DNA from: Amphibalanus amphitrite
Taxonomy: Eukaryota > Arthropoda > Thecostraca > Balanomorpha > Balanidae
Direction: 5' to 3'
DNA: 64,000 nucleotides
Assembly (NCBI RefSeq): GCF_019059575.1
Contig: NW_024881610.1
Span: forward strand, 620,001 to 684,000
Part shown: positions 1 to 64,000 of the stretch, piece after piece
Layout: every line of letters begins with the position of its first letter
Numbering within the stretch: the first letter of the stretch is position 1
Translations under genes and position numbers: made by a program
Notes under the pieces: generated by a model
Database searches by the model: none
Told to the model about the DNA's origin: nothing
Seen by the model: only the letters and a program-made list of their open reading frames with translations

Positions 1-3
1 ACT
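1..3 (+). CDS. Possible 3' edge of an upstream exon, presumably PLC-beta
   Basis: The window opens with ACT followed at once by GTAAGT, a perfect consensus 5' splice site at 4-9. The simplest reading is that the first three bases are the end of an exon of the plus-strand gene continuing at 2393. Three bases cannot prove coding, so this is inference from the donor alone. Confidence 0.3.
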
Positions 4-912
4 GTAAGTCGATTTACGAATAGCCACGAATTTCACCATATTCATTCCCCTAGCCTCACTCTCACTCTTTCACTCACTCATTCACTCATTCACTCACGGG
101 CCAACATATCGCCTTCCAAACACTTCCCAGGCAGCTTGGCGTGTGAATCGCTGATCGCATCACCCGCTTTGCGTTTGTGTGTGAAAATAGCACTCTGCGT
201 GTCCCCCTCAACACACCCCTGAGTGACGTGCCTGCTTACCAACTGTAGATTATCACCTGACTGTGTGTATATTTTATATGTTCGCTTCTGTTTTCACGTA
301 TAGCGTTTTGCCTGGAGTGTTTACCCTCGCCTGCCCATGATACCGTTCGTAAAATAGTTGATTTGCTGTTCACCAACATGAGTTCAGCATGTCATTGGTG
401 GACGAAAACATTCTCCCGCCGTTGCTGATGTCAATTACCTCCGCTTTGAACATGGCACAGCGCGTGAGTTTGACCGACGTCATTTTCCGAAAGAGTAACC
501 GAGGGACGGAGACGGAAAATACGACTGGTCTCGAGTTGTTTGTGATATAGATATGCGATATCTTACGACGGTTACATTATAAACATGCGAAATAGCGCGG
601 AATTTTAGAATTCGGAGTCATGAGTTTTCGTAATAAACAGCTTATGGTCTATGATTTTGAAACATAAATTCCGTAATTTTACATCAATGGGGACCGGAAC
701 CATTTATTTTTGCTGGCTCCGGGACCGGGCCTTTAGCGGTTCCGGCTCCGCATTCCAAGGTAAAATGAGCCTTTTATCACCTTTACCGAGACTCACTGCA
801 CGCTTTTAGGAGCTGTTGTCACATAATTTGTAGCGTCACCCCCGCCTTGTCGTGTCGACCCCCACCCCGCGCTTCTCCCCTATCCCCCGCCGGGAGCTGG
901 TAGCGCCTTGTG

Positions 913-944
913 TGACGTCACCGGTCCGTGTGTGTGTGACGTCA
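913..944. promoter_or_regulatory. Pair of palindromic CRE sites (TGACGTCA)
   Basis: Two perfect TGACGTCA octamers lie at 913-920 and 937-944, each followed by CCGG and separated by a GT-rich spacer, 24 bp start to start. TGACGTCA is the consensus for CREB/ATF bZIP dimers. The surrounding 830-1120 is CpG-rich. They could mark an internal promoter or enhancer in a PLC-beta intron, but no promoter element was identified. Confidence 0.35.
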
Positions 945-1026
945 CCGGCCGACAGGTGACCCGTCGGCGTCCTCTGCTGGTCTGCTCGGTGTGTTTCCGC
1001 TGGTGTTCTGGCAGCGGTTCCTGCAG

Positions 1027-1075
1027 TCGCGCGGCTACCAGCCGAGCCGACCGGACCACCGGCAGCCGGCCTCAG
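1027..1075 (+). CDS. Candidate small upstream exon of the PLC-beta gene
   Basis: A 49-bp segment between a CTGCAG acceptor and a GTGTGA donor is open in one frame. It ends in phase 1, which fits the phase needed by the exon at 2393 (whose first two bases complete a codon). It would encode a Pro/Arg/Gln-rich linker. Only splice-site plausibility and phase support it, and a one-in-three phase match is weak. It could equally be intronic GC-rich sequence. Confidence 0.25.
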
Positions 1076-2392
1076 GTGTGACCTCGACCCGGCCCGGAGC
1101 GGATCTAATCGGAGGAGAGCTGACCGGTTCTGATCTCCTTCATAATCTGATCGAGTTCTTACCTTACCGACATGGCTTCACAGGCTTGGCATTTCCCCAG
1201 AATCCAGAAAGTTACGATCATCTCCCGGGGACCATCCTACCGAAAGAGCAAACTGTCCTTCTAAACCTTCTGACTGAAAACCACTTTGTGCCTCAGCCTT
1301 TCCGAACATTACCTGACCATCATCCATATTCCATACACTGACAGTGCCACCGAATTCAGTTCTTCACAGTTATATCTGGCTGACTCTCTTTTCAGCTTGC
1401 CCGGCTGTGGCCTGTCCGTCAGCTCCAATCTCGCTTATCTGTCTCGTCTATCTTCTCTATTTCGCCTGTCTTTTGTCTCTCTCGGGTGTCAGACTATGTC
1501 TTTGTTGTACACATTTCTGGCTATTCTCCCTTCTGTCTGGTGTTGTGTTGTGCGAAATGGTCTCGAGTGCTCCTTTTTCTGACTGTTGGTGAGAGTTTCT
1601 GGCTTCTATTGGTCAGAGTTTCTTACTTCTGACTGTTGGTGAGCTTCTGTTCTTATTCTGTTGGTGAGAGTTTCTGTTTTCTTTCTCTCATTACGGAGCA
1701 GGTTCGAGTGGTGTGTGGGAGTGAAAGTAAATGGTATGTTATCTGACGGGAAGAACAATAATCACTGCTCTACGAACTCCTAACAATTTTCGATGTAACC
1801 GAACGGTCACCGTATGACCGGTGGGACTGATATCGATACCGAGTTACTGACCTCTGGGATTTGGTTACAAGATCAACTATATGATGCACTCTTCTTACAG
1901 TCCTGCCTGCCCATGGGCGCGGTCGGCACGCGATACATGTCCCGGCTGGAATGTCCGGTGCATGCCGTCCCCTTCCGGCTCCTAATTGCATGTTCATTCA
2001 GCTCGCATGGTTGCAGCGGTATGCAGCATAATTATGGAAGGCGTCGCATGTTGGCTGGGACGGGCGACTTCATTAAATTTATTCATTACGTTATGCTTTT
2101 TAATAACGAATGTTTTCTAGGGTGCAACATTGCTTGATGGCATTGCATACTCTTAGATGAATCCAATTTTGTTCAAATATTGATGAATTGTAACGTCAGA
2201 ATCAGTCTCATATTTTATTAGATAGGTATCACAGCTTTATACCATTTAATTTTTGCGTTACATTGACTTCCGACATTTTATGTCGTCTATGCTCTACTTC
2301 GTGACCACCTCTGTCCACTCTCTGTCCCTCGCCTGACCGCCTCCCCGCCTGACCCCTCGTCTAACTCTGCCCCTTCCCTGCCGCCCCTGCAG

Positions 2393-4851
2393 AGCGGATG
2401 GAGCCTCTGCGTCTCCAGCACAGTCAGCCCAACTCGGTGGAAGAACCCGCCATACCCGGTGAGATGGACCGCATATTCTGCTCACCGCTCACCGCTCAGT
2501 GATCAGTGGTGGCGAGCTGGTATATTTGAGGGCGTGCCGGCTGCGTTTTCTGTCCTAGGCAACTTGCTTGTGTCATAGCAGGGGCTTTGTTGATGTACCT
2601 ATAAACGTTTATGAAATACATAATCATTAATTGACAATCCATGAGATGTTACTAGATACGAACGTAAAGCAATGTTTCTAATTGATGTTCGTGCGATGGA
2701 CTGACCGACACCTTTTCCTCTCTGAGATTGTCTCCTGAACGCCGTCCCTCTGGACAAACTCTGGGAGGATAAACTGGTTCGGGAGCGGCGCCAGGAGCTC
2801 GACAAAAAGCTGGAGAGCATGCGGAAAAAGTTCGCCAGGGAGCGGCTGCGACCGCAGGACGCGCCCGGCCCGGCCACCACCGAGAAAAAGAACAGCTTCT
2901 CGCGGACCCACTCCAAACTGGTGAAAAAGTTCTCCAACTCGAACAAAGTGTGAGTGAGAGAGAATTGAGGACGTAGGGTCTGTAGTTGTGATTGAATGAG
3001 GTTGATTAGGTGTTCATATGAGTTTTATATTCATGAGTTCCATAACAATTTATGTCCAGTCATTTCAGTGATATACGTCATTCACTGATTGACCACTCAG
3101 TCGCTCAACTTCCACATGATAACTCGTTGCGTTCCTATGCGACACCCCGCTGACGTGACCCGTCTGTCCGCGTGTCTCTGCAGGGAGGGTCTAAGTCTGG
3201 TGGCACCCGACCCGGCCGATCAGGAGGCTGTGAAAACGTTCTGCCGTCAGGTGGCGGCAGCAGAGCGGGAGCTCACCGAACGCTACATCGATATGGTGAG
3301 TCCTGTGCTTGGCTGTGGGATTTTGGCTGTAATGGCTAACGCAGGTCCAGATAACATCTTCGCTATAAATACGTCTTTCCGCACCGTAAATGCTGTTCTG
3401 TCTTCCATGCCATAACCACGTCTGCTCTTTTGCCACAGATTCACGACGCGCTGGATAAGGTGGTTCGCAGTGCGCAGGCGCAGCAACTGAAGAAGCTGGA
3501 GGTCTACTATGACCAGAAGGTGGCCGAGAGTAAAAAGAAGATCGAGAGCGAGCTCAAGGACGCCAGCAAGCGGCTCGACCGGAAGAGCGTCTCCAAAGAC
3601 GAACGGTCCAGGTGGGTGCTTTCAAAAATAGTTGCTAGTGTTTTCGCTGGCAACGTCGACTTCGATTATGTGTTGTCAATGGTGTGCTGCTAGCCACACG
3701 TGCCGTGGTTTGTTCAACAAGAGATATTTCCACTGTTAGGGTGTTCCGAACGCTTCTGCGTACTGATGCTGATGTGTTGTTTGTTTCCAGGTTGCGCCGT
3801 GAGATGTCGCAGGTGATTGTCAGGGATGGCGTGCAGCACCGCGAGCGGCTCAACGAACAGGTGCAGCAGGCCAAACAGGCGCTCAGTCAGCAGCACAACC
3901 AGGTCAGTGTACTGACAACATAGTTCAGTATATCACTGACCCACGAGCGGCTCAACGAGCAGGTGCAGCAGGCCAAACAGGCGCTCAGTCAGCAGCACAA
4001 CCAGGTCAGTGTACTGACGACACAGGTCAGTGTATCACTGACCCACGAGCGGCTCAACGAGCAGGTGCAGCAGGCCAAACAGGCGCTCAGTCAGCAGCAC
4101 AACCAGGTCGGTGTACTGACAACTGCAGAGGTCAGTGTATGACCTGCAGTATATTACTCACCTGCAGCAGGCCAATGATCAGGCCGGCTCAGTCAGCAGC
4201 ACAATCAGGTCAAAGCACCCGCTATAACAGGTTTCGCCGCATCATATCGGACGGTTACGTCGGAACCTCCCTGTGGTCCTCGCCGTGATGTATGGCGTAC
4301 TTACAGCTTGCCCGAAATTCCTTCACTGGCACATCAGCCTTCTCTGTGACCGGACTCCTTTGACATCCCTCTCCTTCTCCCCAGGTGCGTCAGCAGGCGC
4401 TGGACCGCCGGCAGCGGCAGACAGTACCCCTCTGACCTCCCCCTCTCCCCCAGGTGCGTCAGCAGGCGCTGGACCGCCGCCAGAGCTGGCGGCAGCGTCA
4501 GACAGTACTCCTCTGACCTCCCCATCCCCCTCTCCTCTTCCCCAGGTGCGTCAGCAGGCGCTGGACCGCCGCCAGAGCTGGCGGCAGCGGCAGACAGTAC
4601 CCCTCTGACCTACCACCTACCTCTCTCCCCAGGTGCGTCAGCAGGCGCTGGACCGCCGACAGAGCTGGCGGCAGTGTCAGACAGTACTCCTCTGACCTCC
4701 CCATCCCCCTCTCCTCTCCCCCCAGGTGCGTCAGCAGGCGCTGGACCGCCGGCAGAGCTGGCGGCAGCGGCTGGACGCCGAACAGACGGCCCGCACCGAT
4801 CAGCTCCACACAGAGTGGCTCGACAGCCGGCCAGAGACCAACGCCGCCTGA
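2393..4851 (+). CDS. PLCB: Phospholipase C beta, C-terminal exons (5' part lies outside the window)
   Basis: PLC-beta hydrolyses PIP2 at the plasma membrane downstream of Gq. Only the distal coiled-coil C-terminal domain, which binds membrane and G-alpha-q, is here. Exons read from splice sites and phase: 2393-2458, 2727-2949, 3184-3295, 3439-3611, 3791-3902 and 4726-4851 (TGA at 4849-4851), about 270 codons. All junctions are GT-AG and phases agree. The chain is highly charged and helical, with IHDALDKVVRSAQAQQLKKL, SKDERSRLRREMSQVIV and QQHNQVRQQALDRR, which line up with the PLC-beta family tail (QLKKLKEICEKEKKELKKK and HKEIRQQILDE in vertebrate PLCB1, from memory). It ends in ETNAA. I cannot tell a norpA-type from a Plc21C-type paralogue. 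The catalytic X/Y and C2 domains must lie upstream. The last intron is flanked by tandem copies of both exon edges (see findings). Confidence 0.85.
3843..4208 (+). repeat. Tandem copies (102-bp unit) of the 3' edge of the penultimate PLC-beta exon with its donor
   Basis: The sequence from GAGCGGCTCAACGA through the exon end and the following GTCAGTGTACTGAC recurs with starts at 3843, 3945 and 4047, a period of exactly 102 bp. A fourth, degraded copy runs to about 4208. Each of the first three contains exon sequence joined to a GTCAGT or GTCGGT donor. Exon readthrough past the first donor meets a TAG after seven codons, so only splicing at a donor keeps the frame. Confidence 0.9.
4381..4770 (+). 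repeat. Five tandem copies of the acceptor and 5' edge of the last PLC-beta exon
   Basis: A pyrimidine tract, CCCCAG and the exon start GTGCGTCAGCAGGCGCTGGA occur five times, with exon-side starts at 4385, 4454, 4546, 4633 and 4726 (spacings 69, 92, 87 and 93 bp). Only the last copy runs on into the full terminal exon. The first four run into CAGACAGTA, CCCCTC or CTCCTC and TGA, so each is an acceptor followed by a short open frame and a stop. Confidence 0.92.
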
Positions 4852-6072
4852 GCGGGCCGCCGGCGGCACCCACCCTCCTCCGAACCAAAGGTGCGCTGAC
4901 AAAACGATGAGAGGTATGTGTGGTTTGAAGGAAGCCTTGTCAGGATAGCCTGGTAGGTATCCTGGATAGTTGCCCCGGATGTACGATTACGAACCTAACT
5001 TGTTTTTAGTTAAGCGAGGCGGTGTAGACTGTGGACTACCTACAGCTTGTAACGATTAAGTCGCTTTGAGGACTTTGTTACCTATTGCCTTATTCAATTG
5101 CTGCACCTACGAGCTGCAGCTACGAGCTTCAATTGCTGCAGTTTCTCTTTCTGCTCGAGGGCTGATCTGGAGCTCTGTGCGGCTCTTCTCCGATTTGCAC
5201 TGTGACTAACGACAGTCCGCCGGTTTCAGACTGATCAGCCAGGGCCGCGCCCATCAGGGAAGCTGCACGCGCCGCCGCCGCTGCCGCCTCGGGCGCGCCA
5301 GCTACCAGTACAAACCTCCGTCGGCTGGCCAGCCGCCTACGCTGCCACCTGTCAGTCGCGCAGCGCACTAGTATTATCGGCCCGCTCGACAGATGGCACT
5401 GCGCACAGTCCGGCAGTGTGGACCGCGGCCGCCGCCGGGCTGAATTGTTCAGTAGGTGAATTAGGTAACGAAGGCAGTTAGAATGCGTCGGGTAGTCATG
5501 TGTGTATGTGTGTGAGAGAGTTGGGGATTGTATCACGTTTTAGGGGGCTGATTGTATTGCGATATTTAGCCTCTGCCCTCCGTCAATGCCAATGTTCGAA
5601 GATAGGGTCGCTGGGGAATGATTGATCGCCAATTTAATGATTTGACAGCGCTGTCAGGAGCAGCAGGCGGGCCCGGCTCCAGTATCACTGCTGTGTGGTC
5701 GGGCTCGCGCCTCCACAGCGGCAGCTGCAGCTAGAGAATGACGTTTATATGCGAGCATTTTACGCGTTGACACACTCGAGGCCCGCGGCCCGAGTTTTGT
5801 TAATTTATTTTATCGTTTCGGACCATATCTGGACGGCCATGACAGTCAGGTGCGATGATTGAGCGCTTTATAGTATGCCCTGCCACTTGCTCGCAAGCGC
5901 ACGTGATTTGTTTGAACGATTTTCTTGCCGACAGACTGGTGCGAACAAACGCACGTGATTGGCGGCGCCAGCAGTGATTGTGATAGTGATTGCGCCGATC
6001 GAGCTGTTGCGCCGGCGCCGCCAGCCGGCCCGCCGCAGGCTATACGTTATTGTGCTGTGATCTGAATATACA
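4852..6072. other. PLC-beta 3' UTR and intergenic sequence
   Basis: No gene is recognised between the PLC-beta stop and the foldback element. The 3' UTR must start at 4852 but no clean AATAAA was found soon after. A CpG-rich patch lies at about 5200-5450. Its open frames on both strands look like composition effects: alanine- and arginine-rich, without a domain. Confidence 0.5.
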
Positions 6073-6700
6073 CTACTATGAACGTCAAACCGCTTGAGAC
6101 CCCACTTTTTTGCGATAATTTTTAAATGCGTCAACTTTCGTTGACAATATTCTGGCAATGTATGTTTCAGAACCTGCCGAAACTTTTATTGCTAAGGTAT
6201 TTTGACGCCAAACGATTATGGAAGGTACTTCTCATTCACTCGTAATGCTAAGGTCAATTCAGGCCCGGGCAGAGGCTTGCACTCGGCCACACTCGAGCCC
6301 CGCCACCAGCGCCATCTGCTCTAAATGCCATCTACCAGCGCCCGCTGCCGCTACCAGCTACCGACCACCATCAAGCCTGAATGGAGCGAGGGACGCGAGT
6401 GACCGGTCGCCGGGCAAGGAGCGCCGGAGGGGTAGGGCGGAGCTTAGGGCTGACGTCATTACGTGGCTCCGCCCCATGAGCGCGTAGCCTCTACCCAAAC
6501 AGCAGATTCGTTCCGTGAAATTTAACATTACGAGTGAATGAGAAGTACCTTTCATAATCGTTTGGCGTCAAAATACCTTAGTAATAAAAGTTTCGGCAGG
6601 TTCTGAAACACACATTGCCAGAATATTGTCAACGAGAGTTTACGCATTTTAAAATAATCGCAAAAAAGTGGGGTCTCAAGCGGTTTGACGTCCATAGTAG
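6073..6700. mobile_element. 628-bp foldback / long-TIR MITE, Tc1-mariner-like target site
   Basis: Left arm 6073-6248 and right arm 6526-6700 are inverted copies, roughly 90% identical by eye over about 175 bp, enclosing a 277-bp CpG-rich core with no transposase. The ends read CTATG(A/G)ACGTCAAACCGC inward from both sides and are flanked by TA dinucleotides (6074-6075 and 6698-6699), as expected of a TA target duplication. No internal gene is seen, so it is non-autonomous. The arms carry AT-rich blocks such as TTTTTTGCGA. Confidence 0.85.
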
Positions 6701-6950
6701 GACAGGCGATGTGGACAATCATTCCTGCGAGACAGAGCGTTATCAATGTCCGTGTGAGCTCCTTCGTGTACGTGTCAATATATGGAAACATATGACATGG
6801 TATGATAACTGTTATTTGTGGGATGATACGTTTGCATGATGATGGAATTAAGTACGAGTACCACAAAAACATGTTATATTGAGCACGTAAATGATGTATG
6901 AAATAAGCGTATAACAACATGATCGGAAGGCACAGCATGCAATCAAAACA

Positions 6951-9900
6951 CTACAACATGCCGTCATTTCTGTTCTGTATGATCGTGACATGCGTCACAG
7001 GGAGAGGTTTCCCCGTACTATTGGAATCACAGCCACCGGGTTCGGATAGAGATAGTTTGGCGAGATCTGTGTGGTCTAGGAACTTCTCAACTACCGCAAG
7101 CGTGGGATGGTTTGGGATCTCACCGCCGTGTGACTCGACTGTCACCCGCTCCGACCGTACTGTCCCGTCTCCGCCGTCCGCCGGCGCCTCCATCAGCCTG
7201 TCGCACACGTCGGCCGCCTTCTCCGTCCTGCTCTCCAGCTTGGCGATGCGGCTGCCGAACTGGATGGCGCGCTTGGTGCGCCGCGCGGCGGCCGGGGCCC
7301 CGCAGCGGGCGGTCAGTAGGCGGATGGGCAGTTTGTCGCAGCCGCTCCAGCCGGGCCCCGGCTGCGCCTTCAGCCAGATGGGCAGGGAGCTGAGCAGACT
7401 GACCACCGACTCGTCCAGGAACGGAAACCTGACGGGAGGGGGGAGGGTTAGCTGGGGCTGCCGGGGAGCTGCAACACGGCAAAACGAGAAAGGTCAAATG
7501 GGTTGTCAGCCGGTCAACATCACCCGACTCTGGAGAAACATGAAACGACGGATACGATTGAAATGATAAGCTCAAACGGAAAATAGTCTCAAGAGATTCA
7601 GTACCTTTTCAGCTCGTGACGCCCAATCCATGAAAACTGTGGCACTGGTCACTTCTTACATCCTGATAGCCTGATGACCCCCTTCAGCACCCCGTCCCCG
7701 CCACTGACCTCGCCTCCCTGCCGTGGTCGCTGATAACAGTCCTCCTCGCCCCAGCTGTACCCCTCTCTCCGCCACTGACCTCGCCTCCCGTCCGTGGTCG
7801 CTGATGACCCGGTCATCCCTGCCCCTGTACCCCTCTCCGCCGCTGACCTCGCCTCCCTGCCGTGGTCGCTGATGACCCGGCCATAGGGTCCCCTTTTCCT
7901 CTTCCCTCTCCGCCACTGACCTCGCCTCCCTGCCGTGGTCGCTGATGACACGGTCCTCCTCGCCCCAGCTGTACCCCTCTCTCCGCCACTGACCTCGCCT
8001 CCCGTCCGTGGTCGCTGATGACCCGGTCACAGGGTCCCCTTTTCCTCTTCCCTCTCCGCCACTGACCTCGCCTCCCTGCCGTGGTCGCTGATGACACGGT
8101 CCTCCTCGCCCCAGCTGTACCCCTCTCTCCGCCACTGACCTCGCCTCCCGTCCGTGGTCGCTGATGACCCGGTCACAGGGTCCCCTGCCCCCCCCCCCCC
8201 GCCACTGACCTCGCCTCCCGTCCGTGGTCGCTGATGACCCGGTCACAGGGTCCCCTGCCCCCCCCCCCCCGCCACTGACCTCGCCTCCCGTCCGTGGTCG
8301 CTGATAACAGTCCTCCTCGCCCCAGCTGTACCCCTCCCCGCCACTGACCTCGCCTCCCGGCCGTGGTCGCTGATGACCCGGTCGTAGGGTCCCCCTGCCC
8401 TTCCTCTCCGTCACTGACCTCGCCTCCCTGCCGTGGTCGCTGATGACCCTGTCGTCCCTGCCGAGGTTCCTCTCGCAGATGGCAAGCAGCTGAGTCTGAA
8501 TCTCTGCCACCAGACCAGGCCAGGAGCGGTCTCGGAAGGCTGAGCGGTGCCGCCCGTACCCGGCCAGCTGCTCGTCGGCGCCCATACCCACCAGCACCAC
8601 CTGGCGGACGATACAGGAACCTCTGCGGTAATGTGTTGACTTCGAAAGCTTGTGATCGTTGCCATAACGAATTCGAGTCAGTTAAGAAGATATACTTCAG
8701 TTTGTTACACAGTTTGTTTACATGGCAGCTTTTAACAGAATAAGCTGTTGCGAAATCAACAAAAAGCTGATGACCGAACTTCAACTTTCGCGTCCTGAAA
8801 GTAGGCACACTAAACCAAATCCTAAAACACGTCCGACTGTCCCATGTCACCCTCCTCTGACTTACTCTGGCCTGCGTCTGGTACGGCCGGCGGCCGGGCC
8901 CGTCCCCGGCCAGTACTCCGGCACCTCTGGCAGCGAACCACACCGCGCAGCCGATACTGTCGTCCAGCACGGTCTGCAGGGGACTGATGAGATGGCGGAC
9001 CCGCGCCGCCCGCCACCGAGACAGCTCCGCGGCGGTCACATTCACCTGAGAGGAACGGGTAGTGGTCAGTGGTGAGGGCGAGAACGTCAACATGTATGTC
9101 TTTAGTTCTTCCATCGGCGAGACTAGTCAGACTGCTTATCCGAGCGGGTGAGCTGCAGTTGTCAGTGACATTTATAGCTCTAGCTCCTAGATCAATAACA
9201 AAAGAAGGATTTTCAGCGAAATAAGAAGGAATCAACGCGTTTACTCACTAGATAAATCCACTCCACCGTTCCACACGGCTTACCTCAACAAAGTTCCACC
9301 GTCGTCGCGGGTTGATCGTCTGCAGCTCCCGCCATCCGTCCCGTCCCGTCACTCGGTCGGGCACGTCATACTCGGACGGCGTCTCTGCCTCCGTCTCTGT
9401 CGTCCCTGAGACAGTCGGCCGGCCACGGCCAGCTTTTCTACTTCTCCCCTCTTTGCTCGGTGTTTGTGCCTGTTTCGGCCGTTCAAACGCCACATTGAGA
9501 AGATCCACGGGCTGGTCATCGGGGAGACATCTATCGGCCATCGCCGCAACTAACATCGAGTCCACGCCGCCAGAGAAGAGCACCGCCAGACGTGGGTGGG
9601 GGCAGGCTGCGGGGCGGCTTCCCGCGGCGGCAGCGGACTGCAGACAGCTGGCACATACTGGCGGCATGTTCCCCACCCGGCGCCTCACCGCCGCCAACAT
9701 GGCCGCCTCGAACCGCTCCATGGCGGCCGCCATGCCAGGCAGACGCTCCGCCTCTTCCAGGCCTCCACCAGCGTCGAGAAGTGTTCTGAGTTCATCATCT
9801 GGCACCGCTGGGTTGACAGTCATCACGGCGGGGCTCTCCAGCGGCGGGCCGGGCGCCACAGACGGCCGCCACGCGTCCGGGACCGTCACGTGACTCCAGG

Positions 9901-10844
9901 GGTGCAGCCGCAGCCGGAGGTCGGCGATCGACTCGCAGTCAGGTGGGATGTGGACGGAGAACAGGCCCAGACACGGCACCTCGGTGAGGTCGGCGCGGTG
10001 CCGGCCACCGACCGAGGTCAGCGTTACGGAGGCGGGGTTCAGCCGGCCGGGGGAGCCGTTCCACAGGAGGCTGCGCCGGCCGAGCGGGTCGCGGCCGAGC
10101 CAGAGCCGGCGCTCTGCCGACTGCCAGAGCACTACCGCCCACGGGCCGCACACTGAGCTCAGAGTGGATACCACCGCAGACTCTGAGGCACCGGACAGCA
10201 GAGCCGCCAGGTGACTGGTGTCAGAAACACCATCAGGAACCTGTAAAACAACACACATGCTCTGAAAATGTATAGTCATCACGATACAATTGCTCAGAAA
10301 CAAACTGGGACCTTTCAAAAATAACAGAAAATAATACGCATCAATAAATGGATTGATTCATCATGCCAGATCAATGTACCTTGACTCCATCAAAGATGTT
10401 CCCATTCCACAGGAGCAGGTCACCACTCTCGTTGACAGCTGGCTGACGAGTTGCATCATCCCCTCTCATCCATAGCACATACCCATGTGCCAGAAACTTC
10501 AGTTGCCCACACAGCCATCCTGAGTGGCAGGCCTGATAGTCGGGCCCACGTCTCTCCAGAAGTTCACTCACAAAGGCCTGCCAACAAAAAAGGCCAGAAA
10601 GTAGCATCAAGCAAGCTTGAGCTGTCAAACAGAAAAAAATAGGAACCACTGAATTTCCCAGCCTCAATTTCATGATTTTTCGATTTCAATGATTTCAATG
10701 ATTTCAACAGTCTCCAAAATAACAGACAGATATGGTACGACCAATCCAAATCCCCAGCCCTGTCTGATGTTGACTACAAAATGAAATATAGGTACTCACA
10801 TCCACAGATGCATCCGTAAGGAGTATGAAACGAATCCCGCACAT
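6951..10844 (-). CDS. ASNSD1: Asparagine synthetase domain-containing protein 1 (complete, six exons, 679 aa)
   Basis: Minus-strand exons: 10844-10800, 10577-10380, 10240-9284, 9045-8866, 8600-8419 and 7428-6951. All introns are GT-AG with consistent phases. The start is [15 protein letters not shown], giving the Met-Cys of class II glutamine amidotransferases. Then [13 protein letters not shown] and [12 protein letters not shown] (GATase domain, to about residue 150), the PP-loop LFSGGVDS (about 302-309), [62 protein letters not shown] and [14 protein letters not shown]. The order and spacing match animal ASNSD1 (about 640 aa in vertebrates). It resembles asparagine synthetase, but its catalytic role is not established. 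The C-terminus runs about 75 residues past the conserved end, without a domain I know. The ATG has A at -3. The intron after exon 5 holds an array of eleven copies of that exon's 3' edge. Confidence 0.95.
7430..8485 (-). repeat. Eleven ~70-bp tandem copies of the 3' edge and donor of ASNSD1 exon 5
   Basis: The minus-strand exon end encoding VISDHGREA, joined to GTCAGTG, is repeated eleven times. Exon/donor boundaries fall at 8418/8419 (the copy continuous with the rest of the exon), 8348, 8279, 8209, 8139, 8066, 7993, 7920, 7847, 7779 and 7708. Spacings are 68-73 bp. Copies differ by small substitutions and by linkers such as C-runs or CAGCTGGGGCGAGGAGGA. The third-from-distal copy (7847) has GTCAGC instead of GTCAGT. 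The copies occupy most of the roughly 990-bp intron. Confidence 0.95.
8601..8865 (-). other. ASNSD1 intron 4 (no other feature)
   Basis: An ordinary short intron between exons 4 and 5, AT-rich in its middle, with GTAAGT donor (8865-8860) and CGCCAG acceptor (8606-8601). Nothing else is seen in it. Confidence 0.7.
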
Positions 10845-11060
10845 AATACCAGGTTGTAGAGCTAAAAATTGGCCCAACGAAATTAATGCGGGTACTAATT
10901 ATGTGAAATTTTACAAGTAAACAACTAAGCCACGATCTGGACATGCCTAAGAGCTGGACTTTTTGCACGCGTTCCCCGCCAGGGGGCGCCACTGAGGAAG
11001 CACCCTCTGACGTCACGATAAAACTGCGCGCACTGTGCGCACGGATCTGTAAGCAAGTAA
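10845..11060 (-). promoter_or_regulatory. ASNSD1 5' flank with CRE and part of an interspersed repeat
   Basis: Upstream of the ASNSD1 ATG lie a perfect TGACGTCA core at about 11000-11007 and a 30-bp repeat at about 10930-10965 (CTAAGAGCTGGACTTTTTG). A second, inverted copy of the repeat near 14740-14785 also sits next to TGACGTCA. No TATA box is evident. Placement as a promoter is inference from position; the transcription start is not visible. An open frame starting at 11016 and overlapping the ASNSD1 start codon in another frame could act as a uORF if the transcript begins upstream of it. Confidence 0.4.
10930..10965 (+). repeat. Interspersed repeat, copy A of an inverted pair
   Basis: CCACGATC, a short variable stretch, GGACATGCC and CTAAGAGCTGGACTTTTTG form a block that recurs in inverted orientation near 14745-14785 with only a few differences. 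Between the copies lie about 3.8 kb that include the PHD exon. They may be ends of one element or two independent insertions of a short repeat. Confidence 0.7.
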
Positions 11061-11258
11061 TATAGTGGTGGTTTCATGGTGGAAATTGGAATAAGTATTT
11101 TGACGTTATAAAATTTCAAGCCGTTTTTGTGAAATTAATTAGTAAATGCATTTCAAAAGAATTTATTTAAAGTGTGAAAGGAGAATAATTAGAAGAACAT
11201 GGATATTTTTGTTCCAATAGCTTATAATGTGAGACATGATCGGTACTAACGGGTACTT

Positions 11259-11335
11259 CTAAGAAGTAGTGAAGAAGTACCAAACAGCCTGCTCGGCTAC
11301 GATCGTCAGCTGTCCTTTGGAGCTGGACTTCAACG
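11259..11335 (-). CDS. Candidate terminal exon downstream of the PHD-finger exon
   Basis: On the minus strand a strong acceptor (T-rich tract then TACAG, 11340-11336) precedes 77 bp open to a TAG at 11261-11259. The frame that fits has two leading bases, exactly what the phase-1 end of the PHD exon at 13757 needs. The peptide starts LKSSSKGQLTIVAEQAVWY and ends five residues later. It lacks the last Cys pair a PHD finger needs, so the pairing is doubtful. Phase agreement alone happens one time in three. Confidence 0.28.
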
Positions 11336-11785
11336 CTGTAAAAAAAATATGTGGTGAATTAATTTTTAGTTTCACCAAAATATAAGCAATTTATCATTTC
11401 TTTTTCACTTTTGTAATTATTGTTGAGTGAAGAGACATGTTGCTAGTTCTGACAATATAAATTATTAATTTAAAAAAAACGAAATGCGACGGTAAGTATC
11501 TGCTACTAAATTATCACTTTAACCAAATACATGGAGAATCTTGCTACCATTGCTTATAAAACGTGCTTATCAATACACAAATGTTTTATTTCAGACAAGA
11601 AGGATTTATTTGCCTGAAGTCTTGCGTCATGTGCTACTGCTTTGATTCCAAAGACGCTCTCCGGGTCGGGGTAGTTTAGTTCTTCATCGATCGATAAGAT
11701 ATTTTGATTCCATTGATATCCAAATTGATAAGCTCGGCACTATGGAGTAAGGGCGTCCCCACAGGGGTGACGCAGGAAATATGAA

Positions 11786-11851
11786 TGGCGTTTACACCGA
11801 CAGTAGTTTCTCACAGCCGGCAATGGGAATCTCCTGTCGGTGTAAACGCCA
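11786..11851. repeat. Perfect 18-bp inverted repeat (hairpin)
   Basis: TGGCGTTTACACCGACAG at 11786-11803 is the exact reverse complement of 11834-11851, with a 30-base spacer. This is either the core of a small MITE or a short stem-loop. No target duplication was recognised. Confidence 0.85.
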
Positions 11852-12472
11852 CTATAGTCCCATGACCCATCCAACTCAAACACTGGGGAATATCCCCGCA
11901 CTTTTGAGGACGGAAATCTATGGACCTGCTCGAAAAATAGTGGATAAAATACGGCGAGCTTTCAGTTTTATGGGTGGGTCTCCCATCCGAGGCACTTATT
12001 TACGGGGGATATTGGGTCATATTCCCCCGGCGTCCTGATGATCGGCGCCCAGCTCAACGTCGAAGGCGCCCTGATACGCGGCACTGCTATCTGTGAAGGT
12101 GCCCAGGTTGCTGCCGCTCGAATTTTGGTCGCCTACTTAACAAAACCTCCGTTGGTGCCATCTCAGTTTCCTCGAGGTCAGGCAACCTTCACACGCCGTT
12201 GGCTACCTTGGCTGGCCGGCGACTCGTTCCCCTCGTGGCGACGCTCTTGACATCCAGTCAAAAGTTGGAGTGGCTGGCGCCCCCAGTGGGGGCCGGGGAA
12301 GGGGCAGTGGGCCTCCACGTTGCTCTTCCCGAGCCTATGGTGACTTGGCTCAACTCTCCTCAATAGAATCTGGATTCTGCACGCTGTATTAACATGGGCG
12401 TAGACACCACTACGGACAATACGGACAGTGGGTGTGACAATCAGTAGTGCCATTCATATAGAGGGTGTCATA

Positions 12473-13027
12473 TATGAGCGGAGAGGCAACAGTACAGCTG
12501 AGCGGAGAGACAACATTAAAACAACAGTACAGCTGGCGTTGCATGGAGCTGCAGGCAACCGGACAGCGGAGGCTTGCGAAAAATAAACAATTCGTCACTT
12601 TAACGTATAAACAATAGTATAAAAAGCAACATAAACACATATTCTCATGGTCGAACCCATGCACTAGCGGCTCACGGCGGGCACAGGCACGCAGTGCGGT
12701 AGCGGTACCGGATCACACGTCATGGGCGTTGTCTCAGCATAGGTTGTTATGACTTATGAGCGGAGAGGCAACAGTACAGCTGAGCGGAGAGACAACATTA
12801 AAACAACAGTACAGCTGGCGTTGCATGGAGCTGCAGGCAACCGGACAGCGGAGGCTTGCGAAAAATAAACAATTCGTCACTTCAACGTATAAACAATAGT
12901 AAAAGCAACATAAACACATATTCTCATGGTCGAACCCATGCACTAGCGGCTCACGGCGGGCACAGGCACGCAGTGCGGTAGCGGTACCGGATCACACGTC
13001 ATGGGCGTTGTCTCAGCATAGGTTGTT
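12473..13027. repeat. Two-copy tandem duplication, 282-bp period
   Basis: Copy 1 (12473-12748) and copy 2 (12755-13027) run from TATGAGCGGAGAGGCAACAG to CAGCATAGGTTGTT and differ at only a few positions. Copy 1 has TATAAAAAG where copy 2 has TAAAAG. Each also has an internal partial duplication around GCGGAGAG and ACAGTACAGCTG. No coding function is seen. The near identity suggests a recent duplication. Confidence 0.92.
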
Positions 13028-13470
13028 CGCAATCTAGTTGAAGCCTAAGAAGACGGCCAGTGGGGTCTCACTGCTGCTGAGGCGACCTCGGAGACGATGC
13101 GTCGCCCCTCCTGTCGGCGACCTGCGGTGAGCAGGATTCCAGATAGGTGTCTGGCACGTTGCCGACACTGCCAGACGCTGTCAGCAGGCCTCACTGCTGC
13201 AAGTGATGTGCAGATGGACGCCAGGTGACTTCGTCTGCAGGCGATTCCGGAGACCGCGGCCTCACCAGGCAGTACCACCTGCATCGCCATGTCGGTGTTT
13301 CTAGAAATGGAAAAATAACAGTATCGGTGAAGGACAAGCAATACAATGTATTCTGTTTTCCTCTCTTGCAGGTATACGTAATCTACAATTATCATAGTTC
13401 CTATTTCATTTAACTGAACCTGAAAATTCCATATTGGCACATTGTTTGACTAAATTTGTGTAGTTGGGAA

Positions 13471-13645
13471 CAGGGGCGACGCCACGGTGCGACGACTGGA
13501 GGGGACATTGACCATTTTGGAGGGGACGAGGACCATTTCAAGTCGATTCTTTCCATGCAACGCCATAGGCGTAATGTTAAAATTTTAAAAAGTGGAGGGG
13601 ACGAGATCCCCTCTGTCCCCCCCCCCCCCTGTGGCGACGCCCTTG
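13471..13645. mobile_element. hAT-type MITE (175 bp) with perfect 8-bp target duplication
   Basis: The element starts CAGGGGCGACGCCACGG and ends TGGCGACGCCCTTG, giving imperfect terminal inverted repeats (about 14 of 17). It is flanked by GTTGGGAA at 13463-13470 and again at 13646-13653. An 8-bp duplication and CAGNGNCG-like ends are typical of hAT elements. The inside contains AGGGGAC repeats and a C-run, with no transposase. Confidence 0.9.
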
Positions 13646-13756
13646 GTTGGGAAGCAGATTGTTTGAAATACATGTTTGGCTGAACAGTGCGGAAAATATT
13701 TCATTGATCACTATAGCTGCAACAAAAATACTGAGACAGAAAACATTTGCGCTTAC

Positions 13757-13882
13757 CTGGCTCCTTAGTCAGTCCCGCACAACGGAAGTGGTACCATTTA
13801 TCGCAGCCGTTGCATCCGACCATCGGTGCTGCACTGATGCTGCTGCACTCCCCACATTCCCAGTACCTTAGGAGCGTCTTGG
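13757..13882 (-). CDS. Orphan PHD-type zinc-finger exon
   Basis: The minus strand carries a 126-bp exon with acceptor TTTTCACAG and donor GTAAGC. It encodes YWECGECSSISAAPMVGCNG followed by CDKWYHFRCAGLTKEP. This is the PHD pattern Cys-x2-Cys, Met-Val-Gly-Cys-x2-Cys-Asp, Trp-Tyr-His-x2-Cys; PHD fingers usually read histone H3 tails in nuclear proteins. The final Cys-x2-Cys pair would have to come from the next exon, which I could not find with confidence. No upstream exon was recognised either. It may belong to a gene with long introns, or be a remnant or part of a mobile element, since it lies inside a repeat-rich block bracketed by inverted repeats. Some transposable elements do carry PHD fingers. 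Confidence 0.6.
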
Positions 13883-14717
13883 CTGTGAAAAGATTACATG
13901 AGTCATGGCGCATACATGAATAGTAAGATGTTTTATATGTTTAATATCGCATAGCAAAGACACAACAGCTAGGAGTCAAGTGTAAGCCAAAGTGTAAGCC
14001 CTGCCATGTTTTGCAGACTGGATTTTAAGCAAGAAAAGCTTTGCTAAAAATGACGCTTGACGAAGCCTCATCCTACTGGGCTGTCTGTTATGTCTCCCTG
14101 TAAAAAGCATGTGGCCCTTATATTGTATATATGATGAATATGTTAATAATGCAGAGAAAACACAGTATAAATTATACCCAACGTTTCATCTTAATAGACT
14201 TTGTCAAGGGTGTTTGAACAGCTTGAGATGAGTGAAGTGTAAGGGTACCTAGGTACATCTGAAAATAAATTGAATCTGCGTTCAATTAACATTGATTTTG
14301 ATAATACATTTCACAACTCAACTGCTAATAACAATCATACTAAAATAGCACGACAGATAACTAACAATCTCATGAAGAACTTCTTGAATCGCCTTGACAT
14401 TGTCGTCCGAACGAATGTTAACCCGGTTTACATAGCATATTTGACGAGGCTCTAGCTCGTTAATTTGGCGATAATTTCGTTGCAGTGATCTTCAAATATT
14501 TAGAGGGGATCATTTTGTAAATTGTTAAGCACCATTGGCATCTTTTGCAACATCACGGACGGAGATATAAGCTTGCAACAAACCCTATGTAAACGCGTCT
14601 GTTGTCTGAAGTTACACATTTGTCTTTTCTGCGCAGCATTTGTGTTTGCCATTTACCGCACCAAATGTTCGCCAGCGGTGGTGACTTTTCCTTACCTGCT
14701 CACGAAACGTCACACAC

Positions 14718-14786
14718 GACATGACGTCACCCGAAGACGTCATCAAAAAGTCCAGCTCTTAGGCGTGTCCCCACGATCTCATGCCA
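14718..14786 (-). repeat. Interspersed repeat, copy B of an inverted pair, with CRE motifs
   Basis: Reverse-complemented, this reads GATCGTGGGGACACGCC then CTAAGAGCTGGACTTTTTG, matching copy A at 10930. It is followed by GATGACGTC and GTGACGTCATG, so like copy A it carries TGACGTCA-type sites on the same side. Confidence 0.7.
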
Positions 14787-15734
14787 TGCACGCTTTCTGA
14801 AGAAACGTCGATGTCTGCTTGTTCAAATGAATTCGCTGATGAGCACTTAAAGGCTTTTCTGACCCTCTACGATCATCTATTGGTGAAATTATTCGTGAAC
14901 TTCAGAGGATGTACATAATTGAACACGGAAAAAGAGCTTCACAAATGTACGAGTCGCGCCGTCAACACTTTCTCAATAATTGCTACCATATTCAGGAAAA
15001 TGCCTCATCGTACCATAAATCGTAAGTGATCTACCAAATCAATTTCTCAACAAATATATGCTAAAAAGTTATCCGTGCTTTGAAAAATTGTAAATGAAAG
15101 TGAAATGAAGAATCGGGGTCAAAAAGATCATTTATATATCATTGTTTTCATTTTCACACTGATGAGTTTCCTTCGTTATTTTCACGGAAATAGAGTAATA
15201 TGGAAGCCAAGACGAAAGCCATATCATGCGCTCTAGGGATGATAAGCTGCGCATTAAAATCAAAGCGCCGGAACGTTTACATTTGCGTTTTGTTTTGTGA
15301 GTTTTTTTTTTTGCGTTTGCTATCTGGATAGATATGGAACTTATATGGCCTTGATCCGGATTGTCCTGTAGTAGTTTCAAGAAGCCAGTGTCTGGATTCG
15401 TTTATTTGGTAAGGTTTGGTGAAAGTATGCGACGCGACCTGGGGTTTGCGATTTAGCTAATTAGCTTTCAAATGCTACTGAATGCTAAAAGGTATCATTG
15501 GGAATGGTTTCCAAACATTCCACCTCGGAATATCCTTTAAAAAATATATGAAATAGACTCCCAATCCCCCGCTCCTCCCAGCCGCCTTAGGTTACTTCAA
15601 GGCGATATCAGCGGTGCTGCCACCTTTTTGCGGAAAGTCCCTAGACTCGACAGTTTTTTAGATATCTACCCAAATCTCAATCTTGCTTATACAGGTCTTC
15701 ATCAAGTCACAAGTATTACAGAACAAAAGATAAC

Positions 15735-15836
15735 CTAAACTGACCTAACCTTAACTACAACCTACCAACCTAAAACCTACAAACCTACAAACCTACAACC
15801 TACAATTTACAAACCTACAACCTAAAACCCACAAAT
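15735..15836. repeat. Degenerate CCTA(CAAA/AC)n array just upstream of TFIP11
   Basis: About 100 bp consist of imperfect repeats of CCTACAAA, CCTAAAA and CCTAACC-like words, with CCTAA present several times. The arthropod telomere repeat TTAGG reads CCTAA on this strand, so a weak interstitial-telomere resemblance exists, but most units here are CCTACAAA and the array looks like ordinary simple sequence. Confidence 0.7.
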
Positions 15837-15958
15837 GTGCAGCCTACAGCAAAATGTGTGCAAATTTCTCCAGAACTGGTGATTCTAGTCGCATACGGCA
15901 TCAAGACCTGTTGGCTGTTGCTCAACACTGAAGCCACCTCAGTGGCAGAGTCACCAAG

Positions 15959-18900
15959 ATGGGGGACCAGATGGAGGCGTTCGAGGTCACAGACTACGAC
16001 CTCGAGTCCGAGTTCAACCCGCACGCGCGGCGCGGCTTCCGTCAGACGCGGGAGGAGCGCATCTACGGCGTCTTCGCCGACGACAGCGGCGACGAAAAGG
16101 CCGGCCCGTCGAAACCGAAACGGAAACCCAACTACTCGGCTCCGCTGGGATTTGTCAAAGGTGAGAATGATCGCATGGCTCGTCCAAATTACTGGCATGG
16201 TGCTTTTTTGTCAAAATGACCAGAAATTATATTGATGAACGTATCTGCGTTGTCGGTCGGTGACGGTGTGAATTAAAGCTATGCATCTTCCATATCACTC
16301 TTTCACTACCATTTCAGCTGTGCCATTAACGCACGACGCATCTGACACTGTGCCTGCGTACAGGTGGCATTCACCAGGTCGGAAAGGACGCTGTGCCGGC
16401 GAAGAAGTCCGATGACGAAGACGACGATGGCGACGGCCCACCTGCCGGCTCCAGGTGAGTCATGCGTCTTTGGTTTTGTAGATTACACATCTGCAGTGTA
16501 ATTCAGTTAACATAACTGAATGATGTATCAGTATCTGCCGGGTGATGCCTGTAGCATCACCCAGTTGCGTCACCTACCTAGCTCATCGTCCCCCTCTCCG
16601 CCCGGCAGTGACGAGGATGAGGCGGCGCCGCGGCTGGGTGCCGGCCTGCCGCGCGCGTTCGGCTCCGGTCCCAAGCAGCGCCGGTTCCAGTCGTCGGGCG
16701 CCGGGCCGAGCCGGGAGGAGATTGCCGGGCTGCGCAGTACCGGCGGCGCCGGGCCCACCGCCGGACTCGGCGACATCGGACACTGGGAGAAACACACCAA
16801 GGGCATCGGAGCCAAGCTGCTCAAACAGATGGGCTTCAGGGAGGGCGGCGGCCTCGGTGAGTGGTAGTCGGGTGGTGGATCTGGAGCGATGGATCGGTGT
16901 CTGGACCTCGAGTTGAAATAGGCAGTTCCTGTTTCTATTGTATGACAGAAACGGCGTTGTAGTGTGCATTGTGTTTAAAATGCATTATATTCGTCGGTAA
17001 TCGTCGAACTTACGTTTTCTACACGATATAGCGTTTCCGATCCATTATACAGGAGTTTTTACTGGTTCACGAGAGCCCTCTAGTTCATCTATCGTTCACA
17101 ACTATGTGGTAACAACTCACATATCACCACATGAGTTATCACTAACACCGTCCTCCCTCCCTCCATCAGGTAAGAACCTGCAGGGTATCTCCACCCCTGT
17201 GGAGGCCAAGCTGCGGAAGGGCCGCGGCGCGATCGGAGCCTACGGGACCGAGAAGCCCGCCTCGCGACCGACGCCGGCCGCCGACAAGGAGGGCGACGAG
17301 CCGGAGCGAGAGTTCAAGGAGAAGCTGGGGCAGTGGCGGCGCGGGCCCAGACGCAAGAAGGTCGACTACGTGTACAAGACGCTGGATGAGGTGCTTCAGG
17401 AGGGCAAGACGAGGACGCTCAAACCGGGAGTTTCGTCCAGGTAGGCTGAATGTGATGGTTGGGAAAGGGCTTTCTTATTCGATGAAGGGTAGGGCGACAA
17501 TGAAGCCAAAGGTTACGATAAATAATGAAATAAAGGTGCGAAAGGAACTGACTACTTCTTGGGAGTGCCGACTGGAGACTCATCATCTGACCTCCCCTCC
17601 GCCTGTCTCCGTCAGCAGCGGCGGCGACCTGGCGCGTACGAAGGTGATCGACATGACGGGCCGCGAGCAGCGCGTGCTCTCCGGCTACCACGCCATCCAC
17701 GGCCAGCGCGCCCCGCCCCAGACGGAGACGGCTGCCGACGACGACTCCAAGAGGACGTTCGACATGCCCGAGCTGCTGCACAACATCAACCTGATGGTCG
17801 ACCTCTGCGAACAGGTCAGAGACCGCCGGGAGGCCGTGGAGATGTGGTGGCGTTAAGCTGAGAGATGAATCCGCATCTTTTTAAGAGCATTTAGGCAGAC
17901 TCGGAGGGTCGTTTTTATAGATCCCGCTTTCTATAATAATTTCTGTTTCTTGAGAAGACGCGTAATATTTTAATCAACTATGCACTAAACATTGAAATTT
18001 TGTAGGCGCACATCCACTCACCTCCACCAGCAGTACTGCATCCTTCCAGCGGCGTTTCTAACCCTCCCTCTCCCCCACAGGACATTATCCGCTCGGACCG
18101 GTCGCTGCGCTACGAGCGGGACCGCCAGGTGACGCTGGAGCACGAGGAGGCGCAGTTGTCCGAGACCATCGAGCGGCACAAGTCGCAGCTGGAGCGTGTC
18201 GAGGATGTATCCCGCGCAGTGGACTACATGGAGGCCCACAAACCCGGCTCGGAGAACCCGAGCCCGCTGGACGTCATGAGCAAGATGTTCCTCAAACTGA
18301 AGGTGCGTTGAGAGTGCCGTTTTTTTTTTTGCGGGGAGCATCTGAGACCTGTTTATGGGATGATTATGGGTCCCCTGACGGGTATGGTTGCGGTTGGTTT
18401 CAGGCCGTAGCCAGCCGAAGTCAGTGAAGTGACCGGCCGTGTGCGGCAATGTGCGTACGTTAATTTTCAAACCCTAAATTCTGCCATAGATCAGGAATTG
18501 AACGATCGTAGGTAGAGGGCCGGACCAACGTAACAAGTTCTGCTTAGCTGCGGGGGCTCTGTTCTTGTGAATCTTTCCATTCAAAAGGTCGGACCAAAGT
18601 TAAAGAAAAATCAAATTTGCTGCGATTTCCCCTGTATAAAGCTACATGAAGCACTGACAGTGACGAGCAGTCCGTCAGATAGCCGGATGATATTGAACAT
18701 CTGCAGTCCCCTGATCAATATATGTTGATAGACCGAATATCGTAGACTGGTTTGCTGTCCATTCATACAACTGTCCAGTGGCACAGCGTCATAGCCAATC
18801 TAACGCGCCCCTCTCTCACATCCATCTTGTTCCCCAGACGGACTACCCGATCGAGTTTGACGTGTTCGACCTGGACTACCTGGCCGTCGACTACGTGTTC

Positions 18901-21900
18901 CCGCTGGTCAAGGAGCTGCTCAACATGTGGAACCCGCTGAAGAACCCAAAGTTCGCCACCGAGGTGTTTGCTGAGCTGAAAGAATCTCTGGAGAGCAGCG
19001 ACAAGCCGCAAATGGAGTACGGCACGCCCGTGGACGTCTACCACAGGTGGGCCATGATTCTACTGGTGAGGGTGACGAATGGTGATGTTGAATGGTAGTG
19101 GTGATGTGCTGGATGGTGTTAATGCTTTTGGAAGTAGCGTTATGATATCATGAATATGTTTAGGGTAATACGATGATTTTGGAGAGAGAGGTGGGGAGAG
19201 CTAGAGTGGTGTGTTACAGCTACAGGTAAGCGGTCTCTCTGTTGCAATACGGGGGCTGAGTGAACCGTTTGTGTAGGGATTTGAATGATGAGCTGGTGTG
19301 TGGGTGTGGTGATTTATATTGTTGCGTCAGCCGTCAGTCCTCGTGTCGTTATGCCAGGCTCATGTTATCCTTGGCGGTAATTTCTAATGCTCCATTGGTT
19401 TCCCGCTGGCCTTTGAGGTTTCCTTGCGAAAATGTTGCTTTTCAATCTGGGAGCTGTCATATTATTTCATCGCGCCATTAATATGAGTTCCCATGTAACT
19501 TGAATTCTTGGCTCGTGTTCCTTTGACACGGTAACTGATTTATATCCATACTAAATAATGCCAGTAGCTTGGCACAGATACAAATGGCGTGTCATTGGTC
19601 TTGTTTCATCGCTGATGTTGAGTGGTAAATGTTGTAACATTTCGTCACCGGTGAATTTAACTTGCTAGAGAATGAGGTGACCGAACTGCGACCGCCAGCA
19701 GCTATAGCGACCTCTCCCACTGCTAATCACAATTCAACCCTTGTTTCCTGCCGTCACTCTGCTAACCCTCCATCCCCCTCTCTCAGGCTGCTCTGGGAGC
19801 TGTGGATGCCGCCGGTGTGGCAGACCGTCTGTTAACCCTCCCTACCTCTCTGCTGTCTCCAGGCTGCTGTGGGAGCTGTGGATGCCGCCCGTGCGCCAGG
19901 CCATCAGTCTGTGGCAGCCCAAGCTGCAGCCGGAGCTGACCCAGCTGCTGGAGCTGTGGCGTCCCGTGCTGCCGCGCTGGATCTTCGATAACGTCTGCGA
20001 CCAGCTGCTGATGCCCCGGCTGCAGACCGAGGTGGACGCCTGGAACCCGCTCACCGACGCCGTGCCCATCCACAGCTGGATACACCCCTGGATGCCCATC
20101 ATGGGTTAGTAGGGAGGGGGGACAGTGCCCATCCACAGCTGGATACACCCCTGGATGCCCATCATGGGTTAGTAGGGGGGGGGGGGGACAGTGCCCATCC
20201 ACAGCTGGATACACCCCTGGATGCCCATCATGGGTTAGTAGGGGAGGGGGGGGGGGGGGAGACGGGACTCGTCCGGTCCCTGGAGTTAATCATGGGATCA
20301 GAAATAAGAATTAGTGGTTGTATTGGTCAGCCCTAAGATAAAGGTAAATCGTCATTTTATTTCACATAGTTTCGCATCACTACGGACATAATAACACAAT
20401 GTCAGCAAATTCAAAAGGCAACGAACATTTAATCGGGATAATCACCACACTTGTCTTATCCTAGTATATCATATCGTATAGGTAACGTACTCGTCTCAAC
20501 AAACTAACTACTCTCCTGTTCCTGGTTTCAGACCAGCGCCTGGAGTCTGTGTACCCGACGATCCGCCACAAGCTGGCCAGCGCGCTGCTGGCCTGGCACC
20601 CTTCGGACCGCTCCGCGCGGCTGATCCTGTCGCCCTGGGTGGGAGTGATGGCTCCCGGCAGCCTGGAGGCGTTCCTGGTGAAGAACATCCTGCCCAAGCT
20701 GCAGCTGGCCATGTCGGAACTGGTCGTCAACCCCAACCAGCAGGTGAGGCGATTAGGGAGGGGAGAATGGGGACAATGGATACTTGCGGTCAGGAATGAA
20801 GGGAAGATACGAGGAGCGTCGCGTGAAGCAAGAATGTAAAATTGGTTGTCTTAATTCTTCAGTGTAGTGGATTGGGTACAGCTAGGGAAACGAAAACGAG
20901 CTTTTGTGTATTGGTGCCTCCGATAGTGTAAAAAGCATTACGTTTAGTTTTTGATTACTGCTGAATGTTACGGTGCTGTCATCTCTGGAAAGGGTGGGAC
21001 TCTGGCAGATCGATGATGAATGGATCTAATGTAGGTCCAACTGACCCCTCTTACCCCAGGTGTTGGACCAGTGGAACTGGGTGATGGATTGGACCTGACC
21101 CTCTGTCCCATTCTGTTTCCAGGTGCTGGACCAGTGGAACTGGGTGATGGACTGGGAGGAACTCCTCTCGCCCGTCCACCTCGTCAGCATTCTCGACAAA
21201 CTCTTCTTCCCCAAATGGCTACAGGTGAGTCTTGACCCAGTGAAATGTCGCGGATGAGGAAATTTAGGCAGCTAATGAAAACTGGTCGCATTCCGTCGGC
21301 CAGATGACGATCCTTGCCTATCATGCCCGTTGCTGAACGATTTTTGTAACGGAATGGTGGCCGAGTATGTTGCCGATACTCGATGAGCTGACCTTTTGGC
21401 ATCGCTCCCCCCTCCTCCCCTCAGGTACTGGTGACGTGGCTGAACCACGCGCCCAACTACGAGGAGGTGACCAAGTGGTACCTGGGCTGGAAGCAGCTCA
21501 TTCCCGAGAAACTGGTCGGACATGCCGTCGTTAGAGGTGAGCTGATCCACGTTATCATGGTCCCTACGTCCCATTGTACTCATGTGTAAACGTTTTCAAA
21601 ATAGCTGTTTCATTTCAGTGGTGTTTCATCCGACGTGCACAAGCACCAAGGCCATGTTGCATCACTTTTTCATGCTGCTTCACAGTCGTATCGGCACGCC
21701 AGCTAGCGTTCGTTCACGACAGAGCATAGGACCGCCTTTTGATCCATTTCGCTGGTCTAATTTCACCGCTCCGCTCCCCTCAGAGCACCTGAACACTGGT
21801 CTGCAGCTGATGAACCGGGCGGCCAGTAACCCGGGCCAGGCGGTCTCCTACCAGGAGCTGAGTCACCTGCTGGCCAGCAGTACGCCGCCGCCGCCGCCGC

Positions 21901-22590
21901 AGCCGGCGCCCACGCCGTCCCAGATCAGAAACCGGGAGGTAGGTGACGGGCAGCGCCTCTACCGGATGGTGGGGGAAGTACGGGTAGGGGTTGCAAACGA
22001 TAGATGGGGCGGGTGGTCTCATGGTGACGTTTCAGGGAAGGAAAGTGTGTGTGTTGATTGTTTGCTAATGGCTCGTAAAGCGGAACATAGAATGACATCT
22101 GTATTCTTCGGACGAGTAATTCTAACGCACCGTTAGGAGTTGTATAGCAAACACATCGACTTCAATCACTTAATTAGCCGGTAAACATCCGGGTTTTAAC
22201 AACAAAACAACAAAAATGTCTTAATTGCTGTTACTAGAAATGATCACATATTCAATGAGGCCTACCTTCTGTCGTATGGGACAGCCTTAGTGTATCTGAA
22301 TTCCCCCTAACTCCTCCCGTCACCTTCCTCAGGACCTGACGGCTGCGATCCGCACCGCCTCCGGCTCCGTCACGATCGGTTTCCGGGACCTGCTGGAGCG
22401 CCGCTGCGAGGAGCGCGGCATCCTGTTCCACCCGCTGCCGGGCAAGTTCCACGAGGGCAAGCCAGTGCTGCGCTGCGGCGGCCTAAGTATCTACCTGGAC
22501 AGGAGTGTGATCTTCGTGAACGACGGCGGAGTGTGGGTGCCCAGCTCGCTGCAGAGTGTGCTGGATAAGGCGGCGCTGACTTCAGTGTAG
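15959..22590 (+). CDS. TFIP11: Tuftelin-interacting protein 11 (G-patch spliceosome disassembly factor), complete, 13 exons, 840 aa
   Basis: TFIP11 (Sip1 in flies, Ntr1 in yeast) activates the helicase DHX15 to take apart the intron-lariat spliceosome. Exons: 15959-16160, 16364-16454, 16609-16856, 17170-17440, 17616-17814, 18081-18302, 18838-19046, 19863-20104, 20532-20743, 21123-21224, 21425-21536, 21784-21938, 22333-22590. All are GT-AG and phases close exactly at 841 codons including TAG; human TFIP11 is 837 aa. The N-terminus [20 protein letters not shown] is the TFIP11 N-terminal region. The G-patch ([39 protein letters not shown]) lies at about residues 155-200. The GCFC-like region follows ([34 protein letters not shown]), then the C-terminal [19 protein letters not shown] Pro/Gln-rich insert lies near residue 745. 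The ATG context (AAGATGG) is strong. Exons 8 and 10 carry duplicated edges. Confidence 0.97.
18303..18837 (+). other. TFIP11 intron 6 (no feature seen)
   Basis: A 535-bp intron with a T-run after the donor and no exon, repeat or motif that I recognise. Confidence 0.6.
19047..19786 (+). other. TFIP11 intron 7 up to the decoy acceptor (no feature seen)
   Basis: Unique AT/GC-mixed intron sequence without a recognised gene or repeat before the duplicated acceptor at 19787. Confidence 0.6.
19787..19880 (+). repeat. Duplicated acceptor and 5' edge of TFIP11 exon 8
   Basis: CTCTCAG then GCTGCTCTGGGAGCTGTGGA at 19787 repeats 76 bp later as the true exon start at 19863. The upstream copy reads on for 14 more codons and then hits TAA, so using it without a second splice would truncate the protein. 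It is preceded by a good pyrimidine tract. Confidence 0.9.
20065..20260 (+). repeat. Three tandem copies of the 3' edge and donor of TFIP11 exon 8
   Basis: The segment from GTGCCCATCCACAGCTGGAT to CATCATGG and GTTAGT occurs three times, with donors after 20104, 20167 and 20233 (spacings 63 and 66 bp). The copies are joined by growing G-runs (6, 12-13 and 17-18 bases). Only the first is continuous with the exon; the others carry the same exon tail and donor. Confidence 0.92.
21060..21160 (+). repeat. Duplicated acceptor and 5' edge of TFIP11 exon 10
   Basis: TTACCCCAG then GTGTTGGACCAGTGGAACTG at 21060 is repeated 63 bp later as the true exon at 21123 (GTGCTGGACCAGTGGAACTG). The upstream copy diverges after GGATTGGACC and meets TGA in frame, so it behaves as a decoy acceptor that would give a truncated protein. 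Confidence 0.9.
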
Positions 22591-23613
22591 TGTGTTATGG
22601 GGAGGGAGGGCACAGAGGGCACGGGAGGGCAGGGGAGTGAGGGAGAGGACAGTGTGAGAGGCTATATGAGATGACTGAAAAAATGGAATTCCACGTCGAC
22701 GATAAAATCTGTGAAATGAATTGACATGAGGGCTGAGACTCTATAAGGCTGTTTTTTCCTTCAGTTATCGAGAGTCGTTTCAGATCCGCATGCTTTGGCC
22801 GTATTTGGTTCGCCCGCTTACGTATTGTATGAAAAAAACAAGTTCATGACCTCTGTCATTCATCAACCGACTTGAACTCCATCGCTCATATTGTAGCGCT
22901 TGTCTTTCTCGTAACATTTGGCTTCCTAGTTTGTGTCGTCACCATTCCAGGAGACCTCCCAGGAGACCCCAAATGCTGCGTCGCACCATGGGTGGACCTT
23001 CAACGTTGCGCTGCGTCGTATCGCAAACCACTGGGGTCGTTTTGACGGAAGCCAGAGCACCAAGTCACATACCGTCTCACTATGTGCGATTTTGTCCTCG
23101 TATATCATTCGTTGACCTGAGGAGGGAGGATGCGCCCTGTGTGCGACTCGCGGCTGGGCTTAAGGCATGTCCCTGAACCCATCGGGGCTACTTTTGCCAG
23201 TGTCTGTTCCACGTGTGCGACTTGAATACAAATGTTGTTTTCGCATTGTGGTACAAATGGATTTGTATTGTCGCGGCTGTTGTAAAACCGGAGAGTTATG
23301 GCTCGGAGAATGGATACCGAAGCGGAGACGAGAAATTAACCGAGTGATGTTTACAACCGGTGCGATCGTCATAAATGCTCAATCAGTGAATTAATCGGCT
23401 GGGTGCTGTCACAAACGATCACCGTGATCCTTTGGTGGGCAGTTGGTACACAATGGACGGGTTATTCGATGTCATCAGTGGTCAGCGCGTAATATGTATG
23501 GTTTATGAAGCTTTTAGCGAACCAAACTCCGAAATCATAGCTCCATCGAGCCGTTACAACCGCTAAAAACACCCCCCCCCCCCCCTCCTCCCCTACCGCG
23601 ACTCTGCGCAGTG

Positions 23614-23690
23614 CTGCCGTCCAAAGGCAAAAACGCATGTGTCGGGTCATGACCTGACCCGACATATGCGTTTTTTCCTTTGGACGGCAG
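23614..23690. repeat. 77-bp near-perfect palindrome (36-bp arms, 5-bp loop)
   Basis: The arms at 23614-23649 and 23655-23690 pair at 34 of 36 positions; one of the two differences would be a G-U pair in RNA. The arms begin CTGCCGTCCAAAGG and the loop is TGACC. It may be a small MITE or fold-back, or, if transcribed, a hairpin RNA. Such near-perfect pairing with so small a loop is not typical of an animal microRNA precursor. Confidence 0.9.
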
Positions 23691-24517
23691 AGTGAATGTC
23701 ATTGCGTGGTTCGCCCGCGGTCACTGCCTACCACCTCCAAACAGTGCCGGAGTTCACGGTACTCTGTTTACCCGTGGCACAGTTTACGGAGCAGCCAGCG
23801 ACCCTGCCATGACCCGCCAGGGCCGCCAGCTGATCCTGGGGCGCTTCCAAGAACGCAGATCCCCGGTCTCGATACCCACCGGCCCGCTAAGGCTTTGTGC
23901 TCCCGGGCTGTTTGTGTTGGGGCTGCGGGAGTATTTTGAGAGTGCGATTGGCCGGTATTGCGGCGGTCCGTGTCTGGTTTTCCGGTTGCCCAATTCGCTG
24001 CTATTGGCTGTTGTTGTTTGGCCTAATCTGACCTCGCGGCCGGTGCCGGCGGAAAATGCGGACTTTTAATGGACCCGTGCCGTGCGGTCTGATACTGAGA
24101 ACGGAACTGGGGTAACTCCCCACTCCTGCACGGTCAGGATACAATCTAAGGGAGACGGCCAGTTCTGGAGATCACCGGCCTACCGGCCTACCGGCCTACC
24201 CAAAAGGGACGTGGGTGGTTCCTGCGGGCCACTTCCGCTGTTAATGCACTGCTGACTGCACGGACTGTGCCCTACATGGAGGAATTCATGGGTGGTTTAC
24301 TGTACCGACACGCGGAGACTGAGAGGATGGGCAGACCCCCGGCACCTGTTACTGGTAGGTGTTGCTGACGTCAACCGAAAGATGTCGACCGGTTCAAAAG
24401 TGTCCATCTGGCAAAGCGCCATCGTTTGGGGCCAAGCATACCACTTTTGACCTAAGAATAAGGTCGCGGGCCCCAAATGCCTCTCCCCCCCCCCCCCACA
24501 CACACGCACACTCCATG

Positions 24518-24930
24518 TAGTGCACAGCCTACCACGGCACTGAGTGTAGTGTATTGCGGCACAGCCTACCACGGCACTGAGTGTAGTGTATTGCGGCACA
24601 GCCTACCACGGCACTGAGTGTAGTGTATTGCGGGCTGCGGCACAGCCTGCCACTGAGTGTGGTGTAGTGCGGCACAGCCTGCCACTGAGTGTGGTGTAGT
24701 GCGGCACAGCCTACCAATGTAACGTGTGATGCATTGCGGCACAGCCTACCACTGAGTGAAGTGTATGTGTACTGCGGCACAGCATACCACTGAATGTGTG
24801 AATGTATTGCGGCACAGCCTACCACTGACTTTGGTGTATTATAGTGTGGCACAGCCTATCACTGAGTGTGGTGTAGTGCGGCACAGCCTACCAATGTAAC
24901 GTGTGATGTATTGCGGCACAGACTACCAAC
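24518..24930. repeat. Minisatellite, ~37-bp unit, about 11 copies
   Basis: Units read GCGGCACAGCCTACCA then CTGAGTGTAGTGTATT, with variation in the second half (for example ATGTAACGTGTGATG). The array is preceded by a C-run and CACACA. Repeated GCGGCACAGCCTACCACGG is conserved better than the spacer. No coding role is seen; the open frames across it are repeat artefacts. Confidence 0.92.
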
Positions 24931-26573
24931 TGGAAATAAAACACAGTGGCGTTTGTCACCGGCAAACAACTCGCCCCAGAAGAGTCGAGCTGGGAAACTG
25001 TACCTAATCTCGAAAGTACGCAAACAGCGCCATTAGGGCTCATTTCCACGATCATTTGGCTCTCACATTTATTCCGTGAGCCTACGAGGGTTTACCAATT
25101 GATCCAGATAATGTTCAAATCGAGTCTTGAGGATCGTCTACAACTTCATTTTCTTTCTCATTTATAATGACCTCCGTTTGACCCCGGCTATCTGAGGACT
25201 GAGCTGAAGGTGTCTGGTTGTAATGACATTGTATTTATCTCCCTCCGGCGCTCCCCCTTCTGGCGCCGCACCTAGCGCTAACCAGGCCCTCGTCAGTGGC
25301 CTCAAACAAAAATACACATCCATTTCCACATATGGTAATGCATACCATGGGTGCCGACATCATGCCCATGAATGAGCTTACAAAACACTAAAGGCATTCG
25401 TGACACCATTTGTTTAATTTATTGATGACATGCACGAGCAGATAGCTCAGGGCCTGCTTCTCTCGCCCGCCGGCTTACACCACTGTGTATTTTCACCTCA
25501 TTATTCCGGAATCTGAGCGGCTCGATCGCGGCACGTCACACGAAAAGGCCATCTCTTCTCTGGGTATCGGCTCCGTCCAGCACCTGACGTTTAACACAGA
25601 GAGATACGTCACAGGAGCGACGCAAGTCGTCCGCTGCGGTGACGGTCAAATTCGGTCGGACGGAGGGCCGATCGACGGACCGTGACGGGACGGGGCAGCG
25701 AATCGTACTGCACTCGGCAGACGGCACATCGCAGTGTCTACATTACAGTGCGCCGTATAGCGCACCACAGATATCTGCACTGCAGTGTCTGTACTTTGTA
25801 CCTAATGGACTGCACTGCAGTGCATTTTCAGCGACCTGTCTTGGCCAGCCGTCTGGCTCAGGTCACTACAGTGCCCCCTTTCTTATTCTTAGGAGACGGT
25901 ACATGCATAAGTAATAGACATGTATGGACCCGATTCCCGCCCGTGCCGTGCCGCTCGTGCCGCTCGGAATGTCATCCCGTCCCGCAGTGACGTCACGGGC
26001 TCATCAGATGAGCCGTGTAAACACGACTGGCCGGCCGGAGCGCAGTCTGATCCGCACACGGCCGTCTGGTCGGTCCGAGCCGCCCCCAGCGCAGGTGTCC
26101 CGGCGGAGACCGCGGCGGTATATCGCCGCCCATCGGGGCACGGAACCACGGCCCGGCACCGGCGCCTGTGGCCGAGGCAGCACGGGTATTGTACAGAGCT
26201 GCCAGGAGGAATGCAACGTTCTTGCATGATGCAATTCACTCACTGGCATTGTCCTAAACTAGGCATTTTTCTCACATGGGTTTCTTAGTATTGGTCATAA
26301 TTAACATAGGTAACGTGATATGTTCGTCATAGTGTGGATATGAAACGTAAGACCGTGAGACACAGAAGGGGTGCCCTGCCATGTATGGATGAAACGATTA
26401 TTATATTTCAAAGAATGGTGAGGGGCGCTGGGGTTCCGTGACCCGATGATTTTGGGATCGATAGTGGTGAAATCGATGGTGCGCTTTGGATATGAAGTCA
26501 AATGAGAGTTCTGATAACGTTGCTCCATATAGGTCAAAGGTGTCACATGCACGTCAGGTCGATGAGTCGTAGG

Positions 26574-26794
26574 CAGGACTGCGGACTGCGGAGTCAGAGT
26601 CGGAGTCGGTCGGAGTCTACAGGTCTGCCCGGAGTCGGAGTCTGAGTCAATTTTGAAAACCGGATTCGGAGTCGGGAGATGGAGTCGGTCGGGGTCGAAA
26701 GTTCTGCCCGGAGTCGGAGTCAGAGTCGGAGTTGGTTTTTGAAAGCCGAAGTCGGAATCGGAGTCGCCGAAATTCCATTGACTCCGCAGCCCTG
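26574..26794. mobile_element. hAT-like MITE rich in GGAGTC, with 8-bp target duplication
   Basis: The element begins CAGGACTGCGG and ends in the inverse of CAGGGCTGCGGAGTC (10 of 11 matching). It is flanked by GTCGTAGG (26566-26573) and GTCATAGG (26795-26802), 7 of 8 identical. The inside is a run of GGAGTCGGAGTC/AGAGTCGGAG words. No transposase is present. The end sequence differs from the 13.5-kb MITE but the ends and duplication length also fit the hAT superfamily. Confidence 0.82.
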
Positions 26795-28139
26795 GTCATA
26801 GGGCAGTGCAAAATTCAAAGGTCAATAAATATATAGGATTAATGATGATACAATATCCATATTGGTACATCTGAATTGCTTGATGTTTTATACATTCGTG
26901 ATTAAATATTCATCAGTGTTAATTGTACGCATATGCAGAAATGTTAAAAGTAAAATGAAAGGTGAGCCTTCTTCAATCTATGCATATCGAGCATTGAAAA
27001 CGCTAAAAACACATCATATAAATATAAGATGAACCAAAAAATCTTATCAGAATCAAGGAAATTCTACCGATTTGAAATACCTAACAGTTGATTCCCATCT
27101 ATCGGCGTCTGGCGACTGCTAATCGAGACGCCTTGCAGACTGCGCTCGCTAACCCGCAGCATAAAAAAGGCGCTCGGAGCGACAGCGTTCCTTCTGCAGT
27201 GGGCGTTCCGAGTGCACGGTGTATGAAGCATAACAAACTAAAAAAGTCGCAGCCAATTAAATATACACACGATAATAAGGAAATGTCGATTTTCGACCGT
27301 GCTCATTACTACAGCGGCTTGAGGCTGATAAGGAGGCGCGGCTAAACGTGCTTTGTTTTAGTTTGTTTTTGCCTAATTCGGAAGCATGTGGGAGACGACA
27401 GGGGTAGGTACCTATAAATGTAGAATTGTTATAAAGGTTGACATCGAAAACATGCCAAGGGGAAGAAACAGAATCATGGTGCATCTATGCATCTTTGACT
27501 TGATTAAGTATACAGGTGGCTGTCGGAAAGAAGTTTGCTGTTTTTTTTTTAAGCTTATCGTTGCATGCGTTGCGATAAACGACCATATTCCCATACTATC
27601 GATTCGTCGGTCGGCAAAATAATTAATTTTACTTTGTAATGATCAGAAATGGATCGGACTTCGGTGTGACAGAAATATCATTCACTTTGACACGTAGAAA
27701 AGAGTGGACTTAAAATATCTGTCAAATAGTTAACGCGCGAAAATCACAACAGTTTCCATAACGCGGAATACCTAAATGGTTATCCAGCACTGTGCAGGTA
27801 GGTCCTAGCGGTCAACATCAATGAGGGAAATATCCCAATGAAAAACACGCACGTTGCACACTTTCATTCAGCTGTATCTAGGTGCGAGGCCCCGTGGGAG
27901 AAGCAGCAGGTGCGCCGCCTGGCACTGCACTGGTGAGATAACAGCACGCCTTCATTCACAGCCGCAGCTGCGTTATACAAGCGCAGCTGAACTTTTTGTC
28001 GCTCCTCGTGTCCGTATTGTAAATGGGTCTTGGCAGACTGTTTCACTATTTTCGCGAGGTCCGTTCGGTTCAACAGCTGATCGCCCCGAGACGTGGTGAC
28101 CCGTCAGATATGAATTGTGACCGGCCCCGTCACCAGAAG

Positions 28140-28716
28140 ACAGACATCCCTCGGCGGATCTACTGCGCCTCTCGGTAGCGCCGCGGGCGGCGCCGCCCCC
28201 GCCCCCGCCCCCGCCCGCGCGCACGCCGCCGCCGGCCATGAATACATCGGGCGCGCACCATGTAAATGAGCGGCCGGCCAAATACGGGCCGTCGGCCGTC
28301 GGCAGATGCCCCGCCGACGCCGCCCCGGCAGCCGGCGCGCCGCGAGCTCCCGTCGACACCGACACACGAACGTCGGCGCCGACGTTGAGCGCATGCGCGC
28401 CGCGGCTGCGCCGAATATAGAGTTGTGATACAGGAGCCGTGTGTTGGGCTCGGCTGCGTACGCGGCGGCGGCGGTGGCGGCCGGAGCGGGCGAGCGCCGT
28501 AGACGGTACGGCGCGGCCGGGGCGGGAGCACGGTCGGACGGGCGCAGTCGTGCGGTGTCAGTGGGTGCGGACTGGTGCGGACTGGTGACGCCGCGGAGAC
28601 GTGGTGCTGGTGCACACGGACGGACTGTGTACGGAGCGGGACGGAGCACAGTCCAGTGGTGTGAGGCGGTGACTGGACGACTTCTAAGGATGATAACACC
28701 GGACGGGATTTGATAA
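28140..28716 (+). promoter_or_regulatory. CpG-rich promoter region and probable 5' UTR exon of the downstream long gene
   Basis: The densest CpG stretch of the window (28140-28640) contains GCC/CCCGCC runs and ends in a segment closed by a consensus donor, GATAA then GTGAGTAC, at 28716/28717. A TATA-like AATATAG at about 28411 lies about 30 bp before a possible start near 28440. The final segment has only a short frame (ATGATAACACCGGACGGGAT then TTGA). The next plus-strand acceptor followed by an ATG is at 43353. Linking them is inference from orientation and spacing; RNA evidence is needed. Confidence 0.4.
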
Positions 28717-31700
28717 GTGAGTACAAATACAACCCTGTGGGTACTATAAGCAGGGTATTTGAGTAATACTGTCACGAATCATGGAAGGTTCATTGTAATT
28801 AATTATCTTCAAGAGCCAAGCACGACACGTTTAACACCTGTTCTGGTGCTCGTTGTTCGTTAATGAAGACTTTCCTTCCTGGTTAGGGATCTTATGTTGA
28901 GGCACATATGTGCCAATGCTGACCGTATGGATAAAGCGTCATACGAACAAGATTTTAAAGTTGCATTGAAATACAATTACACGTATAAACAACAAGCAGT
29001 TGATAGATATTGACATGTTATCATCTAACGCCATGCCTAGCCTCATCATGAAAACTTATTGGACATTTTAAATACGATGTTCCAAACTAAATAAAACATT
29101 TAATAAACGGATAATTGTGCAATGTGCGTGCAGCGAGGTACGCAGGACGCGCAAAAACTCTGTATGTGTACTCTGGCTGCGTAAAAGCTCTGTGTACTCT
29201 GCTGGAAAGTCTTTGGCTGCCTTGACAACTTTTGAAGAATGCCAATGCAATCTGCAGGAGTAAAATGTTACAATTTAGCTCGCGATCGCTCCGCAATTTA
29301 ATTCGAGATTAATTTGCAAACTTTGCGGATCAAGCAGCTCGCATGCCGTTTGATGATCTCATATATAACGCTGGAAGCGCGTCAAAAGGGCTTACGTCTA
29401 CCTACGAGCAACTGCTTCAACTGTTGCTTATATGTTTTTTTTTTGTAAAATTAGGCTTAAAATACACATGAATCGGCCGCGCCCAATGGGATGAGAGAAT
29501 TATTGTCCTCATCATCATTCGGTAGTCCGGTCCTTGCGGAGCACATTGGCAGCAGCTTCATATAGTTACTTATCAATAAAAAGCGTATGCCTCGTTAAAA
29601 AGACAATCATGCAATGCAATGTAACAGAAACCCCGCAGAAAACGCTAAAAATGGAATCGTATTTCATAATCACCCTATCAGTTGTGTTACCCATATTTTG
29701 CTTGCCGGAGACCGTTAGTTATCCGTTTGAACCACAAAGAAAGGCGTTTAGTCGACGGGCCGGGCCTGAAACAGGCATTCCGTTTCCATTTCCGTTTTCC
29801 TATTCAATTTCGCCGAACCGTCGACTGATCTTGAGCCAGTACCGAAAACGCCACACGGCTGCATGCGACAGGGGATTTGTGACGTATTAGCGGCTCTGTT
29901 ACCGCCGCTGTCATTTTTCGGCTCCGGCATAGCACACGTGCCGGCGCTTCGTTCTGTGTATTCCGGTTGGTCGTCGGTCCGGCGAAAAAAAAAACGTCGG
30001 AAACACGCCTGGACTGCGACCGGCGGCCTGTGGCGCCGACTGTTCTGCTTCCAAATGGTCCTGGCCGACTCGTGCTCCCGGGTACGCGGGACTCCCTCGG
30101 TGAGCTTCTGGGAAGCAAGTTCCTGCCTCCCCATGAGACAAGGCGCGTTCCCAGGGGACAGGGCAGGGAGTTCGTCTGTCATCGACAACACCCTGTCAGG
30201 TGTCACACAGTGATAACGTGAAAATAATTATGTCCGTTTATCGTAGAATCAAACCCAGGGAGGGTGTTTTAGTGGTAATGGGCCGAAGGTAATGACGTGT
30301 TTTACACGATTCTCCACGCTACCACACCATTGAGATAAAGGTGGAGAAACTGAGGCTATAATTTACGAGTAGTTGTTTCTACGTTCAGCTTTTCATCGTC
30401 GTTTTTCTGTGAATTATATCCCTGTCTCAGGTTCTTTACTCCCTTCATTTGACTATAACCTCCGGAAAATAAGTCATGAACGTGTCGTAAAGCCAAGCTA
30501 ATCGTTCAGCGCGAAGCGAAATTGATCACGCCAGAGTCATCATTTTCATCAGACGGATCTGCAGCTGCATTTCGTCAATGAAACGACGTCTCGCGCTGCA
30601 AACACCTCCCCTTCCGCGCCCACTTACCGCGATGCGATCATGCAAGAGATGCGATCGATTACGAAGTGAAACGGAAAGAGCATGCAGCGCCACTCAGGCA
30701 TCACTTTAATCAGACACGGCTGGCATCGGCCCTCGCTGAATGCCCGCCTCTTTTGCATATGCATCGCATTGATCATGTTCGTCGTTGCATGACTGCCGAA
30801 ATGACCGGCGCTCCATCCAAGGAGCTGCTCTGATGAGTGCTGAAACGGGAGGTGCGGGCGCATATAATGACAGATCAGAGGCAGCAGCTCCACAGCCACC
30901 GGCGGCGCGCGTTGACCGGCGCCTCGTCCGACACGCACCGGCCATTAGAAACCCATCAATTATTGTGCGCCGGCCCGGCAGACGGTCCCCAGGCATAGCT
31001 TCGGGCCACGGGAAGCTGACGCCGGGGTTCGGGTGGAAGCTCGGCTCACTAGAAACTCCGACATATTTCGAAAGGCTAGGGACAGGGTCCTATGGACTAG
31101 ATTGTCCCGAAATAATTCCGGAGAAGGGGAATTTCAGCTGGTCTCGTCCCGTCACCCTCTCATTTTTCACTCCGTCCCTACCGAACAAGATCCGCCCCGA
31201 GACATGCCAGTGGTGGACCGCCTGACGAAACCCTAGCCGGCGAAAGTTGCTCTGGTAGCTGACTTTCCACCGATTTGGAAATATGGGCCGAGGGGAAATA
31301 CTTCAACCGTGTCGCGGGCTGTTCCGTCCAGGAAACGTACAGTCACCGTCACGGGAAAGGCTCTGTACGGCAGATATAGCGAGCCGGCCATGGAAAACTC
31401 GACTGGGACATCTATCTCAATGAAGAGCGTAGGATTCTATTGCGACTTGGATGATTGATGACCATAAATACAGTATTTATCTCCGAAACCAAAATAATTG
31501 TATGCTCAGGTGAGTGGGAGTGACAGCTTCTATCTCCGTGATTCATTAATCATACGAGAGCGCAAAGTTAATTTATTTGTGATTATCTGCAGTACTACAC
31601 AAATAGCCAGGCACCATAAATGATACTTGGCTTTCTAGTCGTGCAGACAGAGATGTGAATCGTGTGTAGCCATAGTATCAACGCACTGGTGCGTGCAAAA

Positions 31701-34700
31701 GTGAATGTACAGCCGCCACCCACGGGGACAGGACACACCTGAATCACTATCGGGAAGGCCGCGGTGGTAGTTCCGTGACACCGCGTCGGAACCAGCAGGT
31801 GCGTCCCCTGCCCTTTCACCATCACGACTCGGAAGTTTGACACAGGAGAGGGACCATTGGACTTGAGACCATCGCACCAGGGACCTTCGGGTCGAATGGA
31901 CCAAAGACCATTGACCAGTACGCATCGCACCGGCCTCTTCTGTCGGCGATCTCTGCCCTCCCCTATTTTCGACCACACGCCGTCGATCCGCCTCAGCCGG
32001 CACGTGGCAGGGATGTCCCATGGAGCCAGCTGTGGCCCGTCTGTCGGTGGGAGACAGGTGCTCCGTGCCACCGACCGACCGACGTAGCGACCGCGCCGAC
32101 GGACCACGCCTAGTCGACGGACCGACCGAATGTCGTTACGGCGAACCACGCCGAGTCGACGGACCGATTGACTTCACGTCGGAAACGCCGTCGGTGTCAG
32201 CCGAACTCGGCCCGAAGACGGTGATTAGCACTTAGCAGCCACGTCCGCTGCCCAGGTGGGCGGGCGGGCAGCCGGCGCGTTATAACTGCCCGGTCAGACC
32301 CACCCCTACTCTGCTGACCCTCTCTGCGCTCCTGTCCGTCGGGCGGGCACAGGAACAGGGCCGTGTTGCATGCGGCAGAGCGACAACCGTAAAATGTTCC
32401 GTCAGCAGGGTAACACGTACCACGTATTTGGTGGCCGTGTCCATCCTGAGACAATTGTGGCGCGAGCACCTGATGTCACCCCGGTGCTGATACGAATCCG
32501 ACCAATTTATATACAAGGTGACATGTATCTATCCTCAAAAGCTGAATGGCGGCCCGGCTAAAAGCTAGCCCTGTCTGTATGTTTGCGCTCTCTGAGCAGA
32601 GGACATCTGGCGGGCGGGTCGTTTCCACATTCCTGTGGGTGGCCTGTTCAAACCTTCTGACAGATGTCTCGGTAATAACATGAGGCTTTACGTCACGTAT
32701 GGTAAATACCTGCCGCACGTGCCCCGCATCAGTTTTTAAATTCATTGATTTATATCCGTTATACCACTTAAGGAGTTTTATTTGCTTGAGCGCAGTGCAT
32801 GTGACAATGCGGCATGCATATATTTCTACATTATATTTCAAGATCCGCCTGATGTCCTCAAAGCAGCCTGCACGTATATATTTCCGTAAGCAGTTACCAG
32901 AGGCAGCGTGATTTCCGCGTGCCAAAAGCAGGCCGCGAAAAGCTGATAAGGTTTGATAATATAATCCAAACTTCAGCACCCAATGATCACCAATCTGATA
33001 ATCGCACCAATCACCAACTCAGCTCTAGGTGCACCAGCTGCCTGACGTACCCCGGCCACCGTGTTGTGATGGAGAGCGGCGGCGCGCGCGGGGCGGACCT
33101 GGCCGGTCAGGCGGCGCCGGAACCGGCCCGCCCCGATAGCGTGCGTCGCGCCGATTTTTGGCGCCGCCGCGTCTTTTGCGCCGCACCGGAAGGCCACCTG
33201 TGACGGGCGGTGGAGGTAACCGATGGGATTTTACCCGAACGGACACGGAGGTCCGCCCGACCACAGCTCGGTATGGGCAAACACGGTCCGCGGTATAACA
33301 GGCACGGAGCAGCACAGAGCAGCGGCGCTGTGAAAACGACAGACGGACGGTATACCGAACAGAGACCGACGATCTAATGGCCGAACACGGAGCCGAGCAG
33401 CGACCATAGTCCCGTGACCGGGTAGGCATACATGTCTGCATAACATCCCATCCCAGCCGGTCAGCCAGGCTGCGGTCCATGCCAGCCGGGTTCCCTCCGT
33501 CCCAGCCATGCCCAGCGCCCGCTCGGCAGGTATATGGCCCGCGGCCGGTCTGTCCAAATCCAGCCGACATCACTGCCATTCCAGGCATCCGTCCATCTCG
33601 GCCAAATCGAGCTGGGCACGGCCGAGCCAAATCGAGCCGCCGGTACAGGTCATACCCGGATCTACCGGCGCGTGGACGATGCTAAATCAGCCCAGCGATA
33701 ACCCGATGGTGACGATAGAGCAAACGGTGACGTCACTACAGAGCGAATGGTGACGTCACTGTTGCGCGTGACTGGGTCGCGCCAAAGGTCATTGTTCGTC
33801 GACACAACGCGCTGGCGTCACCGAAAAACGTCATTCACACATAGTGTGTGAATGAAATCGAGTAGTCGCCTTTTACTACATCCTTGTGTTTTGTACCACG
33901 ATTTTGCACCGCTCCCCAGCCATTAGCCAAGACAGCCTGGCTTCCCGAAGCTCCCAAAATGCAACACATGCTTATGGTTCGGCAGTTAACTGCCCCTTGT
34001 GACCTCCACTTTATGCAAACCGGACGCTGTACAAACTAACAGATGTCGCCACCGATTTGCACACGTTTGCATTGACGTATTGGGTGCATATTGGGGTCAT
34101 GCATACTCTTCTCCGAATCCAGGATCCTTCAAGCTGTAACAGACAACAGTATTATCTCATGACAGCTCTTGGAACAGGGATCCTTCGTCTCAGCACGTCA
34201 TAATTTGCATTCAGACATAATTATGTTAGCTGTAACTGGTATAGCAAGGCGTGAGACTTTTCGTGTCACAGACACGTCATAACCAGAGCCTTAGAATGTA
34301 TCAACTTCTCCACCGCCTAAGCTGGCAAAACCGGTATGGTCCATAATCCCACTTAGTTCGTCATCCAGAAACGAGAAAAAAAGTAAACGCGTTGTCCCAA
34401 AACCACTACCATTGCGCTTTTTATAAGCGCATGCCACGGATCTGGCCGGCTTCTTTTCTAGCTTAGGCTGCGAGCCTGTTGGTGCATCAGCTAGCTAAGC
34501 GTCAGCGGGATTTTTGGCCTCTCGCAGGCTAAAACCAGCCCGCACGCAATCCCGTTCTGCGCAACCGGCGTGGGTTTTTTATGGTCCATGTCAGCGCTGG
34601 CTTAGTGCAAGAGATTTCACGCATGACCCGGGTGATGGCACAGCGCTGCTGAGTACAGTCTCCCTCAGCACCCTCCATGTTCAAGCGTCGTGAGAACACG

Positions 34701-35284
34701 CCAGTCTACTGCACTGAGTGCGTCTCCCTCTTACCATCTCACACGGGCATCTCGGTTAGCTGCAGGAGGCACGCCGGGGATCCACGCCGACATTCCGCAC
34801 ATCCCATGACAGCCGGGCAAATTCCTGGCAGAGAGCGGCCTCTCCACTGGCTGCAGCTGCTTACATTATGGAGCCGTCGTGCAGGCGGCCTCCCAAAACG
34901 GGCGACTGTGCAGCGGCAGATAGCCGCGCTCGGAGCGCGCTCCCGGATACGAGGGGACAGTGACCGGCGCGCGCGCCAGCCACCAGCGGCCGCCGCCCCG
35001 GACAGACCGCCCCCGTTCACCGAATTAATCCCGATCGGTGCACAGATGCCGCCCAGTCGGCTCCATATGGATTCTCCAGGGACGCACTCGTGACCAAACG
35101 CGGCGGAAGACGGGCGGGTGAGGGACGGCACACGGCGGTTAGTGACGGGGTCAGAGGGCGACGGGGGCCGGGCGGGCGCGGCGACAAAAGGGATGGGGCG
35201 GATTAGGGTAATATTGTCCATCGTGGGCGGCAAGGCGACTCTTCAATGGAGGCATGGGGCTACTGATCCGACAACCGGTCACTA
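28717..35284 (+). other. Long putative intron / intergenic sequence
   Basis: No exon is recognised. It includes a CpG-rich islet at about 33040-33230, an imperfect 45-bp tandem repeat at about 32080-32170 built on GACCACGCC(T/G)AGTCGACGGA, and a pair of TGACGTCA sites at 33728-33735 and 33751-33758. Long open frames near 28.1-28.8 and 33.0-33.6 kb follow CpG composition, not protein domains. Confidence 0.45.
33728..33758. promoter_or_regulatory. Second pair of palindromic CRE sites
   Basis: GGTGACGTCACT occurs twice, with octamers TGACGTCA at 33728 and 33751 (23 bp apart, about two helical turns). They sit in a short imperfect tandem repeat (GAGCAAACGGTGACGTCACT / GAGCGAATGGTGACGTCACT). The arrangement mirrors the pair at 913-944. 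Confidence 0.4.
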
Positions 35285-35454
35285 TACAGGTGCCTCCAGC
35301 CTTGACCTGCAATGGGTAAATGTGAGAGGATTAATGGAACCGTGTCGAATGTGCACGCAATGGCAATAATAATGATTATCTTGCAAACCTTGTCCACCAG
35401 CACGCAAAATTAATTGTCCATCACTTCTATCAGATATTTCAGTCGTTTATTTTT

Positions 35455-38037
35455 GTGGCGTCTGTTTTATTTCCCGACCTCGTTCACAGGTTCGAGCTGC
35501 TGGTTCGAGACAGCTTTAAGTGTGAACAGCTGAAGACGCCTTTCACCGGTGATGTTAACACGAACCTTGAGATTGTTTGGGTTTTGGTGCACGTCAGTAA
35601 ACGTCAGTCGCTATTGGTTGCATCAGCCTACAGAGTGCCTTCAAACAACACACAGCAAGTGTCTGCCGATCTAGAGTCACTTGAGAACCAGATGCAGTTT
35701 ATGCTTGCCAATTACCCTCGCTCCACCCTTGTTATTGCCGGAGATTTCAACTGTTGTTTACTTAAGGCCAGGGGTAGTGCCCGCGAACGCATGTTGCCCG
35801 ACCTGTTTGACACTTACGGACTGACCATAGCTAACCGTGATCGTCCCACCTACCGACCTGCCGGTTCTCTTCTCGATGTTGTTGCCACGAACCGCCCGGA
35901 CCTTGTGCGCAGAGCCGGCGTGACCCGGTGTCACTTCGGAGGTCCACACGACTTTACCCGCGTTATTCTGGAGCGGCAGGGTCCCCCCGGCAGTGTAAAC
36001 CAGCAGAGAGTCGAGCGGCGCTGTTTCGGTCGTGTTGATGTTGCTGCCTTCAATCGCCAGCTGTTTGATTGTGATTGGTCCGGTGTGTACCTGTCTGACA
36101 GCCCCGCACTGAAATGGCATGCCTTCTGTGAACTGTTCACGCGACAGCTGGATACCGTGGCCCCAGTTCGCCGGGTGACAGTCCGACCGGCAGCTACTCC
36201 CCCGGTATCGCCTGATACACAGGAGCTGCTCAGGCTGCGGCGCGCGGCTCTGACACGCGGCTCCCGGGACGAGTATCGCGAGGTGAATAGGCTGTGTAAG
36301 GCTGCGATTCGAGGCGACTGTCGAGCCTTCTATCAGCAGCAGATTAACCGTGGAGGGTGGCACAGTCTGTGGCGTGTTCTACAGCCCGTGATAGGACGCA
36401 AGCAGCAACATGCCGACCCACCTGCGGTCACGCCCGACGCACTAAATGACTACTATGTCACTATAGGACCTGCCACAGCCGCTGCCGTGCCGTGTCCCGC
36501 CGCTCCGGTTCCTGTCAGGCTGCCGCGCGTTACCTCAGGCACGTTCAAGGTCCAACCCACCGATATTGACACACTGTACTCCACACTCTTGAGTATGAAA
36601 CCGTCAACGGCCACCGGAGTTGACGGTGTTAGTGTTAGAATGTTGCAGACGTTTTTTCCCGGCATTGGCCATGCTATTCTCGACATCGTGAACTCCAGTT
36701 TATCGACTGGTCTCATTCCACCTGGATGGAAGCACGCGATAGTGACACCAATACCGAAAGGCAAAGCAGGGAACACGCCAGCAGACACGCGCCCTATTTC
36801 CATTTTACCAGGCATAATGAAAATAGTTGAGCGCATAGTTCAAACCCAGCTGATCGACTACCTATCCGAGCATTCTCTGCTGGCAGCCGAACAACACGGG
36901 TACAGGAGACTGTACTCCACTGAGACGGCCCTCAACGTCATTACTGACCGCATTCTTCAGTCCATGGACAACGGTGAAATTTCAATTTTGGTCTTACTGG
37001 ATCTTTCAAAATGTTTTGATGTCGTGTCTCACCAAAAACTCCTGCAAAAACTTAGCCTATACGGTATCGACACCGACTGGTTCGCTAACTATTTGGCTGG
37101 GCATGTGCAACAGGTCAGAGTCCGCGCCGCTGACGGCTCCAGTATCACCTCCCGACCGAGAGAAAACACCATTGGTGTTTTCCAGGGAGGTAGTCTCAGT
37201 TGTGCCTTGTACATGCTTTTTGCTAACGATCTCAGTCTGCACATGCCCGACGGAGTCACCATAGTACAGTTTGCAGATGACACTCAAATTTTGGTCACTG
37301 GAAAGAAACGGGATTTGGATTGTATCATTTCACGCACTGAGGCCGCACTCGACGCCGCCTACCGATGGTTTTGCCACAATGGCATGAAAGTTAACGCCGC
37401 CAAAACACAGATGCTGGTGTTGGGCACACCAGCAATGTTGCGTGGACTCCCGCCCGTCACTGTCAACTTTTGTGGTTCAACTGTAGTCGATGCAGGGACG
37501 GTGAAGAACCTCGGACTTTATCTCGACCGCCATCTGAACTATCAAGCTCACATCACCGCCATGGCATCAAAATGCACAGGAATTTTAATCGCTCTCAGTC
37601 ATGCCCGCCACGTGATGCCAGCAAACACACGTAAGGTAGTTGTTCAAGCCCTAGTCATATCGATCGTGCGGTATTGTATAAGCGTGTATGGGTCGTGCGG
37701 TGTGACCCAGATGGCTCGTGTCCAGAAAATTCTCAATTTCTGTGCCAGAGTCGTCAGTGGCCGTAGACGCAGCGACCACATCTCTGACGTCATACAGCAG
37801 CTCGGCTGGCTGCGGGCAGACGAATTAGCCGAGTACCACACTATCTGCGCAGTCCACCGAGCCATCACATCGGGTACTCCTGAACATATCAGTGATACCA
37901 TCGGTCCGGTAGCCCGCGACATACACGACCACAACACCCGAAACGCAGGGCTGATAACACAGCCACGGGCCCGAACAGAGACGGGGAGACGTCGACTATG
38001 TATTAGAGGAGTCGCGATGTTAAACGGTACCGAGTAG
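35455..38037 (+). CDS. LINE endonuclease-reverse transcriptase (partial N-terminus)
   Basis: Copies LINE RNA into DNA at a nicked target. The endonuclease half (about residues 1-190) shows LVIAGDFNC, SLLDVVATN and GPHDFTRV in place of the usual Ser-Asp-His. Its first 50-100 residues are missing or lie in another frame. The reverse transcriptase (about residues 420-690) shows TPIPKGKA, RPISILPGIMKIVERIV, YSTETALN, LLDLSKCFDVVSH, GVFQGGSLSCALY and the catalytic FADDTQ, then a thumb region with AAKTQMLVLG and NLGLYLDRHLNYQAHI. Motif wording (STETALN, FADDTQ) points to the CR1/L2-like group. The frame begins at a GTG, so the true start is unknown. No stop or frameshift interrupts it, which suggests a fairly young copy. 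Confidence 0.92.
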   Translation: MASVLFPDLVHRFELLVRDSFKCEQLKTPFTGDVNTNLEIVWVLVHVSKRQSLLVASAYRVPSNNTQQVSADLESLENQMQFMLANYPRSTLVIAGDFNCCLLKARGSARERMLPDLFDTYGLTIANRDRPTYRPAGSLLDVVATNRPDLVRRAGVTRCHFGGPHDFTRVILERQGPPGSVNQQRVERRCFGRVDVAAFNRQLFDCDWSGVYLSDSPALKWHAFCELFTRQLDTVAPVRRVTVRPAATPPVSPDTQELLRLRRAALTRGSRDEYREVNRLCKAAIRGDCRAFYQQQINRGGWHSLWRVLQPVIGRKQQHADPPAVTPDALNDYYVTIGPATAAAVPCPAAPVPVRLPRVTSGTFKVQPTDIDTLYSTLLSMKPSTATGVDGVSVRMLQTFFPGIGHAILDIVNSSLSTGLIPPGWKHAIVTPIPKGKAGNTPADTRPISILPGIMKIVERIVQTQLIDYLSEHSLLAAEQHGYRRLYSTETALNVITDRILQSMDNGEISILVLLDLSKCFDVVSHQKLLQKLSLYGIDTDWFANYLAGHVQQVRVRAADGSSITSRPRENTIGVFQGGSLSCALYMLFANDLSLHMPDGVTIVQFADDTQILVTGKKRDLDCIISRTEAALDAAYRWFCHNGMKVNAAKTQMLVLGTPAMLRGLPPVTVNFCGSTVVDAGTVKNLGLYLDRHLNYQAHITAMASKCTGILIALSHARHVMPANTRKVVVQALVISIVRYCISVYGSCGVTQMARVQKILNFCARVVSGRRRSDHISDVIQQLGWLRADELAEYHTICAVHRAITSGTPEHISDTIGPVARDIHDHNTRNAGLITQPRARTETGRRRLCIRGVAMLNGTE

Positions 38038-38155
38038 AGCCCGTATATACCAGCGTTTCGCGCCAATGTGAAGCGTGTGATCATGTCGAGACGCCGAGTA
38101 GCTGTCTGAACCTGTTCCAGTCGCACGCTTGTTTGTGTTTGCCAGTGATATCTAC

Positions 38156-38690
38156 ACTGATAAAAATTTTGACACCCCACCTCTACGACGACTCCATGTT
38201 TTAGAGTCTGAGTGCTTAGATTTTGGTGTCCGACTCCAAAATGTATGGTCATTGACCCCATCGTTTGGCGTCGGTTTCCGACGAAGCCAAAATATGGTGT
38301 CCTCCTGAGAGGGTCATGACACCCTTAAATCGGATCAGTGAGCTCTGCGAGGGTGTCCGACACCAAAACGGCAATAGTTGACGCCTTTGTTGGGGAGTTG
38401 GCTATCTTTAAAAGGGAGTCGTGCATCTTAGCAAGGGAGTAAGACACCCCTTTATGAGAGTCAAGTTAAAATGAGGTGTCTTGACTCTACGTTATTGCAC
38501 TCACTTAACATGGAGTCGAGACTCCTTTTACACATTTGACTCCCATAAAATGTGCTTTACTCTCTTGCCAAAATATCTGACTCCTCATCAAAGAAGAATG
38601 ACTCTCTTTTGAACGTAGGTGACTACCTTTGGAGAATAAGTGATTCCCTTTTGAAACTATGCCTACTCGTACTGTCTATATGTTCCCCGT
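38156..38690. repeat. GACTCC/GACACC-word-rich repeated segment
   Basis: From ACACTGATAAAAATTTTGAC onward, about 530 bp are built from loosely periodic words such as TGACTCC, GAGTC, GACACCCC and CCTTTTGA on both strands. Similar pentamer-rich sequence is typical of short non-autonomous elements. No matching inverted right end was found, so the borders are approximate. Confidence 0.6.
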
Positions 38691-38771
38691 TTTATCTGGT
38701 TTTACGTGTCTGGTGAAAAGCCACTTTTATTGTGGATCCTAGATGAATACACATCTGTATCTGTATCTGTA

Positions 38772-41700
38772 GGTGGGTTTCCTTGCAGGTCCTGTCCGCC
38801 CCCGCGTATACCATTCTGTGCGGCGACTCTGATGGGCGTCTAGCCGACCACTCCCCGCTGGTTCGGCCTGTGACACCAGCCGTTATATCACTCACATGTG
38901 CATCTGCAGCGCATATATACCCGGCGATTCGCCCTGATAACATCCCATAAAGAGGTATTAATGCTTGTGTAACATTCATGATCACCGGCTAGTGCCTCTG
39001 ATAAGGCACATTTTAATGCATTGGCAGCCGCTCCCAGTTTAGCATAAGACGACATTAAACGACCGCATACATAGTTAGGGTTTTATGTATCAGGCATTAG
39101 TAGAAATGAATTGTCAATGGTAATTACGTCTGGTCGTGACTGCCCGGCCCGTCTCAGAGTCACGACTCACGGCCCACGGATCAGCGGCGTACAGGGACGG
39201 TCGTCCGGACGGGCGTGGGAAAAGCAAATACTGCCGACTACTGATGACGGGCGAGTGACAGTGACAAAATCCTCAGTCTTGTCTACGAACTGGGCGTTAC
39301 ATTGTGACAAGAGTCTCGACTGGGGCGTCCTGATGGGCATTCAAGTGTCACGAACCGTGGCTTCACATTGAGCAAAGTGAACACCAAAGTGCCAGCTATG
39401 TGCGGCACCTTTCATCCACGTCATATTTTCACTCTGTCTCCATTGCATACTCGTCATCGCAGCCGAGCTCTTCACTGGATATCTCTGTCTCAGTATGTCG
39501 CATGTGACTATTCTTGTGACTGAGGCATGTTTCGATCCATCACAAACAAGGCACGCCTTTCTCGCCGGAATGCGGCAAGCACCAGGGTCACGAGTACCTG
39601 AACGCTTCACGGAACTCGACTGGGCTGGACCTGGACACTGACGTCTAATCGTGGATTGAAATCTTGCTCTGCTGAGCCTGCATACGGTCTTTGTTACACC
39701 GGGGACCTTGGCTAAGGAGAGCCGAGTTGACCCGCTCATGGCCGCTGGTAGAACGGTTCGAATCACACCGGGATTTCTAAGCAGTGAACATCTGCACACA
39801 ACCCTTTTCATTATTGTCAAACAATAAATAGCATGAATCATGTTATCAATAGTCAAACTTATAACAAATTCCTTATCGATCTATCCCATAACATCCAAAC
39901 TGACGATTTCTATGTCCGATCATCTCTCTCCCGCTCGCCCCTCTCGGCCAGGCAGGCTCGCTGGGATCGTCAGGACTCCAGGATATGGTCGGACACCCGC
40001 GGTCCACCCGCCCGGTAAGGAGCTATCGGCCTCCGTACGAACGGCCCGCAACTCCGGGAATGGAGACACGACCGGGGCGTGACGATCGCGGTGACGCACA
40101 CGAAAAGACCGAGCGGAACTCGGAGGAGGAAAACCGGCAGAAATGACGGAGCACGGAGAGAAATGACGGCAGGAATGGCCCAATGTCACGCTGGAAGGCT
40201 TGATTGAGGGGTGAGCGAGAGAAAATTGAAAGGCGAATGAGGAAATATGTCCAGTAATATCGAGGAATATGGCTAAACCTTTCATCAGCTGTCTGAATGG
40301 TCTGCGAGCGAACAAAGGAAAACGAAATACCACCTCCAGGGATAGAACCTAGTTCAGAACTCACTACAGTGATTGTCTAAGACGTCTGTGATATCTTATA
40401 CGGCATGCAACGCGCAGTCCGTGTCCCCCCCCCCCTCCCAAGCTGTTAATACGGGCGCAGCCAATGTAACCCAACCCCGAACACACACACACACACTCAG
40501 TGTAGTGCACGGGTGTGAGTCAGCCCTGCAGACCGCCGCCCGGTGACTCACTGAGTCAGCCGCCCGAACTGTGACGGACGCGCCATCCGTCAGCGCTGGC
40601 CCGTGACTGGCCGATCCCCTAATGTACAGAGGTGCCGCCCGCCCCCGTGGAACGCAGGCCATTCATCAGGGCACGGCGGCCCGCCGAGGGGGAGGCACAG
40701 GGGACACGAGGTCATCAGAGGGTCACGAGATTTACGAGAAGGTCACGACGATCGAAGGGTGACCGGGCTGCTTGAGGGTGAAATGTCAGGTCTGAGGGAA
40801 GGAAAAGGTGTAACACATGGGAAGATGACAGCTTGGACTAGTGCGCACACTGAACAAGACCCCTCGAGGACAGATGCAAAAGTTTGAGGACCGGCGAAAT
40901 TGAAAGAGTGCGAAGGTTTTGCTGATCAACGATGAGTCACTAGCGTCAGTTAATGATCGCCACGACTCTGCGCCGCTCTGAGCTGCGGCCGTGCCGGCGG
41001 TAGCTGCCACAGCCGTCCCTGAGGAACTCCCCAGCTCTCCTCTCCGGCGGGTCAGCGACAGTGACCCGGACCAGGCGCGGCCCGCCGGCACTGCGACCCA
41101 CCCCGCTGCCAGGGTGCAGCCGACAGACCCGGCGCCATACGGTCATACGGACCCACCCGCCCCCCAGCGCTGCCGAGCAGAGCTTGGTGCAGTCCGGTCC
41201 CGATGGCTTTGTAAGCCGGCCACCGACTTTAGGCGTCGTCCAGCTTGTTCCGATTGTAAATAGACGGACAAAGCAGGCAGTGATTGCCCACTTAGGTGTT
41301 TCGGTCTGTGTGAACCGCCTCACGCTTCCCAAACGGATGTGCCAAACAAATTGAGATGCACAACAGCACACGGGTGAAGCGGTCTATCCTATCGCAGTTC
41401 ACGGGAGTCCCGCAGCCCTCAGCAGAGAAGTGCTTATCCTGACAGCGCCCTAAGTCGCCTCACCTCCCCTCCTTAGCTGTCATTCTTGTCGGACCCCCCA
41501 GGGCGGCGGCTACCCGGTTAAATCTCTCCCGGCGCACCGTTTAGCGTCACAGCTGTGTGTGAGAGGCCGTCTCTCGGCTGTCGCCTCTCCCGGCGCCACC
41601 ATCGCATTAGCATAATGCACTCTGTCAGCGCTTCCCAGTCCTTGTGCGGGGGTGGGCGGAGCGCGCCGCTAGTCGCCGGCCTGTTCGGGCGGTGTGCACA

Positions 41701-43352
41701 GTGTTCACCGTGAGCAGCTGTCACGGCGCCGGCCGATATGGACGGCAATCAGATCGGTCTGCGTCCATCTGTCCTTCTGTTTGGAGACGGGCGCTATATC
41801 GGTCCGCGCGGCGCTTTGAGCGGTGGCTGCCGACTATCGATATGGTCAGGGAGCTGGGCGGGCCGGCCACTTGAAACGGCTCGGCTCGGCATATCCGGGA
41901 GGGACGCGGCGGGGCAGGAAGATTCACGGAAAAAGGAATGGCAGCCATTGATGGACCATCATGTCGATGAACTACACAATAGTCATGAGAAATTTCACTT
42001 CACAAACTGCTGAAAAATAATGAAACATTTTAAATGGGTGCATTTCCGATCATTTTCAAGACAAAGAAACTGTCCTTGTTATGTAAATGAGTTCGTCCTC
42101 TTTCTCACCAGCCCGTATTTCCGCCCGCCTCTGCTCCTCCCTCTGCCGGTACGGCTGCAGGTCTGCACTCCTGCGAGCTGGTGCGCACCTGGCATGTCGG
42201 GTGTCCGCTCAGTCGGGATGTCGGCTGTCTCGCCGAACGGCCTACCTGTCATGTCGACCCGACAGGCGGCCCCGACCTCCATTACCGACCATTTGTCTGT
42301 CTGTCTGTCGGTGTGTCGTCACTCATCTTCCTGTCTGTTGGAGTTTGTCTGTGCGAGTCTGGACGGAGGCTAGGTGGCGCAGCGCAAAGAACCATTATAT
42401 ACCTTTGTAATGTATTGGCTTCGCTAATGCACTTGAACGGAAAATGGTACCTGAAAAACATGCGAATCGCGTACGGCTCTTGTGATAACACACCGTGTGG
42501 TGTTATGTTTATGTGCTTAGTCGGAGTCTCCGTTACCTGTGCGTGAGCTGATATGTCCGAACGCCTAAAATAAAGTGTGGAGACTAAGCCCAAGGCGCAC
42601 GCTAGTTTCATTGCGACTATGATTTACTGTCGTTTCAATGCATCAACATCGAATAATAAATAAAATCAACTTAGTTTGAACTTTGAAGAATACAAAATCT
42701 ACTGCCTGTAATCCCTATCGCTCCTAAGCGCATTCAATAAAGCCCACTTAGCTGCCAGTATCGCCTCACACCCTTGTCATATTATTTATACGGCGTGCTA
42801 TCGTCTGATCGGTGTCACACCTCGGCTGGGGATGCGTCGTTCATGTATGATGTATGTCTGTGAGCGGCACTGTGGCACGGAGCGCCGGCACGACACAGTC
42901 AGCCATCCGGGGTAGCTCCGGGTAGCGACCTGACCCGGGCCACTCCTCCCGACCCTCCGCGACCCTCCCCGGACGGAGAACACTGCCAGCAGACCGGCAC
43001 GGCCGGCACCAGACGTCCGCCGGCGGAGGATCGGATCCGGCCACTCTGCCGCCATGCAAATGTCGCTCTCCGGTGCGCCGCGCCGCAGTCACGACCACCT
43101 CTCGGCGGCACACGACAATCTGTCGGCCGGCCCGATTTGGCGGCCGGGCAACCTTGCAACAGGCAGATGAGCGCCACGACCTGACGGCCGCCTTGTTTAC
43201 AGGAATTATGCAGACCGAACATGGCTGCGCACCAGGGGACCACTCTGACCCACTGCTGAGACGCTCCACGCGCGCCGGGCGGCCGGGCGGGTCCGACACC
43301 AGTCCGCGCCCGTCAGACTTTTACCTGACGCCACCGTGTCTGTCTGTTGCAG
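38772..43352 (+). other. Long putative intron / intergenic sequence
   Basis: No exon is recognised before 43203. CpG-rich patches lie at about 40980-41200 and 42900-43180. A C-run sits at 40426-40437 next to (CA)n at 40480-40495. The open frames in this stretch have no recognisable domain. Confidence 0.45.
43203..43352 (+). CDS. Alternative in-frame 5' extension of the first coding exon
   Basis: An upstream acceptor, TTGTTTACAG, precedes GAATTATGCA, the same ten bases that start the main exon 150 bp later. From this upstream ATG (43208) the frame is open and joins the main ATG (43358) exactly in frame, adding 50 residues beginning MQTEHGCAPGDHSDPLLRRS. Whether it is used is unknown. It could be an old exon-edge duplication or chance. 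Confidence 0.35.
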
Positions 43353-46300
43353 GAATTATGCAAGATCGCGATGACCACAGAGACATGACAATCAAGAGCA
43401 GCGGCAGTGAGAGTATGGCTCCGCTCGGGATGCGTTTTCCGCTCGATTTCGACCTCAGCATGGGACAGATGGCGCAGGAGGAGGCCGACCAAAACTCCAG
43501 GTGAGTTCAGCCGGTGACTCGGCTTCTCCAGAACGGTCGCCGGTCGTGTGCCGGCATGCTGATTGCTTATCAATGGGACATGCCATGGAAGCAAGCGGCT
43601 GTCGTCCATATGCAGGCATCACGGTCATAGAAAGAACAGCTGCTGCACGATTGTATGCAACACGATCCGGCGAGCGTGTTTTATGAGCGTTTCCCAGAAG
43701 TTTCATTACGAGTTTCTAAGGCGAACCTGGCCGCACCAGTCCAGAAGCACAATCAGAGGCCGGCACCGTTCTGCTCTCACGGAAAGTGACCGTAATGGGC
43801 AGTTCCACTGGCAGCGCCAACACCGAGCCCTGCACGGAAAAGCCGGCATTGCATGCCCATACCGGGCGGATAGGGTGCCCCGGGCAGTGCAGCGGCCGCC
43901 GCGTGCCGCCACCCTCCAGAGGGGGTGGATGGAGGGGGCTCCCGTTCGCCGTAAGCCAGGTGGCTCCAGCACACCTCCAGTAAGCAATGAGTCATGCCTC
44001 GGAGCTCTGGGCGCCGACGGTCGGCTAAATTCCACTACGCTATTCGTCTGAATGCGCACACTAAGTGGGCGGGAGTAAGAGCCACAGCTGTTAACAGGTG
44101 TCCAGGCAGGCTTGGGAGGGGAGAGAGACAGTGCAGAAAACAGCCCGGTTCATCCTGCTTCAGCTGTTCTACAAGCTGTGCCAGGTACACAGTTTATTGG
44201 AGGAATTCCCCGAGACATGTTCTGGATTGGCGAAGTGCATGACGCATGTCTGGAGGATGCTAATTGCTGCCTTTTGCCGACAAATGGTCTAAGGAGGTGG
44301 GATGTCCACATTCCTAATTCATATATGGGATCGCTCCTGAGTAATATGAGACTGTCACTGAACGATACCACGCAAACATATTTTACTAGTCGACTGAAAT
44401 AGGCTGAGGATGGGTGGTGATTTATTGTCGAGTTCGTCTAACAAAACTGCATCACGAATTACACATACGGACTTGGTCGTCGCCTATTTTTGGATTCCCT
44501 CAATTTATATATGTGGTACAAACCCTACCAATCCCATTCCTAAATGACGCAAACCGCACCGCTTCGTCATTTCCGAACCATGTTTCTACCACCGGCCGCC
44601 GATTCTTAGTCGGCCATGGTGTATGTAGAGTTTATCGTGTCGAATTTCTCCACAACACCGATCTGTACTTGTGTGCAGCCTTCACACCAAACCATAAGCC
44701 GCAAATCGTCTTTTCGATCACGTATAGCGTGCGCGAGCGGCACGTTCATGGGGAGGGGAGGAGAGGGGGAGTGTGTTCAATTACCGCCACCGACCTGGAC
44801 TGACGTAGCTAACGCGCACAGGACAAACCGGCCCCATCCGTCACCAAAACCGCCCACTGCGATCATAGCCAACCACCGCGCGACAGCCGGCCTGAATCTG
44901 GAATCCGATGGTTTTACGATTATTTACATGTCATGCAAAAACGCTCGGCTCCGATGGAAGAGTGATTGAGAGGCATTTCGGTCCTTACCAATTAGGAATA
45001 AGCGGATCAGTCAGCGAATGACGCGGTATCGAGCGATCGGCTTAGGGTCGCGTGTGACTGAAGGCAGCCGTATTGTCTTCTGTCTCCTCCGTCGACCAAA
45101 TCGGGCTAAGCCGCTGAGGTATTTGTTTCGTGATTCGCCCGTATGGTCTAATGGTCGAGCGCGCCGCGGAGGGTCGCAGAGACTGAGTTTTGGGCCGGAT
45201 CTGGGCGAGGAGGGCTGTCTGTCTCCGGGCGGCGGACCGGGCTGTGTCAGCTCCGGCCGCCGTCCTCTCGCACCGCGTCGCGGGCCGTGCCATGTACGGA
45301 CGGAGGCACGCGATCGGCTCCAACCGGAGCCTGTGACAGCCCCGCCCGGCGTCCGGCTGTCGTCCCGGGGGACCCGTCACCGCCGCGTTCCCACGGCCTC
45401 CCGGCAGCAGGCGCGGCGGCGCTTTCTCGCAGATTACGGCGACTGGTAGAAACCGCAGCTGGGGGCGCCGCCGGGCTGCCTCAGCCGCTGTCGCCACCAC
45501 GGTCCCCGCTGTCTCCCCGCCGCGATCACGAGACTTTGTCTCCATCGCCACGCCGCATCGACAGAGATCACGCGTGTCGAACTCGACTGCCGACCGGCCT
45601 CCGCGGCGTGGCGACTTCACGTCGCTAGCATTCTTTGTGCGATTTATGGAGCTCGTTTCGGGTTTGTGGATTCGGAAAGTGAAATCTTGCCATTACGATG
45701 ACGACAGTAGTTTCACAGCGAGCGGGCACACGACGTGCTCACGCACTGTGACCGGCAGGTGCGGGCCGAGGCCAGATCCGAGACGGGGTTTCACTGTTCT
45801 CCGGACATCGGACTTGATCAGAAGAGCAAACATAACTGCCTTTGTGAAAGCGTATCAGCTCTCGTAATGAGTCAATCTTTAGCATGTATCATTAAACAAA
45901 TAATTTATCTGGTTGTTACAATCATGGAAACGGCCAAAGGTTATTTAAAGGCACGTCTTAGATTACCCGTTCAGAAGCAAAGGTGTGAATGTCTGAAGCA
46001 ACTCGGACCCAGACATTCCACCGACGTTTCCACTCCATCTGTGCATTGGTTCTGGCGGCGCGGGTCGATCAGTCTCGATGAACACATCGCTCCGATCGGC
46101 TCCACTCATGATCTCGAGTCACCTCTCGTGACTCTGACTCACGCCCGCTCCGGCTCGGCCGCTCTGCAGTAGTCTGGCTGAGTCGAGCAGACCGGACATA
46201 GCGCTGGGTGCGGGGGCGACCAAGCCGCGCTCCTCGCTGCGCTGTGCCGGCCCACGCGGATCTTCACACACACCCGACCGATTTACCAGCAGGAACTGAC

Positions 46301-49300
46301 GCTCACGCGCCCAAAGATTTATGATGTTTTCAGCAAATACCGCCGTCATACGGTGTATCAACTTGCCATTCACTTGTCAGTGGGCGTTCGTTAGTTGTGC
46401 CATCAAAATTCTGGCCATGCCGCTGACACGATGGCTGTCTGTTATGGCTAGGCAGATCGGATGTTATTTCTAGCCTCATCCCACCCACGAAGGCTATTGG
46501 AGATTCACAATGCACGGGTGTCACTGGCGGCGCCTCTCGTGTGCAGAGCCTGGACGGCAGCGGGGGTGGAGGGGATCGGGTGACTGTCAGGCTCCGACAC
46601 CCGTCCTGAAGTCACGGTCCCCTGTCCCCGGACCCGTCGTGAGCTCATGAGGAAAACGGCGAAACGAGACTACACTACATCCGCACCGCAGACGGGAAAA
46701 ATCGAACGTTGAGCTAACTTCTTGGACAATAGCAGCGCGGCGCAATATAGTTAGCCTTCTGTCCACCGGACATGCCGAATTGTTTTGCTGCTCAGTTCAT
46801 TGACGGTTTGCGGTCATATCACGTCACCCATCGTTAGCAGTGCATCCGCTTTCAAAAAGCAAACCTGCTTGTGAACGTCGCCAAAGCTCGGCCAGTTAGC
46901 AACCTCAATGCTAGTGATACGACTCCTTCACGGCTAGTGGTTTCGACGTACATGGCCATGCACAATCTAAATGTTGTTTTTGCATGCTGAAATGGCTTGA
47001 TTCAACAACAATCGTGCTTAGATCTTCATGAATTGTTGGCGATGGCGTGTCTTTTCAGCCAGTGTAACGCCGCACCTGTTCCTCTCTAAGTCAAATGCGG
47101 TGTATGTAAATTGTTTCGACAGCTACATTTAGGCATTATCACTCGTAGCCAAAGTGGTTCCAAAAAGCTTGCATCATACCGGAATGTGTGGGCTGCTAAA
47201 AAGAGAGCCGCACCTGTTAGGACACATGTAACTGCCCTACAAAAAGGCTTTGTTCATGTTATCCACCTGGCAATGAGCGGCCAGCTTTTGATTTTCAATT
47301 CGATGACGATGGTTTAATGTGCCGTGGAACGCCATATAAATGTGCATTATATTTCAGCGGCGCATTGCTGCACGTAAAGCGGCGGCATGCAACGTCAACA
47401 TGATGAACTGAAGATGGTATACATCTCAATAATGGCTGGGGGTTGCGGTCGGCACATCATGACGGCCATCTGAGTCCGTCAGGGGCGGGTATACACCGCG
47501 CCGTAATCTAGGATCCTGTTCACACCACAACCGGCTGAATGGCCATACAGGTGAACATAGCCGCCCCGATCCGACCGCAGTACACTGCTGGCCCGGCTTC
47601 AATGAAGCGGGTCTTTAGCATACTGCTGAGTCACATTGGTATGCAGAGGGGATGCTGGCGGCCGTGCAGCCACCTCGGAGCCACCTGGGAACTCCGTGGT
47701 CCGCGCGGAGACACCTGGGCGCAAAGTAACGCCGGTGTCCGCGCCCCGAGGCGGTCCACACTGACCCCTCGCAGCCGCAGCAGTGGCGCGGGAAAACCGG
47801 CGGCCCGAACGGCAACATGAGAGCCTTACTTCAAGAAATTACCCGAGAAGCAGGAAACTAGAAGTACTCATCGGAAGCAATGTTCGGTCTCATTCAACAG
47901 CATCTATTTCTTGCATTTACCGGCCGTCCTCGACCGTTTGCCTGCCAATGACAGTATCCACGAGCGATACGTGTACCTCGCGGTGACCTCGGTGACACGG
48001 ACGGGTGGGCCGGCCGGCCCGACAGCCGCCGGGGCGGTCTCCAAGGCGTCGCCACTGATGTATTCCGTGTCGGGACGCCAATCTGCACGCCGTTTTGGCA
48101 AAGTCCGGTCCGCGCCGCGATGGTTTGGCTACGGTCCTCCGAGGGTTGTTGGGGGACCACCGGACGAGGGTGTCTCCTCTGTCCAGCAGCCGCCGGCTGA
48201 TTTCCAGGGGAGGAGCGCCACCACTGAGGGCTGCTGATCGCTCGCCAATGGATGTCCGTGTGTGGCGGCGGTCGTCCCGGCGGAGGCGCTGAATTGGGCA
48301 CGGTTTGACGGTTTGAGGACTCTGACGATGGATAGATGGCTCGCAATGAATGCTGCAGAGAGTATGCAGCTTGTCGCATCTGTCAGACGACACTACCATT
48401 TGTAAGCGGGCGGATGGATTTTGCATAATGCCATTCCGGTCGGGGATCGAGCGCAGAGATGTCCGTGTTCGCCATTAGTGTAGACAAAAGAGTTTCCCTC
48501 GTACGTCGCCCGCTGTGACAGGGCAGACAGCCGGCCTGTCCGGACGCAGCACCGTGGGCCAATCTAGATCGCTGCCCCCGCTACCTTCACTGTCCCTGCT
48601 GCTGCTGCGGCGGCACTTCTCCAGGACTTACGGCCGCGAGATGCGACAAACTGATGTGACATCAGGTGTGACGTGGGCTCTGATCCACGAGTCACGAGTC
48701 GGGCTGACGCCACAGTCGCCGACCTCAGCTCACGCCGAATCCGTTCGAACAGCATCGGTGTTTTCCCGGGCTGGTGGTGTGTTTCGTGGTCTGCACAGCT
48801 GCGGCAGGCACAAGGTTGTACCGATGCACAGAGATTGGCTGTCAGCCGCCGAGGGAGGGGGAAAACTCGCGCTGCACGACCGTCCAGTTATCGCACCGAT
48901 CACCATCAGAGAAACAGCTTGGTACGGCCGAGACGTTTGTGATGAACGATTACGCGGAAAAGACAAACTTTGAATGTAGTTGCCTGGCCGACTGCCCAAC
49001 AAGGAGCTGCATCCGTATGGAGCGCATGGAAGGGCTGACCGCGACTCCGACCACGCAGAACTAGCCTTGCTGTGGTCAGCAGGGCTGACAATGCTGATAC
49101 CATTGTTGGCTACCGCTCAGTTGCCATCAGTTACCGGACATGGTTAAACAAGGCGCTTGTCTAGCTGTTCGTGCTTTGACTAGGACAATTGAGATAGCCT
49201 TCTTGGATTGCGGAATCGGTCGTATCTTACTCAACCTGCCTCCGGGCTTGACATTTTATCGACTCTTTATGTCTTGATTCCGAATGCCAATGGTAATATA

Positions 49301-52300
49301 AAAAGCTCGCTATGAATAAATCAGCCCCCACTTAGTTAGCTATTTGATGGACTGAGATGAACCAATCGCGATGGTTTGATAGACCGTCGCCGACTTATCA
49401 GGTCCACCGACGCGATACCGCCTCGGCTCGGCTCACTGGACACTCGCCTGTGGGTTGGAACCACACCTGTGGTTTTCCCGTCTCCCACCCTCTCTCTTTC
49501 TCTCTCCCTTCCCAAGCTCTCCCTGTCGTCCACAAACAACTGCAGGAGATACATACTGTTAACACCGCACATATGTCAACAACTGATCAGATCCCGGCAG
49601 CTCCAGCCACCGTACTCACCCTATCACAACAAAGCGATGTTACCCACTACCTCCCCCCCCCTCCGTTGCCATGTCGTCCTTGCGTTAGAGAGGGTACGCC
49701 CTGCAGCAGGCACGCCGACACCACCACACAGCCATCTTCGCCACTGCCGGCGCGTCCGGCGCTTGATATGACCATATTGGGCACGTCAGGGCCACGGGCC
49801 GCCTGTTTACAATAAATCTATTTGGCATCGGCCGGTGCACGCCCTGCGTTTACTGGCGCTGGTGGGCGGTGACGGTCGGACGGGCGGCCCGCCCTCGCGG
49901 GTGAGGCTGAGCTGTCGAGCCTCAGCTGGCCGTTTCTCCGCAGTAGATCTATGTCGGACGGTGGATCTGGAGCTGAGGTCCAGCCCCCGTCGACCTCAGG
50001 TCACGACACGAGGTCAGGCTGTGACCCGGCAGCACGGCTCTGCTCGGGTTAAAGGAAGGGTGCCACCTTCCGAAATTTTTGTTCTATGAATCTATTTTAC
50101 TTATTTGAATTTTTAGACGTGGTTAGCGCGTCCACAATATACAAAAAACCGAAACATTGCATTTAATACATTGGCCAAAAAAAAGATCGTTGTTTATATC
50201 ACCACTACAACTCAAGGTCGTTTGATGTGGCAGCTAGGACGGCTGGCATATCCTGTTGTCATGGCAACATATCATTCTGCCATTTGCATTGATGGCGCAA
50301 CTGAGACAAAAAGATGAACAAATAAAAAGGAAGAAGATACCATGATTTGAACTAAGTTGTAGGTAACCAAGTAGGTAACTGTTGGCCATATTTGCCAACA
50401 GTTAAAGAACATCAAATAAGTCGAGTAAAGGTTTTTCCTTTACAATGCTTAAGAGATCTATGGAACCCTTCACCCTTCATGCAACTTACTAGAAAAACTT
50501 CCCAATTAAAATTTTAAAACTTAAGTGTATACCATAAAGAAAAAATATACCCTTTCAAAATGATAAAACATGCTTCAAAAGTATAACTTTTATACATACC
50601 TTTGCTGATTTCATGTTTTATAAAATACCCTTAACACGACGAGGAAATAGTGCTGAAGATTTTTGCCTGCCCGAATGCTGGCAGCAAAACTCGCAAATGA
50701 TAACTTCACGTGCGGATTCAATGCTGACCGTCTCGAGCATAGGTAAGTGAAGCCGGTTTTTAGGTTCATGTGAGGCTAATCTTGTAAAAACTGCGTTGTG
50801 TCCAAAAGGTGGCACCCTTCCTTTAATACACTGCACCCGGGCTCTGCAGTGTCCGGCGCGTCTCGCGGCTCTCTCAGCCGGCAAGGCCGACGGTCCAGCG
50901 CGCTCATCGCCCTGTTGTGATAGCCGCTCCGATAGCGGAGGCGCGGGCCGCGTTAGCCTTTTACGGCGCGTGCGCTGGGCGCAACTCGGCGCCACCACGG
51001 GGCGCCCAGCGGGGGTACATTAATTGCCGGCCGGGGATGGATGGCCGGTGGCGGCACGCCCGCCCGGCGCATTGTTAGCGAGTACCCGAGCTCCGTGTAA
51101 CGTCACGTCTCCGCGCCGGCCGCCCGCTGCGAATGGTACATACGTGACGCCAGTTGGCGAGCCGGCACACAGGAACAGTGACTTAGACCGGACGACAGAT
51201 GGAGCGAGCGGGACAGCAGATGTTGAGCGAACGGTAATGGCTGCAATGATTGTGCAGTGCGCCCAATGCATATTGCATATATCTTAGGTACCATCGGCGT
51301 CCACTCGTGTTATGTCGTAATGAACGCCTTCGGAGCACAAGGTCGTGGAGCTGATAATTGAATTCATCACACGTCACCGGACCAATGGAAATAATTCAAG
51401 CTGGTTGTGAAGAGCATGATGTCGGTAAACAATTCGTTGAAAGCTTCTGGAAGTAAGCCATTCAACGCGCCTGGCCCGGCGTTTGACCTCGTCCACAAAT
51501 ATCCTGTCCTGTCATTTTCAATCATCCAGTGAGTGCTTCTCCACATTCCACACTGCAGGCTCCCTGGGCGAGGGCATGACTCGAGTGCTGACTCCGACTA
51601 TTGCAGCGACTCCCTGGGCGGCTCCAGCCCAGTGTGAGTGAGCAGCTAACCAAACAGCGTCTGATGGCCCGGCGGGCGGCGGCCCCCGCCGAGCGACCAA
51701 ATTACACCGCCATATTTACCCGCTCCCCGTCCGAGCCACCGCTGCGGAGGACGGGTGGCGACCGGGAGGGGAGTCGACGGGCCCATCGTGGGGTCGACCT
51801 GTCTCTTGGATTTCTTAAACACGGTCAACATTTCTACATTATACAATAAAAATGCCTCAAGCAAGATGTTGAAACTCTCGGAAACCGCCAAATTATCCCA
51901 AAGATGGTTGCATACCAAGCATTTCAAAATTATTTAGGGCAGCTTGACGCATCCAGTGACTGGTGGAATGACGCATTACTTGAAATGCATTGGGTACAGC
52001 GAAACTACATTTTTAGAGTAACTCACCCCGTTCATCCCCGCCATAATTTCAGCATCTTTCCCCTGTCCAAACATTCATCTCCCTGTCATCTCCCCAGTGC
52101 AGTCTGTTGGCCGTTTTTACCCTCTCCGTCTGTGAGCGGTATCGGGTGACCTCGGGGGGAGGGCGGCGGGTTGTGCAGCTGCCGGCGCCACTGGTGTCCC
52201 GGGCAGCTGGTGAGGCGTGTCGCGATGTCCGGCTCCGATAGCCCGGTCGGGCTGAGTGTCCGGGAGTTTGTCTCGACCCGGTCACAGCAGCGCTCGGCGG

Positions 52301-55191
52301 CAGGTGCCACATTCCGTCCCGGGCCGATAGCCGTACGGGGAGAGGCCGGACGCGCACCTGACCAGCTGCTCCAGACCGGCACCGGCCAGGGGCACGGGGA
52401 CAGAGCACCGACCCATAGGACGGCAGGAGCACGACTTCGGAGCAGGGCAGAGACACCGAAACAAGTAGCGCCGAACTGCAGTGCAGTACTCAAGAGCACG
52501 GCTCAAAGAGCGAGGGCATATAGAGCACAGCTCTGGAAACACAGCTTGAGAGCATGGCCTCGCAGCAAGTCCATGGCCCACTACGGGAGACGTAGTGACC
52601 ATAAAGACGCAGCCGTGCTTCAGCTCAGAGTTCCGTGCTCCAGAACAGAGGTCGTGGTGTGAAAGCGGCTAAGCTCATTCAGCCCCCAGTCGTCTGCATT
52701 TCTTAGAGGCGACGATGTAAATCCACCCTCCTCAGTGTTATCATTAAGCTGCAAATATAACAAGCTTACCAGACACAAAGACACTAATTCGATTCGCATT
52801 TTTCCAGGGCAGATGATCCAGTCTCGCGTGTGGCGGAGCTACGACGCTGCTCTAATCTCGCACCAGTCGAGCGCACGCTAATCCCCCTGGGGCCAGGTGC
52901 TTTCTAAGGCGACTGGATTTTCGGAGATCTACCATATATGTAAACATCCACTCATGGAGAGCAAGCTTATCGCATGCATTACGTCAAACCTGTACCAAAT
53001 GCATCTCAAGCCTCATCAATGATGTCACCATCCATTTTCATCAGCCATTAATCAATGAAGTCATTACAAACAGGTTTTCTACCTGCAACCTCGCCCAGCC
53101 GTGTAACCTTGCAGAATCAGCTTAGGAAGATTAACCTGAGATCACTCAGACTAATAACAAATATCAGGCGGACCGCCCACCGCGAGGTCGTGCGGACTGC
53201 GGTCCGCCCGTGCCGCCGCGCCCCCTGCTGTGGTAGTGACCTCAGCGATCAGTCCAGACGCCCGGGCCATTTTCTGGTGGTGACATCAGTGCCCCGCCGG
53301 CCGGCTCAGTCCGCTCCGATCGAGAATCAGACGTGGGACGGGCTGGCCTGCCGTGATTCGGGCGGGCCAGGCAGAGGCTGCGCACTGGCAGGTAATTTTG
53401 TCGAGATAAGGTGAAAGCTGAGGTGGTAAATGCAAAAATATGCACCTATTGACACTCTGCGTCACAATTTCCATAGTCCCTAATCCATTTTTGTCCCTTA
53501 CCGACGGCCTCCTAAGATCTACCGCCACCCACGTCAGCCACTCGCGTCCAACCTCTCCCGGCTCGCGCACTACACATCTCTCCATGAACCTGCGCTGAGC
53601 CTCCGCCGCGCCGGGCCGAGAGGAGAGCCGCCCGGCCGTACCGGACCGTCTCCCCATCTAATCCGTCCGCGTCGCCGCCGAGAACCTGACGTAACTCGTC
53701 GGTCACACGTGACACGGCGTTCATGAGCGCGGGCCTGTCTGTCCGGGTAGGAGGCGGTGTTCCTTGCAGCGTGACCGGATGGGATGCATGGCGCGCCGTC
53801 GGTAGAGAGACGGGTCGGCCGGAACGGTTGGAGCGATAGGGGTGACAGGGGGCTGGGAGGGAGGAGACGGGTGGTTGGGGAGACAGGCGACGCGCGCCAG
53901 GGCATGGAAAGTGAGAGGAACAGGTGGGGTTTAAGAGAGAAGGGAGACTGAAGGCATTGCGATACGACATGAGTGTACAAACGAAATCGAAGTCTTGCAG
54001 TTTGCTCATCTCCCGAGGGCAGACGAAAGGAAGGAGATATCGGGTGTTAAGAGATAAGAAGGCAGGGTGATGTAATTGAGGATAAAGGGAAACGTATGCC
54101 AAAAGCCTACTTTGGCTAAAAATGCCAATACGTATTGTTCTCGGCCGGTAGCGGCGCACGTCGGAGCGACCTCCAGAGAACTACGCCTGCTAAACTGTGG
54201 GATGTAGAGCACGCCCAGGCCATGTGATCATGAGCACGTCTAAAGCATTAGTTCATATAGCACGTCAGAATCAGTGGGCCGTAGAGCACGCCCAGAGCAC
54301 GCCAGGTGCACCGGGCGGTGCGGGCCGTAGCCCTCGCCGGCGACCGACCGGTATGGCGGACCGATTTTTGGGCGCCGACTGCCATAAGTGGCAATAGGAG
54401 TGCCCTGTCGAGAACTCCGCCTAATCCTGACGGCATTTGGATGGGCCAGATAGAGGCGACGCCGTCCGCCGCCCTCCCGAGGCTGCAGTGACTGGTTAGC
54501 GCGGCTCGCCCCCGTATGGTATGTCGGGTCACCCGGATAGAGGAGAGGTCACACAGGTCACACCGCAGGGGTCAGCCGAGAGGCACGGGTGGTAGACAAT
54601 AATTGCCGGTTAGTGGTGGTCATTAGAAAACGAACACAAGTTGATGCTGACTGAGAACCGTGCGATAATAGTTATCCGTCGATATAGAGTGTTAAACGCC
54701 CGAATTGAAACGTGACTTGCACTAACAAGGCGAAGCGTGAATAATGACCACACATCGGTTGGTTCTTTGTCAAATCCGACTCGGTAGTCGCACGCTGCTA
54801 ATGTTGACCTATGGCTAGCCAAACATGTGCTCAGCTACCATTCTTTGTACTCGAGTTCACTGCCCCGTTATGCACGTGCTCACGGTCTGTTCGTCCGGAG
54901 CCGGTGGTGCAGAGGCTCCCGAACCCGCCCGTACCGTGCTGAGCTCAGCCGAGCTTTCGGCACCTGCTGGTAGATGGTATCAGCCGCGCTGCCAGTCGCG
55001 GCTCTTAGGCCTCGTTCTGCCGGCAATCCGCCGCCGATAGCGCCGCTCTGCCGTACAGCTGGCGGCCGCGGAAAGTCTGCCGATTGCTGCCCGCCGTCTG
55101 GCGCAGATTAGGAAAGAAATCAGTGGGGGAGATTCTGCTGCGGATCGGCTGCGCCATGGCAGGAGGTCGGCAGCTGTCGCAAATCAGAGCG

Positions 55192-55268
<77 letters not shown>

Positions 55269-58200
55269 CCTCTCTTTCCCGTCTGTAGCTCACCATGCCG
55301 CCCAGCTGCCCTCTGTAGCTCACTTCATTCACCACCCCCGCTGTCGTCCATAGCTCACCTCATACACCGCCCCAGCCACCACAGGGACCCACCGCACTCC
55401 CCAGCTGCCGACGGAGCTCCAACACTCCCCAGGTGCCTCCGAGGCCCGCCTCCCCAGCTCACTACACTCCCCAGCTACCCCAGCTACCACGGGGACTCGC
55501 GCGCGGTCCCAGCTGCCGCGGGGAGGCGCGCCGCCCATCGGAATGCCGCCGATGACGTCTGTGGGACGGCGCTTATGGTCTATCGGCGGCGGCACCTCCC
55601 CAAATGTCGCCGACCGACACAGAGATGGACCGGCCGTTAGCCGTTCCAATACGGCCGACAGCCGCCAAAGCCGGCGGCGCAGCACGCAAACCGTGTCGCG
55701 TGACCGGGCCCCCAGCCATCCGGAAACCGGCCCGGCCGGGCCGCGCTCAGAGGCGGCCGGCGACCGGCAATGCAGGCGATAAAAACGCCGCAATTTTGTT
55801 ATTAGATAAATTCATACCATGTTTGCAACTGAAGACGGATTAGGCGCTTGTATCGGTGACTGTTTATGCAGCGGCATCGTCGAAAATCCTACAATGATCG
55901 AGGTAGTTGAGGATTTTTCATGCAATATGGCTATAATCTGGTCTTAAATGGTGTTGGGAGATGCTATGGATTTTTCTGTAGATTGTTTTCGTTCGATTCA
56001 TTGCTGCGGTTGACGTGCAGCCAGGGAGACATTATCGTTGAAATATGGACATCGGACACCGCCTAACGTTAGTGGCTATTTATTACACTGGCACTGCAGG
56101 TGTGGGTCCAACAATGATTATCTCAGCGTGATGCCAGGGTGATCGTGCACGTGCGCACGAGCTAGCCATAGGCTGATGATAACTTTTGAATGCTATGTTT
56201 ATTGAAAAACACCAACAATCACAAAGGTCATCACACCAGAAAGCAGAGTTAAATTAACATTGCTTTATGTTTCATAGGTATTTAGAGGCAGCCCAGCACC
56301 GAGTAACTCTGACCCCGGCCTCCGCTCCCATCACGGACCTCATCTCCATTCGGCGGCTCCTCCCATGTCACGAACGCTCCGTATCCCCGTGTATCACCGT
56401 CCGGCTCTGTCTCCGCCGACCGCGCGCGATGTCCCAATCTGCCGCCTCTCCGGGCCGCACTGCCGACACCACGCCCACTCTCAATAAATAATTAAATTAG
56501 CATAGACAATGGATGCTCCGGCACCGGTCACACGGTGCGTGTTGGTCCCAGCTGTGTGGGGATCCGAGGGGCAATTCGTATGCGCCGCGCCGGCCGACGT
56601 TCAGTCATGAGAGCATTTCGGCTGGACCGGCGCGGCGGTACGGCGGTGGCTGAGCGGTCCGTTGCTGTGGCACAGAGGCCGGATATGTGTCACTAGGTAA
56701 TGGAGTGACAGGCCACTGGCGGTTGAAGCCGTGGGAAACTGAAGGTGCGATCGTGGGATTGTGATTGGTGTTGCGTCATCGTTCGCTCGGGTGCCAATGT
56801 GCGATTTTCCATGGTGGGAACCAAAGTTTTTATTAGTTTATGCATGCCTAGCATTGTATAAATAGATTTGGAAAGCGGAGAAACGTTTACGTTAATTGTT
56901 ATCCAACCGTAAGCACAGCATAAACAGCATAAGCCAAAAGCATGCCATCTATGCAATCAGGGAACATCTAGCATGCTAATCCAATTAAATGGCAATTTTT
57001 AATCAGCCGGTCACATCAAATCAGCTTGGCATCACGATGTGGTCTCTTTGAGCCCAGCGCCGATCGCAAACCACCACATCATTTGTCGCCACCGTCGCTA
57101 CTGGCCTCTTTCGCGCAGTTCACTGTGACCGGATGCTGGTCTGGTGAATACACGTCGATGACAGCGCCGTTCGTCCATTAAACCAGGTGACACGGTGTTG
57201 GCGGGGGCCGCAGCGACTTCCCACTGTTCTCCATGTGTCAGCGACTGTACACAGACAGCCAACTCCATATAGGGAGCGCGTCATCTTGTCGCGTCGACTG
57301 ACGACTCGGTTTTGAGGGTCGCTAATCGGCTTTGAGTCTGCGCCCGTCGGGCCCGTCTGCTTACCATGTCCGGTTGCATGACGCTCGTCATGAGAGGGCC
57401 AGCAGACAGGACAGGACAGGACAGGACAGGACAGGACAGGACAGGACAGGACAGGACAGGTGGCAGCAGAGTATAGGATGGGTGGGTTATGGCCGGGGGT
57501 ACGGCAGCCTCGCTGTCTGCCGTTCCCTGTCTGTCCAACAGTGCGCGCAGTCGGCCAGTTTGGAGCCGCAGCGCCCGACCGGCAGTCCGTTCGAGCAGAC
57601 CGTCCGGGCTTGTTTGGTCACAGCGTGACCCGAAGGTCATTTAGATTCATCGACCTCCTTATTTGTCAAACGGATTTGACGTCAGCCGTAAGTCTTTTGT
57701 GGATGTCTAAAGACTTAAAACGTTCAAGTAAAAATGTGTACAAGTCGTTAGCTCGTTTGAAAAGTGTCCTGAAGTGGCTGTCGGTGGACGTGGCTGGACG
57801 GGCTCGACGTCGGTCAGCGATGGCGACTCGCCGACAGCCAAATAGAGCCACTGTGTGGCAAACACAGTCACGCAGATGATCCCAGGATGGAGTCATCTAT
57901 AACGCCACCGACTCCCCGCTGTTTCGACACCATAACGACCGTGGTCCGCCGCGCACCGAGCCGCTGGCCACTCTCAGCATACCACCGCATCGATCTCCAT
58001 GACATTTACCGATCGCAGAGGCGGCATTTCTCGTGTACTGTCACCGGTGCCGTTTGGTCTGCAACTGGGACCGGCGCCTCCCACGGTGCCGCGGCGCGAT
58101 GGACCGCCGGCCCGGCGACGGCGTGCGGTCTGCACGGCCGGCGGACAGTTCTGCTGAACAGGGGCGGATTCAGGCGAAAGGCGGATCTGAAATATGTCTG

Positions 58201-59697
58201 GAGATCTGATTTATGGTGACTTGTTGAGGGCTGGGCAGAGCATGACGAGCAAAAAGTGAGAAAAGTGTAGATGTCATGTTGGTTTCGTTATTCTATTTTA
58301 AATGTTTTCTGCCTGCTTATTACTCGTTGATTGAACGACCGACATCCTTTCAGGCTCATGACAGCAGGGCATTATCATACGCCTCACCCAGCATACCTAG
58401 CCGGCCTTGCATGCCTGTCCAGGACTAGCAGGTAGATAGATAATCCGTTCAAAGTCCAAACGTCGTTCTGCTACTTCTGACTGATCATGCGCCAATGCAT
58501 TATCGCACGCGTAATCTCGCATGCCTATCCAGGATGGAGACTTTGTACGCTTCTCGGACACCAGGAGACTTATGACCGCTACCATGGACACTGCAGAGTA
58601 ATGGTGCACCCCTCAGCACCATCGCTCAGCGCCGTGAGACCGCCGGTCCCACACCACATCCAGCCATCTGAGTCGGCCCTTTTGCGGCACACTGCAGCCG
58701 CGCGCGGAGCAGCCCGTTGGCCATTTTTACGCCGGCCGCGCCATAGCCATGTCCGCGTTTGACCTTATACGGCGCGCACCATTGCCGAATCGGCTCAATT
58801 CGAGTTAAGCCGCGTGATAAATGTCTGGCGGACATGCTGGCGCGGCGGTCGGACCGCGTGGCCGGTCTGTGGTATGTCGATGGCCCACTTAGGGGCGCGC
58901 CGCGCCGGTCGCACCTTACCCCAGCGAATCGATCCGTGTTTGATTGGCCCGGTATGATCTCACCGACGACTGTAAGTGTAGAGTACCGGGCGTCGTCACC
59001 CAGTCATGCAAAGGGCACCGGTGGCCGCGGCGGCACGGACCGCCAGGGGGTGGCCCGGCGCTCCCAACGAGATCTGTCCAGCATGCAGAGACAACCATCA
59101 GCTGTGGCTCAAAACCCAAACAGCGACCGGCTGGCAATGCGGGGGATTCTACGGGAAATATCTGATAATCAGGCATGCAACTTTTTCTCCAACTGGTAAC
59201 CGGCACCACATCAGCATGAAACTGAAAAAATGACGTTTACTGACTGGTGCAATATGCCGACAAATTACCACCATTTAGCGGCCATTCAAAGCCAGCGCGT
59301 CATCCGAATGCTATGCCGCCGGAAACTTACGATTCACAAGAGACGGTGGCGTCACCGTCCCGCCAATTTGTCACGGGCATGGAGATATAAAATGATACAT
59401 TGCAGTCTGATATGGTATTTACGCATCACATTCATTTTATGAGTGTACACGTATCAATAGTTTGTTCATGCCTCACTTTACCCCTGACTGCATCACCATT
59501 CCTACCATTAGCCAAGGTGCATGTGTAGCTGACGCGCTCTTCGCCCCCTTTTGTGATTTCAGCTCTTCGATGAAGGGCTACTCGCAGAAGAACTACCACA
59601 TCGGCGACGGGACGCTGTACAGCGTCATGATCCCGCACCAGACCAAGCAGGTGGCGAGGACGTACCGAGGGTCGACGCCCGGCCGCGGCAGGGGAAG
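43353..59697 (+). CDS. N-terminal exons of an unidentified protein encoded by a very long gene
   Basis: Two exons with good splice sites and matching phase: 43353-43500 (acceptor CTGTTGCAG, ATG at 43358, donor CAG/GTGAGT, phase 2) and 59563-59697 (acceptor TGATTTCAG, donor AAG/GTGAGA, phase 2), separated by 16 kb. They encode about 92 residues: MQDRDDHRDMTIKSSGSESM, then APLGMRFPLDFDLSMGQMAQ, EEADQNSSSMKGYSQKNYHI, GDGTLYSVMIPHQTKQVART and YRGSTPGRGRG. Codon use is strongly G/C-ending in exon 3. There is no signal peptide. The acidic N-terminus followed by a basic Gly-Arg stretch would suit a nuclear or nucleic-acid-binding protein, but I recognise no family. The 5' UTR exon may be at 28.4-28.7 kb. 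Later exons are beyond the window or were not seen. Confidence 0.6.
43501..50048 (+). other. Long intron of the unidentified gene, first part
   Basis: No exon is recognised. A CpG-rich islet spans about 45150-45620. The open frames there are compositional. The rest is unique sequence with no repeats that I could identify. Confidence 0.5.
50053..50822. mobile_element. piggyBac-type MITE (770 bp) flanked by TTAA
   Basis: A 17-bp perfect terminal inverted repeat, AGGAAGGGTGCCACCTT (50053-50069) and its inverse at 50806-50822, is flanked on both sides by TTAA (50049-50052 and 50823-50826), the diagnostic piggyBac target duplication. The inside is strikingly AT-rich against the GC-rich surroundings. 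It has no transposase frame, so it is non-autonomous. The ends do not start with the CCC usual for piggyBac, so another TTAA-targeting group is possible. Confidence 0.9.
55191..55285. repeat. (TC)n microsatellite
   Basis: About 80 bases of almost pure CT dinucleotide (interrupted by one CC near the start and TTTC near the end). Open frames of Ser-Leu or Arg-Glu repeats across it are artefacts. Confidence 0.97.
57408..57460. repeat. (ACAGG)n pentanucleotide microsatellite
   Basis: Ten to eleven perfect tandem copies of ACAGG. The purity suggests an unstable, probably polymorphic locus. Confidence 0.97.
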
Positions 59698-62600
59698 GTG
59701 AGAAAAGAAAAGCTGCATGCCACGGCGCTCCGACCGCACCAGGCGCGCACACTCACACAGCGCTGGAGAGGCGAAAGGGTGGAAGGAGGGTCACTTTGGT
59801 AGGAGGTAGGGATAACAGAAGTGAGGCGAAACATCGCAGCAGGTTGCTGGTACTTGTGGCAAGTAAGGCAAACGATAGCACATGCAAAAAGTAAGCTATC
59901 ACAAAGAAAGATATAGTGATACATTTGAAGGTCATGTAGCCCTTTTATTTAATTTGTAGCCAGATATAAGTGAACTTCAAAGACCAAGGTGTGTCTCTAA
60001 CTGCGTACAAGTACGGGAAACACACCCAGATGAGTAAAGATACATTCACAGAAAATGATAGCGATAGGCGTTCTACTTATGTTCTTACGTACGCCTACCT
60101 TGTAAACCGATCCCAGAAAGATCGCTCATCATTTTGTTGTTCTTGGCGGAGATCAAGATGAAGATATGATAGCTAGCGATTACAAAGAACAGGTATTACG
60201 AAAGAGGAAACACTGAGAATGAATCATTCCAGCTTTTTGCACTTACGGTGGTGCGGGAGTGAGCATCGTACCATCACTTAGTCATGGTTTACAACGCGGG
60301 ACAGCTGACGGCGGGACCGTTGTATTCCTGTTCCAAGTATAAGCTCCATCACTGACAGATCGCCGTTACAAAACGCACCGACCTGATGCGCACGGACGGC
60401 AGCTCCAGTGTTGAGCATGCAGAACCTGTTTGCGGCCGTCGCACCGAAGTGGTCTCAGCCTTGCGCGCCGCACGTGCAGATGCCATCCATACCCGTCCGC
60501 CGCTGGAATTCGCACAGCCAACGGTTCCCACGGCCTAACCCGTCCGCTGAGGGGGGGGGGGGGCGACAGCACACGGAGCACCTGCAGTGAGCACAGGCAG
60601 GACTCGGGTTGGGGAGAGCCCCTCACACCACCTCGGGCCAGTGTCAGCTGCGCTGCAATACCTCGGCCAGGGGAGCCAGATAGTGTAGTCACAAGCCGAG
60701 GCATTCACGCACATCCTGTCAGCTCGAGTTCCGTCAGGACGTGCCTTCCGTCCCCCCACATGTGACAGGCGCCAGTCGCATTCGGTTACACGGCCCAAAA
60801 TAGAGCCGCTTTCGGCTCCTTTCCGGGAGAGCTTGGCGCCCAGCGTGCCCGGGGTGGGGCGAGGCGGCGGCACGTCGGGGAGGGCCCTCTTACCGCGGCG
60901 CCGCATCGCGTGTTATTTTGGCACGTACTCCGCCGGAGGACGCCTCCAAAACTGGAGTGCCGCGCCGTGCGCTCTCTCCAGAGAGACAGAGAGGAGGCGC
61001 GTATCGGAGAGACGGCCGAGCAGACACCGCCAGCCAGCGTGCAGCTAAAATAGCCGGGTCGTGCCGAGACGAAGGACGGGCGCCTCGCCTGGTCCTCCCC
61101 GCGGCCCCCGCTGCCGCGAGCTCCGCCCACGTGGGAACCGGACGGAAGCCGGCGACGACAGCCACATACCTTGGGGTAGTTTTGGAGTCGCCCGCGCCGT
61201 CACCGCACTCTGGATGGATTTCCTTCCATGGGCGGACGTTTTCCGGTCGGCACAGTGCATTGTTGCACGAAAGCGGTCCACGCAGCCGGAGGAAAACCTG
61301 CAGACTCATGAATGGTGGCGAGGCTACGAGCCAGACCGCTGGCCTTCGGATTCTCGATGAATTATGAATGAACATGGTATGACGTTTGGTACCAATCACA
61401 ACCTGACAGGTTATTAATCTGTACAGCGACCTATATATGATCGCCAGTATTAACATGTTCATTCACAACCAACCCACAAAAGGACTTCAGCGACAAAACG
61501 GTTTGTTTCAATTCGGCGATATACCAGGAAATCCATTCTCAAATGCCGACAGCGTTGTTAGCAAATGTCAACCAAACCTTCAATACAGACGAACCTAACA
61601 ACATATCCAGCTACTCGATTAGTCCTCAACTGCTGACGGTTCCGGGAGCTCACTCTGCTCAATATATCCCCCGTCGATTTCCATCGCCGATATCCATAAA
61701 CCCCGTCACTGTGTGTCCTCCCGCCGTCAGCACCAGCCTGATCTCGATCTGACTCAGAGCACGAGTAGCTCCGACTGTCGAGGTTACCAGAGCTGCGGAC
61801 GGCCCAGGTGCAGCCCCCGGTGTACCGCAGCCACACACCGGACGTTCCAGGGGCGCCACTCACCGCCGCCTCGCCCCCGCAGCCGAGCCAATATCGCCGC
61901 AACTGATCGGCTTCTGTCCTTATAGAGCGGGACGATTCACCTGCGCCGGGGGATGGCTGGGGTGAACCCGGCGAGATCCGTCAGATACGGGAACCGTCCC
62001 CACCTCACCTCAACACTGCCGGACCTGTGGAATTCAAACAATTTCCCATAAGAATCAGCCGTCCAGGTTCACAGCAATATCTACTTATAAAGCGGAACGT
62101 CAAACATCATGATAACGCACCGCAATGAGAGATATCTCAAAAAGAAAATAGTGAACCGACGTCAGCACTCCGGATACAGTGGGCTCCTCGCATCCCGTCA
62201 TTCATCACCCGTGTCTCTCAGCGAATCCCAACACAAAGCGAAAAAGGCCACTTGGCTGACGTTCGTGGCGGGCGGACTGCGATCAGCTGCGCCCTGACGC
62301 CTCGGGGCGCCGCCCCCGCCCCCGCCGCCGCCCCGGCGCGCGCGCCGGTCGCGCCATTTGCGGCACGTCCGCCCGCCCGCCATGCATACCATTAGAGCGT
62401 CTAATTACGGGCGGCGCCGCCCCCGCCGCCGCGCAGACGCGTATATGGCGATGACTGCGGTTGAGGCCGCCAGAGCCCACAATGCCTCCCGGGGAGGTCC
62501 GACTGTGTAAGGCGTCAGCGGCAGCCCAGCGCCAATCGATCCCGGGTGGCCGCTGAAAACCCGTGAAGATCATTGTGCAACGTCTCCAGAGCCGACCACT

Positions 62601-64000
62601 AAGAATAGTTAACCCGACCGGTAACCGAGCCGACGCTGCCTACACAAACAGGTGGCCGGCTATTTTTATTGTTTGCAGTTGTGACATTTTTGGCGAAGCG
62701 AGGTGGGGCTCAACCGTAACAGCAATGAATTAGCCTGAATAGAGTGCAAATAGCGCGGATTCACTGTCCTTCGCCCACGCAAATGACGTTGCTAGATTGT
62801 AGAACAACAGTCAGCAAACGAAACGAGCCCAGGGACGGGGGCCGGTGCCTCTTTTCGATTATAATCACGTACGGCTTTTGTAGGGCGTTCGGCTCAAAGG
62901 CAAACACCTGCTGTGATAGCCGTAAAAGACGAGACATTTCTTTAGGAATGTGGTTTGAAGTGATTTTCTACGTAAATGGCATATTCGTGTCAGGAGGCGA
63001 CGTCACCGAAAGCAAAACATCGATACGGGGATATAGTTTATGGCGGCTTTGCGGTAATGCGATTTACCTATGATCCAATTTAATCATACGAAACTCACTG
63101 AATAAAGATGGTATAAAAATAATGTTTTACTACTCTGTCCGGTGCTTTTACTCTTTCTGAAAATAGCATGAATGGTAATTATAGTAAATTGCTTTGCAAG
63201 CAATGTTGGTCACTATTAAATGAAAAAAGCTCAACAAATGTAGGAACCGACCCCTTGGAAATGTTAAATACGAACTAATAGCAACACAGATGACAGACGG
63301 GAAAGGCACAAACGTTCGGATTTATTCGCCTAGCGGTTTTCCCTACAAATTGAATATTGCACACTGAAGGTAAGGTAAGTGATTTTTTCCATGATGTTCA
63401 TTCCGGAAGCAGGCAGCATAAATGGTAGCATCAAACAAAACCGGGCGAAACCACACTTCGCCATTCCTTTGGTCTATTCATTCCTCGAAACTTTAGATGA
63501 AAGTTGCACGATTTACCGTGGATAAAGTATACTTTTATACTTACGCCTTGGCAAATCTGACAAAAAATAATAATCCAAAATCTTCATTAGCTATTCCACA
63601 TTCAGCTGTGGATCTGGGCTGGTGGTGGCGTGGCAGCCCATATGAATGCCCGCCGCCACACCGCATTATGGAAATGCGATCCCCGTATAAGCGAGGTGCC
63701 GCCTTTATACGGCAGTCGTATGTCCACGGATTTGCCTGACCAACGAGATTAGAGACCATATAGACTGGCTTCTCCTAACCAGGTTCGATTTTTCCCGTGC
63801 AATCGGACATTCTGATGTGACATCAAAGCTGTCACCAAAAAACCTCAACAGGCATTGTTAACTCATCGTAAAAATACCGCCGCCGAATAAGTCGATATTA
63901 CCGGGCGGCGCTGTGCAGCGGTCGGCCCGATTTTCATCACGTGCCGCTCCACGGGGGTGTCGGGACACGGTACCGACTCTGCGGACACTGGACACAGTGT
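59698..64000. other. Downstream intron / intergenic sequence to the window end
   Basis: No further exon of the plus-strand gene is recognised. CpG-rich islets lie at about 60780-61180 and 62290-62450. The latter holds CCCGCC runs around a TAATTA homeodomain-type core (GTCTAATTACGG), which could be a regulatory element or an alternative promoter. A G-run sits at 60550-60562. Confidence 0.45.
62285..62500. promoter_or_regulatory. CpG-rich islet with a TAATTA core
   Basis: Short GC blocks (GCCCCCGCCCCCGCCGCC; CGGCGCGCGCGCCGG, a palindrome) flank a small AT island containing CATGCATACCATTAGAG and TCTAATTACGG. The composition resembles the 28.2-kb CpG region, where CCCGCC runs also lie beside GCCATGAATAC. 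A regulatory role is inferred only from composition. Confidence 0.3.

Follow-up and report, generated by a model that had tools for sequence, protein, structure and literature searches.

Tandem splice acceptors of the NAGNAG type place neighbouring sites in competition, and introns are reportedly gained when exon sequence containing AGGT is duplicated in tandem, as in the Rogers model and the 2009 work of Gao and Lynch. A case of intron gain by AGGT tandem duplication has been described in potato RdRp (PMC4974935). In the 'mirages' of amphioxus, an exon-intron boundary, either donor or acceptor, is copied in tandem in the manner of a minisatellite; they are found in the globins BflGb6 and BflGb9, Adh3, PGBD5 and troponin C (PMC3087553, PMC3902484). 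According to the available parts of these accounts, the units measure 10 to 160 bases, many copies carry AG or GT, haplotypes differ in copy number (6 and 3 for BflGb6), and regular splicing as well as somatic instability is reported (PMC3087553, PMC3902484). In earthworm metallothionein genes, large minisatellite arrays lie inside intron 1 (PMC12783039). Among the matches listed in our literature search, mirages were found only for lancelets.

The structures observed here match the mirages of amphioxus, apparently in an arthropod, probably a barnacle. The window, which is the whole 64-kb stretch of DNA analyzed, contains six tandem arrays lying across a donor or an acceptor of PLC-beta, ASNSD1, and TFIP11, with 2-11 copies at a spacing of 63-102 bp. 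Self-comparison recovers all six, including both two-copy TFIP11 acceptors, and TRF finds four. These results agree with a first-pass annotation of the sequence, which had described copies that are part exon and part intron, that each keep their AG acceptor or GT donor (27/27 copies in the window, read from the letters), and that do not form a single repeat family, the unit sequence differing between arrays. As in mirages, the tandem repeats cross exon-intron boundaries of both kinds: the window genes have four of each, counting two left of the window, and an independent sample has 4 at acceptors and 2 at donors. Apart from gaps, the window is collinear with a second contig, C600, and we infer from this that C600 is the other haplotype. 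The suggestion that a fourth gene is also duplicated was not borne out, as all that it shows is a single exact 13-bp match, at a distance of 150 bp in the window and 152 bp in C600, which was not counted. A 48-aa piece of an exon of this gene matched no Pfam family, Rfam gave nothing at gathering cut-offs, and a retroelement-like stretch compared with plasmids gave no match.

We consider it probable (about 0.74) that the arrays are minisatellites of the mirage type, in which the exon-proximal copy is functional and the others are intronic decoys. The ends of short introns are prone to repeats, and slippage or template switching there would probably give rise to a tandem duplication of a stretch of ~25-102 bp that holds a splice junction. 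Array length might then shift by exchange or slippage among the copies, leaving haplotypes with different numbers. Intact protein would come only from the copy next to the exon, which is the first of a donor array and the last of an acceptor array, and the remaining copies would be decoy splice sites in the intron, passed over by exon definition. Splicing would tolerate such an array, with the exon-proximal copy still working.

Exon-proximal copies yield continuous frames in all three genes. In PLC-beta (forward strand), the exon adjoining the donor array (3791..3902) has the open frame ...QQHNQ|VRQQ through these sites, and its Pfam PLC-beta_C match is below the family cut-off (E 0.0025). The donor array (3839..4212) comprises three full copies and one degenerate copy at 102-bp spacing, with CAG|GT in each, and its C600 counterpart is interrupted by an insert of ~1.2 kb. 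The acceptor array (4367..4771) has five copies at 69-93 bp spacing, with CCCAG|GTGCGTCAGC in each, and the body of the last exon (4726..4853) is entered from the last acceptor copy. The frame of the C-terminus is uninterrupted when the exon-proximal splice sites are used, and 7/7 other array sites run into a stop. Immediately to the left of the window, PLC-beta carries two further junction arrays. Another array, 1.3 kb long (window -18,896 to -17,588), touches no exon found by the codon model and may lie in a PLC-beta intron.

ASNSD1 is read on the reverse strand. Its donor array (7691..8457) contains 11 copies at 68-73 bp spacing, with GCGAG|GTCA in each, and the adjoining exon (8419..8603, the far, acceptor edge being approximate) matches Asn_synthase (E 6.6e-17). 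TFIP11 (15959..22590, forward strand) has 13 exons and an 840-aa open frame that uses exon-proximal copies only, and its product contains the Pfam domains GCFC (E 4.2e-78), TIP_N, and G-patch. Its three arrays, all on the same strand, are an acceptor duplication (19784..19908, 2 copies, 76-bp spacing), a donor array (20062..20253, 3 copies, 63-66 bp spacing) whose copies end in ATGG|GTTAGT plus a G run, and a second acceptor duplication (21056..21155, 2 copies, 63-bp spacing). GT is present in 5/5 copies of the TFIP11 donor over both haplotypes.

The proposal that the process favours splice junctions was upheld in part. Exons of myosin, kinesin, and SNF2 served as an independent sample (36 regions, 67 kb, and 77 exon matches), the regions having been picked from listings before any sequence was viewed. 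Six of its 8 arrays lie across an exon edge, compared with 0.77 expected when the founding unit is placed at random (P=1.6e-5) and 2.7 under a cruder null of whole-array placement (P=0.016). With an 11-base margin on each side, 1/8 arrays remains (P=0.36), because 5 of the 6 junction arrays hold only ~5-10 exon bases. Arrays are found at 5/54 junctions (~9%), a count drawn from the 27 of 33 attempted exon pairs whose introns were solved, the other 6 lying outside the 54 junctions. In the window genes, together with the two arrays to the left, 8/8 arrays straddle a junction, compared with 1.57 expected for founding units (P=1.3e-6) and 4.02 for whole arrays (P=0.0028), over a span that excludes the 1.3-kb array. 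When that array is added, the count is 8/9 (P=6.6e-7 for units and 0.0015 for arrays). Thus the excess was observed under two placement nulls in both sets, but was lost in the sample at the 11-base margin, and it depends on the null chosen. Unit lengths, spanning labels, and the exon end of the SNF2 array L056 were set by reading in the founding-unit test. Automatic edge labels with whole-array permutation gave no significant excess in the sample, with 5/8 compared with 3.1 expected (P=0.14), or 4/5 compared with 2.2 at a score of at least 26 (P=0.11). L056 is labelled intronic automatically because the Pfam domain stops short of the exon end, whereas by sequence reading its unit crosses the donor.

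The comparison of junctions with intron interiors that the first-pass annotation had recommended showed no excess, either in the sample (3/54 junctions and 17/189 interior points) or in the window genes (6/42 and 40/130), using 34-mers at a threshold of at least 80%. One mid-intron point pair per intron also gave no excess (9/96 junctions and 4/42 interior points), and the four interior hits stem from two introns with junction arrays. We think that the per-point test is uninformative in this form, because interior hits come only from introns L049, L051, L054, and L064 and from the three window genes, where arrays extend inward from the junction, and that the founding-unit test separates the alternatives.

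The strongest competing explanation, a serious possibility that we nevertheless do not favour, is that these are ordinary intron minisatellites, arising at the slip-prone G-rich starts and C-rich ends of short introns and reaching a few exon bases, with the junction itself untargeted. This explanation overlaps with the mirage explanation, and the two disagree on whether junctions are favoured. The introns are indeed short (median about 318 bp, 48 introns), and in 28 array-free introns the first 60 bases have 43.1 GGG per kb compared with 10.7 mid-intron, and the last 60 have 45.6 CCC per kb compared with 6.6. Many units contain a G or C run, and the loss of the sample excess at the 11-base margin is also in line with this explanation. 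However, G/C runs are found at 5/9 array junctions compared with 35/87, which is not a significant excess (P=0.48), and the kinesin A and PLC donor junctions have no run of at least 4. In addition, 7/8 window-gene arrays hold about 31-65 exon bases (P=6e-6 at the 11-base margin), and the 67 kb of the sample contain only two weak intron-internal arrays beside the six at junctions.

A process targeted to junctions, for instance through R-loops formed during transcription or through repair that uses pre-mRNA or intermediates of splicing, would account for the pooled count of 14/16 arrays at junctions in the window genes and the sample, compared with 2.3 expected (P=5e-11, with arrays of the same gene treated as independent). 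It seems improbable, however, as no spliced, intron-less copy was seen among the arrays read, and the position of the junction in the unit seems to vary from array to array, with no mechanistic trace. By reading, the junction can sit anywhere from ~0.1 to 0.8 of the way along the unit. This gives no indication that breaks occur at the splice site itself, and offers no support for the CAG-GT microhomology earlier put forward as a trigger.

AG or GT recurs in the repeats, as in mirages: the dinucleotide is kept in 47/50 copies over five arrays and both haplotypes (one array read by eye), and all three losses belong to one kinesin array that lies outside the window. Such conservation would be expected if selection retained the added splice sites for backup or regulation in a highly polymorphic genome, but we regard this as quite unlikely, since the other PLC-beta sites lead to stops, haplotypes vary in copy number, and the ASNSD1 stretch GGGAGGCGAGGTCA is identical in 15/15 copies, so that more than the splice site alone is constant. 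Decoy variants in the PLC acceptor, PLC donor, and ASNSD1 arrays are 13 synonymous and 4 not, where 26% synonymous is expected, in a post hoc count that omits one indel-shifted PLC donor copy, the TFIP11 array, and the kinesin array. With all five arrays and every copy the ratio is 16:22 (P=0.0105), and with five arrays minus the indel-shifted copy it is 14:11; the kinesin decoys show no synonymous bias (1:6). Because decoys in three arrays differ mainly at synonymous sites, copies probably swap between decoy and functional positions.

Five of the six window arrays are present as arrays in C600, the sixth is single-copy there, and C600 has one private junction duplication. Copy number is unequal in 8/12 arrays compared between contigs: PLC acceptor 5/10, ASNSD1 donor 11/4, ASNSD1 acceptor 1/2, TFIP11 acceptor 2/1, and TFIP11 donor 3/2 (window/C600), and, on other contig pairs, kinesin A 5/2, kinesin B about 7/10, and myosin 3/2. 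The equal ones are the TFIP11 second acceptor (2/2), the PLC donor (4/4), and both PLC arrays to the left of the window, which are of equal length. Haplotype variation in copy number thus resembles that of mirages, the second contigs being taken as alleles from collinearity and similarity. SNF2 contig C704 was dropped as a second haplotype, since its exon is diverged and single-copy, and it was taken for a paralogue. Insertion of repeats by the assembly, which the first-pass annotation had offered as an alternative, is already contradicted and very improbable: long G/C homopolymers vary among copies and could be error-prone, but the two contigs carry diverged versions of the same junctions with unequal counts, a new duplication and, inside one array, a transposon-like insert private to one of them, and three more loci on other contig pairs repeat the difference.

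If ~9% of junctions bear such arrays in an animal that is highly polymorphic and unrelated to lancelets, what had been a curiosity would become a mutational process that recurs. Nature then supplies alleles on which 1 to 11 nearly identical splice sites compete, and these allow one to examine directly how exon definition picks its site and whether intron gain and boundary sliding start out as junction duplications, as some models have it. A bolder and rather doubtful extension is that exon edges are a genome-wide duplication hotspot in this lineage, with an array at ~1/10 junctions, where the functional edge would continually reseed arrays, copies would trade places, and decoys would stay coding-like. 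If so, new splice sites and shifted intron boundaries would be in steady supply in a natural population, and this would be no peculiarity of lancelets.

Compared with known systems, the arrays share competing adjacent splice sites with NAGNAG acceptors, but their units are about 25-102 bp and contain both exon and intron. Earthworm metallothionein genes likewise have minisatellites in invertebrate introns, whereas no copying of splice junctions is described in the available part of that report (PMC12783039). Short tandem duplications bearing splice signals also recall AGGT intron gain as outlined in the accessible part of the potato study (PMC4974935). In contrast to that model, the TFIP11 intron exists in C600, where the acceptor is single, so the intron may have an origin other than the array; this concerns one locus, at which loss of the second copy is possible. 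The closest agreement is with amphioxus mirages as portrayed in the available parts of those papers: tandem copies span the boundary at donors and acceptors, AG/GT is kept, and haplotypes differ in copy number. The present arrays differ in apparently coming from another phylum, and to the comparison they add a junction excess measured against placement nulls and three arrays whose decoys vary mainly at synonymous sites.

Tandem copies of short segments, part exon and part intron, straddle donors or acceptors in three genes of the window. They are the 3' part of a PLC-beta gene on the plus strand (its weak match to the Pfam PLC-beta C-terminal family, E 0.0025, misses the cut-off), ASNSD1 on the minus strand (Asn_synthase, E 6.6e-17) and TFIP11 on the plus strand (GCFC, E 4.2e-78; TIP_N; G-patch), on contig C113 (620001-684000) of an assembly of 807.55 Mb in 2,644 contigs. 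Six junction-straddling arrays were recovered inside the window: a donor array of 4 copies and an acceptor array of 5 in PLC-beta, a donor array of 11 in ASNSD1, and an acceptor array of 2, a donor array of 3 and a second acceptor array of 2 in TFIP11. The copying of exon edges described in these genes by the first-pass annotation is thus borne out; its extension to a fourth, unidentified gene found no support on checking. Just left of the window, PLC-beta carries two further arrays, a decayed one at an acceptor and one with 73-bp units at a donor (8349-8493 and 9614-9872 of the fetched region L017; in window coordinates, -1652 to -1508 for the first and -386 to -128 for the second).

Insertion of the arrays by the assembly, suggested earlier as an alternative, is contradicted by a second contig, C600. 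Its stretch 215,001-295,000 aligns collinearly over window 1-62,398. Most aligned blocks are 82-97% identical, with less identity inside arrays, and the gaps between them include 10,864-14,784 and 35,492-38,770. Divergence is roughly 10%, which together with the gene content and the short introns suggests a barnacle, perhaps Amphibalanus amphitrite; diversity reported for a related barnacle is about 5% at coding and 20% at fourfold sites (PMC8270832). C600 is taken as the other haplotype of the window, and might possibly be an old duplicate rather than an allele. Copy numbers in C600 and the window were 10 vs 5 at the PLC-beta acceptor, 4 vs 11 at the ASNSD1 donor, 1 vs 2 at the TFIP11 acceptor and 2 vs 3 at the TFIP11 donor, and an ASNSD1 acceptor duplication is present in C600 and absent from the window. 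The PLC-beta donor (4 copies), the TFIP11 second acceptor (2 copies) and, by length, the two arrays left of the window were equal in both. The pattern was repeated by second contigs at three loci of the independent exon sample described below (kinesin A 5 vs 2, kinesin B about 7 vs 10, myosin 3 vs 2; a fourth, SNF2, had no usable partner), and copy number was unequal in 8 of the 12 arrays compared. Because C600 has arrays at the same junctions with other copy numbers, the arrays are regarded as real and an assembly artefact as very unlikely.

Other repeats and insertions were seen nearby. The PLC-beta donor array of C600 is interrupted by an insert of about 1.2 kb (region L009, C600 about 221,985-223,160), whose inverted ends contain G/C runs. 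Two window stretches are missing from C600: 6076-6697 (about 620 bp, long inverted terminal repeats, flanks contiguous in C600), which looks like a polymorphic DNA-transposon-like element, and 35491-38771, with a TCTGTA-repeat tail, which looks like a non-LTR retroelement, being endonuclease- and reverse-transcriptase-like by eye. A direct repeat of about 270 bp, 282 bp apart and 99% identical in its best stretch, lies between ASNSD1 and TFIP11 (12473-13027), and a minisatellite of about 37-bp units, at no known junction and shorter in the other haplotype, lies downstream of TFIP11 (24522-24928). On the window's own contig, C113, two blocks at 701440-708807 (L020, L021) consist of a satellite with a 278-bp unit, its copies about 98% identical. 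One 1.3-kb complex tandem-repeat element, a dispersed repeat family, flanks the window to the left (-18,896 to -17,588; C113, L025/L018 area) and to the right (101,405-102,713); the left one may lie within a PLC-beta intron.

Intact PLC-beta, ASNSD1 and TFIP11 proteins are predicted from splicing at the exon-proximal copies, that is, the first donor or last acceptor. With these sites the last PLC-beta exons are open as far as the stop codon, ASNSD1 reads as a continuous protein and TFIP11 has an 840-aa frame. Every other PLC-beta site (3/3 donors, 4/4 acceptors) leads to an early stop, and on a generic splice matrix three of the four decoy acceptors scored 10.6-10.7 and the fourth 7.6, against 10.7 for the acceptor used. 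In a post hoc subset, the PLC-beta acceptor, PLC-beta donor and ASNSD1 arrays with one indel-shifted copy omitted, differences in the exon parts of decoys were synonymous in 13 cases and not in 4 (26% synonymous expected). With every copy of all five arrays the counts were 16 and 22 (24% expected, P=0.0105), and the kinesin array, more decayed than the others, gave 1 and 6. The mostly synonymous variation in those three arrays suggests that decoys were recently functional exon edges.

The independent sample comprised exons of three Pfam families, picked from whole-genome listings before any sequence inspection (myosin head 29 of 100 matches, kinesin 27 of 139, SNF2 21 of 67), with a single contig per gene where contig pairs were evident. 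In its 36 regions (67,016 bases, 77 exon matches), self-comparison at shifts of 25-400 with low-complexity matches removed detected eight arrays. Six straddle an exon edge, namely two myosin acceptor arrays (L046, L047), two acceptor arrays and one donor array in kinesins (L049, L051, L054) and an SNF2 donor array (L056); the remaining two, L057 and L059, are weak and lie in introns. The kinesin acceptor array at L049 825-1044 has five 45-bp units open in the exon's frame, and splicing at an upstream acceptor would insert 15-residue repeats into the motor domain. A second method pointed to two further decayed donor duplications, in L055 and L064, which were kept out of the placement tests. Arrays were thus present at 5 of 54 junctions, about 9% (L049, L051, L054, L055, L064), the junctions being those of the 27 sample introns solved out of 33.

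The junction excess exists, being clear under a founding-unit null and smaller under cruder ones. The founding-unit null places the first duplicated unit randomly in gene regions, not wholly within an exon, and scores a hit when an exon edge is covered by 4 bases. It gave 6/8 observed vs 0.77 expected in the sample (P=1.6e-5; P=3e-4 in an earlier version scoring L056 as a miss) and 8/8 vs 1.57 in the window genes, including the two PLC-beta arrays on the left (P=1.3e-6; 8/9, P=6.6e-7, when the array at window -18,896, which may be intronic, is added). In these placement tests unit lengths and spanning labels were read by eye, upstream PLC-beta exons came from a codon model, and arrays of one gene count as independent. 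Placing whole arrays raised the expectation to 2.68 in the sample (P=0.016) and 4.02 in the window genes (P=0.0028; 3.38 of 9, P=0.0015, with the array at -18,896). With an 11-base margin on either side, 1/8 sample arrays (P=0.36) and 7/8 in the window genes (P=6e-6) qualified; the sample excess is carried mostly by units with about 5-10 exon bases. Automatic labelling of the sample arrays gave no significant excess (P=0.14), and a per-point test of junction flanks against intron-interior points showed no excess at junctions.

In 28 array-free introns, GGG density over the 60 bases after the donor was 43.1 per kb vs 10.7 mid-intron, and CCC density was 45.6 per kb before the acceptor vs 6.6 mid-intron. 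A G or C run is present in many array units. Such runs, G behind the donor and C before the acceptor, might be slippage sites that found duplications. This is a plausible hypothesis and is kept as such, because runs were not significantly commoner at array junctions (5/9 vs 35/87, P=0.48). After a first duplication, exchange between copies could produce copy-number differences. The single TFIP11 acceptor of C600, read by eye, resembles a fusion of the two window copies, with its left part from copy 1 and its right part from copy 2, and looks like the pattern expected from copy-to-copy deletion.

In amphioxus, minisatellite-like duplications of intron-exon boundaries, termed mirages, have been described for globin genes, Adh3 and others; AG/GT is kept in many copies, somatic instability and regular splicing are reported, and BflGb6 has 6 units in one haplotype and 3 in the other (PMC3087553; PMC3902484). 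Searches on crustaceans, invertebrates and barnacles in a largely open-access library listed no mirage-like arrays outside lancelets. The minisatellites described for earthworm metallothionein differ in lying inside an intron (PMC12783039). We therefore file the barnacle arrays, as known here from DNA sequence, with the amphioxus mirages, in another phylum.
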